From Morchella semilibera (Eukaryota; Ascomycota; Pezizomycetes; Pezizales; Morchellaceae): 64,000 nucleotides of DNA. This document shows, piece by piece, positions 1 to 64,000 of this stretch. Location: assembly GCA_009192285.1 (NCBI GenBank), contig CM018603.1, positions 5,081,613 to 5,145,612 on the forward strand, written 5' to 3'. Position numbers and translations under genes: made by a program. How positions within the stretch are numbered: position 1 is the stretch's first letter; each line of letters opens with the position of its first letter. The notes beneath the pieces are model-generated. The model saw only the letters and a list, made by a program, of their open reading frames with translations, made no database searches and was not told the origin of the DNA.

Positions 1-1635
1 TATTAGGAAAGGTGTTCAACATACGAGGTCTAATAGACTCTCTTTACCTCACAGACAGCCCCCAAGCATTTACCAGGAGAGCCTAACTACTTTAATTTGC
101 TCATATTATCGCCCCGGGGGCCGGGTGCCGGGAGTGTGAAATCGAAAAGAAACACGCATCTAGGAGGGCAGCTGCAACCAAACCACATCCTTGCAGGACA
201 TGTTTTACGGTAACGTATTTGATGCAGAAGTTGGGTGTAACCTGGAGGCTGGATGTTTTCTTTTCCCAGAAATTCCCATAAACGGCTATAAATAGGTGTA
301 AAGGTGTACGGTTTGAAATTGTCAGATATGTTTCCGATACGTAGAGTGTACTTACCAGTGATATATCAACCAGAATAGATGGATTCTACAACACCCGCTA
401 TTAACTCCACTATCCTTTCCGGGGCGTCGCTATGAAACCTGCGACAGAGTCACAAGTAGATGCCTGGAGAAAATAGTAAAGCTAAAGAGAGGTTGCAATA
501 GCGGAGAGATGCCGGAACCTTTCACAACTACCAGCTCTCTTTTTTACAATCTCTACAGTCCCCGCAACCTGTGATGCCGCAACAGCTTCTTCCACTACAG
601 GAGAGCGCCGAGAGTGCCGAGTCTCAAATGCTGATGGGTCTCAGGTGCGCGCCGAGAGCGCCGAGACTGGGGGGTAGCAGTTCAAGAGAGTGCGGTAAGG
701 CCTCTGATGGCAAAGGGAAATTGCGGAAAGCTAATCAGGGCATAGATTAGAACCAAGGGCGCCTACCTGTCAGATGTGCACAGATCTTCTTTGTTGAAAT
801 CATGCATGAGTACCAGGGTTAGCATAAGTATGGAAAGAAGACCGGGTGATGGAGTATGATTAGTGTTGCGCTACTGGAGGAAGGAGGAGTTAAATTCAGG
901 GACCTGCAGGGAACTGTTTGTGTTTGGTTGGTACTAGGGGGGCACGGGCAAAGATAAAAGGAGGCATATGAGTGGCTCAGAGGCTCAGCAGGGGGAAACA
1001 GTTGATGCAGGCGATTGGTCAGGTAAATTAACATCGGAATTTGCTCCTGATAATAGTTTAGCTGATAAAACCGTAGTGATTAGCATGAGGATGACCCGGA
1101 TTGCTACGTTCAGGGTAGACAAAAACCACCTTCAGATGAGGAAAGGGAAGCTCCTTAAGCCGCCACCCACCTGCTCAAACCTTTGTATCAATATAGATAT
1201 ATATGAATCGGCAAATGCATCGGCATATGCATCGACATAAGTGTCCTAAATGGGCCCTAAATATATTGGCATATGCATTCCAGCCACGTTTGACGGATTT
1301 CCGATCAGTGGGTCCAGATGTAGAAGGATCAGCAAATATATATGGTCCAGAGAAGGGTATTCCCCGGGACTATCCCCCAAGAGAGGCCTCGAGAGGTAAT
1401 GTACCCAGGGATTCAGTGTCTCCTGTTCTACATGGGTAATTGCTGATAATGCATCGAATGATGCATTTCCTGGAATGGTAGAGTTGGTGATGCTGGCGTT
1501 CGGTACCCTCTGTTATATTTATAGTTTAGCTCTTAGATCTTAGTTCAAGTCCAGCCCATAATCCCTAGCCCATATCGCCCAACTAGCTGGAAGCAGAACA
1601 AAGATCTAAAACTCGGTGGTTCAAAAGAGCACTTT
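1..1635. other. Gene-free tract
   Basis: No coding region, RNA gene or bounded repeat is supported here. The short open frames have no recognisable motif and no splice-linked partner. A minor AT-rich patch near 1195-1280 repeats variants of GCATATGCAT and is not annotated further. Confidence 0.5.
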
Positions 1636-2150
1636 ATTTTTTTTTTTTTTTATATCATACTTTCGTTCGTTTCTAGGTACAAGAATGTTGCGTGCAGGGA
1701 GACCCTATGGCATAAACAAAACCTAACCAAAAAAAACAAACATAGGAAGCCGTCGATAGACAGAATTGAGGACAACAGGAGAAAAGCACAAGGTCATAAG
1801 AAAACCACTCGCCATCAACGAGAAGAACGAATGAGAATTTTAAGAGAGAAGGTTAAAGCAAAGCCAACGACGGCAACAAACTGAGGGATATAGAGATCAG
1901 CGAGGGAGGAGCGAGAGGCAAAGAGATTCTCTAGGTTGGTTAGCGTAGGAAATGGTGCGGCTCGTGCTGCTTCACGAGCGGGGCATCTAAGTATGGCATG
2001 GTGGATGTTTTCGTCCTCCTCCTCGTATTTTGGGGGGAGAGGCGAGGCGCCGGGGTGCATCCATGTGGGGTAGGCGGCAAGTTATCTCTTATGAGCACGT
2101 ATCTGGTAGATCCTCCCGGAGACGAACCTGTTTAGAGACAAGTGGGGATG
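1636..2150 (-). mobile_element. Non-LTR retrotransposon (LINE) 3' remnant with poly(A)
   Basis: Read on the minus strand, the coding part ends near 1815 and carries ENIHHAILRCPAREAAR. This resembles the H-x4-C 'HxLxxCP' zinc-knuckle end of LINE reverse-transcriptase proteins (Tad1/I-like clades). Upstream residues RFVSGRIYQIRAHKR also fit that region but are separated by a stop. After the stop comes about 170 bp of 3' untranslated sequence ending in an 18-base poly(A), seen as poly(T) at about 1636-1653 on the + strand. The 5' part with the reverse-transcriptase core is missing, which is normal 5' truncation. Family assignment rests on a short motif plus the tail, so it is moderate. Bases 2151-2464 show nothing further. 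Confidence 0.55.
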
Positions 2151-2464
2151 TGGTTTGTGGGACGTGGGCCACTGGTAGCAGGGGGGGGTCAGTACTTTAT
2201 TTTGTTACACCCAATTCCTTATATCCTCCTGTTCGACCGCGTTGCGTCTAGTAGACCACCGAAATTCCCAGTTTTTGAACGTTTCTTCATACACAAGAAT
2301 AAGACTTCTCCGGCTGGCGTCACCACCGTTATCACGCCCCACCTCACCGGGAAGACGCGCTGAGAGATTACAACTAGGACTGCAGTACTACGATGGTCTG
2401 TTCCCCCCCCATTAACGCCCACCAAGCTAATAGCGTAGTTGACTAAAATATACCTTACACCAGA

Positions 2465-2870
2465 ATGTCTTCAATTCTTCACTCTCTCCGGCAGAAAAAG
2501 GTCCTGGCAGAGGCCTAGTTGGTGGGCATTCAATTCCCCCTCCGCATGGCACAGAACACTCTCCACGGGGATGATGGCGCTATAATGCTGCAGTATCCTG
2601 TTCTGGCTGAGCGCGCGTACAAATTCAGTATGGCAAATGGCCCTGGGAGTGGGAGGGCTTTGTACCGAGAAGTGTTCAATAATCTACGTGGCGACGAGCG
2701 CGAGCTTCTACGTGCCATCCATGCCGGGAAGAACCATAGAGCAGGTTTTGATCAAATCATCCAGGCCACGGGAAGCCGCTACCTTGATATGAAAGCTCGC
2801 ATTGAGGACCTTGAAGTGTTCATCCAGAAGGAAGAACATGTGATTAATTGCACTGAGGGGTACTGGAATT
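2465..2870 (+). pseudogene. GYNP coiled-coil family, decayed copy 1
   Basis: The frame opens with MSSILHSLRQKKVLAEA, meets a TAG at 2516-2518, then continues open in the same frame. The continuation includes QYPVLAERAYKFSMANGPG, which aligns with the conserved central block of the 36.4 kb copy, and RYLDMKARIEDLEVFIQKEE, which is a coiled coil. The same order (short N-terminus, central block, second coil) is seen in the other copies. The 3' intron and tail could not be placed with confidence; the frame remains open to 3295 but loses coding character after about 2870. I read it as a gene broken by one nonsense codon. The alternative is that translation begins at the downstream ATG at 2546, giving a shorter protein. 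Confidence 0.5.
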
Positions 2871-4011
2871 GGCAGTGCCCCCTCTCCCCGCAGCCAATGA
2901 AGACCCGAAATGAGAAAGGAATGCCAGGTTTTCTTTTGGGAGGGGGGGGGTCCTACTGCTTTCAGCAAGGGTTGCACGGTAGCAACAAACTTGTCATCTT
3001 CTCTCAACACGTGTCTTTGCCTTTAGACAGAACCGGTCTGTCTGGGGTGAATACCATCCAAATAACTTTCAGAGCCTCCTCACATGGCCTGTCTTTCCCT
3101 TTCCTACCCCCAGCTACCCCTCAATTGATATGGTCGGCGTGTGTTACCCCCGGGGGTAGCGTGGTACTGGTGTTCGCGGCATATATCAAGAGCGGGCGGG
3201 AAGGTGTGAATCGAAACCAAACAATGATATCAATGATCACGAGATTGCAAAGCGCTAGATCCTCAGTTCTACTTACAAACACCCCTCAAAGGTGAGAACG
3301 ATTACTTCGTGAGTCGTTAGAACTTTGGAGATTCGCCGTATCCGAATGAGAGAAATATAATATTTCTTGCCCGGGTGTACGCGAGTATGGCAACGGACCT
3401 CTTGGTATAAGCACGTTATGGTATTCCAAAAGCCGACACCATTTCAAGTGATATTAATATTGAAACTAGTGGATAACTATCGGCCTATGTAGTTAATGAA
3501 CTCGGCCGTATATGGATCTTTCATGGTAAGCTCTGAAAACGATGACTCCTTCTGACATTTTTAGATGTCATTAGATCGGGTAGCCTTTTTCAAATTTGGT
3601 TCTAGAAAGGCATTCTTGCATCCTTCCGATACCGGCAAAGGAGACCGAACTAGGAGAAATTGCGAGGCGGGCAGGCCAATTTGCAATTGGTGAATTTGTA
3701 TTCGGCTAACCTCTCCGGGGCACAGGAACGGCCACCCGAGGAAATATTGCTCATGCCCCCTTCCTTCTTGGTTTCCGCGCCCGAAGGGCCCGGAATAAAC
3801 CTCTCCGGGACGGAAATACCCGTTTGGATCCCAATGTTGACTCACCGTATCTTGTAGGGGTCGCCTGTCGTGTCAGGGACTGTACGATGAATATGGAGTT
3901 ATGAACGTGTAAGTGGTGAGTTGGTCAGTGAGAAAGGAAGAATAAATGTAAGTTTCAAGCCGGGCCAAGAGGCCGCCACAGTATAGATAGTTGGTGACTT
4001 GAGGACATAGT
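2871..4011. other. Gene-free tract
   Basis: The frame of the preceding copy stays open to 3295 but shows no motif. The rest has only short overlapping frames on both strands and no repeat that I could bound. Confidence 0.45.
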
Positions 4012-4019
4012 GTCATTAG

Positions 4020-4496
4020 CAGGGTTCTCAATGGTACGTATCAGTATGATTTTCATGCCATACCATACCCACTGTTATATACTGCGGTGGTTATCGAACT
4101 GCATGATACTGTGCGGACTCCTTATCATACCAACTATAATATATCATATTGTAAACGAATGATGTCTTATGTCCCTGCAAGTTCCCTTATTTACTTCATT
4201 TATTGAATGTAGCCCTAATGTTCCTGGAAGTGTTCCAGGGCAAAATCCAGGTTTTCCTTTCCTTTTCCCCCTCTTCCTTGTTCATGAACTACATAAATCG
4301 AGGTTAGTAAGAGTAAAGGTAAATGGAGATTTGTTTGTCAAGTCCCTACTATGATATTCATGCTATTATTGATACAGATGAAATCCATATTCTACCTGCT
4401 ATTACTTAAAGATCACCACACCGTACCTTACTCACTGTACTACCAGCGAGTTTTATCGATATGTATTACAACACCGCACTATCATTGAGAACCCTG
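4020..4496 (+). mobile_element. MITE-A copy 1 (hAT-like, 8-bp TSD)
   Basis: A 477-bp non-coding element has terminal inverted repeats that start CAGGGTTCTCAATG at 4020 and end CATTGAGAACCCTG at 4496. It is flanked by a perfect 8-bp direct repeat GTCATTAG (4012-4019 and 4497-4504). The 8-bp duplication and CAGGG ends are typical of hAT-mobilised MITEs. Three more copies occur in the window (37586-38069, 47469-48196, 48985-49409), and they share the internal blocks around TATAATATAT, TGTTCCTGGAA and ATCGATACAGAT. No transposase is encoded. Confidence 0.9.
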
Positions 4497-4504
4497 GTCA
4501 TTAG

Positions 4505-5210
4505 TGGGGTTAGCATGAGAGGAAAGGGTCGCTCCCTCTAGGGAATCACCAATAAGATCAGTGAATATATTATGATTATACGTTTAAGTTACGGGATATC
4601 TACTAATGCGATAGAATGATTACCAAGGCATTAAAAAGCTCAGGGCTCACAGCGACTATAAATTTGGGGGGACCGGTAAGTCTAATCATTTAGGGGCAGG
4701 GGTAGGGCGGGCTCAGGGATCCCCTATATATAATTGTTTCCTGCCGCTACTCAATGCCGCTGCCCTTGCGGGAGGGGACGCGTAGAGATTATTGGGCAAC
4801 CAGTAATATCAGGTGGGGGGTCGCTACCCCACTCACCCGTTTTATGCTGGCGTTAGAATAAATGCTGCTGTGGATTGCGATCCCGCGCTAGTTTGGTCGG
4901 GTTAGGGACTAGTCTGCTTTACTGGAATCCGTGGTACGAACGGGTACAGACAGGTACGGCCTAAAAAGAGCGGTTTTTTCTCACTGAATCACTCTTTTGT
5001 ATCGTGGAAATCACAGGTAGGAAAAAGAACCCGTTTGCGCATTTCCGGCCCCAGCGGTTAGGTCCTTTAGTTTTGAAACAAAGATTCCAAGACGGATAGT
5101 GTTTAGAATTCGAGATCTCACGTTTTTCAGTAGAATCTTGGGTGCATTATAATGTCGCTGTCGCACTTACGTCGCGTCACGTGCCAAGTGGGTTAGCTAG
5201 CCGCACCCCC
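4505..5210. other. Gene-free tract
   Basis: Nothing supported. A TATATATA run lies near 4722. Confidence 0.4.
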
Positions 5211-5237
5211 CTTAAAGTCCTTAAAGTCCTTAAAGTG
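5211..5237 (+). repeat. Three tandem 9-mers upstream of a gene
   Basis: CTTAAAGTC occurs three times head to tail (the last copy ends in G), about 110 bp before the ATG at 5348. It could be an upstream activating element, but position is the only support. Confidence 0.5.
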
Positions 5238-5347
5238 AGCTTTTTCTACCCCTCAGCATGCTACCATCAGCAACACTACGCTCGATGTATGTATACAACA
5301 ATACTAAATCCTTTATCGTTTCCTGCTACTAACAAAAGCATGTAAAG

Positions 5348-6005
5348 ATGTCATTCGTTCCACCAACTCCTACTTCGGACGAGCTGTTGCTCAATGCCTT
5401 GTTGCTGGAGAAGACACAAAACGAGGCTGATGTTCTCGATATCGAGCAGCGTCTCAGCCAATTTAACTTCAACTACAACCTAGTCTATTACTATGTCAGC
5501 CATTACGAAGACTATCTTTTGTCTCAAGGCTACAACAGAGCGACCGGCGTTCAGGATGCAGCTCTTCTTGAGGAACCGGAATGGGTTGATGAAGCGGTTG
5601 CAAATGTTTCCACTCTGAAGTGGGTAGCACAATTATATAAGGAAGCAGCAGGCAGAGAAAGGTGGAGGTCGCTCGATCTCAAGGTGGTGATTTTGGATTT
5701 GGACGAACAGATCATACCCATCGAATCAAAGGTGCTCACCAGCAAGCAGCACAGGCAAGAGATAAACAACCGTATGAACATACTAAACTTAACCTTATAC
5801 CCACTTACTGATTAGTATTGTAGTGGTTGAAGCTCTGGCTAGTGCACTAGGTAGGCTTTCGATCAAAGGTTCGGCCGGACTGTCTGAGCCACTTCAAGAG
5901 GTGGTCATTGTCGAGAGGCTCTTTCGGAATCTCTTTGATCCACGTACGAACCCTTACATCCTGTATAAACATTGTGTCTCTGCTTACGTTGGTCATAGGT
6001 ATTGA
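5348..6005 (+). CDS. GYNP coiled-coil family protein (5.3 kb copy)
   Basis: Two exons are proposed, 5348-5771 and 5824-6005, joined by a 52-nt intron (GTATGA donor, TAG acceptor at 5823) in phase 1. The product would be 201 residues. An acidic coil covers about residues 10-45. Next comes the family's central block, here YLLSQGYNRATGV (about residues 57-70), and a second long coil (about 85-141). The second exon adds a 60-residue tail beginning VEALASALGRLSIKG. If the earlier AG at 5815 is used the tail is only two residues, so two isoforms are possible. No signal peptide or membrane span is seen. The function is unknown. Exon 1 length (424 nt) and intron phase match the other copies, which is the main evidence that the gene is real. 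Confidence 0.72.
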
Positions 6006-6966
6006 AGCTGTCACTCGTCGGTTTGGAAAACTGACGATCTAAACACGTTATTGTGATGGATGTGGAGGTTTAGGGTCATGGGAAAGCGCTGGAGATTCAT
6101 GTCCACTTCACCGATCTCATGCTGCGTTGTTTACTATGTCCCCGCTTTAGTCATTCTGTAACGATATCTCACTTTATCTCGATTTTAAAAATCTTGTTTT
6201 CCTCCTTTGCTTCTACCCACCAAGCTGGCCGTAGGTTAAATTTCTCAGTTTGCGCTACAGGCTATCAAATTACACGAGATGGGCTCAAGATTACTGCTTA
6301 GCATATCGAAGTTTTTTAGCTTCGCCGTCAAAACCTGGCACACACACGACATCATCTAAGAGGTTTATCGGCGCCCCCCCCCCCCCCCACCCACTCCAAC
6401 CTTCCAACAAATGTCACCTACTTAGCTGAAGCAAACTACAGATCTGACCACCTCGGTCAGGGACCTGGCCGCCCTATACGCCGCACCCCATCATAACCTA
6501 TATCCCACACCAACAACGAATATCAACGTCAAGGCAAATATATTCTTGTCCATCCACATCCACCCAAGTGGAAATCGATATTAGGACGCAGACTCATAGA
6601 AAGGAATACATCTCCATTAGGCCAAACACTACCTCTACCGGCTTGACGGTTGCTTTGTATTCCAGCGGCATCTTGAAATTATGCGTTTTAGATGAGTCCA
6701 TTAGTCTGTGCTTCTAGAAAATTAATACACTGGGTGTATAACTATCTGGCCGCCTTTGACATGATAGACCACCACCGCGGGAGGTGAAGTGATTGCAAAC
6801 CGTATCGTGTGGGAGGGCGGGGATATTGGATGGGAGCAGAGGGGATCGACTAGAGTGTGTCACTAGGCATGTCGAGTCGCCGCTGCTTCGGGGGTGAGTA
6901 AACCAAGATTTACCCCAAGTACCATTGGTGTGGCTAATTTCTTCGTTCCGGAATCCGCTCATCAGG
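6006..6966. other. Gene-free tract with poly-C run
   Basis: No gene is seen. A run of 16 C residues lies at about 6373-6389. Confidence 0.4.
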
Positions 6967-6969
6967 CCG

Positions 6970-7310
6970 CAGTGTTTCCAACAGTTGCAACCAGGTAGTA
7001 TTTTCAGCCAAACTGAACTGAAGTGGATAAAAATAGCCCGCAACTGAACCGACCGGATAAGGACCAGTTTATACTGTAGAACCGTTCTGAAGTTTTGGCA
7101 GTGGTCTAACAGGAACTGCACACCAAAGGTGGTCATTGTTAGCGTCTCCTCTAATGAGTAGTTCCAGCTGCATACAAAACCGGTTTTGTCCTAGCCCAAA
7201 ACTGAACTAAACCAAATAGAGAAAAGACAAAAACTGAACTGAACTATTTCGTTAGATGATTCTAGTAAACCGGCTTGAACTGGCAAACCGGAGGACCGTT
7301 GGAAACACTG
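6970..7310. mobile_element. MITE-D copy 1 (inverted-repeat element)
   Basis: A 341-bp element starts CAGTGTTTCCAAC and ends GTTGGAAACACTG, so the ends are inverted repeats. The inside is rich in AACTGAACTGAA and ACCGGTT-like motifs. I could not find a clear target-site duplication, so the exact ends and superfamily remain open; the CAGTG start suggests hAT. A diverged relative lies at 41450-41790. Confidence 0.65.
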
Positions 7311-9108
7311 CGTGACGGTCAGGGTGACCAGTTTCAAATTCTGGCTCATGAAATAGTTATAACGAGTTTCCAGATTATAAACGTTCCTTCTCTGTTATTA
7401 GTACAATACTCTATCCATTTTAACTCAAAGACCAGAGGCGACTGACCCATCCACCCGGTCAATGAGTTCTAATTTCTCAGTACCCTAAGGTCCCCCCGCT
7501 CACCAGAGTCCTGGGCTAGTACCGCGCGCGTGTGGGAGTAGATTGTGGGTTAGGAAGAGTACGAGTACTTGTATTAGTAAGCGAGGTGGAGGATGAGGTT
7601 AGCCGGGTTGTATGATATGTACAGAGTAGGACACGGCGCTAGAAGCGAGGAGGACAAGTGTCAGTCATCAGAATAGTGGAGAAGGCATAACCTCTCCTTC
7701 AGAAAGATCATCAATCAAGAAAGTATCTATCATTAGGGTACTCCAGCGCGCTCCCTCCCCGCAACGGGCATCTACCCTACCCTCTTATCTCTAACGGGCG
7801 TAGAAATATAACTGAGTTGGGCCGGGGTGCGCTATTCTGCAAGCCCTAATGGTGCTCTTAATTTGCACGTGTGAACTAGCTGAAAACTATCCAGCATCTG
7901 CGGAGGGCTTACCTTTTTGGATGGTAAAAGGGTTATGTCCACTCTTCAGGTATCCCACAATGGGTTAATTGATGGGAGCTGGCAATGAATAGGTCATTTG
8001 GATGGCGGAAACCTACCTTACCGGGGCTTTAGCGGGGTCGGTATCGCAGTTTGGTACCTCATCTGTACTAACCACCCCCCCCCCCAACCCGGCCTAGCCT
8101 CTTGGAAATGAAGTTATGAAGACTAGAACCCGCTTGGGGCTGCCCCTACTTGAATTCCATCAGAGCACCATAGCTAAAGCCCGGCATGCCGAGGGCCTTT
8201 GGCTCGGCTTGAGGATAGTGATATTTCTCTTCATCTTTCTATTAGGTTCGTTCGTGGCGCGGGGTTTTCGTTCAGGTTCTTCAGATGCGCCCAACAGGAC
8301 ATCCGTCACATCTTGGGGAGCCCACACGCATACTTTTAAGACTGGGCTCTTCCCTTCTCAAGCCCAGCCCAGCCTGGGGGAATGGTGCCGGATAGCCCAT
8401 CCGAACCTTAGGACTATTAGCTTCCGTTTCTAAACCTTGGCTCGATATAGTGTATGAATTAGAAAGAGCGGGTCCTTGCCAAGTCAACTACCGGAGCCAC
8501 AGAAGGGGATCAACCATGGCCGTCATGTGTTTCCCACCCTGAGATAGTTTGGTTACCATTGTGGGCCATACATTGAAGCAATATTATAACTAAGAGGGTT
8601 AACGTACTTTCGGGCTAACATAGGCAGGAACCCGAAGGGATACAAGAAAATTTTAATGTTTCTGCCACAATACCCAACATACGGCGGGGCAGATACTGGT
8701 GATTTAGTCTGGTCTTTAATGGCTCCGGGCGGAGCAAGGTTCCCGTAGCCAACGGGAGAAATCCACGCAGCCCCTTCAGGGTGCGTAGTAGAAAAGGCAA
8801 CCTCTAAGGGTAGAGGCTGAGTTTCGTTAAGTGTAGGCACCCTGTGCCGGCGCCACTCCACAGATTAGCTCGGCGGGGCAGGCAGGGATCACAAACTTTC
8901 CGTCTTATCTTGGGCACGAATGATTCTATCACCTTCCTTACCCGGACTTTCCATGATCATAAAAGCTCTGGTTCTTCTCCCAGGACCATCCCTTCATCAA
9001 ACACTCAACCATCCAAAACAATCTCATCCTATTAGCATTTTCGGACTGGTACTTGAGCTCCTATCTTATTCTCCTTTCACAACATACTAACACCGCTTAG
9101 TATATTCA
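7311..9108. other. Gene-free tract
   Basis: There are several open frames of about 60-105 codons on both strands (for example around 8116-8433 and 8553-8861). They overlap each other, lack motifs, and have no splice partner. I do not call them genes. Confidence 0.4.
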
Positions 9109-9652
9109 ATGACGAACCGGTCCCCCGCCATCTCCCACCTACATGACCTCCAGAATGAGCTACGTAACCTAGAGAACGTCATACCAGCCTCAGAGACTAC
9201 GTTGACAATGCTCAATTCCTACCTATACAAGCTGGACGGTGATATCCTTAGGCAACACTTGCGTCTACAGGGGATGGGATATGACTACGATTTGAATCTC
9301 CCGAGCCGCGGGACCAATGATTGGTGGCGCGTACAACGGATGCTAGCTCGTCTTGTCAACCGTAGACAAGCAATGGAGCGGGCGACGCATAGGGCACGTA
9401 CGATCGCGTGGGAACTCAAAACGTGCAAATTGAACATTTTGTCCTTAGAGAGCCAGATCAAGGACACCGAGGCTATTATTGAGCATGAAGCCCTTATGGG
9501 AGGGAGACAGAAGGACTTAGATGATTGTATGACCCACTTGATATCCTCCTTGCGTTCGTTTTCTAATGCCCATCACTCTGGTTACTCCAGGCCCTGCGGC
9601 GCATCACCTAGGGAGTGAGGTTACTCGGGATCCGTCACTTGCATTGCAGTAA
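9109..9652 (+). CDS. GYNP coiled-coil family protein (9.1 kb copy)
   Basis: Exon 1 is 9109-9526 and exon 2 is 9591-9652. The 64-nt intron has a GTATGA donor, a CTAAT branch site and a CTCCAG acceptor, and interrupts a codon in phase 1. The 159-residue product starts with the coil HDLQNELRNLENVI (about 11-40) and runs into LYKLDGDILRQHLRLQGMGY, the family's central block (about residues 44-63). A second coil rich in R, K, E and L covers about 70-139, and the tail is CPAAHHLGSEVTRDPSLALQ. Reading through the intron instead adds a different 30-residue tail ending at 9618. No membrane segment. Function unknown. Confidence 0.75.
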
Positions 9653-10953
9653 ATGGGCTAGACACCGGTCACAATTCTACTTAGTCCGGGCCGGCAACGT
9701 CGTGTAGGATTTCCATTTATGCGGGCAAGAAGGGAAGGTTGGTTTTCATACAAGGTCATGGTATATTCTTTAGCATTCAGGTTCTACAACCCAAGCTCTA
9801 GGCCAGTGTAGATTTCATTTCTAAGACTTTTTTGTTCACCTCTTCCACGACCTTATAGCTTTTACATAATGACAATCAGAAAAGAGAAAGAACTTGTATT
9901 CCTTGGTTGCTACTGTATATACACAGAATCCAATCTTTCCACGAGTCTGTCCCAACATGTCTCAATCCTACATCCTCCTAGATGCGGGCCCTGCGGCGCC
10001 CGAGTCTTCATTCTCCCGGTCCCATATTCAACCTCCCAGAATCTATAGTCCTAGCCTCAGCCCCTTCTGGATACCCTCACGGCTCGCTAGCCGCTGATAC
10101 GGTCATGTCAGCGGCACGCCCTGTCGAGCGATTACTTTCCCAGAAGCCAATATCTCCTTCGGAAGGGAAAGCAGGGTCGGTGTAATATCCACTAGGCTTG
10201 AAAAATATCTAGGAGACTCGGGGAGTAAAATAGCGTGTAATAAGGGTCTTATAAGGGGGCCCTCTCCCTGGGGAGAAAAAGGGCTGCGTAAAATGATCCC
10301 AGGGCCGCCATTGATTGCAGTGCTAGGGCTGGCGCTCCCCCCGTGGCGTAGGATCTGCTTCCTGGGGGATTATCAGGCCAGAGCTGCCCCTCCTTCTCTA
10401 ACTATGTATCTATAAAGTCTCCCCGTCGCCCTTTCATAAGTATGTGGAGTTTGTCTCAATCTTCGCATACCCGGTCCTCATGGGCGCGGTATGATCGACA
10501 GGTGCGGGCGCAGATATGAATCTGGGTGCCTGCGCTGGGGTTCTAGTATCACCCTCTCTACTGTTAATTGCAGGGTCCAGCTTCAGTGCCGCAACCCGCC
10601 TTTTCTTTGTGTAGACGTCTCTCTAATGTGCGCAGACGCCCCTCTAATGAAATGATAGGTAGAGAGCAAGGGCCGGGTTATGGATATGAAAGGACGTACA
10701 GTTACGTGCAACCACTCCCCTCTTTTCGTATCGGCTGCCCAGATGTCCAGCCACGCGCCAAGATTCTCAACCAAAAACTTCAGGGAAGCCAAGCCCTTTC
10801 CCTTTGCTGTTGTGGGCATTATCACTTGCCATGCTCATAATTCCCCACCGCCTCTTCTGCGGCTACGCCACCAAGGCACCCAGAACATAATACAAGGTAC
10901 GTCCAATGTCAAACAATCATTCCAATTTTATTATTAATAAGTTGTGCAAAGCT
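9653..10953. other. Gene-free tract
   Basis: Short overlapping frames near 9894-10185 and 10568-10937 lack motifs. The last part is the presumed promoter and leader of the next gene. Confidence 0.4.
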
Positions 10954-11525
10954 ATGTCTTCGTTCCAAGGTCTCTCTATCATGGCCGCTGTCATGCCCGG
11001 CTCATCCTACGTCCATGATATTCAATCTCTTAGGGCCAGCCTCATCGACCAAGTTGCTAGGAGGCAGTACTTAATGACGAGTTTTACCTGCAACATTTAC
11101 GCGCTCCAAGTGTCCATCGTAGGACATTCGGCCGAACTAACTTGTCTCCGTTCTACCAGCCGTACCGGCTCCGCTGAGACCGCTTCTCGTATTGGGTATC
11201 TAGTCGAAGCCATAGCCATTCTCCACCAAACGCTTAACGAATGTGAGGAGGCCAAATCCCGTGTCGCACATGAAATGAAGAACCTCCAGAAGAGCCTCAT
11301 TGAGACCGTGGATGCGTGTGAACAACTTGGCAACATCGTCACGGACGCAGAATTCGCCGAGGCTCAGGATGAATATGACTATTGTATTTTCTTGTTTTCC
11401 TGCCCCCACCCCTGCCACATACTAGTCTAATAACTTCAGACGTGATCAGGGCATGCCGCGGTATGCGTCAACCGACCCCCGGAAATGGGGGCGAGGAGCG
11501 CTACCTTGGCTATGACTCCACTTAA
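10954..11525 (+). CDS. GYNP coiled-coil family protein (10.95 kb copy)
   Basis: Exon 1 is 10954-11383 and exon 2 is 11440-11525. The 56-nt intron has a GTATTT donor, a TCTAATAAC branch region and a TTCAG acceptor, in phase 1. The product is 171 residues. An in-frame ATG at 10906 would add 16 residues; 10954 is preferred because it starts a motif-like MSSFQG and lies nearer the usual family start. Coils cover about residues 24-60 and 78-140, and the central block is degenerate here (NIYALQVSIVGHSAELTCL). The tail is basic then acidic (RACRGMRQPTPGNGGEERY). No membrane span. Of the intact copies this is the most diverged in the central block. Confidence 0.68.
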
Positions 11526-13288
11526 TGGTCATCATTCTCGCGCACATCCAATTGTAACTTGACGCTAGCTAAAGGGAGGGGGTGGGAAGGTTTGACCTTG
11601 TCTTTCCCCTGTTTCAAGACACGGTTATGGGTTTCTTATGGTTTAAACAGAGGGATTCAATGTCATTAGTCAATTGTCGCTGTCGTACGACGATATCATT
11701 AGGGTGTCAGAAATTCAAATTTCTTTCTTCATCTTGTTCTAGGGTGCCTGTGGGGTATGTTCCAGCAAACAGCCGCCATACCGGCTGAAGAGGGCTAGGG
11801 GACGGGGCTGTGTCTTTGCCGTCTCGGCTGGCTTCTGGTATGAACTGAAGAACCAACATACATTTGAAAGTCTCCGGAAAACATTCACATCAACATACCT
11901 CAAACTTGGCTTCCCCATCCCGGCACCCCCGCCCAAACATATCAGTCTACTCTCATATCCTAACCAATGACCTATGGTGCTTGCTACGAGTTCCTAGGGT
12001 AGAATATTAAATTTTATGTAGCCTTCATTTGATCCTTGTAGTATCAGTTTCCTGATGTTACAGACTGCAACTCACAGCCGGATCAACCTACTTGGGGAGA
12101 ACAATATTAGGACATGTCTTGCGACACACCGGTCCACAGAGAAAAGGGGTTAAGGACCAACGAGCTCCTTCGTCTATACCCTGCATTTTCTCGGTAAAAG
12201 GACTCCCGGGCGAGACAGGAGCGGGGAAGGTTCTGGATTTCAACAAGTTCTTTCGGAGTAGTGAGGGGACTACAATTCATAGGGCCTCTTGTTTCTAATG
12301 GTCAGAAACTTGCCCCTCCTCAAAGACCGCGAGGGAATGTTTAGGGTAGGGTCGGTCCATATACCCCCCCCCCGGCCCAATAACCTACAACACCCAGCAA
12401 CCAAAGGAGCTGGCCGGCGGAACAAACCCCCACTCCCAGCCACCCGGCTGCATCAGTGGGTACCTGCATTGCGGCTTAGCTTAGCAATGACGGCGGGGAC
12501 ACCCGGGCCACGACTACGGGCCAACGACAAGGCTTCAACCACATCCGTCTCCAGAGCTAAACTACTACAATGAAGAACTAGTCGCTCTTTCAACGCCATC
12601 TTGATCAACTATAATTAGCAGTAATATGTGTTTGAGCTATGTGTCTTCGTCTTGTTCTTTTCCCAAAGGAAAACCTCTATTAGAAATATATAATCTTTGA
12701 CTCATAAGTAACCCTGTCCTCGGAACCTATCGAGCACAATAGAAACAGTGACTAATCTTTCTTTACACAACATTGTTCGGCATCGTTCCACGCTGTGATA
12801 CACTCTGATCAAACAGGACTAGCAAGACATGAGTAATTGTCCCCTACTATCACGCCTAAGCTCCGTTACAGACTTCTCATATTTGCAGACCGTGCATCCA
12901 ACAGTTGACATATTGGCTCTAATTTTGTTGATGGTTAAGTATGCAGGTTAATTGAAGATTATGCAGTGGGCGGTTCGATTGTATCCTGTGCTGCCGATTT
13001 ATAGCAACCTCTGTAGTGTGGACCGGTTACCACGCAAACCAGCAAAATACGATTTGTGCCTGGAGCCTTCGAACAGTCTCCTAGGACCCCTGGATGCTTT
13101 CTCAGTCCCCTGAGGCTTAGGAGACATCAGGAGACAAATGAGGTCTTGCTGATGCAAGCGCCAGACAGGGTTAGGAGTCACGGCAGTCTACCGATCAGGT
13201 CCTTGAGAGGTCCAGAAAACGAAATGACAGTGCATATTAGATAAAGAGATTACCGCTATATTCAGTAACACCCTTTCGCTGAATAACC
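11526..13288. other. Gene-free tract with repeat scraps
   Basis: About 12740-12801 is a scrap matching the right end of the element at 19545-19994 (shared GTTCCACG...GTGATA end). About 13039-13154 is a reverse-oriented copy of MITE-E (see 23948-24084), recognisable by the GGAGAC repeats and the TTGCTGATG end. The frames at 12092-12573 look non-coding, and nothing else is supported. Confidence 0.45.
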
Positions 13289-13751
13289 CAAGGACGCCAA
13301 TGGGCCAGCCCGGGCTGGGAAGTAGGGTCGGCCTGGCCCGGCCCATGCTATCCAAGTCATGGCCTGGCCCAAGCCAAATAGCCCGGGGTAGGCCCGGGCC
13401 AAATATTTATGGCCCAGGCTCCCACAAATACAAGTATTTGTCACAATTCAAACTAATTTTATCGAGATTAATGTAGATAGGATCGAAAATGCTGCAATTC
13501 AATCCGCATTTTATAGTATGAAATATACAAATGTTGTTTACGTTACCTCTCATAGTACAACGTGTCTATATATCAAGGAAGAACTGCTAAGATTGTATGA
13601 GCACCTTCAGGCCTGGGCCTGCCCATTTAGCCCGGGCTAAAGATTGGCCTCCGCCTGGCCCGGCCCATCGAATAAAATCTAGGGCCCGGCCTGGCCCGCC
13701 CAAAAAGAGCCCGGGCAGCCCATCTCAACCCACGGCCCATTGACGTCCTTG
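13289..13751 (+). mobile_element. MITE-B copy 1 (GGCC-rich, hAT-like)
   Basis: A 463-bp element begins CAAGGACGCCAATGGGCC and ends GGCCCATTGACGTCCTTG. It is flanked by the 8-bp direct repeat GAATAACC (13281-13288 and 13752-13759). Both ends are extremely GC-rich with many GGCC/GGGCC palindromes, while the middle (about 13410-13600) is AT-rich. A near-identical copy lies in reverse at 16395-16856. The 8-bp duplication suggests a hAT-type transposase acting in trans. No coding capacity. Confidence 0.9.
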
Positions 13752-13759
13752 GAATAACC

Positions 13760-15329
13760 AGTTTTTCACACACCGCCGCCGGAGGAGTTGCGTTCACAAG
13801 AGCGCTTTTTTGTCGACTCATAGTCTGCCAGTAGTGGAGTGCATGCGACGATCGTTTTGGCGTAAGAAACATATCCCCTTGTGCTGCTACGTAAGATATG
13901 GGGACTGGGAAGGTGCACCGCAGTCCTACAAAACTCCTCCATGACGGCCCGTTAATGTCTTGGTGGTATTTTTTCTAGTTGCGCAGATAGTACAGCTTCC
14001 GCAGGGATTCTATCCCTCTGGGTGCACCGCCGTCAGGGGTGGTAATATCCGGCAGCTACGGGTGAGATTTAGCTATAGAAAGGTTTCTTTGTTGCGTGAG
14101 AGAGACAAATGTGGACATCATCTCTGGCAATCACGCTTCCGATCACTCGTGTACCTAGCATTCGCTTCGCCTTGGTTCCGTACCTTAGCTCTCTTCTTGT
14201 CTTCACTTGGCTCCGTGATAGCTACCAACTGATATGTTTCTGACACCCCCTTATCCCCACCTTGGGAATGAATCGGATGATTTGGCGAAGAACTCATATT
14301 AAGGACCACCTATCTATAGTGTCTGTCATTATATTCCCCCTTGGAGTGGAGCTGATCTCCTCTAATAGGAGACTCTTCCTTGCCCGAGTTCGAAGATTGT
14401 CATGTTCCGCAGCAGGAAGCGTAGAAGCTAGACAGAGGTTTCTAATAGTTTCTTAATCCTAATGGGAAAGCTTGAATCTGTTGCAGTCTCTAGACTCTTG
14501 GGGTGCATTTTGAGATTAAGGTCGTTAGAATTCACATATAGTTCCACAAACTATCGAAAGAAATTAGAAAATGAATCATGCGAGTAAATGGATCAAATGT
14601 GACAGATAATAAGGTATCAAAGAACAGGTATGGGGAAACGAATCAGTAGATGAATCATAAGTTCATTTTGTGATATCACTTTACACATTTCCCATCTAAC
14701 ACCTAAAAAAAGAAAGAATTTTGATCTTGAGAGTTGAACTCTGACTACCTTGAATCCTTAGCCTAGACCCTATCACTCCCACTAATACTTTAGATAATAA
14801 CATCTAAGAGGAAGTAGTAAGGAAGGGTTATTGATTAATAATAGGTCAGGAAACGAATCAAGTAGGGAAGGAAGTAAATGGATCAAAATTTTTATTCCAG
14901 TCAACATCTCCCGAAAACGAATCATGTGGTCCGTTTTCAGAGCTGGTAGTTATGTGTGGTATATTAGTACTGAACAATGAAGCTAGTAGCGGGAAGGAGA
15001 GCCATATATACCATTATTACACGACCCAAATTACCTACACCGAGGATATCCCACAAATAGCCAGCTCCTACTGGGTACAGTATCTTATATTTCCAACATC
15101 AATCTCCTGACCCATGCTTACCAGTGAATTGATACGACTCCAACAGTACCTAATTATCACGGCTCCGCCTCCTGTACCTCGTCTTCCGCCAAGACGTCTC
15201 CGGAACAGGGTTGTTGGATAGTATCGGTCGATGTCGGAAGTAGAACGATGGATTGGGAAGGAGCTCGGGTGATAGAATGTAAGCGCTAGGAAGGATGGGG
15301 TAGTATCGGGCTAGAGGTATGAGTATTGG
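13760..15329. other. Gene-free tract
   Basis: I see nothing supported. The AT-rich part around 14520-14940 repeats GAATCA and AGGAA(A/G)CGAATCA motifs loosely. Confidence 0.4.
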
Positions 15330-15660
15330 GAATAGTATGGGTGGCACGGGAGTGGGGTAGATTCTATGGGATTCTATGGTTATGAGTCAGCGGTGTGACG
15401 GGGAAGTTGTATATATAGCGTGTATTCTTTCCTATGTTTTTGCCTCTCTAGGCAACGTCTTCTTTCTGCTCGCAATATATTACTTTGGCTTCGGCCCTCC
15501 TGTCCTTGTCTCGTTCCTGAACCTGAACCTGAACCTGAACCTGAACCTGAACCTGAACCTACCTCGCCTCGGGTATCTCCTGAGCCGACCCTGTCCTCGT
15601 CCTCGTCCCCGGATCTACCTCGCTTACTCCTTGACCCGACTCCCCGCACGTTAGACTAAT
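15330..15660 (+). mobile_element. LTR-2 family fragment with hexamer array
   Basis: This block shares TTCTATGG, GAGTCAGCG and a TATATATAG promoter-like run with the LTR at 23112-24772. It then runs into a hexamer array (15517-15559) at the same relative position where other copies have CTTGCC-type hexamers. It is an old LTR fossil fragment with no coding capacity. Confidence 0.5.
15517..15559 (+). repeat. CTGAAC hexamer array, about 7 units
   Basis: Seven head-to-tail copies of CTGAAC. The regular frames on both strands here (Leu-Asn and Pro-Glu, or Gly-Ser) are produced by the repeat and are not evidence of a protein. Confidence 0.9.
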
Positions 15661-16179
15661 GTACCCAATCTTAATCACAAATTATGATATTCCACTATGA
15701 CTCACGAGGTTCAATATATTTTCCCCAATTATTACTTCGGTTTTTAAATGATACAATAGTTCAGTTGAATATCGATAGTTCCAATTACTAAATGACTTAT
15801 TTCGGGAATAATAAGCTTTGTAAAAAGCTTGCGTTACTATCCTATGTTGCGAGTGTTAGAAAAGACTTATCGTATGTTGCAGACCCTCCTAGGTTATGTA
15901 CTCACTATTACAACACCTCCTGGGGTCGCTGAAAACTAAGAACCAACACACGGGACCATATTTTTTCGCCATTATATCGTTCTTGTTATTGGTTCTGTCT
16001 TCAACTTACCATTTCCAAGGGCTGTCCAAACCAAAGTCTCACCCCGCTGGGGAGCAGGCCATCCGATTCAATCAGTGACGTTTGGCGCTTGAATTAATAG
16101 GTCAACCGAATCGTATTGCTGGTGGATAGGGCTCTCTGCTTGATAGGAGGGGGTACCTTTACGGGGCTATCCTCGACAG

Positions 16180-16919
16180 GAACGGGAATGCCACAACTCA
16201 ACCTGCCACCTTTGGTAGGAAATATAGAGATGTCGTTTACCTGTTCACTTACAGTACGAAAGTGTCTGTATATCAAGGAGGGGCCCCAAAGGGGGTGTAA
16301 GCACCTTGAGGGACGAGCTTGCTGATTTAATCCGGGTAAATGTGAGTCTCTGCCTAGCCCGACCCATTGAGTAAAATTTATGGCCTGGCCTAGCCAAGGA
16401 CGTCAATGGGCCGTGGGTTGAGATGGGCTGCCCGGGCTCTTTTTGGGCGGGCCAGGCCGGGCCCTAGATTTTATTCGATGGGCCGGGCCAGGCGGAGGCC
16501 AATCTTTAGCCCGGGCTAAATGGGCAGGCCCAGGCCTGAAGGTGCTCATACAATCTTAGCAATTTTCCTTGATATATAGACACGTTGTACTATGAGAGGC
16601 AAGGTAAACAACATTTGTATATTTCATACCATAAAACGCGGATTAAATTGCAGCATCTCCGATCCTATCTACATCAAAGTCAAGAAAATCAGTTCGAACA
16701 GTGACAAATACTTGTGTTTGTGAGAGCCTGAGCCATAAATATTTGGCCCGGGCCTACCCCGGGCTATTTGGCTTGGGCCAGGCCATGACTTGGATAGCAT
16801 GGGCCGGGCCAGGCCGACCCTATTTTCCAGCCCGGGTTGGCCCATTGGCGTCCTTGAGCCTAGCCCGTCCAAAATAACCTAGGGGGACCACCTCAACTAT
16901 TGGCCCTTTAATGTCCTTA
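16180..16919 (+). mobile_element. Older MITE-B copy, split by a younger MITE-B
   Basis: Bases 16180-16394 and 16857-16919 together resemble the right half of MITE-B copy 1 (shared GTTTAC, TATATCAAGGA and TAAGCACCTT-type blocks, ending near AATGTCCTTAG), but are strongly diverged. A younger copy (16395-16856) sits inside. The left end is not recognisable. Confidence 0.7.
16395..16856 (-). mobile_element. MITE-B copy 2, nested in an older MITE-B
   Basis: A 462-bp element starts CAAGGACGTCAATGGGCC and ends TTGGCGTCCTTG, and reads as the reverse complement of copy 1 along its whole length. It is flanked by GGCCTAGC (16387-16394) and AGCCTAGC (16857-16864), a 7-of-8 match that fits an 8-bp target duplication. 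Copies 1 and 2 face each other about 2.6 kb apart. Confidence 0.88.
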
Positions 16920-17249
16920 GAAACCTTGCGCTATTCACTGTTGCCTTTGGTTGATTGTGTTGCCTGTGGTCGCAGGAGGCGTTCCCGCATTTTTGTTGCA
17001 GCAACTGGGAAGGTGCGATGTCCGATGTTCATAGGTGGGGCTCCCATGGGCACAGTTCTTGTTTTGCTACTTCTCCACACACCACACAGGAAATGACAGG
17101 GATCTGGACGTCTGCTCCAGCCACACACAACCTCAAACTTAAGTCTGCTCTCAAAACCTCAATACGAACTATCCGGTTTCACATACTGTCTGCAGGTATT
17201 CAACTATCCCTCATTCACTCCCTGTCTCTAATAAACTATCTGTAATAAA

Positions 17250-17731
17250 ATGCCCACCGCGATTGATACCATGTTGCTAGGCTGCACCGGGCTAAAGCCC
17301 GCATTCCTGCAAAGCCTAAACTTGCATAAAGCCCGTCTCTTGGCCACTATCCAGCGCAAGCAGAGCCTTCTTGTCCGCTACAAGCTCCAACGCTATGATA
17401 TTGATAGCTGGGTCTGCAAGGAGTACGTGAACCTTTATCAACCATGGAAGATCGATTAAGAGGGTGTATGGAAGGAGATTAGCAGCCTTCGGCAGAGTGC
17501 GAGGGAGATGGAGGTTTCTGGTCGACGGGTGGAATGCGAGATGAAGGACATGCTGTGGGAAATGGGGGAGTTAGGCGCAGCAATCGTCATTGTACAAGGG
17601 TGGATTGCTAATCACAGTGGAGAAGGTACGATTTCTTGGGAACAGTTATGGTTCAAGGGGAGATGCTAATGGTCCCACTGGCAGATACAGCGTTCAGTGT
17701 TGTAGACCAAACGAGGGAGGTCACAAATTGA
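17250..17731 (+). pseudogene. GYNP coiled-coil family, decayed copy 2
   Basis: An open frame from ATG 17250 ends at TAA 17457-17459, but the same frame continues as EGVWKEISSLRQSAREMEVS and more. It reaches a GTACG donor at 17626 in phase 1, a CTAAT branch site and a GGCAG acceptor at 17684, then a 15-residue tail (DTAFSVVDQTREVTN) and TGA. So the whole family layout is present with one internal stop. The N-terminal coil is basic (LNLHKARLLATIQRKQSLLV). The GY motif is not obvious. A 35-nt intron removing the stop seems too short, so I call it a pseudogene. Confidence 0.65.
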
Positions 17732-17855
17732 TTACCATTGTGAAATGTGAGTGAGTGGTAGTGTTAATTCGGGGGTTCTAGGGGAGTTCTCGGGAAGTGA
17801 TTCTATTTGTCTGGTGTGTACGGGAATGGGACGGGGGGTTTTAAATAAAGGTTAG

Positions 17856-18247
17856 TGTAAAGGGATATCTTAGAAGTCACTAAGATATGGCTAATGCTAA
17901 GCGATAGTTCTGTAGCTTTTAAATTTGTAATATTGTAGACCGGACTCTGTTCGCTTGAGAAGATGATGATTCCCCTAAGATGACGGGAATCCTACTAGGT
18001 ATTTATACATAGAGGACCCCCTTAACCCCATTAACTTCTCCAATAGCAAATCCCCCATAATGCCTCCGCTACTGCTCCGACTTTCTACGAGGTGGGGTAA
18101 CTAAGGGTACACTCATGAGGTGTGGTAGTGGTTGGTAAGTTATAACCGAACCCCGCTTCTGGGCGTACGTCACTCCTCCATCGCGCCGTCATACCAGGAT
18201 GATATCATTATACTACCAGTACCGCACTTCCAAGCAATCCTGTAACA
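17856..18247 (-). mobile_element. Solo LTR, family LTR-1 copy A
   Basis: A 392-bp LTR, read on the minus strand from TGTTACAGGATTGC to CCCTTTACA (TG...CA ends), has a perfect 5-bp duplication GTTAG at 17851-17855 and 18248-18252. No internal region is attached, so it is the product of LTR-LTR recombination. The superfamily (Gypsy or Copia) cannot be set from the LTR alone. It differs from copy B mostly by C/T and G/A exchanges. Confidence 0.9.
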
Positions 18248-18252
18248 GTTAG

Positions 18253-19035
18253 GGCTTAATTTGGACGGGAGTGGTACTGTTATATCTCCCGGAGACAGAT
18301 ATTAGAAACAAGGCTAAATCCCTACCAATCTGTGCGCAATCAATCAAGCAGTTCTGTTTGATGATTGCAAGAGAACTTTTATAAAAGGAAATTAATCCTC
18401 GTTATTCATAGTAATTAGAGACTGCCGTCCCATCTAACCTCAAACCTTCATATTGGTGGGGTTACCACTCCATGTTCAGAAAACCCTTTGCCGGTACCCT
18501 TGGGCTATCTACAGACTACCCCCTGCAATGTAGGATCATAGCAACCTGGGCCTTTTTTGTTTTGTACGGCTGCCTAGCGAGTGTTTACTTTGTTCTCATG
18601 ACTGGAAGGTCCTGGGGACAGCAATTGATAGTTTTGCTGGATTTATTCAAGGTTACCTTGCCATAGACAAAGCGATGAAATTTCATAAGGCATTGAGGGA
18701 AATTGTGAATATCTATCAAATTTAAGGTAACTGCAAAGTACAAGAATCAGCAACTGACAAAGCCAAACACTCCATAAGTGGTTATACAGATATTACTCTC
18801 AACCCTCCCACAAACATTCTCATGATATCATATTCTAGCGCGTAATCCTTTAATGTCTTTGGAGTTGAGAGGGGAGAAAAGAGCTAAAGTTTCAGAGCCA
18901 CTCAAAGACGAAGAGTTTGATTATTTGTTCCTGGATGCTGGAGTCCGTCCGCAACTCTACTCCCCTACGGCCCACCTTTTACCCCCAACGTGCCCGTTTA
19001 CTCCGAATTGATGAGCAAAGCGACTTGGCATATTT
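18253..19035. other. Gene-free tract
   Basis: Short frames only; nothing supported. Confidence 0.4.
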
Positions 19036-19255
19036 TCAAATTTTCTGCAGTTCTTCAAATTCTATGATTTCCCAATCGATATCCTTCTTTCGGTCGCTGA
19101 CAATCTATTGCTGAACCTTATTCAATTCGTTGACGTATTGAGCGCCTTCCATATCCTCAACTAGAGGTGTGATAGCTTCAATTTCCTCTACGGTGAAATG
19201 CACTACCCCCAGCACGGGGTTATAGCCTGCAGCACGTAGTTCTTCTTCGATCGCA
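19036..19255 (-). pseudogene. GYNP coiled-coil family, minus-strand fragment
   Basis: On the minus strand the frame reads EEELRAAGYNPVLGVVHFT, the best match to the family's GYNP block. An acidic stretch (VEEIEAITPLVEDMEGAQ) follows, then a TAG at 19105-19107, then in the same frame RKKDIDWEIIEFEELQKI before TGA at 19036. That last segment matches RKDIKWEILEIEEKM of the 45.2 kb copy, which makes the relationship strong. The 5' part is missing where an LTR-1 tip (19256-19311) abuts. This is the only copy found on the minus strand. Confidence 0.72.
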
Positions 19256-19418
19256 CCGGGACAATACCATTGTACTACTAGTACCGCACTTCCAAGCAAT
19301 CCTGTAACAGCCAGCTAAGGGTGAGGTTCGTCCGCTTGGAGAGTGAGTTTGTTGGGGATGCAAGGGTGTAAAGACCAGGTTGTTTATTTTGCGCCAACTC
19401 ATATTGTACAGAGGTAGG

Positions 19419-19508
19419 TAATAAGTGATGGAACACAGTAATGCTTGTTTTGGTAAAACGCCACCAAAAATTTGGTATTTGTACCTCATGGCGTTCCATC
19501 ACTTATTA
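19419..19508. mobile_element. 90-bp hairpin MITE
   Basis: The stretch starts TAATAAGTGATGGAAC and ends GTTCCATCACTTATTA, a 16-bp inverted repeat around a 58-bp loop. Only one copy is seen in this window. Confidence 0.65.
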
Positions 19509-19544
19509 TTTTTAAAGGGATATCCCGAAGTGACTCGAGATAAG

Positions 19545-19994
19545 TATCACGGAGCGAAGCGCAGTACAGGGCAGAGCGAGCCAAGGTACACTACCTAGGC
19601 GGGACGTAGCAGTGATGTTCAGGACGGGCGAGGCGAGACTATGGAGCGAAGCGGAACGCGAGGTAGAACCAGAGACCTGAGTATATTTCGAGGGACTACA
19701 AACTCCTGAAGATAGGAAGGTTGCGTGAAGAGGAAAGGAAAAGAACTATCTACAAGCAAGAACGAGGCCCCTATATATACACCACATGCCGACACGATGA
19801 CTCATCCACATAACCCTGTACAGAACCCCATAGAATCTCCCAAGACCCGTAACCCCGAACCCAACCTTATCTCCTAATTCCGAACCCCTATTACCGAACC
19901 AAACCCCTGCTTCCGAAACCCAAAGAATCCTAGAAGAAACCCTGACTAATCCCTCTTCCCGCAACACCGCTAGACCATGTTCCACGCCGTGATA
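19545..19994. mobile_element. Solo-LTR-like insertion in LTR-1
   Basis: A 450-bp element has ends TATCACGG and CCGTGATA and a perfect 5-bp duplication ATAAG (19540-19544 and 19995-19999). Its interior shares, in reverse, the CTATATATAGGG promoter block and the TTCACGCAACC block of LTR-2. It may therefore be a related solo LTR in minus orientation. A scrap of its right end is at about 12740-12801. Non-coding fossil. Confidence 0.6.
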
Positions 19995-20100
19995 ATAAGT
20001 CTAGTACTAAACAATAGTTCTATATCTTTGAAACAAGTAATATTGTAAACCGGATTCCGCTCGCTTGAGTTCTTGAAGGATGATGATTACAACAAGACGA

Positions 20101-20592
20101 GAGCAAATCAGGCTTCTAATTATTCATGAGTGGCTCAAGGCCAAGACGCGCCTCCTGTCTAAAATGATGCCATTATTCCTTCAATAACATTCCATTCCCT
20201 CAATATCCCCCAATTCCATGCATCTGCAATGCTTCCTAAAACAACTCAGACTATCCGTGACCAAGTAACCTTACAAGAGCTAAAGCGTAATCACGATGAG
20301 ACATTAGAGGTGCAAAGCACTTTACCCTGCTTCTATGCTTCTTCAGGAAGAGTCTCCTATATATGATAGAATGTGTAAGCCAAGAAGCCTAGGTCATTGC
20401 AATATACCCCTCATGGATAGTGCAACCTCATTAAATTTAATCGAGACCCTTATTGGTTACCCGACCAAATCTCTTCACAACTCATCTCTCTGATTCCACG
20501 CCTGTTGCAACGCTCTTAACATGATACCCTAGATATTCTATAACATTATCTATCGCAGTACATGCTTGAGACCGGGAGATAAAAGGCCAAGA
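20101..20592. other. Gene-free tract
   Basis: Nothing recognised. Confidence 0.4.
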
Positions 20593-20597
20593 CTGTT

Positions 20598-20993
20598 TGT
20601 AAAGGGATATCTCAGAAGTCACTAAGATACGGCTAATGCTAAGCGATAGTTCTGTAGCTTTTAAACTTGTAATATTGTAGACCGGATTCCGTTCGCTTGA
20701 GAGGATGATGATTCCCCTAACACGACGGGAATCTTACTAGCTATTTATACATAAAGGACCCCCTTAACCCCGTTAACTCCTCCAATAGCAAATCTCCCGC
20801 AATGCCTCCGCTACTACTCCGATTTGCTACGAGGTGGGGTAAACAAGGGTCCACTCATAAGGTGTGGTAGTGGTTGCCGAGTTATAACAGAACCCCGCTT
20901 CTGGGCATACGCCACCCTTCTCATCGCACCATCATACCAGGACAATCCCATTGTACTACTAGTACCGTGCTTCCAAGCAATCCTGTAGTAACA
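20598..20993 (-). mobile_element. Solo LTR, family LTR-1 copy B
   Basis: A 396-bp copy of the same LTR as 17856-18247, in the same orientation, with its own perfect 5-bp duplication CTGTT (20593-20597 and 20994-20998). The different duplications show that copies A and B are independent insertions and not the two ends of one element. Confidence 0.9.
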
Positions 20994-23306
20994 CTGTTGA
21001 AGCACATTTTTAGTGGCATGATAACGATATTGATATTGAAAAAATAGATCTCTTTAACAAATACACAAAACATAGTCTATTTTAGTGTACGTTAGTACTA
21101 GGGGTCAGCCTCCTCGCTACTTTCTACCAGTGCAAAAATGTCCTGGCGTCCTAGCATTAGTTCTGTCCTGGCGTCTTGGCATCGGCCCCGAGGGTTTGGT
21201 AGTAGAAGCGCTGTCGTGATTGTTGGGGTAATGTTAAGCGAGGAGGAGGTATGCTGAGGAGGGGGTGTCGTCATTGGGTTCCAGGAGGTTCGATGGCGTG
21301 ATAGATTGGTAATGTAAAATAGCGGAGATGGTGGGGAGGAATACGAGGTGTGGTAGCGATGGGTTTCTATGAGATTCTATGAGCGAAGGTGTGAGTTATA
21401 GCGGACTGGTGGGGGGGATGTGTTAAATAACGGGGTTGGATGTTTTCCTTAGTTCTTTCTTTCTTTCTTTTCTCTCTGTCTCGTCTTCCTGTCATCTCGA
21501 TACATAGGAATCTACTCCTATTCTCAAGCTATAGTTTCTTATACCCAAGATTCTGTCCTCTAAAGAGGAAAACCATAGTACCTCTCATCGTTCTCGTTGA
21601 GGTCCATTCGGTCTTCACTCTCCCTGCCCTATGCTCTTGTGCCCTTGCTCTTGCCTTTGCCTTCGCCGGTGCCTGTGCTTGTGCCTGCCCGGTGTTGTCT
21701 CTGTCTTCGTCGGTCCCCTCATTGCGTGGACTGTGCTTCTCGAGTCCTTCTGCGTCATCATTGTAATCTTCTTCTTTGCGTCGGGTTACTCCGTCACAAG
21801 TTCTGAGGGTTCGGTAGTCGAAGTACTGTAGTGATTAAGCTCGGAATGTTAAGCGAGGAGGGAATGTAATTATTTAGAGGTTGTCGTTATTAGCTTCTAT
21901 TGGATTTTATGGCGTGAGGGATTTGTAATATATTTGGAGAAGATGGTGGGGAGGGATATGAGATATGTTAGTAACCAGTTTTCTGTGGGATTCTATCAAT
22001 GAGATTGTGAGTAATAGGGGGCTAGCGGAGGAGAGTGTTAAATAATGTGGGAAGGTTTTTCTTTTAGTTCTTTCTTTGTTTGCTCTGCTCTCTGTCTTGT
22101 CTTCATGTCATCTTGATACATGCGAAGATACTCCTATCTATAATTCTAGCTTCTCCTATTCAAACTCACCTTCGCAGAAGGCTACTCTATCGCTCCCTTG
22201 ATCCTTGCCGGTGCCCTCATCTGGCGTTTGCTTTCCCTGCTCTCCTCTGTATTCTCTGCCTCTGCCCTTGCCTTTGCCTCTGTCGGTACCTATACTTGCG
22301 CCTGCCTCTCTCTCTTCTCATCCTCGTCAGTGTTCTTGTTGTGTGGGCTGTGCACCTCTGGTTTCTCTGTGTCATCATTGTCATCTGTCATGTTGCGCCC
22401 AATTACTCCATTATGGATAGAAAGTATTACCTTTATGATCGAAAAGTATAATTATTATTTTTACTATACACAATTCCTTGAAAAAGCTTTAGTAGAATTG
22501 TTGCATAGCGCTGTATACAGGATATTTCAATAGAATATTCCTTATAAAGTCATTCTGATATTAGACTACTAATTATGGAATGCTTTGTCTGGAACAAAAG
22601 ACAAAACCTTCAAGCAGGAGTGCAAGAAATAGTAACTCCAGAGGTTCTGCATAATCAACATTTGATGTAGGTAACTATACCAGAATTTATTTTGATAATT
22701 ATACAGCAGAATCTCCAAATCACGTAGTCTGAAGCAGGGTACAGAAGAATCCGATAGCAATGGAATATGAAAACTTAATTTTAAGATATATTGACAAGGA
22801 AGAAAATATTATAAACGTAGGAAACAGGTCTCAAATTAGTTTAGGGGCAAAAGGGTATTAGCAGAGTCAAAGAAGGAGCGAAAGAGACAGGAAGTGATAC
22901 CTTATAGATTTAGCATGTAACTATCGTAACGGAGTACTAGAAACAATGATAACAGAAGACAATGATGATGCAGAAGGACTCCATGTGTGCAGCCAGGATA
23001 CGAAGAGGTACAGAATAGGCACTACTACAGGTATCAGCGAGGGCAAAGACAATGGCAGAGGAAACATCAGTAAACTCAACTTCTGACTGTAGTCTCCCAA
23101 CAGTCTGCCAGTGTCCTGGCGTCTTGGCGTCCGTTCCGAGGGTATGGTAGTTGAAGCGCTGTTGTGATCGATACAGTATTGTTGCGGGAAGAAGGATTAG
23201 TCAGGGCTTTTTTAAGGTGTTCTATGAGTTTCTGTTGCAGGGTTGTATGAGTCGATGGTATGCATGTATTTCTAATTGAAGGATTCTATGGGTTTCTATG
23301 GTATGA

Positions 23307-23711
23307 GTCAGCGAAAGGATTCTAGGACTATATATAGGGAGCTCTCTTCCTCGCTTGTAGGGTTTCTCTTTTCTTCCTTTCTTCACGCAACCTTCCTGTC
23401 CTTTAGCCAATACAAAGCTTTAGGATCTCTAGCTACTATTGAGTCCTCCCGCTCCTACCCTTGAGATGGGAGGAGGAAACCTGTAGTCCTTGTCTCTCAA
23501 TCTGTACCCCCCGCTCGTCGCCTCGCTTAGCCTTATATCCTCCCACCTCACCTCGTTTCACCTCAGTCGTGTACCTTGGCACCTCTCGTCCTTGTCCTCG
23601 CTTCGTTCTGTGATAAAGGTTATGTAAAGAAGAAAGGAAAAAAAGAGAAACCCTACGAGCGAGGAAGAGAGCTCCCTATATATAGTTCTAGAATCCCTTC
23701 GCTGAATCATA
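23307..23711. repeat. Inverted pair of LTR-2 promoter blocks
   Basis: About 80 bp at 23307-23385 (containing ACTATATATAGGGAGCTC and CCTCGCTTGTAGGG) recurs in reverse complement at about 23628-23711, leaving about 240 bp between. The two TATA-like runs therefore face in opposite directions. Confidence 0.7.
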
Positions 23712-23712
23712 C

Positions 23713-24241
23713 TGTTACAGGATTGCTTGGAAGCGCGGTACTGGTAGTACAATGATATTGTCCTGGTATGACGATGTGATGGAAGAGTGATGTACGCCTA
23801 GAAGCGGGTTCGGTTATAACTCGGCAACCACTACTACACCTTATGAGTGGACCCCTAGTTACCCCACCTCGTAGAAAGTCGGAGCGATAGCGGAGGCATT
23901 GCGGGAGATTTGCTATTGAAGGAGTTAACGGGTTTAAGGGGGTTTCTCATCAGCAAGACTTGATTTATCTCCTGATGTCTCCTGAGCCTCAGGAGACTCA
24001 AAAAATATCCAGGAGTCTCAGGAGACTCTCAGGAGACCCGGGAGACTGTTGGGAGACTCCAGTCACAAGTTGAGTTTGCTGATGCTTATGTATAAATAGC
24101 TAGTAGGATTCCCATTGTCTTAGGGGAATCATCATCCTATCAAGCGAACGGAATCCGGTCGACAATATTACAAGTTTAAAAGCTACAAAACTATCGCTTA
24201 GCATTAGCCATAGCTTACTGACTTCTGAGATATCCCTTTAC
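23713..24241 (+). mobile_element. LTR-1 copy C with a MITE inside
   Basis: It runs from TGTTACAGGATTGC at 23713 to ATATCCCTTTAC at 24241, in the opposite orientation to copies A and B. It carries a 137-bp MITE-E insertion at 23948-24084 and lies within the LTR-2 copy. No clear 5-bp duplication was found. Fossil, non-coding. Confidence 0.75.
23948..24084 (+). mobile_element. MITE-E (GGAGAC-rich, CATCAGCAA ends)
   Basis: A 137-bp element starts CATCAGCAAGACTTG and ends AGTTTGCTGATG (inverted ends). It is packed with CAGGAGAC/GTCTCCTG words that can fold into stems. Comparison with LTR-1 copies A and B, which lack it, shows it as an insertion, though the target duplication is only 2-3 bp and ambiguous. 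A second copy lies in reverse at about 13039-13154. Confidence 0.75.
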
Positions 24242-24778
24242 CCTGTATTCTCAGTTAATAGGAATATACTCCTATCTCTAGCTACAGCTTTTCTTCACCA
24301 AACCCGCCTCCGAAGGAGGCAGCCTAATAGTTTCCCTAACCATCGCCAATACTCTTATTTAGTTTTAACTATTCCTGCTCTGCTCTGCGTTTTCTACCTC
24401 TGCTCTTGCCCTTGCCTTTGCCTCTGCCAGTGCCTCCGCGTGTGCCTGCCCGACTCCCTTCTCTTCCTTGTCAGTGTCCTTATTAGCTGTGTTCCTCGAG
24501 CTATCTTACGTTATTCTTATCATCTGTCATGTCGTCCCCAGCTACTCCGTCACAGGAACTGTGACAGAGTAATCGGAACACAAAGTGGCAGATAACAATG
24601 ATGACACAGAAGGATTTAGTCCTTCTGCATTATCATTGTTATCTTCTACCTTGCATTAGGTTTCTCTGTCACATTACCCTATTGTATCCCTCTCTCGTTT
24701 AACATTCCTTCACTGGTTACATCAGTGCTTTGATGACCGAATCCTCAGGACTGATGTTAAGACGCCAGGACAAGTACC

Positions 24779-25435
24779 CTATTGCTTATTGAGTGTTTGA
24801 CGTAGAATATTATTTGTACATACAGTGAATATCGGTATGATTATGGTAATATAATGTGCTGATATACGGTCGCATATTTCAAACAGAGATTTGACTTCAT
24901 TATCTATTAGTGGATTAGCAAATAGATGAACATTTAGAGTAGTTCGATCGTATATCAGAGAGATATTGTCTATTTTCAATATGATGGATTTTACCTCTTC
25001 CCTCATTAATTCTATCCAAAAGAATGTTCAGCTTCACTGAATCAAAACATGCTGCTGCTTTCTTTATAGAGCTGTAATCTGGCTTTGTTTTGTAGACTGA
25101 TTCAGCCTTAACCAATGGAGCTTTTCTGCAAAAGGTATTATTGCTGATGACCATTTTACGTTGAAGAGACTCAGCTTGGTGCATTTTTCGCTTTAAACCA
25201 AGGATCAGGGTGCAACTGATTTCCTTGGAATATGCAATATATCACACAAATGTCTCAACTCATACCAATCACAAACCAGATTATATAAACAGGACGTGAT
25301 ATCCAAGTCGAACCCTGACCCTGATTTGCTTACAATTTCTGCAACTCTTTTCCTTTGTATATGATTCTCTTCCAAAATACCCTTAATTATGCTAAATTGG
25401 GGACCAAACATCATCTTTTTCACCCTTTTCGGATT
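24779..25435 (-). other. AT-rich block with decayed minus-strand frames
   Basis: The block is clearly more AT-rich than its surroundings. Three overlapping minus-strand frames give lysine- and isoleucine-rich peptides (for example near KSIILKIDNISLIYDRTTLN). They look like pieces of one degenerate protein, but I do not recognise it. It directly follows the LTR-2 end at 24772, but its orientation is opposite to that LTR. It may be a fossil of a mobile element. Confidence 0.3.
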
Positions 25436-25917
25436 TAATTAATGGTCTTCCCGAAATTAAGCCTTTTTAAAACCATCCCGTGGTATTAGTGCTCAAAACA
25501 ATACTTATAGAAATATCCGAACTGGCGCTAAAGTATGTTTCAAAAGAAAACATATTCGGTGGAAACGAGTGATAGCTTGTGTTCAGGAAAGTGTGTTTGA
25601 AGGGTACAAATCACCATATCGCATGATCATTGGGGTCCCGGGTTGGGAGGCGGGCCGTAATACTTTATTCGTTTGGTCCTTGCCACATCTTCTTCCGTAG
25701 GACAAACTTGGACTTACTCCATTGTTTCACCCCCGCAACTTGTGGATACGGCACAGCACCATAACGTAACCAACTTCTTCCCTGCAACTTCCTATCCTTT
25801 GACCTTTATATCCGCCCACAAGCCTCTGTTAAAATCATACCATTACCAGATTTCATAACTTCCCAAAGTCACCCCCCCAGCATCAACCACCAGCAGCGAG
25901 GCCCGAAAGCACCAGTC
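25436..25917. other. Gene-free tract
   Basis: Nothing recognised; the last bases lead into the next gene fossil. Confidence 0.4.
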
Positions 25918-26414
25918 ATGCCCCGTCCTTACCTACGGCGTCAACAACATTTCTATCTCAACTGGGTCGTCGAAATGAGATAGAAAGCCGTAGAAGACAA
26001 AGGCAGCCTTCGCCACAAAACATTCCAATACTATCGTGTCATGGGCGTGATCGTGATGCAAAGGCATACGACAAAGGAAATGGAGGCCTCACTCCCCGCG
26101 GAGGGCACCATCACCGAGGACAATCGGATCTAATTAACGGAAAAGCTCAAGGAGCTGGAGAAAGTCAGGTATATTTTTGCTCGCATTGTCCTCGGTATGA
26201 AGGGGCATGAGGAGAGGAGAAACGACTTAAATGATGAGCTCAAGGGTGTTAAAGATCTTCTTTCAGACCTGAACACCCAGATTGAGGAGCATCCAGATAT
26301 TACCCAGAGAGGCATTGGTGAGAATGAATCCCTGCTCTCATTCCCGATACAATCATTCTCCCTTTCTAACTGTTTACAGACGATCCTCTTTCGGTCCCAC
26401 GCCTATGCCCCTAG
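25918..26414 (+). pseudogene. GYNP coiled-coil family, decayed copy 3
   Basis: From ATG 25918 one frame runs through two stops (TAG near residue 22 and TAA near residue 72) to a GTGAGA donor at 26318. That donor is in phase 1, as in the intact copies. A CTAAC branch site and a TTTACAG acceptor (26379) follow, then a short tail DDPLSVPRLCP and TAG. The C-terminal half is a clear coiled coil (RRNDLNDELKGVKDLLSDLN). The 400-nt length up to the intron is within the family range. Two stops and a weak central block make it a pseudogene; the coil alone (ATG near 26197) might still be translated. Confidence 0.62.
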
Positions 26415-28501
26415 CCCAGGTCCATACACTCCAATGGGTGCCACCACCAAGGAAACCGAAAGCGCCGCTCGTCCGGGGGAGAAGGTGGATATGTTGCGGT
26501 TTTGCTGCTTCCAGTGTTCCACAATCTCTGCTTATATGTTTCAGCAATACCTCATGATAGGGCTTTGCGTTTTAAAGGATTAGGGTAGATACTTGGCTTG
26601 TCCACCAAAAACACACGCCTTTGATAACCCCTGTGAAACCTCAACGAACTACAGAGCGAGCGAACAGACCTAACCGTGCACCCACCCCCCCTTCGCCCCC
26701 CCGGTTGGATGGGAATATTCTGGGTTGCGAAGGGTCCCATGGACCTCTCTATGAATATACCAAGTGATTTTCAAAGCCCCTTTTATGCACTTTGCTATTT
26801 CTACCAGATTTTTGAATAAACAGGACATCTGAGTAACAGAATTCCAAGTCTTGACACAGGATAATCGCCTTATCTCGTCTCTAGCCTGAATGACCCACAG
26901 TTTTTAACTGAATTTGAGCTTCATAAAAACCCTAAGGCGTACATTGGGACTAAGGATTGAAAATTAAATAACAGATGAGAAAAACTCTGGATTAGCTCAA
27001 GTTATATTTGCTAACTTACACCTAAAGTTACAAAAGCAATCCCAACAATTTATTCAGAATCACCCTATAGAAACCATCCCTATCCGCCGTTCACCATACA
27101 CCCCCTATCCCAGGTAGCGTCCGGTACAAGAACATGAAAGACACCAGACTTCCATGCGCTACCACCAGGAAGGATACCTAACACCCCGCATATTGTGATT
27201 TTTGTGGGTCGATAGATCATGTCGCGGGGGATTCAAGGTAAACACTGATGTAAGGGATCTCATTAAGGCTCTGCTGATATCGTTCCCTCCTGGGAACTAG
27301 CCCAAAGTCTCGATATCCCCCGTGTGTAGTATGGCCTAGTGTACTAAGGGCTCTTCACCTGTACCCACCTTTAGTAGTCCATATGGTAATACCTCTTCAT
27401 ACATATATTGATTCCAGATTCGCGCGGGTGCCAATAGTGTGGGTCCGGTAGCTAGCTTCGTGTGATGCACCGAACGAGTGTCTTCTACTTCAAATGCCGG
27501 ATGCGGCCAGTCCATGGAGAGGTTGCTATAATGTATCCCCGCGCGACTCTGAGAGCAACATCTGAGTTAAGGTGCATGGTAATTGTTGGTACATGGTGAT
27601 TAAGTATGGTCTGAGCTTTTTTCTTTTTTTTTTCCTTCTTTCTTTCTTTCTCCATCGAGTGCGTCTGGGAAACACCCGACGAACTTTCCCAAAAATGCCA
27701 AGGCTTTAGAGGGGTAGAGAGGAGATCCGTTCTTATGGGGAGAAAGGGGTACCTCTACCACTCTCCTGTATCCATACTTTACCTATTTTTATGGCAAGAT
27801 AGATTGTGCATCATGTTTTCTTTCACTGAGGTGAGCACTCCTGGCTCGGGGGCCTTGGTAGCTTTGAGCGCATAATATAACTGATGGTTGATTATATGTG
27901 AGGCGGGAGACATGTGGTCGGTTAGTTAACTTCCTAAACGAATGTCATGAACGAAAATGGAAAGCGCATCGAATAGGGGCCAAAATATCGGGTGAGGCTG
28001 GGCGTTGGGCTCCGGACCTCATCAACAAGAACATGGCAGTACGATTCCTAACAGGAACTTTCTCTTAGTAGGTCACCCGAGCCATGCTATCAAAGAATAT
28101 ATACGTTGCGCCCTTCGAACTCATGGGTGCTGCTCAACGTGTTGGCCATAAGGTTAGCACCGGGTCATGAGTGACTGAATTCATAATCTTTATACGAGTT
28201 GATACCAATAAGAATTTAAACTCACATGCTACCCTGGTGCGGCGCTTGGCTCTTTTTATAAGATGAGCTCAAGATTAACAACGTAGCTATGCCAAGTCAA
28301 TTCACCTTTCTTCAACGGGTGAGTCCTAGTTTACGTCAGAACGCTAGTTGAGCCCACTCCGCAGTTGATTTTTTGATCCCAGCATCATAGCCATGGATGT
28401 CTGCTGGGCGACTACAATTAGGGGGCAAATACAACAAAACAGTAGTGACTTGAAAGGACCCACCACAAACAACTAATCTAACCAACCCAACCAAACAAAA
28501 G
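26415..28501. other. Gene-free tract
   Basis: No gene is supported. A pyrimidine-rich run (CTTT repeats) lies near 27617-27650. The last 100 bp are CA-rich (ACCAACC, AACCAAAC) and look like the leader of the next gene. Confidence 0.4.
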
Positions 28502-29077
28502 ATGAATTTCATTAACCTCCCTGAAGCAATCCTGCAAAGTATGTACCTCCCGAACTCTGCGATAATAGTTACTAAGACTAACTAAAACGAATCAGACGCC
28601 GGAGTTCGTAAGCCAAAGCGGGGCTATGCACAATACCTCAATCAGTTAATTACTGACCTTACCACTGACATCGCAACTAATGATGCCACCATTCATCGAC
28701 GCAACTATGAGCTCTACCGTCACGCCGGCCTGGTCTATCAGACCCGCCAGAAGCTTATCCTGGCAGGATATACTCCCACATCCGGAGTTACTACGCTCCA
28801 TGTGAGGACCGCGGGGAGAGTTAACGCTCTCTTACAAAGAATGGACGACTTGAACATGATACAGGGGACTCTCGAGGAGATCCTGGGGGATTTCGACGAG
28901 TCTGGGAAGGACATGAAGCTGCAGAAGCTAAGTCTTGAGGATTTGCTTGGTCAGGAAAATGAAAGGGTTGAGCTCGAAGATAGTACAATCAAGAAATGGG
29001 CTGGTAAGTGGTGTTCCTCATCCAAAACGTAAGCTTCTGTCTAACCTTCCGTAGAGGATGTTCGCAAGGCCTGTTGA
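28502..29077 (+). CDS. GYNP coiled-coil family protein (28.5 kb copy), 3 exons
   Basis: Exons are 28502-28538, 28596-29003 and 29055-29077. The first intron (57 nt; GTATGT, ACTAAC branch, TCAG) and the second (51 nt; GTAAGT, CGTAG) are both in phase 1. The product is 155 residues. The N-terminus is MNFINLPEAILQN, where INLPEAILQ resembles the start of an F-box (LPxEILxxI). A coil follows (YLNQLITDLTTDIATND), then LVYQTRQKLILAGYTPTSGV, the best-preserved central block, and a long acidic second coil to about residue 148. The third exon adds only EDVRKAC. The 408-nt middle exon is exactly the length of the 36.4 kb copy's. No membrane span; function unknown. Confidence 0.78.
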
Positions 29078-31544
29078 GGTCGGGGTTAAGCAAAACCATA
29101 CCCCCTTTATCAAGATTGAATATCACTGCCACCTTTGTACAGTCTTTTCGGGTTCTCTGTTCGAGCGTTTATTAATCTGTTGCGTACCTTGAAATTTAAA
29201 CGGATAACGAATGTGGCTGGAAGAATACGATAGGGTACAAGATTCAAGTAACTTCCTTTGACCTGACATTTTACCGGAAGATTTTGCCCTTCCTCCAATG
29301 TTCTTTTGTTAAACAAATGATCCTGTGAAAATTTGCGGTTATGTAAACAAACTCTTCTCGTGGCCTCAGTTTCTCATCCCGACTATCCTATCTTCTCTTA
29401 ACGACGTCCAGGGCACATCATGTATGAGTTACCAGTCTAACAGGTAGCTTACTATCAACATTCTCTAATCAATTACCTTGCCTATAAACCGTCGAGATAA
29501 TGGCACTGCTTCCCAAAATGCCAACAAGTGACTAGTACCAACGCAACATAAGTTAATTTTTGGTGTGGCTTTCGGTCTCAGATCAGGGGTGTTAGAACAC
29601 ATGGTTTATGGGATAGGCATTCCCCTCTATCTGGTCTGGAAAACACTATCTCGGATACTAAATTCGTGCTGTTTTAGCAGTTATACGAACACCAGGGTAA
29701 GGCACATTACAGGATAAGGTAGACCACGAATTACTAATCATTAATGCCCTGTGTATGGTAAAACAATAGCTCCCCGGCTAGGATAATAGAGATGAAGGAG
29801 CAAGGAAGGTCCCGTTGAGCCCGCACCCGTGTTTGAATGTACGAGAAGTGAAAGCATAGGGCTAGACTTATCTACATAGCCGTGGCTCAAAGCTCCTTAC
29901 GTGAATCTATTTGTCGTAGGAAATACCATAGAGAGAACCAATGCCTTTTATTGGATATAATTATTTCACGGATACCCGAAATCCAGTGGTGATTAGTGAT
30001 GGACAGGAGACGAGAGGAGGCGAGTGTTGGGCTAGTCTCGTCTTGTCTTCTATCGCTTTTATGGGTCTCGAAGGTCTCAAGACCTTTGGCCTTGTGACTT
30101 TGTTTCTGGGGAATCTCTACTCACTCTGCCCAAATGGAAATGCCGATTACTTAATATTCTACCACCAAATATTCTTAACTGGGGTTGATCAGCGGCATTT
30201 TAATTCTGGCACCATGAGTGTAGTCATGATAGTTGATATGCAATCGTAGCTGGTAGGCACATTTGGGTACGGAAATGAAGTCTTAAATTATAAAGGTGTC
30301 GAGTACATCATGTCTCATGCCCATCACTAGAGGTGATAGGTGCGTAGTGTCTATTGCTTTGTAATTTATACCAGTCGCTAGGCGGGAGGCTCGTTTACTT
30401 GCCCTGCTGAAAGCAGTGCAACCACTGATCCGTCAGCTAACTGTCCTTTATGAATGGCGATTCCTAACTTAATGGTTGTCTCAGTTAGGCTGTGCCAATC
30501 TACTTCGCTGTTACGCCACCTTTGCCCCCAACACCAAATTGGACATCTAGTAGCATGCGAATGAAGCCATAGAGAGAAGGCATTCGATATCCTTAGGGAA
30601 CTTGTGTATTCCATCTGACTCACCGCGGGGAACCTGAGGAACCCTGTTACCCGTTCATCGTGAGCCGTGAAGCCAAGTAGGGCTTCAGTATATCTTGCTC
30701 TTTGGAGGCACACCCTTGATACCTGCGACAGGAACCGAAAATGTCTCACTGGCAAATCCTACCCATTCAAACGAAACAATGTTGCCATATTCTGCCAAAC
30801 TCGTGAGAGCATCGCCATATGCACCCAACCCCCAAAGGAGCCCGAAAGGCTGTAAATGTCACTGCCGGCAATATTCCAGTACTTAGCTAATCAGGTGAGA
30901 ATCATCAAGTGATTATCAATGCTCTTATAGGTGCAAATATTGGTGTGTTGAAGTCCTCTGTCTCTCCCGGAGTCTATGTGCGGAGGCGCAAGTGGCCAGG
31001 CTAACCCGCTATTCCCACCGCAGCGCATACACCAGAGGGCAGGTGAAGAAGAGCACACGATCCAGAGTAAGATCATTACTATGAGAGCGTCGAGCCGGGT
31101 AGGAGTCGTGAAGGAGTTGGTGTCCATGCACCGACGCGTAATTTGTTCAAGGTCACACCGCTCTACCCCGGTCGCGCGCTGGTTTGAGAGGTACCAGCGT
31201 ACTTTATGACACACCCAGGGATAGTTTTATGTTCGTTGCTAGCTCGGGACATTATTTCTGTCGTGACTCATGTCTTATTGGTATTGTAAGTCATCTCTCC
31301 GGCCTAGGGGATGGACTGGGTATAGGTGGCTCGAAGATGAGCGGGTAAGGTGCCCCTTACCAACCCCTTTAGGTACAGAGTGCTGAGCTTGTCCCTTCAC
31401 TCCCTACTTTCCACCACAGTAGTAGCCACCAAACATAAACAGCTCGTCATACCCAGGAGGAGAAGCGGGTCTCCTATAAAATTAGGTGATGCACCCTCCT
31501 AATAGCCCTAGCCACATTTAGTTGACATCTTCTCTATCACAGCC
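29078..31544. other. Gene-free tract
   Basis: Frames near 29941-30249, 30378-30755 and 30891-31214 have no motif or splice partner and overlap frames on the other strand, so none is called. A TATA box for the next gene is at 31475-31480. Confidence 0.4.
31475..31480 (+). promoter_or_regulatory. TATA box before the 31.5 kb gene
   Basis: TATAAA within CTCCTATAAAATTAGG, 65-70 bp before the ATG at 31545. The spacing is similar to that before the 36.4 kb copy (about 85 bp). Confidence 0.5.
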
Positions 31545-31913
31545 ATGCTATCACAGCATGGAATCAGGACACTGTTGGCGCGCCGCAGCGAGATCGAGGC
31601 TACTCTCGCCACCAACATCCAATTAGCTGAGCGCCTCAACTACGAACGCTACATCACCCGTGGCGAGGTCTATCTTCTTCGCCAGATCATCATTTGCGCC
31701 GGCCATAACCCGGTTCCTAATACCTCTCCCACCCAGGATGATATGCCTAGCGCGGTCAATGAGAACCTCCGCTCTTTGGATATTTTGACCGGATCTCTTC
31801 AACGCTTGGATGATCGTGCAATGATGGTTGAGAGGATGATTAGGTCAGGGAAGGATTGGGCGGAGAGGATCGAGGAGGAACTCAGGATGAATGGTGTGGA
31901 GATAAAGGAGTAA
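31545..31913 (+). CDS. GYNP coiled-coil family protein (31.5 kb copy)
   Basis: An intact 122-residue frame, the shortest intact copy. It shows the family layout clearly: a first coil (RTLLARRSEIEATLATNIQL, about residues 8-30), the central block RGEVYLLRQIIICAGHNPVP (about 39-58), and a second coil (about 70-115). A GTGTGG at 31894 sits exactly in phase 1 where other copies have their intron. It is a weak donor and I cannot pick an acceptor, so I give the unspliced form ending GVEIKE. It is preceded by a TATA box. No membrane segment. Function unknown. Confidence 0.75.
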   Translation: MLSQHGIRTLLARRSEIEATLATNIQLAERLNYERYITRGEVYLLRQIIICAGHNPVPNTSPTQDDMPSAVNENLRSLDILTGSLQRLDDRAMMVERMIRSGKDWAERIEEELRMNGVEIKE

Positions 31914-32965
31914 TTTCCTGGCGTTTTTAAGTAGGTTGGTTTGTACTAAACCTACTTGTAATTGAGAAGTATGAAATACTGAGTGGCTGGGATACAGATG
32001 GTTAAAATCGCTGGGAGTCGGATACCTATAAATACAAAGTTGAATGTGACGAAAGTGAGGAGGTAGGGGCAATCACATAGCATTCAGACTCAGGCCTAAA
32101 AAATGAGAGATGTGGTCCACATACTGCTTGCACCATTACTCGGCACCCTATAGTATATATATTGGCATAATAGCCCGGTTGGGGATCTTCTCAGGCTTTT
32201 TAATGAGCCTGAGGCGTCCGTGATTGACCCTGCACTGGGCCTACTGGCCCATATCAAGCCAGCCCCGGTGGTAGGAAGGTAAATGCATTGTCCCACTAAA
32301 CGTACTTATTAGAATTGGGGGAGCTAAAACGCGGCCTGACATCTGACTTTTTCTTACAACCGGTGGAGAGATATAGTCATAAACCCGCCCGGATTAGCAG
32401 AGAAAGACTAACGACTAGCTCACCGCCCACACACCTGGACCAACCAAGCTAATATATCTAGCGGCCCATTAAAAAGCTTGATTCATGCTGTATCATCTCT
32501 TGATTAGAAAAGCAGCGGGAAAAATACGCTGAGACTAACAGTGCCAGGAATGAGCGTTTATTGTGGGTGCAAAAGTTCCACCATATGCTATTTAGTTGTT
32601 AGTGGTACGTTCTATCCTATGCACCCAGCAAGCTGTAACTATGAAGGAAGGAATCTAAAAACTGCTTACTCAGTTAACCAGTAACCCGGTGGGCCGAAGG
32701 AAATTTGGTTTCCGTCAGAGATCTTTCACAACTCACCAACCCCTTTCACCAACACTTCTCACAACCACAAACGGGAAGCAGGACCATCAACTGCCTACCC
32801 CCCGCCCCCAACCCTCCTGCCCACCCCCCCTTGTATTCTACAACAACTCTCAGTTCAAAAATCATCTAATCAGTAAGAAACATCCATGCCGGAATCATAC
32901 TACTGCACATTGTGTGATCTTTGCTAACTTCGTTAGATCATGTCCTTGCTACGCCTATGCTAGTC
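31914..32965. other. Gene-free tract
   Basis: Nothing supported; the last 300 bp are C/A-rich and may be the leader of the next, broken, copy. Confidence 0.4.
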
Positions 32966-33427
32966 ATGTCTCTCAATAACGGGTCAAGGCCAATATCTCT
33001 CGCCCACTCTACAATCCCCCACGCGGGAATGGTACACCCCAACCCCCGCCCTTCCTCCATGGCCAATTCAGGCGGGGAGTCTAACCTCCTTCTGAGGATT
33101 CTCCACCACTGGTTCTGTGAAACCGGAGGCGGGATTTACTCCACACGCCTCTTGCTTCTCGAAGCAGGCTATGACCCTGATCAGCGCTCAATCGATGTCA
33201 TCGCCAGTCACAATCCTGCCGCATGACCTTCTGCCATTTTGCCCCACTCCCAGGTCTGGACCTACCTTGTCAGATTAGAAGAATGCATGGGTGAGGGGGG
33301 CAGGGTTGAACAGACTGGCAGCTGTGTTGGACGAGAGTTGGGAGGCCACAGGCAGGGGATGTTGGAACTTGGGGAAACAAGGACTACCATTATCACTTTC
33401 AGGGTCTGGCATAGAGGAAGCCAATAG
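32966..33427 (+). pseudogene. GYNP coiled-coil family, decayed copy 4
   Basis: ATG 32966 opens a frame that holds GGGIYSTRLLLLEAGYDPDQ, a clear central block. It stops at TGA 33224-33226 and then continues in the same frame as PHSQVWTYLVRLEECMGEGG to a stop at 33425-33427. The continuation resembles a second coil but is glycine-rich and less helical, as expected of a decaying copy. In-frame ATGs at 33029 and 33059 are alternative starts. No convincing phase-1 intron was found at the 3' end. The first half could still make an 86-residue protein. Confidence 0.6.
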
Positions 33428-34091
33428 ATGGATGGATCCCACAGGTTACACCACCCATTTCTAGGTCACGTATCTATTTGGAATACCTGCTGACAGGGAT
33501 AATGATTACATAGAGAGGTTGCTGCAATAGAAAAAGTAACGATTAGCTCTACAAATGGTGGAGCGGTGGGGGTTAGGTGGAGCAGGAGTCTATGTAACAT
33601 TACGCTCGTCCTCTGTACCCATGTCTCGCATTCCTTCCCACGTGTCCTGCTAGGTATAAACTACATAGATCAATCATCACCTAAAGAGAATAGTCAAACC
33701 CATCCGTGGATCAAGATAGCTTGATTGTGAGATGATAGTACATATTCTGAAGAGGTGGTGCAGTGTGCCTGTTGCGGCAGTAAGCGCGCCTATCTGGGCT
33801 CACGGAGCTGGGCGCCAACGAACCGCGGCGGTGATGTTCGCATCATAAGGTCTTGGCCAACTCGGGTACCGGGGGTCGTGAAGGCCGCCCCCACGTACCA
33901 GCTGCCAAACGTGCAAGATGGGTCATCTCCAATGTGCACTACATCACTCCTCTATATCTCTCGGGTTGAGGTCTCCCATCCTTCGAACGCATCCCAACAC
34001 CGCAAGAGGAGAAACCACAAACAAGATCCTTCCCCAAAGCTCTTAAAGATACATCTTGGCATTCCAGCTAACACATTTGGTTGCCAAGAAA
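33428..34091. other. Gene-free tract and leader
   Basis: The frame 33755-34102 overlaps the next gene's start and has no motif. Nothing else is seen. Confidence 0.4.
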
Positions 34092-34636
34092 ATGGCCGCT
34101 AATTCCACTAGCCTGGTTCCCCCTTCGGTTAGCACTAGTCAATGCACAGAATGGGATATCTATATCAATCAGCGCCTATCATCGTTGAACACGGGTATCG
34201 CCGCAAGGGAAGCCCAAATCCACCAGTTAACACATGAACGTTACCTGCTGTCCAGCTCGATCTTCCAGGTTCGGGTTCAACTTATCAGTCTCAGCTACAA
34301 CCCAGATGCTTTTTCTCCTCGTTCACGACTTCCGCATAATCGTGAGATCCATCGCAGGGTCAGGCGCATTGCGTATCTTAAAGAGCAGAGACACGACGTT
34401 GATATGATACTTAAGCATTACCATCAAGATTGGAATGACCAGCGGATGGAGAAGCTATTATTTGAACAAGAGATCAGAAGAGACAATGATATTATTCTTG
34501 AGCATGAGCGTATGCTTGAGCTGGCATCGGGTATGTTTCTTCTCCTCCTTCCTCGTTCTAGTTCGATAGACTAACTGACACACATAACTATCTACATAAA
34601 GGATCCATAGATGATACCCATTCTGAGACTTCCTGA
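34092..34636 (+). CDS. GYNP coiled-coil family protein (34.1 kb copy)
   Basis: Exon 1 is 34092-34530 and exon 2 is 34602-34636. The 71-nt intron has a GTATGT donor, a CTAAC branch site and a TAAAG acceptor, in phase 1. The product is 157 residues. I chose ATG 34092 (AAAATGGCC, good context) over the in-frame ATG at 34056. The first coil (NQRLSSLNTGIAAREAQIHQ) leads into SSSIFQVRVQLISLSYNPDA, the central block. A second, basic coil (residues about 85-145) is rich in R, H, D and E. The tail GSIDDTHSETS is short, acidic and soluble. Exon 1 (439 nt) has exactly the length of the 39.2 kb copy, and both second exons begin GATCC. Confidence 0.8.
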
Positions 34637-36317
34637 CCACTTTCTAATACAAACACCGTTACCGAATCGCCCCACGAGGACATGACTGAGCATGAGGCAC
34701 GGGCCCTACGATGAAGATTTCGCGGCACCCCCGCAATCACACTTGCGGGCGGCACGGGGGTGCGGAATGGTTAGGTTGATGTTGGTGGATCGATAGAAGG
34801 GATGCAGAGCTTTGTTTTCATAAATAACTACATTTCATGGTTCCAGGATAGAGTTTACCATTTGTTTGACAACTGCCGCTTTCCATCTATTGCCAACAAT
34901 TCCGAGACCTGGCGCTTCCAAATTTAGTCATTGACGACCCGTGCCAGTTCCACACCCGGAATACAGTTCTCGCCCGTCCTTAGTATAATTGATCCTGTGC
35001 CCACCTCCTCAATAGTCATCCCCCTACCAAGGATGCTATCCACCAATCCACCGAAGATGCTGCGGGAGGTATCGTTGGAAACGAGCTTAATCTCGTCCCT
35101 TCACGTCCATGATATGGTAGAACTATAGTGGAATGGTACCCAAATCGAGATCCTCTAAGAACCCAGAATCAGTTGCGTTTGTAATTGGGCAAGGATGATC
35201 TAGGCCAGCGGCGAAAAAAAGCAAAATTTCACGAATCGACAAGCCTGTCGTACTCTATCAATGCAGCATTGGCCGAAATAGAGGTGCTAGTTTCACCCAT
35301 AAGTTGCTTTCACCCTCTGAACAGAATAGATGTACGCGTCGCAAGTTACATACCCTAGAAAAACTCTAGATCGGTAACTAGTACTGTGAGAGTCGCCGCC
35401 CCGAATCCACAGTGACTTAAGGGTTTCCCCTCAATCTTCACGCGACACAGAAGTTACATTAAGAATTGATAAAGCCAAACATACGATGTCCTTAATTCAA
35501 GATCTTATTGGTCTCTAGTATAGTGGAGGGGGTGTCAGGAATAATCAATGCAGAGGTAACTAGGTTGACTGAAATGCCGGTTCTGCTACCGCTAGCTGGG
35601 GCTCGGTTCCATACTGCTCAGCCTCAATAAATCATTGATATCGTTTTAGTTTACGACGAAGCCTATCTACCAGGTGACAGGTCTCTGTTTCAGTTCGACC
35701 GCGTTGAGCCACCTAGGATGTTTTGAACCAATCGGATAGGTTGAAATGGGATGAATTCGTAACTCTTGACCTTCATTTGCTTGGAAGCTCCTGTGTCGTT
35801 GAGTTTAGGAAATAAATGAATGTAATATGGTTCTACTTCGCGAGGTCTTGATGGTTTTGCATAGAGACCGCTCGTTCCCGGGCCCTTACAAATTCAAGGA
35901 AGGTATCTGTCAAGATAACTCTTAAGTATATAGGAGCGGACCGTTCTTATATAGAGCCCTGATCCTGCTTGTTTGTGAAGCTGTTAACGGAGCGCTTTGC
36001 TATACCTGTATCATTGGGGGCACGATATTGCACCTGTAAAGTAATCAGAAGCATCGTTTTCCAAACCTTGATAGATTGGCCACGACCAGGGACCAGGTCA
36101 AGATAACATGATCATCTTAAATTATTTCTTGAGGGAGTGCTTTGGAAGGATGGGCTTATGACTGTGGCTACGTGTCCTCTTGATCGTACAATTCTCTTTT
36201 GAGAGTACACTACATAGTGGCTCTTTCTAGGTACCGTGGCGAAGTCGTGGCCAGATGGTGGCGAAGAATTCTTTCTTTTTTATTTTGTACTTTCCTTCAC
36301 AACCAAACATCTCAAAC
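34637..36317. other. Gene-free tract
   Basis: No supported gene or repeat. Confidence 0.4.
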
Positions 36318-36325
36318 TATAAAAG
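36318..36325 (+). promoter_or_regulatory. TATA box before the 36.4 kb gene
   Basis: TATAAAAG, 84 bp before the first-exon ATG at 36409, followed by a CA-rich pyrimidine leader typical of fungal promoters. Confidence 0.65.
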
Positions 36326-36408
36326 GGACTGAGAGCACCTAAACCCCTACACCCTCCACAAACCCCCGTACCCATATCAAATCTCACAACCTTTGTCCAA
36401 GGATCAAA

Positions 36409-37111
36409 ATGAACAACTGTAAGTAAAACATCGATCATTGATAAAATCCCCGTACGATAGACTGCCATACTGACTTCTTCTAAGCTATCAATCTTCCATC
36501 CCACATGTCATACACCGAATGCCTTCGCAGGATGATCGACGAGCGCGCAGCTTTCCAGAATATGGTAACAGACTCCAATAACGAGATCATCGACCATAAA
36601 AACAATCTCAACCGCCAGGTCGGCACCGTATTCCTACTTCGCCAAGAGCTCCTTGACCACGGCTACAACCTCGCGACTCGCTCCATGCCTCCTCTAGCAC
36701 CTGATGAAATGAAGGCTCTCATCTTCCAGTCTAGGTATCTGCAGGACAGAGTGAATCGTACCGAAACTCGGCTTCGCAGCCTTGCCAATGACCATGCCGA
36801 CTTGAGGGAGACTGTGCAAGATCTTGATGAAACAATTAGCAACTTTCAGAAGTTGATGGTAGCTCGCGATGGATGGGTTACTTCCAACACTGGTATGTAG
36901 GCCCCCAAAGCCACTCTGACCCCCAAATAGCACCTACTAAAGTCTCCCAGAGAAACGAAAGGAGACTGCATGTGATATTGAAGCTGATAAGGGGGAGTAC
37001 GCGAGACTTGTTGGTTCTTGCAAGTGGACAAGGATGGGGTACGAAGTACATGAGGGGGCAGGTACCATTGGAATGTGCCAGGCCTCAGTGTTTAAGTGTC
37101 ATTGGTTGTGA
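36409..37111 (+). CDS. GYNP coiled-coil family protein (36.4 kb copy), 3 exons
   Basis: Proposed exons are 36409-36418, 36485-36892 and 36951-37111. The first intron (66 nt, GTAAGT to CTAAG) and the last (58 nt, GTATGT, CTACTAAAG branch, CCCAG) are both in phase 1. The 192-residue product starts MNNSINLPSHMSYTECLRRM. INLP is shared with the 28.5 kb copy, which also has a tiny first exon. The central block is VGTVFLLRQELLDHGYNLA, and the second coil is TETRLRSLANDHADLRETVQ and onwards. The tail from exon 3 (about 53 residues, starting EKRKETACDIEADKGEY) depends on the chosen acceptor. Other AGs at 36930 or 36942 give other tails. A start at ATG 36505 without the micro-exon is the alternative. 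Confidence 0.75.
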
Positions 37112-37585
37112 TAAACACACCGACACCCTCACCTTGTGGTTTGGGGTTGTGTCACCAGTATTGGGTACTTGCTTGTAGTTTGGTTTTGAGATTTACAAGA
37201 TTTATGTCATCCCTGGTCTACATGTCTTCGGTTTGTTCATTGCAAACATCTGGTAACCTGCAGGGAACGCAGAGGTATCAGCTACATTTAATTTTATGTT
37301 TCATTGATCGAGCGCGCTCTTGTTGGTAAACCCTCTTTTGAATGCTACTTCAAGAATATTAGCTCAACTCTATGTCTTGATCGTTGCAAACGAGTGTCGT
37401 ATCTCCGTAGTACACCCGCATGAAAAAAGGGGCGGAACAATTAAAGGCTAGATCCGGATCGAAGGGTGACGCCAGATGCTTTGGCTACAAATGGAGAGGG
37501 ATTCAGATACCACATCTTCTGCAGTCTAACTACTACCTTATATAGTGTACCGTGCCGAACACCTCATAACCTATTGTTTTTAGTG

Positions 37586-38069
37586 CGGGGTTCTCCATAA
37601 TATGCATCGGCTACGCTATACCGTACCCATCACTATGTGCTTAGATGGTTATCGAGCTGTATGATATTCAGCAGATTCTTTATCGTACCAACTATAATAT
37701 ATATGCATGTATGAAGTATAAATAAATAAATAAATAACCATAACATATGGTACCATGACCGAGTGACATCTTATGTTCCTGGAAATTTTTTTTTTGTTTA
37801 CATCAGTAATCGATGTTCCTGGAAATGTTCCGGAGCATAAATATAGGTTTCTCTGTTTCCTTCCTCGTTTTTTAATTCATGAAGTGCAAATGAAGCCATG
37901 ACTGGGCGTCAAGTTCCTACGGCATGAGGTCCATGGTATTATCGATACAGATAAAATCTATGCCCTACCAAATATTACGTAAAAGTCACTATATCGTCCT
38001 TGACCCACTGTAACACCGGCGAATATCATCGGTACGTATCACAATACTAGAGAATCGTTGAGAATCTTG
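37586..38069 (+). mobile_element. MITE-A copy 2 (hAT-like, 8-bp TSD)
   Basis: A 484-bp copy with ends CGGGGTTCTC and GAGAATCTTG, flanked by the 8-bp repeat TTTTAGTG (37578-37585 and 38070-38077). It is more diverged than the copy at 4020. It contains a short AAAT repeat (about 37719-37735) and a 26-bp retroposon (37787-37812). Confidence 0.85.
37787..37812 (-). mobile_element. 26-bp poly(A) micro-retroposon
   Basis: Nine T then GTTTACATCAGTAATCG, sitting between two perfect 14-bp copies of ATGTTCCTGGAAAT (37773-37786 and 37813-37826). Read on the minus strand it is a 17-bp 3' end followed by poly(A). Other MITE-A copies lack it, so the empty site is known. Confidence 0.85.
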
Positions 38070-38077
38070 TTTTAGTG

Positions 38078-39200
38078 TTGAGTCGTTGTTTCCTCATTTT
38101 TCTCACCCTGGTGTACATACATAGCCTTGTGCAGCAGCGCAGCCAGAACATAATGCCACTTGGCGCCCATGAACTCAGAAGACGCCCGGAACGCCCTCGA
38201 CAATGAGGTATTCTTACGGTGCTACCTATTCGACGAGGACCCCCTAACTAGAAAGATGTGTCCCATCCCGAAACAAGAGATAGTAGTGGCTGCCACCCCG
38301 CCCGTAGACTGGTAAGGTTCCTCTTTTCCCACCCGGGGAACAGGCCTTTTCACCCCTGACCTTTGCATGCAATAGGCGCAAACATAGATAAAGGTCGACG
38401 ACCCATGCCAGAGCTTGAAACTCACGCTAACTGTATCTACTTTATTACCAAGTGCATCAAGGTTGGCTAAATATATTACAGGTTCATTCCCAGCCCATTA
38501 TTGCAAGGGAACGAATGCGTAGGAGATCGCTAAAGCATCTTAGTACCCTGATACTAGCTAAGTACTGACAAGAGTGAAGACTTTTACGCGTCTACGGGTG
38601 TGCTATGGAAGCTGGGTTCCCTGGCCTTTGCAGCCACTAGCGCGAGACCTGCACCCCCCATCGGGGCAGATTGCGCGGGAGGGGATGGGTACTGAATCGG
38701 GTAGCGAGGGAACTCTGGCGCAATACAACGAAACCTCACCCCCCCCCCCATTATTATGGCTGAACAATGCAGACGGTACGGAATTAGGAAGGGTCATAAC
38801 CAGTGGCTCACCATGTTCCTATATGTAATTGTGTTTTTAGGCTATGCCTTTACGAGAACACCCCTCTAGCAGCCCTGAATCTCGAGAGGGGGACCCCTCC
38901 CAAGTATATGATTTATGCTATGACGTAGTGGTTTGTAACAGCTTACATACAAGGTTTGGTCTTTTATTCCGCCACGCCTTCGCACTCCCGGTCTTGGCGC
39001 GCTATTTTTCTAGCGTTCCGTGATCCGGTGGGGGTTGCCAAGGAATGTTAATCTCTCTGCCCTCTGGGGGAAATCCAATCCAATCCCCTCTTCTTCCCCA
39101 ACATAGCACCGGTTCCCAGGGTAACAACCATACAGCATCTGGGCCACTAAGACGGATAAAGTATGTATACAAAGACTGGATACAACACATTCAATAATAC
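38078..39200. other. Gene-free tract
   Basis: Frames at 38222-38425 and 38574-38828 have no motif. Poly-C runs interrupt them. Nothing is called. Confidence 0.4.
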
Positions 39201-39941
39201 ATGAGTTCTAATGATCCTCTTGTAGCAATGCCCTCGAAAGCTGAACCCCCTCGTCCGGACCTGAAATGGTCTAGGATCCTCATGAATCGGCACATCAATG
39301 CTAGGTTTGAGCTTGATCAGAGCGACTATGAGATAAAGCAGCTCACCAAAACCATTTACCACATCGAAGGAGAGCTCCTCATGCAGCATCACCAGCTTAT
39401 TGAGGACGACAACAACCCCACCGCGCCGGCTATCCATCACCGCCTTACCCAGGAAAAGCAATTCCTGGTGCAAGAGATCATCCGGCACAACGAGCTTCTC
39501 TCCGCCCTTGAGCAGGACCTTCGTGACCATGGATGCACCAACGCGGACATTAGGGAAAGGCTTGATTATACTATTGATGATAGAATCATGGATCTTGACG
39601 CCTACGCTGACTATAGATATTGGGAAATCGAGCAGAACGGTATGTCTCGCCCTGAATCGCAAAATACCTCTACTTCTAGTATGATATGTGGCTAATTATA
39701 TCTAGGATCCACTGTTACTGATGACCAGTTCGCACACGCAATTACGTCTGAATACATGAACTGGATGTCTACGGGCAATACGTATCCGCAGGGGACCCAT
39801 CAAGGCAACAACATTACCCATAACATGGTCTCTTCTGCCATTAGCAACACCTCCGATAACCATACTCTCTTTCGCTGTGCCGCTTTGGTTACCTACACTC
39901 TAATCATTGCTCTTTTATTCTGTCTCTTTTTGCTAGATTGA
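39201..39941 (+). CDS. GYNP coiled-coil family protein with tail anchor (39.2 kb copy)
   Basis: Exon 1 is 39201-39639 and exon 2 is 39706-39941. The 66-nt intron (GTATGT donor, CTAAT branch, TCTAG acceptor) is in phase 1. The 224-residue product has a first coil (ELDQSDYEIKQLTKTIYHIE) and the block GELLMQHHQLIEDDNNPTA, in which the GY is lost. A second, acidic coil covers about residues 80-145. The second exon gives a polar N/T/S-rich spacer and ends with one hydrophobic segment, LVTYTLIIALLFCLFLLD, at the extreme C-terminus. That is the layout of a tail-anchored membrane protein with the coils facing the cytosol. Without splicing the protein ends at 39695 and is soluble. No signal peptide. 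Confidence 0.82.
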
Positions 39942-40211
39942 TTAAGTTAGATCACAATGTTCAATAGTCCAGAAGATGAAACACTGATCTCCCGATAGAG
40001 AGATCGCGAACAATCTGAAGCTATTAGGATTAACCTTATCTAAGAACCGCTTGTAGTGAGCCTGCTATAGTATTCCAACTCTTGTTCAGTATAGCTTTAG
40101 TCCGGTGCCACCTAATGAGTTAAACGAAAAAGACATCTTTCGATCCCGTGACTGGAGGGTTACTGGTAACGCGACCTCTCCCCCGTGGGTTCCTCCCAAT
40201 ACACTTAGTGC

Positions 40212-40340
40212 CAAGGACGCCGATGTGCCAGCCCGGGGTAGAAAATAGGATGCCCTAGCCCGGCCCATCCGATCCAAATCATGGCCTGGCCCAAGCTAGA
40301 GAGCCTGGCGGCCCATTTTAATCCATGGCCAATTTACATT
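40212..40340 (+). mobile_element. MITE-B, internally deleted copy
   Basis: A 129-bp element starts CAAGGACGCCGATG, keeps only the GC-rich left arm and a worn right arm, and is flanked by perfect 8-bp repeats CTTAGTGC (40204-40211 and 40341-40348). It confirms the 8-bp duplication rule for this family. Confidence 0.85.
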
Positions 40341-40348
40341 CTTAGTGC

Positions 40349-41449
40349 CCAAGGATGGGTCTGTGGGGATTCGCCACGAGAGGTTAATGGGAGAGAGATG
40401 GGAACCACAGCCAACCTTGGGGCAACGACGAACCTGGGACAACGAAAGCACAGATTTCAGTCAGCCGAGTGGCTGCATATCACTGTCCCGACTGACATAC
40501 ACCCCTGTTCGTCGGTCAATTAATTTCGTCGTTACCCCCGGCCCGACTGTAATTAAATCTCTTTTTCCTATGCTGCTGCTTATGATATGTAAAACCCCTA
40601 CCTAAAGGTTTCCGTGAAAGGCTGAAAGTAGTTGAGTGGTGGAACCCATACCAGTCTAACTAACAGCGGGGTTCTACTAGATCATTCATTATACCTTAAC
40701 CACTCTCTTTTAACAATTCCCAAGGGTCAAAATGTTTTCCCCTATTCATTATTATAGCTAACCGTGTTGTGATTCTACACTTAGGACCTGGTTCCACCTA
40801 GCTTGGGTGGTGACTGGCCCTTCCACGAAGGTCCCAGGCAGCGTCCTCTTTTATATGACCGATAACTAGGACTATATTTGGGAAATCCACAACAAGACGG
40901 CTGCCCAAGTTTTCCTTGATTGTAAATATTCAAAGATCTCCCTCAATACCATGCTCCATCTGCAGTTGATAAGCGGTAACATGACCAGTCCTAAGGCTCC
41001 ATGTGTGCGGTCATAACCAGAGACAGCCTGTCCTATACGGACCTATTGTGGTGGATCAAAAAGTATATCAAAGGTTTAAATCTGGGAACGTGGTGGACTA
41101 CACACGGCAAATGCTTTGGCATGGAGATAACCTTCATTCGCTGCTGGAGGATGAGTATTTGATCCAGTGGACAATTACCCTTGGATATCTCTATGGCATT
41201 ATCCTGCTAGCTTACCTACACCCAAACCGAGACCATCTTCCTCAGCTAGAGTCATAGAGCTGGATAGGGGCTCTGCCCGGGGCACCTTATAAGAGGACGA
41301 GTCTTACATTCGCAGGGCCATGGAGGGGTGGGGGAAGCTAGTATGCCGGAATTTTACCTGTTTAGTGATAACTTGTTGCTTCTTTTCCTTGTTGAGGTGG
41401 CGGTAGATAGAGACGGTGTTTCAAGGGGTCATGAGTTTATTGATTCAAA
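40349..41449. other. Gene-free tract; one doubtful small ORF
   Basis: An 84-codon frame at 41003-41257 ends with a hydrophobic run (WTITLGYLYGIILLAYL). It has no homology I recognise, and neighbouring frames break up quickly. I leave it uncalled. Confidence 0.35.
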
Positions 41450-41790
41450 CCGTGCTTCCAGAACGGTTTAAGAAGACAGTCCAGCTCTGGTTTGCGTATT
41501 CACTATTTGCCTCAGTTCGGTTTGTGGCTTGGGGGGGGGGCTGGCCTTAGATGCAGGTGGAGCTCCTCGTAGAGGGTACGAACACCATGACAGGACCAAC
41601 CTAACCCATGATAGATTTAGTGTAGAGTCTCTGCTAAGCTAGCGCCAAGGCATGGGAGTCATTCTGCTATGTAAACTCGTGCTTATTTGACCGGTTCAGT
41701 TGTAGGCGGGTTCGGCTCAGTCCAGTCCGGTTGTGCCGAAGGTAAAGGCCAATTACAACCGTTTGAAAGACCTGGAGTAGGGGTGTTCTG
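41450..41790. mobile_element. MITE-D-like diverged copy
   Basis: The block is rich in CCGGTTCAG, CAGTCCAGTCCGGTTG and TTCGGTTTG words like those of the element at 6970-7310. Its right end, read in reverse (CAGGTCTTTCAAACGGTTG), resembles that element's start. The ends and target duplication are not clear. A G-run lies near 41531-41540. Confidence 0.4.
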
Positions 41791-44700
41791 GGGAGGAATT
41801 AGCTCGGTGTCGTCATACCCAGGGGGTACATTCAATCAATGTCTTAGACCAAAAAAAGGTAGAATAATTCCGACCCATCGGCCCCCACGGCACATTCATC
41901 GGACATGTATCAAACGGGCCTCCCATTCACAAAAAAACTTAATATTCTGGATGTTATCGTATAGATAGCCCATTCAATAGACGCTCATATAGCTATTGAT
42001 GGCCAAATTGGTAAGGCCTAGTACCCCAAACCAATATCGCAATTTCAGATAGTAGAATTATACTGAATTTATGACAGCGTCCCCCCCCAGATAAGGGAGG
42101 AAAGAAATGAAGTACCAAACGCCCAGATCTATCCCTACCAAACCTTCACGCCCACTAGACCGCACCCGAGCGCCTTAAGGGCTCATTGTTTGCTCCGTCT
42201 AGCCCTCCTGCTAAGTGATTTGATATCGGGACTGCGCTGAATTGATTGATTGATACTATTTTGATATCCAAAGCGGATATCGTCTTTCCTTTTATAGTAA
42301 TCAAAAATAAAGAAAATTATCTGTATAAAGAAAATAGATGTCTATAAAGAGATAAAGAGATAAAGAGATAAAGAGCTGATTCGTCAGCTTCTTTATGTAT
42401 GGAGATAATCCAGCACTAAGGACCATTCTTTTCCCGGCTTTATCCAGGTTTCTGGCGGCCGTAATCTACTAGTCATTCTCGTAACCTCTAAGCCACGAAA
42501 CAAGTTACAGGTGCTACGCTTACTCCATGAACTCTAAATAGCATCATTGAGCGAGTTGCACCTTGTCAAGAACCCCATCGGATATATGAGCAGCATTCAC
42601 ATCGGCGGTAAAGCTCCCTCTACCACATTTCTGTGGTTGAAAAACACCTTATACCTTATGCCCCAATTTACCCTTTGAGAATCTGTTTAGTGTCCGCCTT
42701 TCTCACAACGGTGGACATGAAATCCCTTGCCGCGTTAGTTACCTCCACTGCACCCCAACCTCAAGCTCCGGCGCCCATTCTTCCCCCCACGCTACACTGA
42801 TGGAGGCTGAAGATGAGGATGCATGACGTTTAACAAACGCAGGAAGAAGGAGATGCTACCCTATCTCCATTGTTTGCCCGTTCGTTAAGACGCAATATTA
42901 TTAGAGGTTCTTCCATAGATATATCTAGCTCATGCATGATACTTTGGGCTCTGACTCAAACTCCGCAAGCGACCCATTTACCATGGCATGGATGCTGCTA
43001 TAATGTATGAAAAACGTGTTTATCTATAACGAGTGGCTTCAGCACAAATCAGCACTCCGGAGAGGAAGACCCATGGTTTATGTTTAGCATAGATAGCCGC
43101 GCCCCAATTCTACCACGACTCCCCTATGTGAATCGGCCTCATATTGCGTGTATCCGGGAGACACGTACGAGCAAAGCCACGCCCCAAAAACAGAGTAATT
43201 TGTGCCTTGAACTCGGATAGAAACAACTCCGAAGGAGTTGAATTGGCGCATACCTATGGAAAATAGTTATTAGCCCGGGTACATTCATATCGTGAAACTG
43301 CGACGCTCTGAAGTAGGCACTAGTCCTAGATTTGGGGCGAGATACTGGCATCTGGAGGGCTGGCGGGCTGCATGTTCTCGGGAGTAGCACCGTAGCCACG
43401 GTGGTGAAAATTCCCTTGTCGCCATGGCTACGCAATGTATGTGTAAAAGATACTCCTGGCTTTCTCCTGTCGCCCGATATATCGTTTCCCGGAGCCAGAA
43501 GCCCGCATAGAGATTAACAGGTAGGGTTACCATAATAGACTCCCCTGGTGTGAGGCGACGGATGGCTTTGACGCACCTGTGCATAGGGTGCTTTAGCGGG
43601 TTGCCCCTAGTGTCGCTGGGGGGTGGTGGACTCTCTTCTTGCCAAGAGAAATATACCTAGGAGAACTGTCAACTACCCCCAGAGTCACCGAGGGATGTGA
43701 TATATGCAGCTAAATTTCTATAACCCACCGATGTAGCGATGCGGGCCCCGAAATATAGTTCCGCTAGAAACCCACTACCTTACAGTCAGGGTCTCCAATA
43801 GGCCGGCCTGGGCTCTAAATACCCCATGCCCGGCTCAAAGCCCGGTGTTGCAGCCTTAGGCCTGGCGCGATTATGCTCGGGCTTGGGGCCTGAATAGCCC
43901 AATGTTACAACCAGGGACATCTTGATATAGAGGTCAGGCTAGGAGAAGGTATGATTTCCAACATTCAGACGAAAAATATTGGTTCTTCCGGGCGAACGTT
44001 AGCAGCTCCGCTATACACTGTCAATAGTTTGTATATCTGTATAACAGGTTTTGTGTCACCCGAGTGATAGTGTATGACTAAACCGCCAAACTGCTAAACC
44101 GACCGCTATGCCCACAGATACAGACTAGTCCCAGAGGTTGTTCGTCTCCAGATTTCCAGCGCCTGTAGTGAAGACACTGCGGCTGAAAATATCGCCTAAT
44201 CTATATCTATCACTCTCTGGTTTAGTAGGTTTCTGTTGCGACCTAACGTACGAGTGATATTTCATGATCTGTGCATTAGCCAAATTATTGCTAAACTTGT
44301 TGGAGTCGGGCTAGCTGTCATAGCTAAGTTAGGTGCTATATTCGTACCCTTTGTGTCGCTGTAACTATGGTAGCCTATCCCTCTCTCAAGATATTTACTC
44401 CTGTCACCTATTAATTTTGGTAGTACGAATGTGGCTTTCTCCTTCATGGAAAGCCTTGTAAAGCCTGTTTGACTCAGATCAACCCGCTGGAACTATAAGC
44501 AATTGTGAATACCGTGTCCTATGTCATAGAATATTTAGGAGATCTCCCATTCCCCGTAGCTCTGTATTGGGACCTGTGGAACCCGTGAGTTACCTAGAAA
44601 TATTAAAATTGGAGTTTTATGTAGCCGGAGCAAGTTCGCGAGATTGTGCTGCTTTCTCCTCCAAGACTCTTAGTAGCATATCTCTCACAGTGATATTTCT

Positions 44701-45234
44701 CCACAAGCAAGGATATAAAAGCTGGGATAGGAATTATAATCGATACCCGGTAATATTGCTGCCCGAGTCGAGAATATCCCGCACGAACACTACCCATCGC
44801 GCTGGAGCCATAGCAGTCTTGACCTACTGGGAGAGATAATTGCCGGCGCTGTACTTTCTATCATAATCGTATCATCCACCGGTACAACTAGGTCTAGGAT
44901 TTATTGCCTTGTTGTACAATTACACGAAGGGGACAGTGGGGGTTGCAACGAATAAAGGGGGTCACCCTTTCCATCCACAAATACGCGCCACACACATGAA
45001 TCTCAGAAGTGGCAGCCCTTCAAGGTTGTATTTTTGGATGGTGGGCAGACCTACATGTGACCTTTGGCCACCGTATTAGGGACGTGTTGTTCTGCTCTGC
45101 TACCTTTCCTACCTAAGCAATCAGAAACCACCCGCACAAAACATCCTAACCAGCACCAACAAAATCACTCACCTCAGTACGCCCTTTGCACCCACCAACT
45201 CTCTTTCTACCCCACACGTCTAACTCCCGAAAAA
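41791..45234. other. Gene-free tract with minor repeats
   Basis: An AAAGAGAT tandem repeat (about 4 units) lies at 42346-42376. About 43786-43900 is a GC-rich patch starting CAGGGTCTCCAATAGGCC that resembles worn MITE-A/B ends. Frames at 43139-43584, 44262-44447 and 44567-44839 have no motif, and no gene is supported. Confidence 0.4.
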
Positions 45235-45929
45235 ATGCCGAGAAATCTCTCTCGTGACGCTTTGAAGGCAGATCAGAACCGGCGCCTCTCCAGGTTGCGT
45301 CTCCAGCTAGCTCGCACCGAAGCACTTATCGTCCTCCGCACCAAGGACCACTACAGGATCGATGGCGAGATCTTCATGCTAAGGCTCCGCATTATCGACC
45401 TCAAGGATGAAGACACTACGATGGTGGCCATTCTGGAGGACCGTATCGGTTGGCTCAAGGGCCATATGAATGCCAACAATAGTGCTGCTAGCTACCAAGG
45501 GGTGATCAGGAAGGATATCAAGTGGGAGATTCTGGAGATTGAGGAAAAAATGACGAAAGATGATTCCCTGAGAGAGGCTTGTAGATTGCGCTTGGAACAG
45601 GAATTTGGTAAGCAGATAGTCTCTCTCGTCCCACCACTTGAAGCTAATGACTGGATATCAGAGACGAAAAGGGCTAGGAGGGCAGCTGAGGCTGAAGGAC
45701 GCTCGACCCAAGGCTAGTAGGAGATCCCTAGTAACACCCTGCTTGTCGATAGCTTTCTACGATCAATGTCTCAGGGAAGGAGATCGAACAAGAAGGATGG
45801 AGGCAGGGAATCATGGGGTTTTTCGGTGTCATCGTTTTATTATTCTTTTGTTTGGCTGCTATCGTACCTGTTCCTGAGGAGTATGTTCCTTTTTTTCTCC
45901 TCAAGTGTGCCATAGGTTTCTTGACGTAA
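45235..45929 (+). CDS. GYNP coiled-coil family protein with optional tail anchor (45.2 kb copy)
   Basis: Exon 1 is 45235-45607 (MPRNLSRDALKADQNRRLSR). A GTAAGC donor at 45608 in phase 1 can join two acceptors. The near one (45661, with CTAAT branch) gives a basic soluble tail (ETKRARRAAEAEGRSTQG) and a 142-residue protein ending at 45717. The far one (45774, TGTCTCAG) gives a 175-residue protein whose tail holds GIMGFFGVIVLLFFCLAAIV, a membrane span, and ends at 45929. Exon 1 has two basic/acidic coils around HYRIDGEIFMLRLRII. Its end, RKDIKWEILEIEEKM, matches the minus-strand fragment at 19.1 kb. An upstream in-frame ATG at 45064 is unlikely because its leader is proline- and histidine-rich. 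Which acceptor is used needs RNA data. Confidence 0.75.
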
Positions 45930-47419
45930 ACTACAGTAAAGGATATCCAAGAAATCATTATAAAATTCTAAAACATTCCGACTTTATCTCTCTTCTGCCG
46001 TACTTACCACGACTACCAACTATATCAATAAATGGCTAACTACAACACCAGTCAATTGACCTTGATACCTTCCAATAGTTCAATTCCTCATGGGAGAATG
46101 TTTTATCATCCTTTACGTTGCTTCCCCCCCAAGTGTTACAAGAATAGGGCTGCAGATCAAGGCCCCCAGGCCCCCTCCCGCTCAGGACCCGGCCTCCGCC
46201 CACTATGTCAATGCAATCCCCAACCGTTTCCACCCCGCCGCCCGCCGCCGTGCACTCGCCGAGCTCCCTAACCTCTAAGTAACTAGGTGCATCAGGGGAG
46301 GAAGGTGACATTATTCCTATTGGCTACCCGACTGCTGAATGCATATTGTTAAAACTAATTCACTAGGAGCCTGCTTCTCTGTACCCGCCTAGGTTGTCAA
46401 ATCATCAGAGCAGGTCAAGCATCGCTAGCCTGTACTATTATTCCTCCAGAGTCATACTCGTCATCCACGGCCCCCAGTATTCCTCCTTGGTCAATAATAC
46501 TTTTCCTGGCGGGTCTTGCCGTTCCTCTGGTGGCAAACATGGGCCATAAAGTGTTGAAATCCCCATCCTCTGTATATTCTAAGCCAGGATAATGAGGAGA
46601 GGTGTGATGTGCTGATAGGTCGATTTTTCTGCAGTGGTTCGGCTTGAATCTTCTTTATCTCCTATGTACGAGTGCGTACCAGCTATCCAGCCCCAGAAAT
46701 GACAAAGTAGATTACTAATAGCGTAGGTAAACCAGTACTAGGGGTATCCCCCGCCCGTTCCCACAGTCCTTGCGTTCAACAACACCTTACCCCATTGGAA
46801 TAGTTATACACCTCGAGATCAAGCACTCCGTATGGCGTGGATGAGTATTGACCGGAACCCATCTCAAAAATCCTGTATGAAAATTCTTATCTCCTACCAT
46901 CGGACTATCTGAAGTCAATTCTCCTTTGAGATAAACACGATTACTGCACTAAGAGACCCGGGTCCGCAATGACCCTGGTAATGTCGGGAAGCTGGATCGC
47001 CTACGACAACATTTATCCACGCATGTGCCGCGGCACTATCCTAATAGGCAGCGGCATTAGTACATCCCCTGTACATGAGCTAGGTGCTATTAATTTAATT
47101 ATCACTCTTAACGCACTGGTAAGACCCATACACCATCTGCCCGCCCAGGCGCAAAAACTCCTCCACCCAGCCCAGCCCAGCCCACATAGCAGATGCCCGG
47201 GCATGCCCACATGCCCATACATGTCGGCCCAACTCTTTCATGAGGAGATGGGACATATATTGAATAGGTGGAGACTTAACAGATACATGACCCAAAACAA
47301 TGTTAATCTTCAGTCATCCTGTTTCAGGTTTTATGGTAACCGCCATTGAGTGTTTCTGTGGGGAATGAAGTTGATTGGTATCGACGAGGCATCTTTTGGT
47401 TTGAAAGAAGAAAACCTGC
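45930..47419. other. Gene-free tract; possible proline-rich exon
   Basis: Around 46032-46279 several frames are open, one starting MANYNTSQLTLIPSNSS after a fungal-like leader. A GC-rich stretch reads AHYVNAIPNRFHPAARRRAL in another frame. They may be pieces of a broken or spliced gene but I could not link them. A frame at 46969-47349 has no motif. Confidence 0.35.
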
Positions 47420-47468
47420 CACGGCCCAGATATTATTTAGGCCAGCCCGGGCTCCAATGAACCCCGGC

Positions 47469-48196
47469 AAGGGTTCTCAATGGTATTGCTAGTTTGCAAA
47501 ATTAACCGGACACCGCGTTGCAACCAAATTTTGTATGGGAAAGCAACTTCAACATCGACTACACCACAACCAAAACAGATAGATGTATGAGATTTCATCT
47601 TTGGTGTTCTCTATTTATTTATTTTTTTTATATCAGTTGTATTTGTTTAAGGTACAAAACATTTCTTTGGTGTTCTCTATACTCATATTATCATATATTC
47701 CAATGTGGACTCAATTGAAGCAATTTGAAAATTTGGTTATTGTAGCCCATTTGCATGGTTGCAACGTGAGCTTCCGGTTAATTTTGCAAACCCACAATAC
47801 GTATCAGTATGATTTTCATGCCATATCGTACCCACTGTTATATACTGCGGTGGTTATCGAACTGCATGATACTTTAAAGACTCCTTATCATACCAACTAT
47901 AATATATCATTACTGTAAATGAGTGATGTCTTATGTTCCTGGAAGTGCAGGGCAAAATCCAGGTTTTCCTTTTCTTCCTGATTCATGAACTGCATAAATT
48001 GAGGTTAGTAAAGGTAAATGAAGATTTATTTGGGCGCCAAGTCCCTACCATGATATTCATGCTATTATCGATACAGATAAAATCCATATCCTCCCTATTA
48101 TTACCTAAAAGATCATCATATCGTACTCTACTCACTGTACTACCAGCGAGTTTTATCGATATGTATTACAACACCGCATTATCATTGAGAACCCTG
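47469..48196 (+). mobile_element. MITE-A copy 3, carrying another MITE
   Basis: Ends AAGGGTTCTCAATGG and CATTGAGAACCCTG; flanked by perfect 8-bp repeats ACCCCGGC (47461-47468 and 48197-48204). Close in sequence to the copy at 4020. A 312-bp TA-type MITE lies at 47486-47797. Confidence 0.9.
47486..47797. mobile_element. MITE-C (Tc1/mariner type, TA duplication)
   Basis: A 312-bp insertion has about 40-bp terminal inverted repeats (start TTGCTAGTTTGCAAAATTAA, end TTAATTTTGCAAACCCACAA) and a TA dinucleotide on each side (47484-47485 and 47798-47799). The uninterrupted MITE-A at 4020 reads AATGGTACGTATC at this point, giving the empty site and proving the TA duplication. Interior is AT-rich and non-coding. 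Confidence 0.92.
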
Positions 48197-48300
48197 ACCC
48201 CGGCCTGGTCCGGCCCAAGTTTCAAAATCGAGGCCCAGCCCAGCCCGCCCAAATACGGGCCCGGGCGAGCCCAATAGTGCCATGGCCCATTGGAAGCCCT

Positions 48301-48696
48301 GGTTACATGTATATACTACCTCATGTTCTCGAGATTAGTTTCTGGATTAGTCTCGTTTTGAGTGCGGAATATATGTACAAAGGTCATGACTATCTTTTAT
48401 ACCCAGACTAGTAGTTTCCAGAGATGCATGTCCATGTTTATAGTTCTCGTTCTCTGCGGCTTGATGACCGCTGGCTGAATGGGCTACCCATATGATAGCC
48501 ATCCGTAATAACAAGCCCGTTCTACGGGTGAGATGTCCATTGAGCGGGAATCCATTGAATGGGCAACGCGGCGGATGGCTCAGAACAGCTCTCCTAGTCT
48601 CTCTGCTTTTACAAACTGGGTATACCCTCTAGGGATAGTTCCCGAACATGAGACATCACTCGTTTCCCATATCTTGGCATGCCCGGTGAAGATTGT
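48301..48696. other. Gene-free tract
   Basis: Nothing supported. The right target duplicate of the adjoining micro-retroposon is the only feature near its end. Confidence 0.4.
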
Positions 48697-48728
48697 TTTT
48701 TTTTTTTTTTGTTTACATCAGTAATCGT
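48697..48728 (-). mobile_element. 32-bp poly(A) micro-retroposon
   Basis: Fourteen T, then GTTTACATCAGTAATCG plus T, between perfect 15-bp repeats CCCGGTGAAGATTGT (48682-48696 and 48729-48743). The 17-bp core is identical to the insertion at 37787-37812, but the target is different, so the two events are independent. Confidence 0.88.
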
Positions 48729-48984
48729 CCCGGTGAAGATTGTCATTACCCTAAACAAATCCAATGAGAGATAAAGACCGTGGTAAAAATATGCGTAGGA
48801 GCACATCAATTCCCAAGCCGGCAATTTGCAAAGATTTTGATCTTGGGTGTTATTTCTTTATGTCACTGACCTTTTAAGCTCGGGTGGCGAGGCTCCTTGT
48901 TGCCCCCTACCTACAATAGGACGAACCTATAACCAGAAGGGCTGCAGAAGAAGAACCTAACCGCTCTCGTGCTGCAGGGCTCTC

Positions 48985-49409
48985 CAGGAGTCTCAACATT
49001 ACGTATCGGTACGATTTTATGCCATATCGTACCAACTGCTATGTACCTAGGCGACTACCCTACCCCACGATACCTTGAGGACTCTTTATTGTACCACCCC
49101 TGATCCCTCAGTCTCTACTCGGGTAGTATAAAATGTTCCTAAAAGTGCTCCTGAGCATAAATCTAGGCTCTCCCTTTTTCCCCCCCTCCTTTAATTCACA
49201 ATTGTATAAATATAGATGAGAAAAGGTAAACCAAGATCTAATTAGGCAACAAGTTCCTACAGCATGATATCAATGATATTATCAATCCGGATAAAATCCA
49301 TAACCTACCCACTACTACCTGAAGATCTTCATATCGTACTTTACTCACTCTACCACCAGCGTCGATTGTCAGTGCGTATCACAATATCAAATTGCCACTG
49401 AGAACTCTG
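48985..49409 (+). mobile_element. MITE-A copy 4, diverged
   Basis: A 425-bp copy with ends CAGGAGTCTCAACATTACG and CACTGAGAACTCTG. Internal blocks match the other copies (ACGTATCGGTACGATTTTATG, TGTTCCTAAAAGTG). No clean 8-bp duplication remains, in keeping with greater age. Confidence 0.75.
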
Positions 49410-49692
49410 ACAGGCTCCGAAGTCTCCCCCCCAGACTCGCCCCTTATACTCTCCAGCGAAAATGCTCCCCAACTAAATTATACACTGGGAGAAGTATAAA
49501 TCATAGGTTGTTCGCTGTGATATGTAGCGGGGCACAGCTTTGAGGCTCTTCTTACCGCACTACCGATATTGGGTAGTTCGACCCCGAGTAACGTTGTGCA
49601 ACCATGGACACCAGGCGGCTATCAACGAAACATATAGTAAATGTCAGGATACACCTAGCGACGCGGAATAAATCGTCCTTCCTTCACCCTAA

Positions 49693-49923
49693 GAGCCTTC
49701 GGGGCGTGATGCTAACCGTACTCATAAAGCGGAAGAGTATAAGACGGTGGCGCAACTGCTGTGGACGGAAAAGGGGATTGAAAAGGTCATAGATATTTGG
49801 AAGGAGTGGGGAGAGTATTGGCGGGGCGAGGGCGGGAGAGAAGCTGAGGAGGCGGCGGCAGAGAGAGAGCTTGGCTTAGGATTGGGAGACCTGGAGAAGT
49901 TAGAAGCTGGAGGTAGAAAGTAG
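49693..49923 (+). other. Orphan coding-like exon
   Basis: A 76-codon frame without a start codon reads from an AG at 49692-49695. It has a strongly protein-like composition: KAEEYKTVAQLLWTEKGIEK, then IDIWKEWGEYWRGEGG, then an acidic coil (REAEEAAAERELGLGLGDLE) and a TAG stop at 49921. It looks like the 3' exon of a gene whose upstream part I cannot find; an overlapping 62-codon frame starts at 49604. It may be a last relic of a gene cut off by repeats. Identity unknown. Confidence 0.4.
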
Positions 49924-49966
49924 GGAGGGGGAATAGCATGAGCGGGGGAGACTCTTATGGTTTTCC

Positions 49967-49986
49967 TTTTTTTTTTTTTTGTTTAT
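49967..49986 (-). mobile_element. Possible third micro-retroposon
   Basis: A T-run followed by GTTTAT lies between TTATGGTTTTCC (49955-49966) and TTATGACTTTCC (49987-49998), a 10-of-12 direct repeat. It has the same T(n)GTTTA junction as the two clearer cases but not the rest of the core. Confidence 0.5.
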
Positions 49987-49998
49987 TTATGACTTTCC

Positions 49999-50560
49999 TT
50001 CGTCGAAGGTGGTGGTGGAAGTGTGGGAAGTTCAGGGGCAGTATGATATCGTCATAGCCTTCGGGCTGAATACAATTAATGATGTAAACATAAAAGAAAA
50101 CTGACCGTACTCATCACCACTCGATGCCCGAGTGATGGCTTATGATATAACAAAGCCCAGCTGTTTGTAACTGGGTAAATCACCCCAGCTTAGGACTGGC
50201 ATCTCTTCAGTTAGAACTAATGGAGAGGGCATAATCCAAGAGTCTGTTATAAGCCCTGACCCGCTCACCTTGTTCAACAAAGATAGCTTATAGTAGAACA
50301 GTGCAGCCAGGGTTGCCTCTACATGTCTGTTGGTGGTGTGGAGGCTATAGAGGTGTATGGAAGTAGCCAGATTAGTCGAGTGTGTTCTTCCTGCGTTGAT
50401 TCTCGGGGTAATTTCCACGATGTGACTGTGGCTATGGCCCAAGTAGATAGTCCTGATCGTGAGGGCTTGGGGTTACGTTTCCTGCACCACCCCCCACATC
50501 TTGATACCCCCCAGAATTTCTTGCTAATTCCCCTCCATAAATAATTTTCTCACTGCACGT
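49999..50560. other. Gene-free tract
   Basis: Overlapping frames at 50140-50659 on both strands without motifs; this is probably the distal promoter of the F-box gene. Confidence 0.4.
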
Positions 50561-50786
50561 GCTCATCAGATATATTTGCTTAAACAACCAAACATCCCCT
50601 GCGAGTATATCCTCCTGACAGTGCAATCCATTGCTGTCCGGTTTCCTCACCTCAAGCACCCAAACATCTCACTTGTTCACCAGATATACTTGCTTAAACA
50701 ACCAAACATCCCCTGCGAGTATATTCTTCTGACAGTGCAATCTATTGTTCTCTGATCTCCCTGCTTCAAACACTCAAACATCTCAC
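50561..50786 (+). repeat. 114-bp tandem duplication in a promoter
   Basis: Two adjacent copies share GCTTAAACAACCAAACATCC, GCGAGTATAT, CTGACAGTGCAATC and CAAACATCTCAC. The period is 114 bp (first copy from about 50561, second from about 50673). The second copy ends 32 bp before the ATG at 50818, so the promoter or leader of the F-box/ankyrin gene is doubled. Confidence 0.85.
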
Positions 50787-50817
50787 AATCTCCTTCTCGT
50801 CTAACATATTAGCAATC

Positions 50818-52265
50818 ATGAGCTCCCATCATGGACAGTGTAAGCCATCTCTTCTCCTTGAACTCTACCAACCTTCCCCTCTTACACATAGTCTCCTCTC
50901 TGCCCTCTTTCAACGAATTTTATAAAAATCTATACCCCCCCTACCCCATGTAACATATGCTCGACACTCTCCTTCCCCTCCGCTTCCTAATGTCGCCCTT
51001 CCTCCGGTGCTGCAGCTTCCCCTGCTCCTCCTAACACTCCAACTCATCCTTCCCCATTGCCTCCCTCTACCTGCTCGATCTCGTACTCATATCTCATGCC
51101 CTTCATGCACTAATGTCTATCAGTTGCTATTATTGCAGGAGCCAACCTACTTCGGACTCTCCCCACAGAGATCCTTCACGAGATCGCAAAATTGGAGCCA
51201 ATGCAGAGCTACGACGTTGCGGCCTTTGCGCTGGCAAGTCAAGAGTTCGCATCAATCATTACACCCTTGGTCAAACCCGAGGTGCTGCAATATTCGGCCA
51301 TCAAGTACGGTGACCGCCGCCAGATCTTTCGACTGGTCCAAATCTATGGCCTTGACAACCTCCGATCAGCTCTTCAGCTAGAGATCGATGATCAATATGC
51401 GTTGGAACATGTTGCTAACGCCAACCGACTCGGTATCTTCAACCTCATTTCAGGTCTCATTCCTGCTGGCCACGAAAGCCTGATTCGAGCTTTGGAAATC
51501 GCACTTGAGAAGAGATTCCTCGCCCTTCTCAGTGTCATTCAGCAATCCCTTACCGACGATCAAACTAGGTCCTACTTCAGGGAACTGTATGATACCGGCA
51601 ACATCAAGAACATTGATATCTTCACAAAGTCCTTGCCAACCCACCTCAAACATGACATTTGCACCGAATACCTCAACTCTGCAGTCTATACCAAGAACAT
51701 GGATATTCTTTACATCCTTATCTGCCATGGTGCCAGAGTGAACGAAGCCAGAGTTCTCTCTGAATCCAGTCCTGTCCAACAGACCCTTTTGGAATCCCTC
51801 ATCAAGGGATCGATCAAAGGCATGAAGGATTCTCGCGACCTTCTTGTCTTTATCAGATTGATTATTTCCCATGGTGGCGACATCAACGCCCGTGACAGCC
51901 TCGGTCGCACCTTCTTGCACTACATGTCCATGGTTGGCCCACGCAACGTCTTATTCAAGGGGATATTCGCCCCTTCGGTCTGTGTTGATGAGGTCCTCAA
52001 TGCTCACAGACTTGTTACTCTCTTCCTAGCCAGGAAAATGTCTTCCATTGACATCCCCGATATCTCTGGCCGCACCGCCCTTCATTGTGCTGTCTTCAGC
52101 AACAACCGCTCAATGACCGAACTCTTACTTCGTCAAGGCTCTAACCCCGCGTTGAAGGACTGCTTTGGGCACACGGTCGATCGAGTCAGGAGCAACGACG
52201 ACGGTGCCAACAGAACACTCTGCGAGAGTATCGTGGCAGCCTTTATAGTTGAGCACGGATTGTAG
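50818..52265 (+). CDS. F-box / ankyrin-repeat protein
   Basis: Exon 1 is 50818-50839 (MSSHHGQ plus one base) and exon 2 is proposed as 51124-52265. They are joined in phase 1 by a 284-nt intron (GTAAGC, CACTAATG branch, CTATCAG). The product is 387 residues. Residues about 15-55 (LLRTLPTEILHEIAKLEP, then FALASQEFASII) are an F-box, which binds Skp1 in SCF ubiquitin ligases. The C-terminal half has ankyrin-type repeats near residues 205, 258-290 (GGDINARDSLGRTFLHYM) and 316-365 (DISGRTALHCAV, then LLLRQGSNPALKDCFGHT). These probably bind substrate. A closer acceptor (51141) would shorten the N-terminus by six residues. A paralogue starts at 63234. A doubled 114-bp block precedes it. Confidence 0.88.
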
Positions 52266-55202
52266 ATGGTATCAAATGGAGGGTGCTGGTTGGTGGGGGT
52301 TGGAAGTGGAATAAGGTTTTTTTGTGGTTGATCTTCATGTCGTATGATCTCTGGGTTGCTGGTTCATATTAGCTCTTTTAAGGTTGTGTCTGGGTTCTCT
52401 TGTGTCATATCAGTTCTCTCGGGAAATTCTTGTATATGATTTTTTTTAAAGGAACATGGGCATTTTAGTCTCAAAACCTCAATCGTTACGCATTACCGTG
52501 AGGTCCACTGAAGGCAAAATGCTAGAGCAGGAGAGGTGTTCAGTGCCCGCTGATTGATTAAGTATGAGAGAGCTACAGATGCACAGGTATAGTAAGCCGT
52601 AAGATAATGATCATTGAAATGACTGCACGTACCTCCATAAAACATTGTCCTTGCGTCCTATAGCCAGTTTAACCCACCGCTTTTTGTAGAAGAAAGGGAT
52701 CCCCAAAAAAGGACAGTCCTATACTAGCCGCCCTAGGCCGGCGTGACCAGGTAAAGGCAGCTAAGAGGCATGCTCGCACGATTGTACTTTTGATACTGAT
52801 AGTGACCCCTTTGACATAGAAAATATCATGCCTACTACTTCACCGCCAGCCCATATATTTCTATAAGCTTGATATATGGTTTAGTTAAACAAGATATGTG
52901 GTTAATTTGGCATCTCATTTGATATTTTTTACCGTGCCCCATTGAAGCTAACTTTTGGCTCAGTCCCGTATCTCTATGATTTTACTCGCTGAAAAACCAG
53001 ATGGGCAGGTAGGCCAGTATTCGCGCTTATTCTGCGCAGGTAAATTTCACAGATTAAACTCTAAATAAACTTGGATATATACAAATACATAATAAACCAT
53101 TTTGTAACAAGGTTGCACTGCATTAGCGGCGGGTACGCAACATACTGCATATGCATCTCGCCACACTAACCACATTTAAATTTATTAGTTGGGTCGCCAA
53201 GTCTTGCCAAGAACATGGACTATATCGAGAAGCTATGGAGGGTAGGTGTATAAGCTTCAGCGTTTGCAGCCCATCAGTCAATAGAAATTGGGGGATCCAC
53301 TCCCATAAGCTGTCCCCAACTACAGGTAACAAGGTGGTATGCAAGGGACTATACTATATACTGGGAACGTAGGTAGCTTAGCCATCTGTTGAATGTTTTG
53401 TGATCTACTACTACTGGCAACTACAACACCAAAGTCTTGCGATTGATGGATGTATACTACCGGCATAAGACGAGGAGAAGAGAGTGACTGGAGACACCCC
53501 CCTCCTTGTAGGGTAGATAAAACCTCGCACGAGTACACCGTAGAGGGGAGGCTCGCGAGCCATGGAGGGGCATTGACGGGTTTCTGTTGTGAAATACAAT
53601 TGCCCGCCCCGCCCCTTTCGTCCTTGTCCTCGGCCGTCGCCCTTCAAAGACTACATATCCGATTACTCTCACAGTCCTACCTGGGGCCGCTGCCCTATAC
53701 TTCACCCCAGCAGTCGGCTACCCCTGTTTATCAGCTTGGTACCACCTACCCCAAAGAAATCAACTACCCCATGCGGCCTTTACCCCAAAGAAATCAACTA
53801 ACCCATGCGGCCTTTTGTGTAGACCCTGGCAAAGAGCAAGATAGACCTATTGAGCCTTCTTGTCTTGCGTCTACCAAACCCCGCGTGCATGGAGGTGACT
53901 GCGTACAGTTAGTTAGTAGAAGGTAGCGGAGCTAGCAAATGGTGGGGTGAGAAAGGGATGGGCGCCGTGGCGGATTAAAGTTTACCTTCGCTCAAACCTC
54001 TCCCTCCTCCCTCCTCTGTTCTTGTTCCCAATTCCAATTTATAGCTTTGTAAACATTCCCCAGTAAGAGCATTAAATATCAACACGCCTATCAATATCAT
54101 GCAGCAGGGGAAGCAACATGATGAGGGTATGAGGTTTTACAGATGTCCGAGCTCAGAGTTACCACTACCTACCTCGTTGCCCCTGATACCATTACCACAA
54201 ATTGAGAATGGAGCGGTACTACATGATTCCCGCGTGGCCCATATCGCAGAGAGCGTGAGCATAACGTGTGTGAGTTAAACCAAGTGCCTCAGCAGGTCCC
54301 CAGTGCGGGTACAAAACCTAGGTCAAAGGATTGGTGGTGGATCAATTTGAATACATCTCGGCATTATCCCTCAGGTCGTTGGTAAATGCTGCCTCCCTCC
54401 CTCTAGAAAAAAGTAAAAATAGGTAATAGATCTTGTTGTCTCCCTTATAAAATAGATGATCTCCCGTACAAAATGTCGGTCTCTGTTATAGGGGGGCAGC
54501 AATTGACGGCTTACGGGATGGAAAATATGGTATAATGTGAGTATACTTCGCATAGGCGAGGGAGGGGGTCACGGGTTCCGTCCCTTGGGCACAGTGACGT
54601 CATGCCACTTTGGTGTAACGGGCCGTGGGATTAAAACTTTTTCTATTTCCCTGCTGCCCAGTGCAGAGGAATACATGTTGTTCTGAATGTAGCCTATGGA
54701 CCTTCACACCTCTCCCCTGCAATCGCCACCTCCCGCCAGGTGCAATGAAGTAGCTAGTCAAGGAAGAAAGGGGTAGGAAATAAAGTATTTACAAAATCAA
54801 GGAGAAAAAACCAAGACCTTTTTTTGCGTAGGTCGCCCTTAAACTTCTGTCCACACTGCCTAGCAGTGAGACAGAGGCCAGAGTGTGACTTGAGAGTAGC
54901 GGCCTCATTCTTATAGGACCTCTTGCGATAGGCGAATTAACGAAAAAATGTATCCCATATAGAATTTATTCACATCCCAGTCATAGCATTATTTCCAGCA
55001 GTGCCCTGATCAAGTGAGTAACAAGAGTTTCCAATCAATCCACTAAATCTCCTCCTCCCCACCTGTGCCCGGTTTAACAAACACCCTGCAAAGAGATGAA
55101 CACATTCTATACTCTATATCTTTTTCAGTAAATGTGCAAAAAGCTGAGACAACAGGAAACGAACCTTGTAGAGTTTGATCACTATCCAAGTCGTAACGTG
55201 AG
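52266..55202. other. Gene-free tract
   Basis: Frames at 53123-53926 on both strands overlap one another and give proline-rich or cysteine-rich peptides without motifs. A 34-bp tandem duplication is listed separately. The rest is AT-rich or simple sequence. Confidence 0.4.
53747..53814 (+). repeat. 34-bp tandem duplication
   Basis: Two head-to-tail copies of a 34-bp unit containing ACCCCAAAGAAATCAACTA and CCCATGCGGCCTT, differing at one base. Confidence 0.9.
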
Positions 55203-55937
55203 TCAGTACAGGTGGGGAACACCAATGCAGGCGCAGCCAGCCATGGTGGCAACCCCAAAGACCAGAATGGCCACAATAATTAGAATGAGGCTAAGTAGAA
55301 TACGACGATCCCTGGTGACCTGGGCCTGTAGGGACTTGAGAGCGAGCTCTCCGCGCCTAAACAGTAGGTTAGCATCGGCAAGGGAAAACAAAGGAAGGTT
55401 TGAGAGGCAAATTTCACCGACTCTCTATAGGTGGCTTCATTGAGTTCGCGTTGTAACTGAGCCTCGCAGAGAGCTTCAACAGCCTTCGCGAGGTGTTGAG
55501 CTTCGTCGGAGAGACTCTGAGGTCGAGGAAACATAGGAGGAGGGGTAATGTAGGAGGTCAGGCGGTAGAAGGGTGGATCCTCTGAAATCTGAGTAACCTC
55601 GCCGTCAAGGCGTGCTTGAAGCCAATTGATAATCGCGTCCTGAGGAGGCTGCGCCTTGGGGACCTTTTGTTCATGTACGTTAGATGAGAGGGCGAGAAAA
55701 TAGGTGAGTAGCAGGCAAGGAGGGTTCAATGAGTGAAGGAATCCATACCCAATAAGGAGGCCAGGGACGATTCCCATTAGAGTACTGCAAGAGATAGCCG
55801 TCATGTCTCTCCCCAACAATACCGTGGTACTCGGCAAGAGTGATTTTCATGCCGGCCTTTTGTTTAGCAAGAAGCCTTTGTTGCTTTTCACTACGAGTGA
55901 GAGCTCTGACGGGGGGAGCCTTAGCAAGGGGAGGCAT
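55203..55937 (-). CDS. Tail-anchored protein with PPxY motif
   Basis: Three exons are proposed on the minus strand: 55749-55937, 55422-55663 and 55203-55356. The first intron (85 nt, GTATGG, CATCTAACG branch, AAAAG) is phase 0. The second has a GCTAAC branch and TGTTTAG acceptor; its donor is GTCGGT (phase 2) or GTGAAA at 55417 with a later acceptor. The product is about 194 residues. It has a basic N-terminus (TRSEKQQRLLAKQKAGMKI), EDPPFYRL with a PPxY motif (PPFY, about residues 93-96), and a helical stretch (SDEAQHLAKAVEALCEAQLQ). One membrane span near the end (LSLILIIVAILVFGVATMAG) is followed by CACIGVPHLY. PPxY motifs bind WW domains of Rsp5/NEDD4 ligases; membrane-bound adaptors of that type are known in fungi. 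The family itself is not recognised. Confidence 0.72.
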
Positions 55938-56576
55938 AGCGGTTTGAGATTTTAAAGTGGTTGAGAGAAAAATAACACTGGTGTGGGAGTTTGGTTGCTA
56001 TTGAGTCTAGCTGTAGGTGGTGTTTGATGGTGGTAAGAGGAGGAGTTGAGTTGGCGGTGGGTGGGCCCTTTTGTAGTTGGCGTAGGGGTTCAGAGCAGTG
56101 CGCTAGTGGCAGGGTCAGGTGCTTACACAATTATAAACTTTGGACTTTGCAGGGATGCATAAAGGGTGCACGTTAGTAGAAGAGCGAGGAGGCACCTCAC
56201 GCAACAGAACATTGAGATTGCGTTGTGAAACCCTAGGGAAAACGCTAGAACCTAGTCAGGGGTATTTATATCAGATCTTTGTCCCGTCATAAGCTTGGAC
56301 ATAGCTGGGCTTCTAGTATTATATTAGCCTGCCCTCCCATGGAAACTGAGGGCCTGGGTATTGCATGAAGCACTTGAACCCTCAACAATCAGACCCCCCT
56401 GCACAGCGCCCAGGACCAGATCTCTGAATCCGTCACAAACACCCCCAGCCTCAACAAGGGGACTCATGTATGCTAGGCTAAAGCCTGGGGCATATTATTT
56501 CACTACTAGTAATTATTTCACTACTAAGATAATGAGATACAAAAGTGGGCTAATACAAATTGCAAAGTGAGCCCGT
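55938..56576. other. Intergenic, promoter of the minus-strand gene
   Basis: Nothing beyond the divergent promoter space is seen. Confidence 0.4.
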
Positions 56577-57277
56577 ATGCTGGAATATAATTCAGTGCTC
56601 CAGGAACCAAGAACATGCTTTTGTCAACCCCAATCCACTCACTTACAGGCACCAACTACCCGCCCCGACACTAATCCTGACAACGGTAGCGACGAGACCC
56701 GCTCTACAACACCCACTGCTGCCCAGAAGGGTAAGGGGGTCACCCGTAATGTTATTGGCCAAGAAATTAATCACATACTACTTCGTTTAAATCACACCTG
56801 TGGAACACTCTTTGCTGCTCTTTTGGCAAGGCGTTATCCTCACACTACCCCTTCTTTTTCATCCGTCCCACCTTTCCAGACGCGCACTTCTATTAACGAA
56901 ACCGAGGATGCCCAAGGTTCAACCATCAAGTTCGAAGACGGTCTGCTCGGAAGCACTACCCATGCAGCCAACTACAACGGGATCTCTGAGTTTGCAGCTG
57001 GCTCAAGCAGTACTATTGGCATTTCACTAGCCCATTATGGGTTAGACTTGAACAACGTTCGAACGCTGAGAACCTTCCGGGTATACCCATCGGCCCCGTC
57101 TATGGTGAATCAATCCGTGAGTCTCTTTCTCCAGGGTATACACCTGCCGACGTCCCTCTCTACACCCTTGGTCCCAGTCGGGATTCCTCTACTCGTGCGG
57201 CCTTCAAGCGGGGTAGCATTGATGGGTGCTTGAGGTGCTTGGCAATCAACCAGGACGGGGTAATCCCTAATCCATAG
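56577..57277 (+). CDS. Unrecognised spliced gene, relative of the 58.8 kb gene
   Basis: Two coding-like blocks are in different frames, so at least one intron is implied. The first (about 56650-56760) reads SDETRSTTPTAAQKGKGVTR, matching ANGKKGKGVARPE of the 58.8 kb gene. The last starts after a TTTGCAG acceptor at 56997 and reads WLKQYYWHFTSPLWVRLEQR, then NAENLPGIPIGPVYGE, then ADVPLYTLGPSRDSSTRAAF, and ends at TAG 57275-57277. The NLPGIPIG segment recalls GFAGVPMG of the 58.8 kb gene. Exon borders between 56760 and 56997 are uncertain: TTTCCAG at about 56880 is another acceptor, and GTAAGG at about 56732 a possible donor. No membrane span. Function unknown; a recent frameshift instead of an intron is the alternative. 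Confidence 0.5.
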
Positions 57278-58775
57278 CTCTTTCTCTTCATCTATACTAT
57301 CAAATGGAATGTCAATCTTGTGTGGCATCTGAAATGATGCACCATCATATTTGAGCATGCGATGGGGACTCTGATGACTGCCCCCGCGCTGCTCTCGGTG
57401 GCACTCATACTGAAGGCCCCATGCAAAGACTCCAAGCCAGGTTGGGAAGGGTCCCAGAATTTGGAGGAAAGCTAGTGAAGCAGGCTAAGAAAAAGCTAAG
57501 TATATTTTAAGGGATGGAAGAGGGAGAAATATCAAAGAATCGGTGGATAGTACCTAGAGTCAGAGCCTGGTTATTACTCTTGAACTGGTATGTCATCGGA
57601 TATGCCTGTCTGTTGAAGAATGAGAGATAAACAGAGTTGGGAAAGGTGGATATATTATAAGGAGTTATACGATGTCGTTTGGTAAAGTCAGAAGCTACAT
57701 AATTGAGTTTGATGAATCACGTATTTCCTCGCGACTTTATTTTGTCCAGCTTAGCTCCCTAGTCCACGTAGCCTTGCTGCATACAGGGGGTGCGCTGCAC
57801 AGGTATGATTTAGAACGGTTCTGAAACTCATTACAGCATAGACCTACCTAAAGATCGCCCCCCCCCCCACCCATAGCTCTAATACTCAAGCCAGGAGACC
57901 AAGATATAACGGAACATGAAGGGGCATAACAAAGAACTTAAAACTCCAGCCACTTGTAAAGGTGTATCCCACTAGACTAACCCCTTATTTTTATGGACTG
58001 TGGGTTCTAAAGCTCTGTCAATTAGCTATCCTATTCTTTACGGGTGAATCGTTTCATTAAGGGCTAACATGATTCTGTGATCTATTAGGCACCGGAAATC
58101 TATGAGCGACACTAAATCTTCTAATAGTCAGTCCGGTACTTTTCCTCCTTTTGATCCTACTGTGCGCCTGTCAGGATTGCACAAAGACAAAGTAATTGAT
58201 CTATCTTTAGGATCTAGTTTGTGCCTGCTGCGAGAATTTGTCTCCGCCAGGTTTGTATTACAGAACGCTTTTACCATACAGAGATGATGGCGGATACCGA
58301 CTCTTGGTCATGTACCTTTGCCTTATTCTCGCAGTGAGAAAACCCCCACTTCCATTTCATCTACCAGTAGGGACCAACGTTGGAAGGGGTATGAGTGCGT
58401 GCAAGACTCGTGGTGTTGTGGCGGTAATGCTGTGGGAACCCTAGGTGGTCTAGCTCCTAGGAAGCCATTAGTCTGTCGTAAATCTATGTCTAACTCGTCC
58501 CAAATGACAGCTCAACATCCATCACCCGAGCGATGTTCCTTGGCATCCAAGTTGGGTATAATCACAGCGTCCTTCACCCCGATGGAGGTATACTCCAAAC
58601 TATTTAATGCTCAGGTACTGCGGACTGATTAGGGATCTTGACCGCTCCAAATTCGTACCTTAGGTGGAGCTAGCGTAGTTACTAAGCATCTACCTGCCCC
58701 AACCACTAGGTATAGTTTCACGAACCAACAACCACAACATCCACAAACAACCCACGCACCCAAAAATTTCCCACC
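57278..58775. other. Gene-free tract
   Basis: Poly-C run near 57860. Frames at 58102-58632 lack motifs. The last 100 bp (CAACCAACAACC-rich) look like a fungal leader. Confidence 0.4.
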
Positions 58776-59518
58776 ATGTCTTTCAAACATAACAGTTCTC
58801 ACGTTTTGTCCTCCAATGATACCTGTCACAATGAACCCAGCAGTACTGTCGACAGGCCCTCGGCCACTGCAAACGGAAAGAAGGGAAAGGGTGTAGCTCG
58901 CCCCGAAGCAACCCCGGACCAGCAGACAGCCGACTACTGGCGCCGTAGGGCTGAAGCTGCCGAACAGAACCTTCACAGCCTTAGTCTTGAACCGCCTGAC
59001 GGGAGCCCTGCAGACCCTCCCCCTAGCTATAACTCAGTCAGCTCTGGCTCTGAAGCCCGCGACCAGGACTTCACCTCGGCTAGTAGTCGCCAAAATAACA
59101 CTTCAAGAAGGGTCCTACTCAAACTAGCACACGGGGAAGCTAGCGGGCCTTCCTCTCACCGCAGTCAACGCCGCAGGTCTGCCACTGGAGGAAAACCCGG
59201 TCAGGGCTTTGCAGGGGTCCCCATGGGCACAAGACTCACAACAACAAAGCCGAGGCCGGGAGACATGCACAATCTACAAGCGCTGGGGAGACCACTGGAC
59301 GAAGCAACCGTTACAGCAGCCCCTGCGATGAAGGAGAGTACTCCCACCCCGCCTCCGGCTATGGGTACCATGTAGTGCTAAGACTGCTCTCGGTCTCCTC
59401 AGGCCAGCAGCTGACGGAGGAGACCCAGTTTGTAGGAGAGGCTGGAGAAGGTCCAACCCGCGAAACACCTACCGATGCCGAACTCAAGGCTACAAAGAGG
59501 GACGGACGCAACAAATAG
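58776..59518 (+). CDS. Disordered PPxY protein, UAG before a membrane segment
   Basis: Exon 1 is 58776-59364 and exon 2 is 59403-59518, joined in phase 1 by a short 38-nt intron (GTACCA, TGCTAAG branch, CTCAG). The product is 234 residues, mostly disordered. NGKKGKGVARPE lies at about residues 33-44, a helix (DYWRRRAEAAEQNLHSLSLE) at about 53-72, and PADPPPSYNS with a PPxY motif (PPSY) at about 82-85. A basic SHRSQRRRS stretch, GQGFAGVPMG and a charged tail ending KRDGRNK follow. The stop is TAG at 59516-59518. The same frame then continues through a membrane segment (see 59519-59731). Without splicing, the first exon ends at TAG 59373-59375. Function unknown; the PPxY suggests binding to a WW-domain ubiquitin ligase. 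Confidence 0.7.
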
Positions 59519-59731
59519 AGGATGCGCATGCTTGAGGTAGTGACGGGGATACTCGTAGGATGCTTTGTGTATTACCTAGCTTTCTTTGGAGGATTGTCAT
59601 ATCACATTGGTTGGCTGGAGCGGAAGGGGTACGCGTTAGGAAGAGCGGAGAGGCGGGATTGTTACGGATTGAGTATTATGAGGGGAACTGTGTCCTATAT
59701 TAGGTGTAATTACATCATGTCACCAGTTTAG
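59519..59731 (+). other. In-frame membrane-tail extension after UAG
   Basis: Directly after the TAG the same frame reads RMRMLEVVTGILVGCFVYYL, then AFFGGLSYHIGWLERKGYAL, and remains open to TAG at 59729-59731. The hydrophobic stretch of about 25 residues would be a single membrane span. It may be reached by stop-codon readthrough or another splice form. It may otherwise be a separate 69-residue protein from ATG 59522, or a former tail lost by a recent stop. Confidence 0.45.
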
Positions 59732-61578
59732 TCACTTGAATACAAGAAGTATTCATTTGCTTGTATTATCCGAGGGAGTAATGTTTCTAGTGTCGCATCC
59801 AATTATCCTTCAACAGGAGCACTTGATTCTCCGCCTGACAAGGGAACTAGACCCAAGGACGTCAATAGGGGGATTTAGCAGTTTTCTTTCTAGGTGGGTA
59901 TAGCTACCCGTGCACAGGCCATCAGTTTAAGTTGCAACCGTCCTTCCCCATGGAGAATATACTTAAAATTGGATATTGAATTCCTCTATCAGCCCACAAA
60001 CAAAGAATTCTAGAAACTCTATGAGACTATCTCTAGGTTCTAGTGAAGACATTAGGCTTGGTTCTATATTTTCACTACTAGTACTTTTCATGTTGTGAAT
60101 TTTCAAAAAGGGTTGACTTTCTAGGGGGTATATACCCCCCTTGTGAAAATTATAAAAGATTCAGGTATGGCCGCTAACCACATTTGTAGCAATTCTTGGC
60201 CTAGAGATCCGTGCTTGGGTATTGCTAAATTTACCTAATTGGCCGTGGGTTGGGATGGGCCGCCCGGGTTATCTTTGTGCGGGCCAAGCCGGGCCCTAGA
60301 TTTTATTTGATGGGCCGGGCCAGGCGGAGGCCGATACCTAGCCTGGGCTAAATGGGCAGGGCCGGGCTTGAAACTGCCCATACAATCTTAGCAGTTCTTC
60401 TCTGATCCTCGTTGTAATTTGTGTTGCTTCCGAGCACAGCTAGTGAGTGTGCTCAAGACTTTATACATATATAGGACCGTCTACTGATGGGCACAAGTTG
60501 CCTCAGGGCTAAGTCTCGAGATTTCAGCAAGACAAGACAGGAATAGGTCTGAATATCTCGAGACTTGTCTCTAGACTTCTAGGACTTTATTTCCGTGCTC
60601 CCCAGCTATTATTCAAACATTTGATCAACTTTCAATTTACATGAACTACCATGATTATAGATTTTCCCCAGAAAAAAAGTCACATGACCAAAAGTCTCGT
60701 GCCCATAACTAAGACTGCCCTATTGTATATGAGAGGCCCCTTTACTCTCGGGGATCTAACCAACCCACATATAGTTTCCCCAATCTATCACAAGTGGGTA
60801 TGAATTGAACAAAGGGTAAAAAGTATTACAAAATTCTTGGTACCGATATGCCCGAGTGATAGCCCATGACCCAGGGTCTAAACGATCTGGCCTCGCCTAG
60901 TGATCTCTCATGCCTTGGTTTGGTTCAATTACTCAGTAATGCGCATTATAATAATATATGCACTCTATCGGCCTCTATAGCTCCATATCTATGAGAACCT
61001 GGTGGCTGAGCTCGGGCTTGACTCAATGGTGTTGGCAGAATGCATAGTCCAGGGTCCTATCTAAGGAAGAACGAAGCAAAAGTACCGGCTGATGGAACTG
61101 CGTAGTCGACTAGTACAGGAGCCCTCCTTTATATTATCTTAATTAACCCTGACCTATCTGACTTACTATTCATTTGCTAGGTAGTCCAGAACCGGCTTGA
61201 ATATTTAAATAGTATAAGGTTAACTCTAGCAAGCTTCCCAGCGTAGTGCACACCGGCAGACCTTAAAAGATTGATGTATGTTCAACGAGAACGTAAGTCA
61301 TTTTTGTGTTTCGGGCTTTTGTGCGCAAGCCTGGTTGTATCCTAGGACCGCATGGTAGTTGGGTGGAAATCGACGACACAATTACATTCCCACTGCTTAG
61401 GGAGGACGTTGAACATTTATAGTCATCATGTTTTTATTGAGTCTCTTTCGTAACTCTTAAGACCTTTCGCTATTCATACAGGAGAAGAGCAGACCTCACC
61501 CCCACCCACCCCCGCCTCCTACATGAGGCCCCTAGCTGCCTTGACATCCTACAAAACCTCCCTATGGCGACTAATGGT
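59732..61578. other. Gene-free tract with MITE fragments
   Basis: Bases 60236-60405 match the left half of MITE-B in the orientation of copy 2 (GTGGGTTGGGATGGGC, ATGGGCCGGGCCAGGCGGAG) without intact ends. About 60486-60712 is flanked by TGATGGGCAC and GTGCCCATA and holds inverted TCTCGAGA-type words, perhaps a small MITE. Nothing else is supported. Confidence 0.45.
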
Positions 61579-62427
61579 CTAAATCCCGTCACGCTGCCAA
61601 CCAAGAGCCGGCGCCAAAGGATCGTAGCGAACAACTGTAACGTGGGGATTGAAGTGAACATTAGTATGTTTCTTGTTGTGCCGGTGGGTCTGCTGAACAG
61701 GCGCAGCCGCAGATTCGCCATTGCTACATTGCTTGTTACGCGAGCTAGGCTCGATAACGTATTCGGTACGCTGCTTGCTCTGCTCCGTCATGATCTTTGG
61801 CGAAATATCGATAGCATGGCTGCGCCGGTGACGGCTTGAGATGGGAGGAGTCTGCCTATTTGTAGTCACTTTAAAGCTTGTATCCCCGAGAGTTCTCTTT
61901 TCATCTCCAACCTTAAAGTTCAGGTTCTGAAGGTCACCATCCATACCGTCTTTGCCGGTTCCTACTATGAACCTCTGGATTAGAGTGCCGCCTTTGTCTT
62001 GCTGGGCTACATCGCTAGCTCCGCTGTCTGTGGTGTGGTGAGGTGCCAGGATCTCCGGGATCTCCCCAAGCAAAATCGCGGTATGAACCTTATGAGGATG
62101 GCGCGCGCGGGCTGTGTCGCCTTGTGGGTCGTCCATGGTCGGAACATAATGTGAAGCAACTGGTAACGCTACGGTAACCGTCCGGCGGCTGGCACAGGGC
62201 AAGGTGGGATGGGCAGAGTTGGATACTGGAGTAACGACATTCGTCTTACTTCCATTCATACTTTCGGTGTCTGAAAGAGGAGGGTAGGTGTAGTAAGAGG
62301 AAGAGTTGTTTTGTGAGGCAAGCATGGCTTCGCTATCACCCCGTAGAGCTTTGATGGACCCGGAATTGTGTGAGGGCCTGTTGGTGGCAGTAGCATCAGG
62401 GGAGTGAGATGTAGCTGGGTCGGACAT
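61579..62427 (-). CDS. Disordered protein, 282 residues, unrecognised
   Basis: A single open frame on the minus strand, from MSDPATSHSPDATATNRPSH to a TAG at 61579-61581. The composition is rich in S, T, P, N, R and H, with no membrane span and low predicted order. It contains a D/G-rich middle (VGTGKDGMDGDLQNLNFKVG), an arginine patch (PPISSRHRRSHAID) and a histidine-rich end (HRHNKKHTNVHFNPHVTVVR). The upstream region (62428-62640) has a GA-rich run and a TATATAAAG about 230 bp before the start. The length of the frame and its codon regularity support a gene. A 3' intron is possible because an overlapping frame (61470-61721) stays open past the stop. No paralogue is obvious. Confidence 0.6.
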   Translation of the reverse strand: MSDPATSHSPDATATNRPSHNSGSIKALRGDSEAMLASQNNSSSYYTYPPLSDTESMNGSKTNVVTPVSNSAHPTLPCASRRTVTVALPVASHYVPTMDDPQGDTARARHPHKVHTAILLGEIPEILAPHHTTDSGASDVAQQDKGGTLIQRFIVGTGKDGMDGDLQNLNFKVGDEKRTLGDTSFKVTTNRQTPPISSRHRRSHAIDISPKIMTEQSKQRTEYVIEPSSRNKQCSNGESAAAPVQQTHRHNKKHTNVHFNPHVTVVRYDPLAPALGWQRDGI

Positions 62428-63233
62428 AGTGCAGCTGTTGAAGTCTGTTCAGAGGAATATTCTGAGTAGAGGGTTCTTTGTTGGCTAGGTTGGGCCTTGA
62501 AAATCGGGGTTGTTACTTAAAATACATGTGTTTGTGTTGATGTGGTTCAGCTTTAAAATTATGGGTATGGCGAGTGAGTAGTGACTAGTGGGGGTGGTGC
62601 GCAGAAAAAAAAGAAAGAAAGAAAAAACTAATCTGAGGCGACCGAAAAATCACGCGCCTATATAAAGCTTTACTCCCAAACTTGGTTTTCTAGGCGGGGA
62701 TGACTGAAAAAAGCACCGTCCTACGAAAGTACTATAAAGCTATCAACAATTAGGGTGCTTACATGAATACATGCACCGAGTGCTGCAAAGCTCCTTGTAG
62801 AGCCTCATACTAAGAATCTCTAGAACTAAGGAATTATTGGTTATGAGTATATGTCTGTGTAATAGCGTGAACTATATTTGGTACATGTTTTGCTGGCCCA
62901 AGACAGGCTCTTAACCACTCAGTACCCTCTTGCTTGTGAACTTTGTGGTCCAGGGATTTCTGAAGGGCTGGAATCTTCTACGATGACAAGGATCATAAGC
63001 CGTGATTCTGCCTGGACGGGTATACTCCATAGCTGTCGATGGGCAGCAACTACTAGTCCTAGGGCACACCCTAAGCTTGTAGCCCGAAGTTGTGGCTAGT
63101 TACGGTCATAAAATTTACCTCCTCCATTACACAACATCCACAACCATACAACCCACCCGCACTCGAGAGAAAGGTTTCCTGCTAATACCAACTTCATAAC
63201 CCTTTCGTCAAATCATAAATATTTGTATTCAAC
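62428..63233. other. Intergenic, two divergent promoters
   Basis: Contains the GA-rich leader of the minus-strand gene (about 62606-62627) and a CA-rich leader before 63234. No gene is seen. Confidence 0.4.
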
Positions 63234-64000
63234 ATGACCCCTACCATCAACAGTGAGTTATCCCTATGCCTGGCATTCTCTCACTCTCAGCAGAGGCTAG
63301 GCCCTGTGTACTAGCTCCCTCTGTGGTCATGGACTAACGTTTCAACCTGGTCCAAACAGTGATCCCCTATGTGCAGCACCTTGAGAGCTTGCCAAACGAA
63401 CTCCTCTTCGCCATTGCCGAGTGCCTGAAGGACGAGAGAGACACTGCTGCTCTAGCCCTCACCAGCGATGGCATGTTTAGCCGCCTCCAACATCTCGTAC
63501 ACCCTACCACCTCCGCATGGGTTGCTGTCAGTTTCTGTGACCGTCAGCAAATCTTCCGTATGGTCCGCCTTTATGGACTAACTAATCTTCGCGATGCAAT
63601 GGCGCGAAATATTGCCAGCAAGTACGCCCTTCAAGAGGCAATCTGCAATGATCGTCGTGACATTATTAACCTGGTCATTGGCCTCATCCCTGTTGGTCAC
63701 AAAGCCCTCTGCCGCCTAATTGTCCAAGCTGTACACATCGAATCTGATGTCCTAACAACCTTTCTTCTCAACGAAGCTACGCAGTACCAAGTCCAGAAAG
63801 CTTTCAGAAACATCTGCATCGAAGGCTATCCCTGCTTCATCAAATTCTTTCTGCAACTTATACCTGAGCATCTTCGCGCTAGAGTCTGCACCAAATACCT
63901 CTCCTTAATATTGACTAAGAATGATACCTATGCGCTCACCCTTCTCATCAACGGCGGCGCCGCAATTGATCATCGTGTCGCGCTCAACCCCAACTTCCCC
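63234..64000 (+). CDS. F-box / ankyrin-type protein, partial (runs off window)
   Basis: Exon 1 is 63234-63252 (MTPTIN plus one base). A 107-nt phase-1 intron follows (GTGAGT, GACTAACG branch, AAACAG), and exon 2 starts at 63360 and is still open at 64000, giving 220 residues so far. Residues about 13-55 (HLESLPNELLFAIAECLKDE, then AALALTSDGMFSRLQHLV) are an F-box. The next part, CDRQQIFRMVRLYGLTNLRD, matches GDRRQIFRLVQIYGLDNLRS of the 50.8 kb gene. Further shared blocks are GLIPVGHKAL versus GLIPAGHESL and the ankyrin-like ALTLLINGGAAIDHRVAL versus ILYILICHGARVNEARVL. It is a clear paralogue with the same micro-exon and intron phase. Confidence 0.88.

Follow-up and report, generated by a model that had tools for sequence, protein, structure and literature searches.

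Between positions 2465 and 45929 of the window, the 64,000-nucleotide stretch of DNA that was analysed, lies an array of 14 copies of a small-gene family, 13 on the plus strand and one on the minus strand. The copies almost certainly form one real family. The array is best read as an old, tandem eukaryotic (fungus-like) family of hairpin proteins with an exchangeable tail exon, in which a pattern is kept over sequence, and as a whole this reading stands about evenly between right and wrong. The family itself is tandemly duplicated and fast-diverging, and it is probably lineage-restricted within eukaryotes, relatives having been sought in viral and prokaryotic sets.

Nine copies (at 5.3, 9.1, 10.9, 28.6, 31.5, 34.1, 36.5, 39.2 and 45.2 kb) have an open hairpin exon, and the other five (at 2.5, 17.3, 19.1, 26 and 33.1 kb, that at 19.1 kb being the minus-strand copy) carry in-frame stops. 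The first-pass annotation had correctly counted this division between strands. Homologous tandem copies of which some have decayed are thus present, as in a birth-and-death family. With a profile built from eight strong copies, from which the tested copy was excluded where it was a member, the nine open copies score 13.9 to 52.7 bits, and none of 1000 shuffles per copy, each preserving the exact hydrophobic/polar pattern of that copy, reaches the real score. Reversed sequences score 6.1 bits at most. The open exons, all on the plus strand, lie at 5348-5771 (424 nt, 13.9 bits), 9109-9526 (418 nt, 25.4 bits), 10906-11358 (28.5 bits), 28596-29003 (52.7 bits for 28601-29003), 31545-31910 (open up to the stop, 26.0 bits for 31545-31895), 34092-34530 (439 nt, 41.8 bits), 36485-36892 (29.7 bits for 36505-36892), 39201-39639 (439 nt, 25.8 bits) and 45235-45607 (373 nt, 30.6 bits). 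Four of the copies with stops likewise exceed all 1000 of their shuffles, namely those at 2465-2900 (plus strand, one stop, 11.0 bits), 17250-17626 (plus strand, one stop, 14.4 bits), 18990-19257 (minus strand, two stops, 17.1 bits) and 33065-33420 (plus strand, with the central block and one stop, 11.9 bits). Of the 14 copies originally claimed, 13 are therefore above every pattern-keeping shuffle, and the copy at 25984-26320 (plus strand, one stop, 7.9 bits) is marginal, its score being reached by 5 of 1000. The minus-strand copy lacks the first helix on the side where it borders a dispersed repeat (19241-19306).

Two further tests point the same way. A profile of six core copies was searched against 1335 six-frame stop-to-stop pieces of the window of at least 30 residues, and each core copy was recovered by the other five at E-values from 5e-13 to 0.013 when left out. 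When the six-copy profile was applied to ten copies, the score of the 36.5 kb copy was reached by 2 of 500 pattern-keeping shuffles and those of the other nine by none. The recovery of held-out copies by half-profiles, whose failure had been named as a refutation, was run over 126 splits, in each of which four open copies made the profile and the remaining five were searched together with 1389 non-copy six-frame pieces, the 10.9 kb copy being trimmed to 10984-11358. In this split-half test 534 of 630 held-out copies outscored the whole background, and in 50 of the 126 splits this was true of all five together; the 5.3 kb copy was the weakest (recovered in 23 of 70 trials). Pairwise likeness is low, with an identity to the 34.1 kb copy of only 12 to 26% and several pairs of copies at z near or below 0. 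Two ORFs with KGKGV at 56.6 and 58.7 kb were considered as paralogues and rejected (208 of 500 shuffles).

The splice sites of the array are predicted from sequence, and in most open copies they place a phase-1 intron directly after the hairpin. The gene-model scan gives a phase-1 donor and an acceptor there at 5.3, 9.1, 28.6, 34.1, 36.5, 39.2 and 45.2 kb. At 31.5 kb there is a possible weak phase-1 donor read by eye (GTGTGG, at 31896), and at 10.9 kb the scan found no phase-1 donor, only phase-2 candidates, so that the phase-1 intron ascribed to all copies holds for most of the open ones. A phase-1 donor (G|GTACGA) can also be read by eye in the decayed 17.3 kb copy. The 5.3 kb exon would be followed by a donor C|GTATGA, a 52-nt intron and a 60-residue tail exon (5772-6005), the 34.1 kb exon by a 71-nt intron and an 11-residue tail (34531-34636), both on the plus strand in the gene-model scan, and the splice model of the 9.1 kb copy gives it a 20-residue tail. 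The 28.6 kb exon has a strong donor at its 3' end, and the donor of the 45.2 kb exon is at 45608. Strong donors (GGTATGT, GGTAAGY) number ten on the plus strand of the window, and five of these stand at the end of a hairpin exon, all in phase 1, a placement with P of about 6e-9 if donors were spread uniformly and for a donor pattern that was picked after viewing these five. The hairpin coding length of 352 to 445 nt closely matches the range of about 350-445 nt first described, and the length of 439 nt given for the copies at 34.1 and 39.2 kb was also borne out; the 445 nt at 28.6 kb includes an upstream exon and the 352 nt at 31.5 kb uses the weak donor, both by eye.

At the 5' side, the open frame of the 28.6 kb copy lacks an ATG upstream of the hairpin, and this copy and that at 36.5 kb probably begin with an additional short exon that ends at a phase-1 donor. 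The probable exons, on the plus strand, are 37 nt long at 28502-28538 (donor GTATGT) and only 10 nt long at 36409-36418 (donor GTAAGT), both donors being read by eye and both exons being followed by an acceptor pattern. In 5 of 10 copies a branch-plus-acceptor pattern, written after looking at the sequence, directly precedes the hairpin, compared with a frequency of 8.4% at positions in general and 10.1% at ATGs, and the window holds short candidate introns with branch-like motifs. The promoter signal is weak, a TATA box being present in 2 of 11 upstream stretches at a background of 0.11, with the start taken for 28.6 kb one base off.

The favoured spliced tails are 7 to 78 residues long and different in each copy, and the 36.5 and 45.2 kb copies allow several. 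Those at 34.1 and 39.2 kb both resume after the acceptor with GAT CC and thus begin with GS. The 78-residue tail exon of the 39.2 kb copy (39706-39941, plus strand) ends in a hydrophobic, membrane-anchor-like segment that stops one residue before the stop codon and has a best 19-residue hydropathy of 2.66 in the spliced frame. A possible tail exon of the 45.2 kb copy (45775-45929, plus strand) has a stronger segment (hydropathy 2.94), in a by-eye reading that needs a 167-nt intron and is not among the scanned gene models; its end is also the end coordinate of the array as earlier noted. Hydropathy in 600-nt stretches of the window has its 95th percentile at 2.56, and a hydrophobic segment downstream of the exon exceeds it in only 2 of 9 stretches, which is suggestive and insufficient as a family trait. 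Among the nine open copies only that at 39.2 kb has a clearly anchored tail. A likeness of the tail at 39.2 kb to that at 45.2 kb (NH..FRC, 7 of 2000 shuffles) is weak, as it needs a 45.2 kb splice reading other than the one with the hydrophobic segment.

The description of the array as an old, fast-diverging local family agrees with what the copies retain and what they have lost. Among the six core copies, identity at codon positions 1, 2 and 3 is 0.40, 0.47 and 0.32, in an alignment that was made on protein and so favours the coding frame; third positions are near chance while amino-acid similarity persists, and mean similarity is positive only in the coding frame of this protein-made alignment. 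The open frames have a coding composition, GC content by codon position being 0.56, 0.35 and 0.58 in eight exons. The non-coding frames of the exons contain stops, except for one open reverse frame at 39.2 kb, where an open frame alone is therefore weak evidence. No same-strand DNA similarity was found at E up to 0.1 among eight copies taken with 600-700 nt of flank. Likeness falls somewhat with the distance between copies (rho -0.36, Mantel p 0.024, nine copies), which is what tandem duplication would produce. The paralogues are close to saturated at silent sites, and for this reason dN/dS cannot be obtained from them; the pattern is consistent with selection for architecture across the copies and does not prove it. 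Repeat-induced point mutation (RIP) was rejected as a cause of the divergence. Its cut-offs are 0.89 for TpA/ApT and 1.03 for (CpA+TpG)/(ApC+GpT), and none of the nine open exons, with values of 0.42 to 0.80 and 1.06 to 1.77, is RIP-like on either measure.

The family alignments hold no invariant column and two conserved blocks. The first reads Y-x3-G-x-(I/V)-x3-R-x2-L-(I/L)-x2-G-Y-N-P, and the second, D-x-(K/R) followed by L-(E/D)-x2-I, lies in helix 2, in addition to the central block first described. Structure prediction, another proposed check, gave the same hairpin for two distant members. With the 34.1 kb copy at the head of a ten-row alignment, AlphaFold2 places helices at residues 15-66 and 83-145 (pLDDT 87.8), and with the very different 5.3 kb copy heading an alignment of eight rows it places them at 10-59 and 77-140 (pLDDT 90.8); both models share a shape of two long antiparallel helices, and they are not independent, since the alignments have most members in common. 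Many sequences with two coils may also be predicted as hairpins by AlphaFold2. A hairpin fold of the family is nonetheless quite probable on these models. The first coil, central block and second coil of the earlier description are thus predicted to be one antiparallel two-helix hairpin, of which both coils would be the arms, and the central block would form the final turns of helix 1 and the capping turn. A concentration of conservation at the hairpin tip was looked for and rejected (Mann-Whitney p 0.52), and a binding site is accordingly not indicated.

Elsewhere in the window, an ankyrin-repeat ORF (51114-52262) contains the only Pfam domain above cut-off among 20 window sequences scanned, and two tandem 114-nt copies that are 84% alike (50556-50783) lie upstream of it, possibly in its promoter. 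A separate gene at 55180-55940 on the minus strand seems, by eye, to have an intron followed by a strong hydrophobic segment at its C-terminal end; the part of it that was scanned matches neither Pfam nor the hairpin profile. A long inverted repeat pair (13289-13752 and 16394-16856) is GGCCGGGCC-rich and 92 to 99% complementary, with its arms about 2.6 to 3 kb apart, and pieces related to this GGCCGGGCC-rich repeat occur at 40.3 and 60.2 kb; it is possibly a transposable element. A dispersed multi-block repeat with constant block order is present in up to four copies (4035-4496, 37593-38069, 47798-48196 and 49015-49409), those at 4.0 and 47.8 kb being 85 to 95% alike. Scans of the window for tRNA genes and Rfam families gave no match.

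Each open copy would encode a hairpin of two antiparallel helices, about 120 to 150 residues long. A tiny first exon would sometimes precede the hairpin, and in most cases a phase-1 intron would come after it, then a tail exon that is freely replaced and can supply a membrane anchor. The hairpin may be a self-associating or partner-binding cytosolic module and the tail may set its location, anchored at 39.2 kb and soluble in others. Paralogues would drift apart under a tolerance for every sequence that preserves the helix pattern, and copies would arise and die. The function of the family, hairpin pairing, membrane binding and recognition included, we can only infer, and any one given function is at best unlikely. 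Recognition among paralogues or between strains is a possible role. Perhaps the copies are hypervariable paired hairpins, each pairing with itself or with a chosen paralogue through its own helix surface and directed to membrane or cytosol by its tail exon, in a combinatorial coiled-coil recognition that would not involve NLR, HET or pore-forming proteins; this is a very improbable proposal. Another alternative is a family for self/non-self recognition, conflict or effector functions that is diversifying and variable through positive selection. Local paralogues, copies with stops and variable tails are what such a family might show, and lineage-specific genes of Neurospora are reported to cluster with HET-domain genes (PMC10684091). 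Against it, the 20 window sequences scanned contain no HET, NLR or NACHT domain, and we consider it unlikely. In the nine hairpin exons, a Pfam search at E up to 1 found none of the helical allorecognition domains HeLo and SesA.

Alternatively, the array could belong to a known helical-hairpin system, such as the ESCRT-III/Vipp1/PspA superfamily or prefoldin-like chaperones, as a local branch that has diverged beyond sequence detection. The four best PDB matches of the 5.3 kb model are Vipp1 chains (query-length TM of 0.66 to 0.70, with E from 0.03 to 0.09), a Vipp1 chain stands at rank 21 for the 34.1 kb model, and prefoldin appears weakly, as subunit 4 in the PDB sequence search (E 0.25) and once in Pfam (E 0.2). 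However, neither model has a PDB match at E 0.001 (best E 0.032), and chains of axonemal doublet microtubules, a PI3K complex, Rad50 and V1-ATPase match the models about equally well, as any long hairpin would. Nor was there a Pfam match to PspA or Snf7 at E up to 1 in the nine hairpin exons, and this explanation is decidedly unlikely. No Pfam family passed its curated cut-off in these nine exons (best E 0.0046), and the PDB profile sequence search returned mostly generic coiled coils, with a best E of 0.0013 to a designed chimeric coil. A fold search of one model against viral models gave no match at E 0.001. Viral contigs (two copies searched) and prokaryote GTDB genomes (one copy searched) contained pattern matches of which none was confirmed as a relative, as expected for a eukaryotic family, and no published description of such a family was found by title and start of abstract in the literature searched. 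The label of a seemingly undescribed family thus holds as far as the sources compared, namely Pfam, the PDB, one library of viral folds, contigs of viruses and prokaryotes, and the literature searched.

That the copies are pieces of a transposable element, or of its accessory protein, spread locally is very unlikely. The window is rich in dispersed repeats, the minus-strand copy adjoins a repeat edge, and in Pfam the 31.5 kb exon weakly resembles a transposase (E 0.27), at a score far short of the cut-off. Yet same-strand DNA similarity is absent among the eight copies compared, in the exons as in the flanks, 13 of the 14 copies have the same orientation, and none of the 20 window sequences that were scanned gave a transposase or reverse-transcriptase match above cut-off. 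Unrelated coiled-coil proteins might also look alike by convergence or chance through common heptad patterns, and the low identities, the pairs without pairwise signal and the generic coiled-coil matches in the PDB might point that way. This explanation is largely refuted by the shuffles, which fall short for 13 of 14 copies, and by the exon end and intron phase common to most open copies; the low scores of reversed sequences also speak against it, and it is most improbable.

Read as an old tandem family of hairpin proteins, the array is a clean case in which protein pattern, exon end and intron phase outlast DNA similarity among paralogues, and it can test how far coiled-coil proteins drift while the fold is kept. 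A family profile would help to annotate genes that are probably called orphans. Should the tails prove to set location, they would represent a simple way to re-target one module.

Among known systems, Vipp1, PspA and ESCRT-III resemble the array in having a long antiparallel helix pair of similar size, as seen in the fold search. They differ in that the match is not significant and the Pfam sequence signal is absent at E up to 1. ESCRT-III, Vipp1 and PspA also have further helices and form polymers on membranes. The Neurospora lineage-specific clusters are, like the array, clustered genes with few or no known domains (PMC10684091); the likeness is one of description, and the 20 window sequences scanned include no HET-domain gene. 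Closest in evolutionary pattern are the synaptonemal complex proteins (SYP and others), in which length and coiled-coil layout are kept as in the array and the sequence diverges (PMC8598163). That work concerns animal orthologues, whereas the array consists of local paralogues with small predicted hairpins and variable tails; the comparison is one of likeness. Its authors ascribe the divergence to neutral evolution and a lack of constraint (PMC8598163), and by analogy the same explanation may hold for the hairpin array too.
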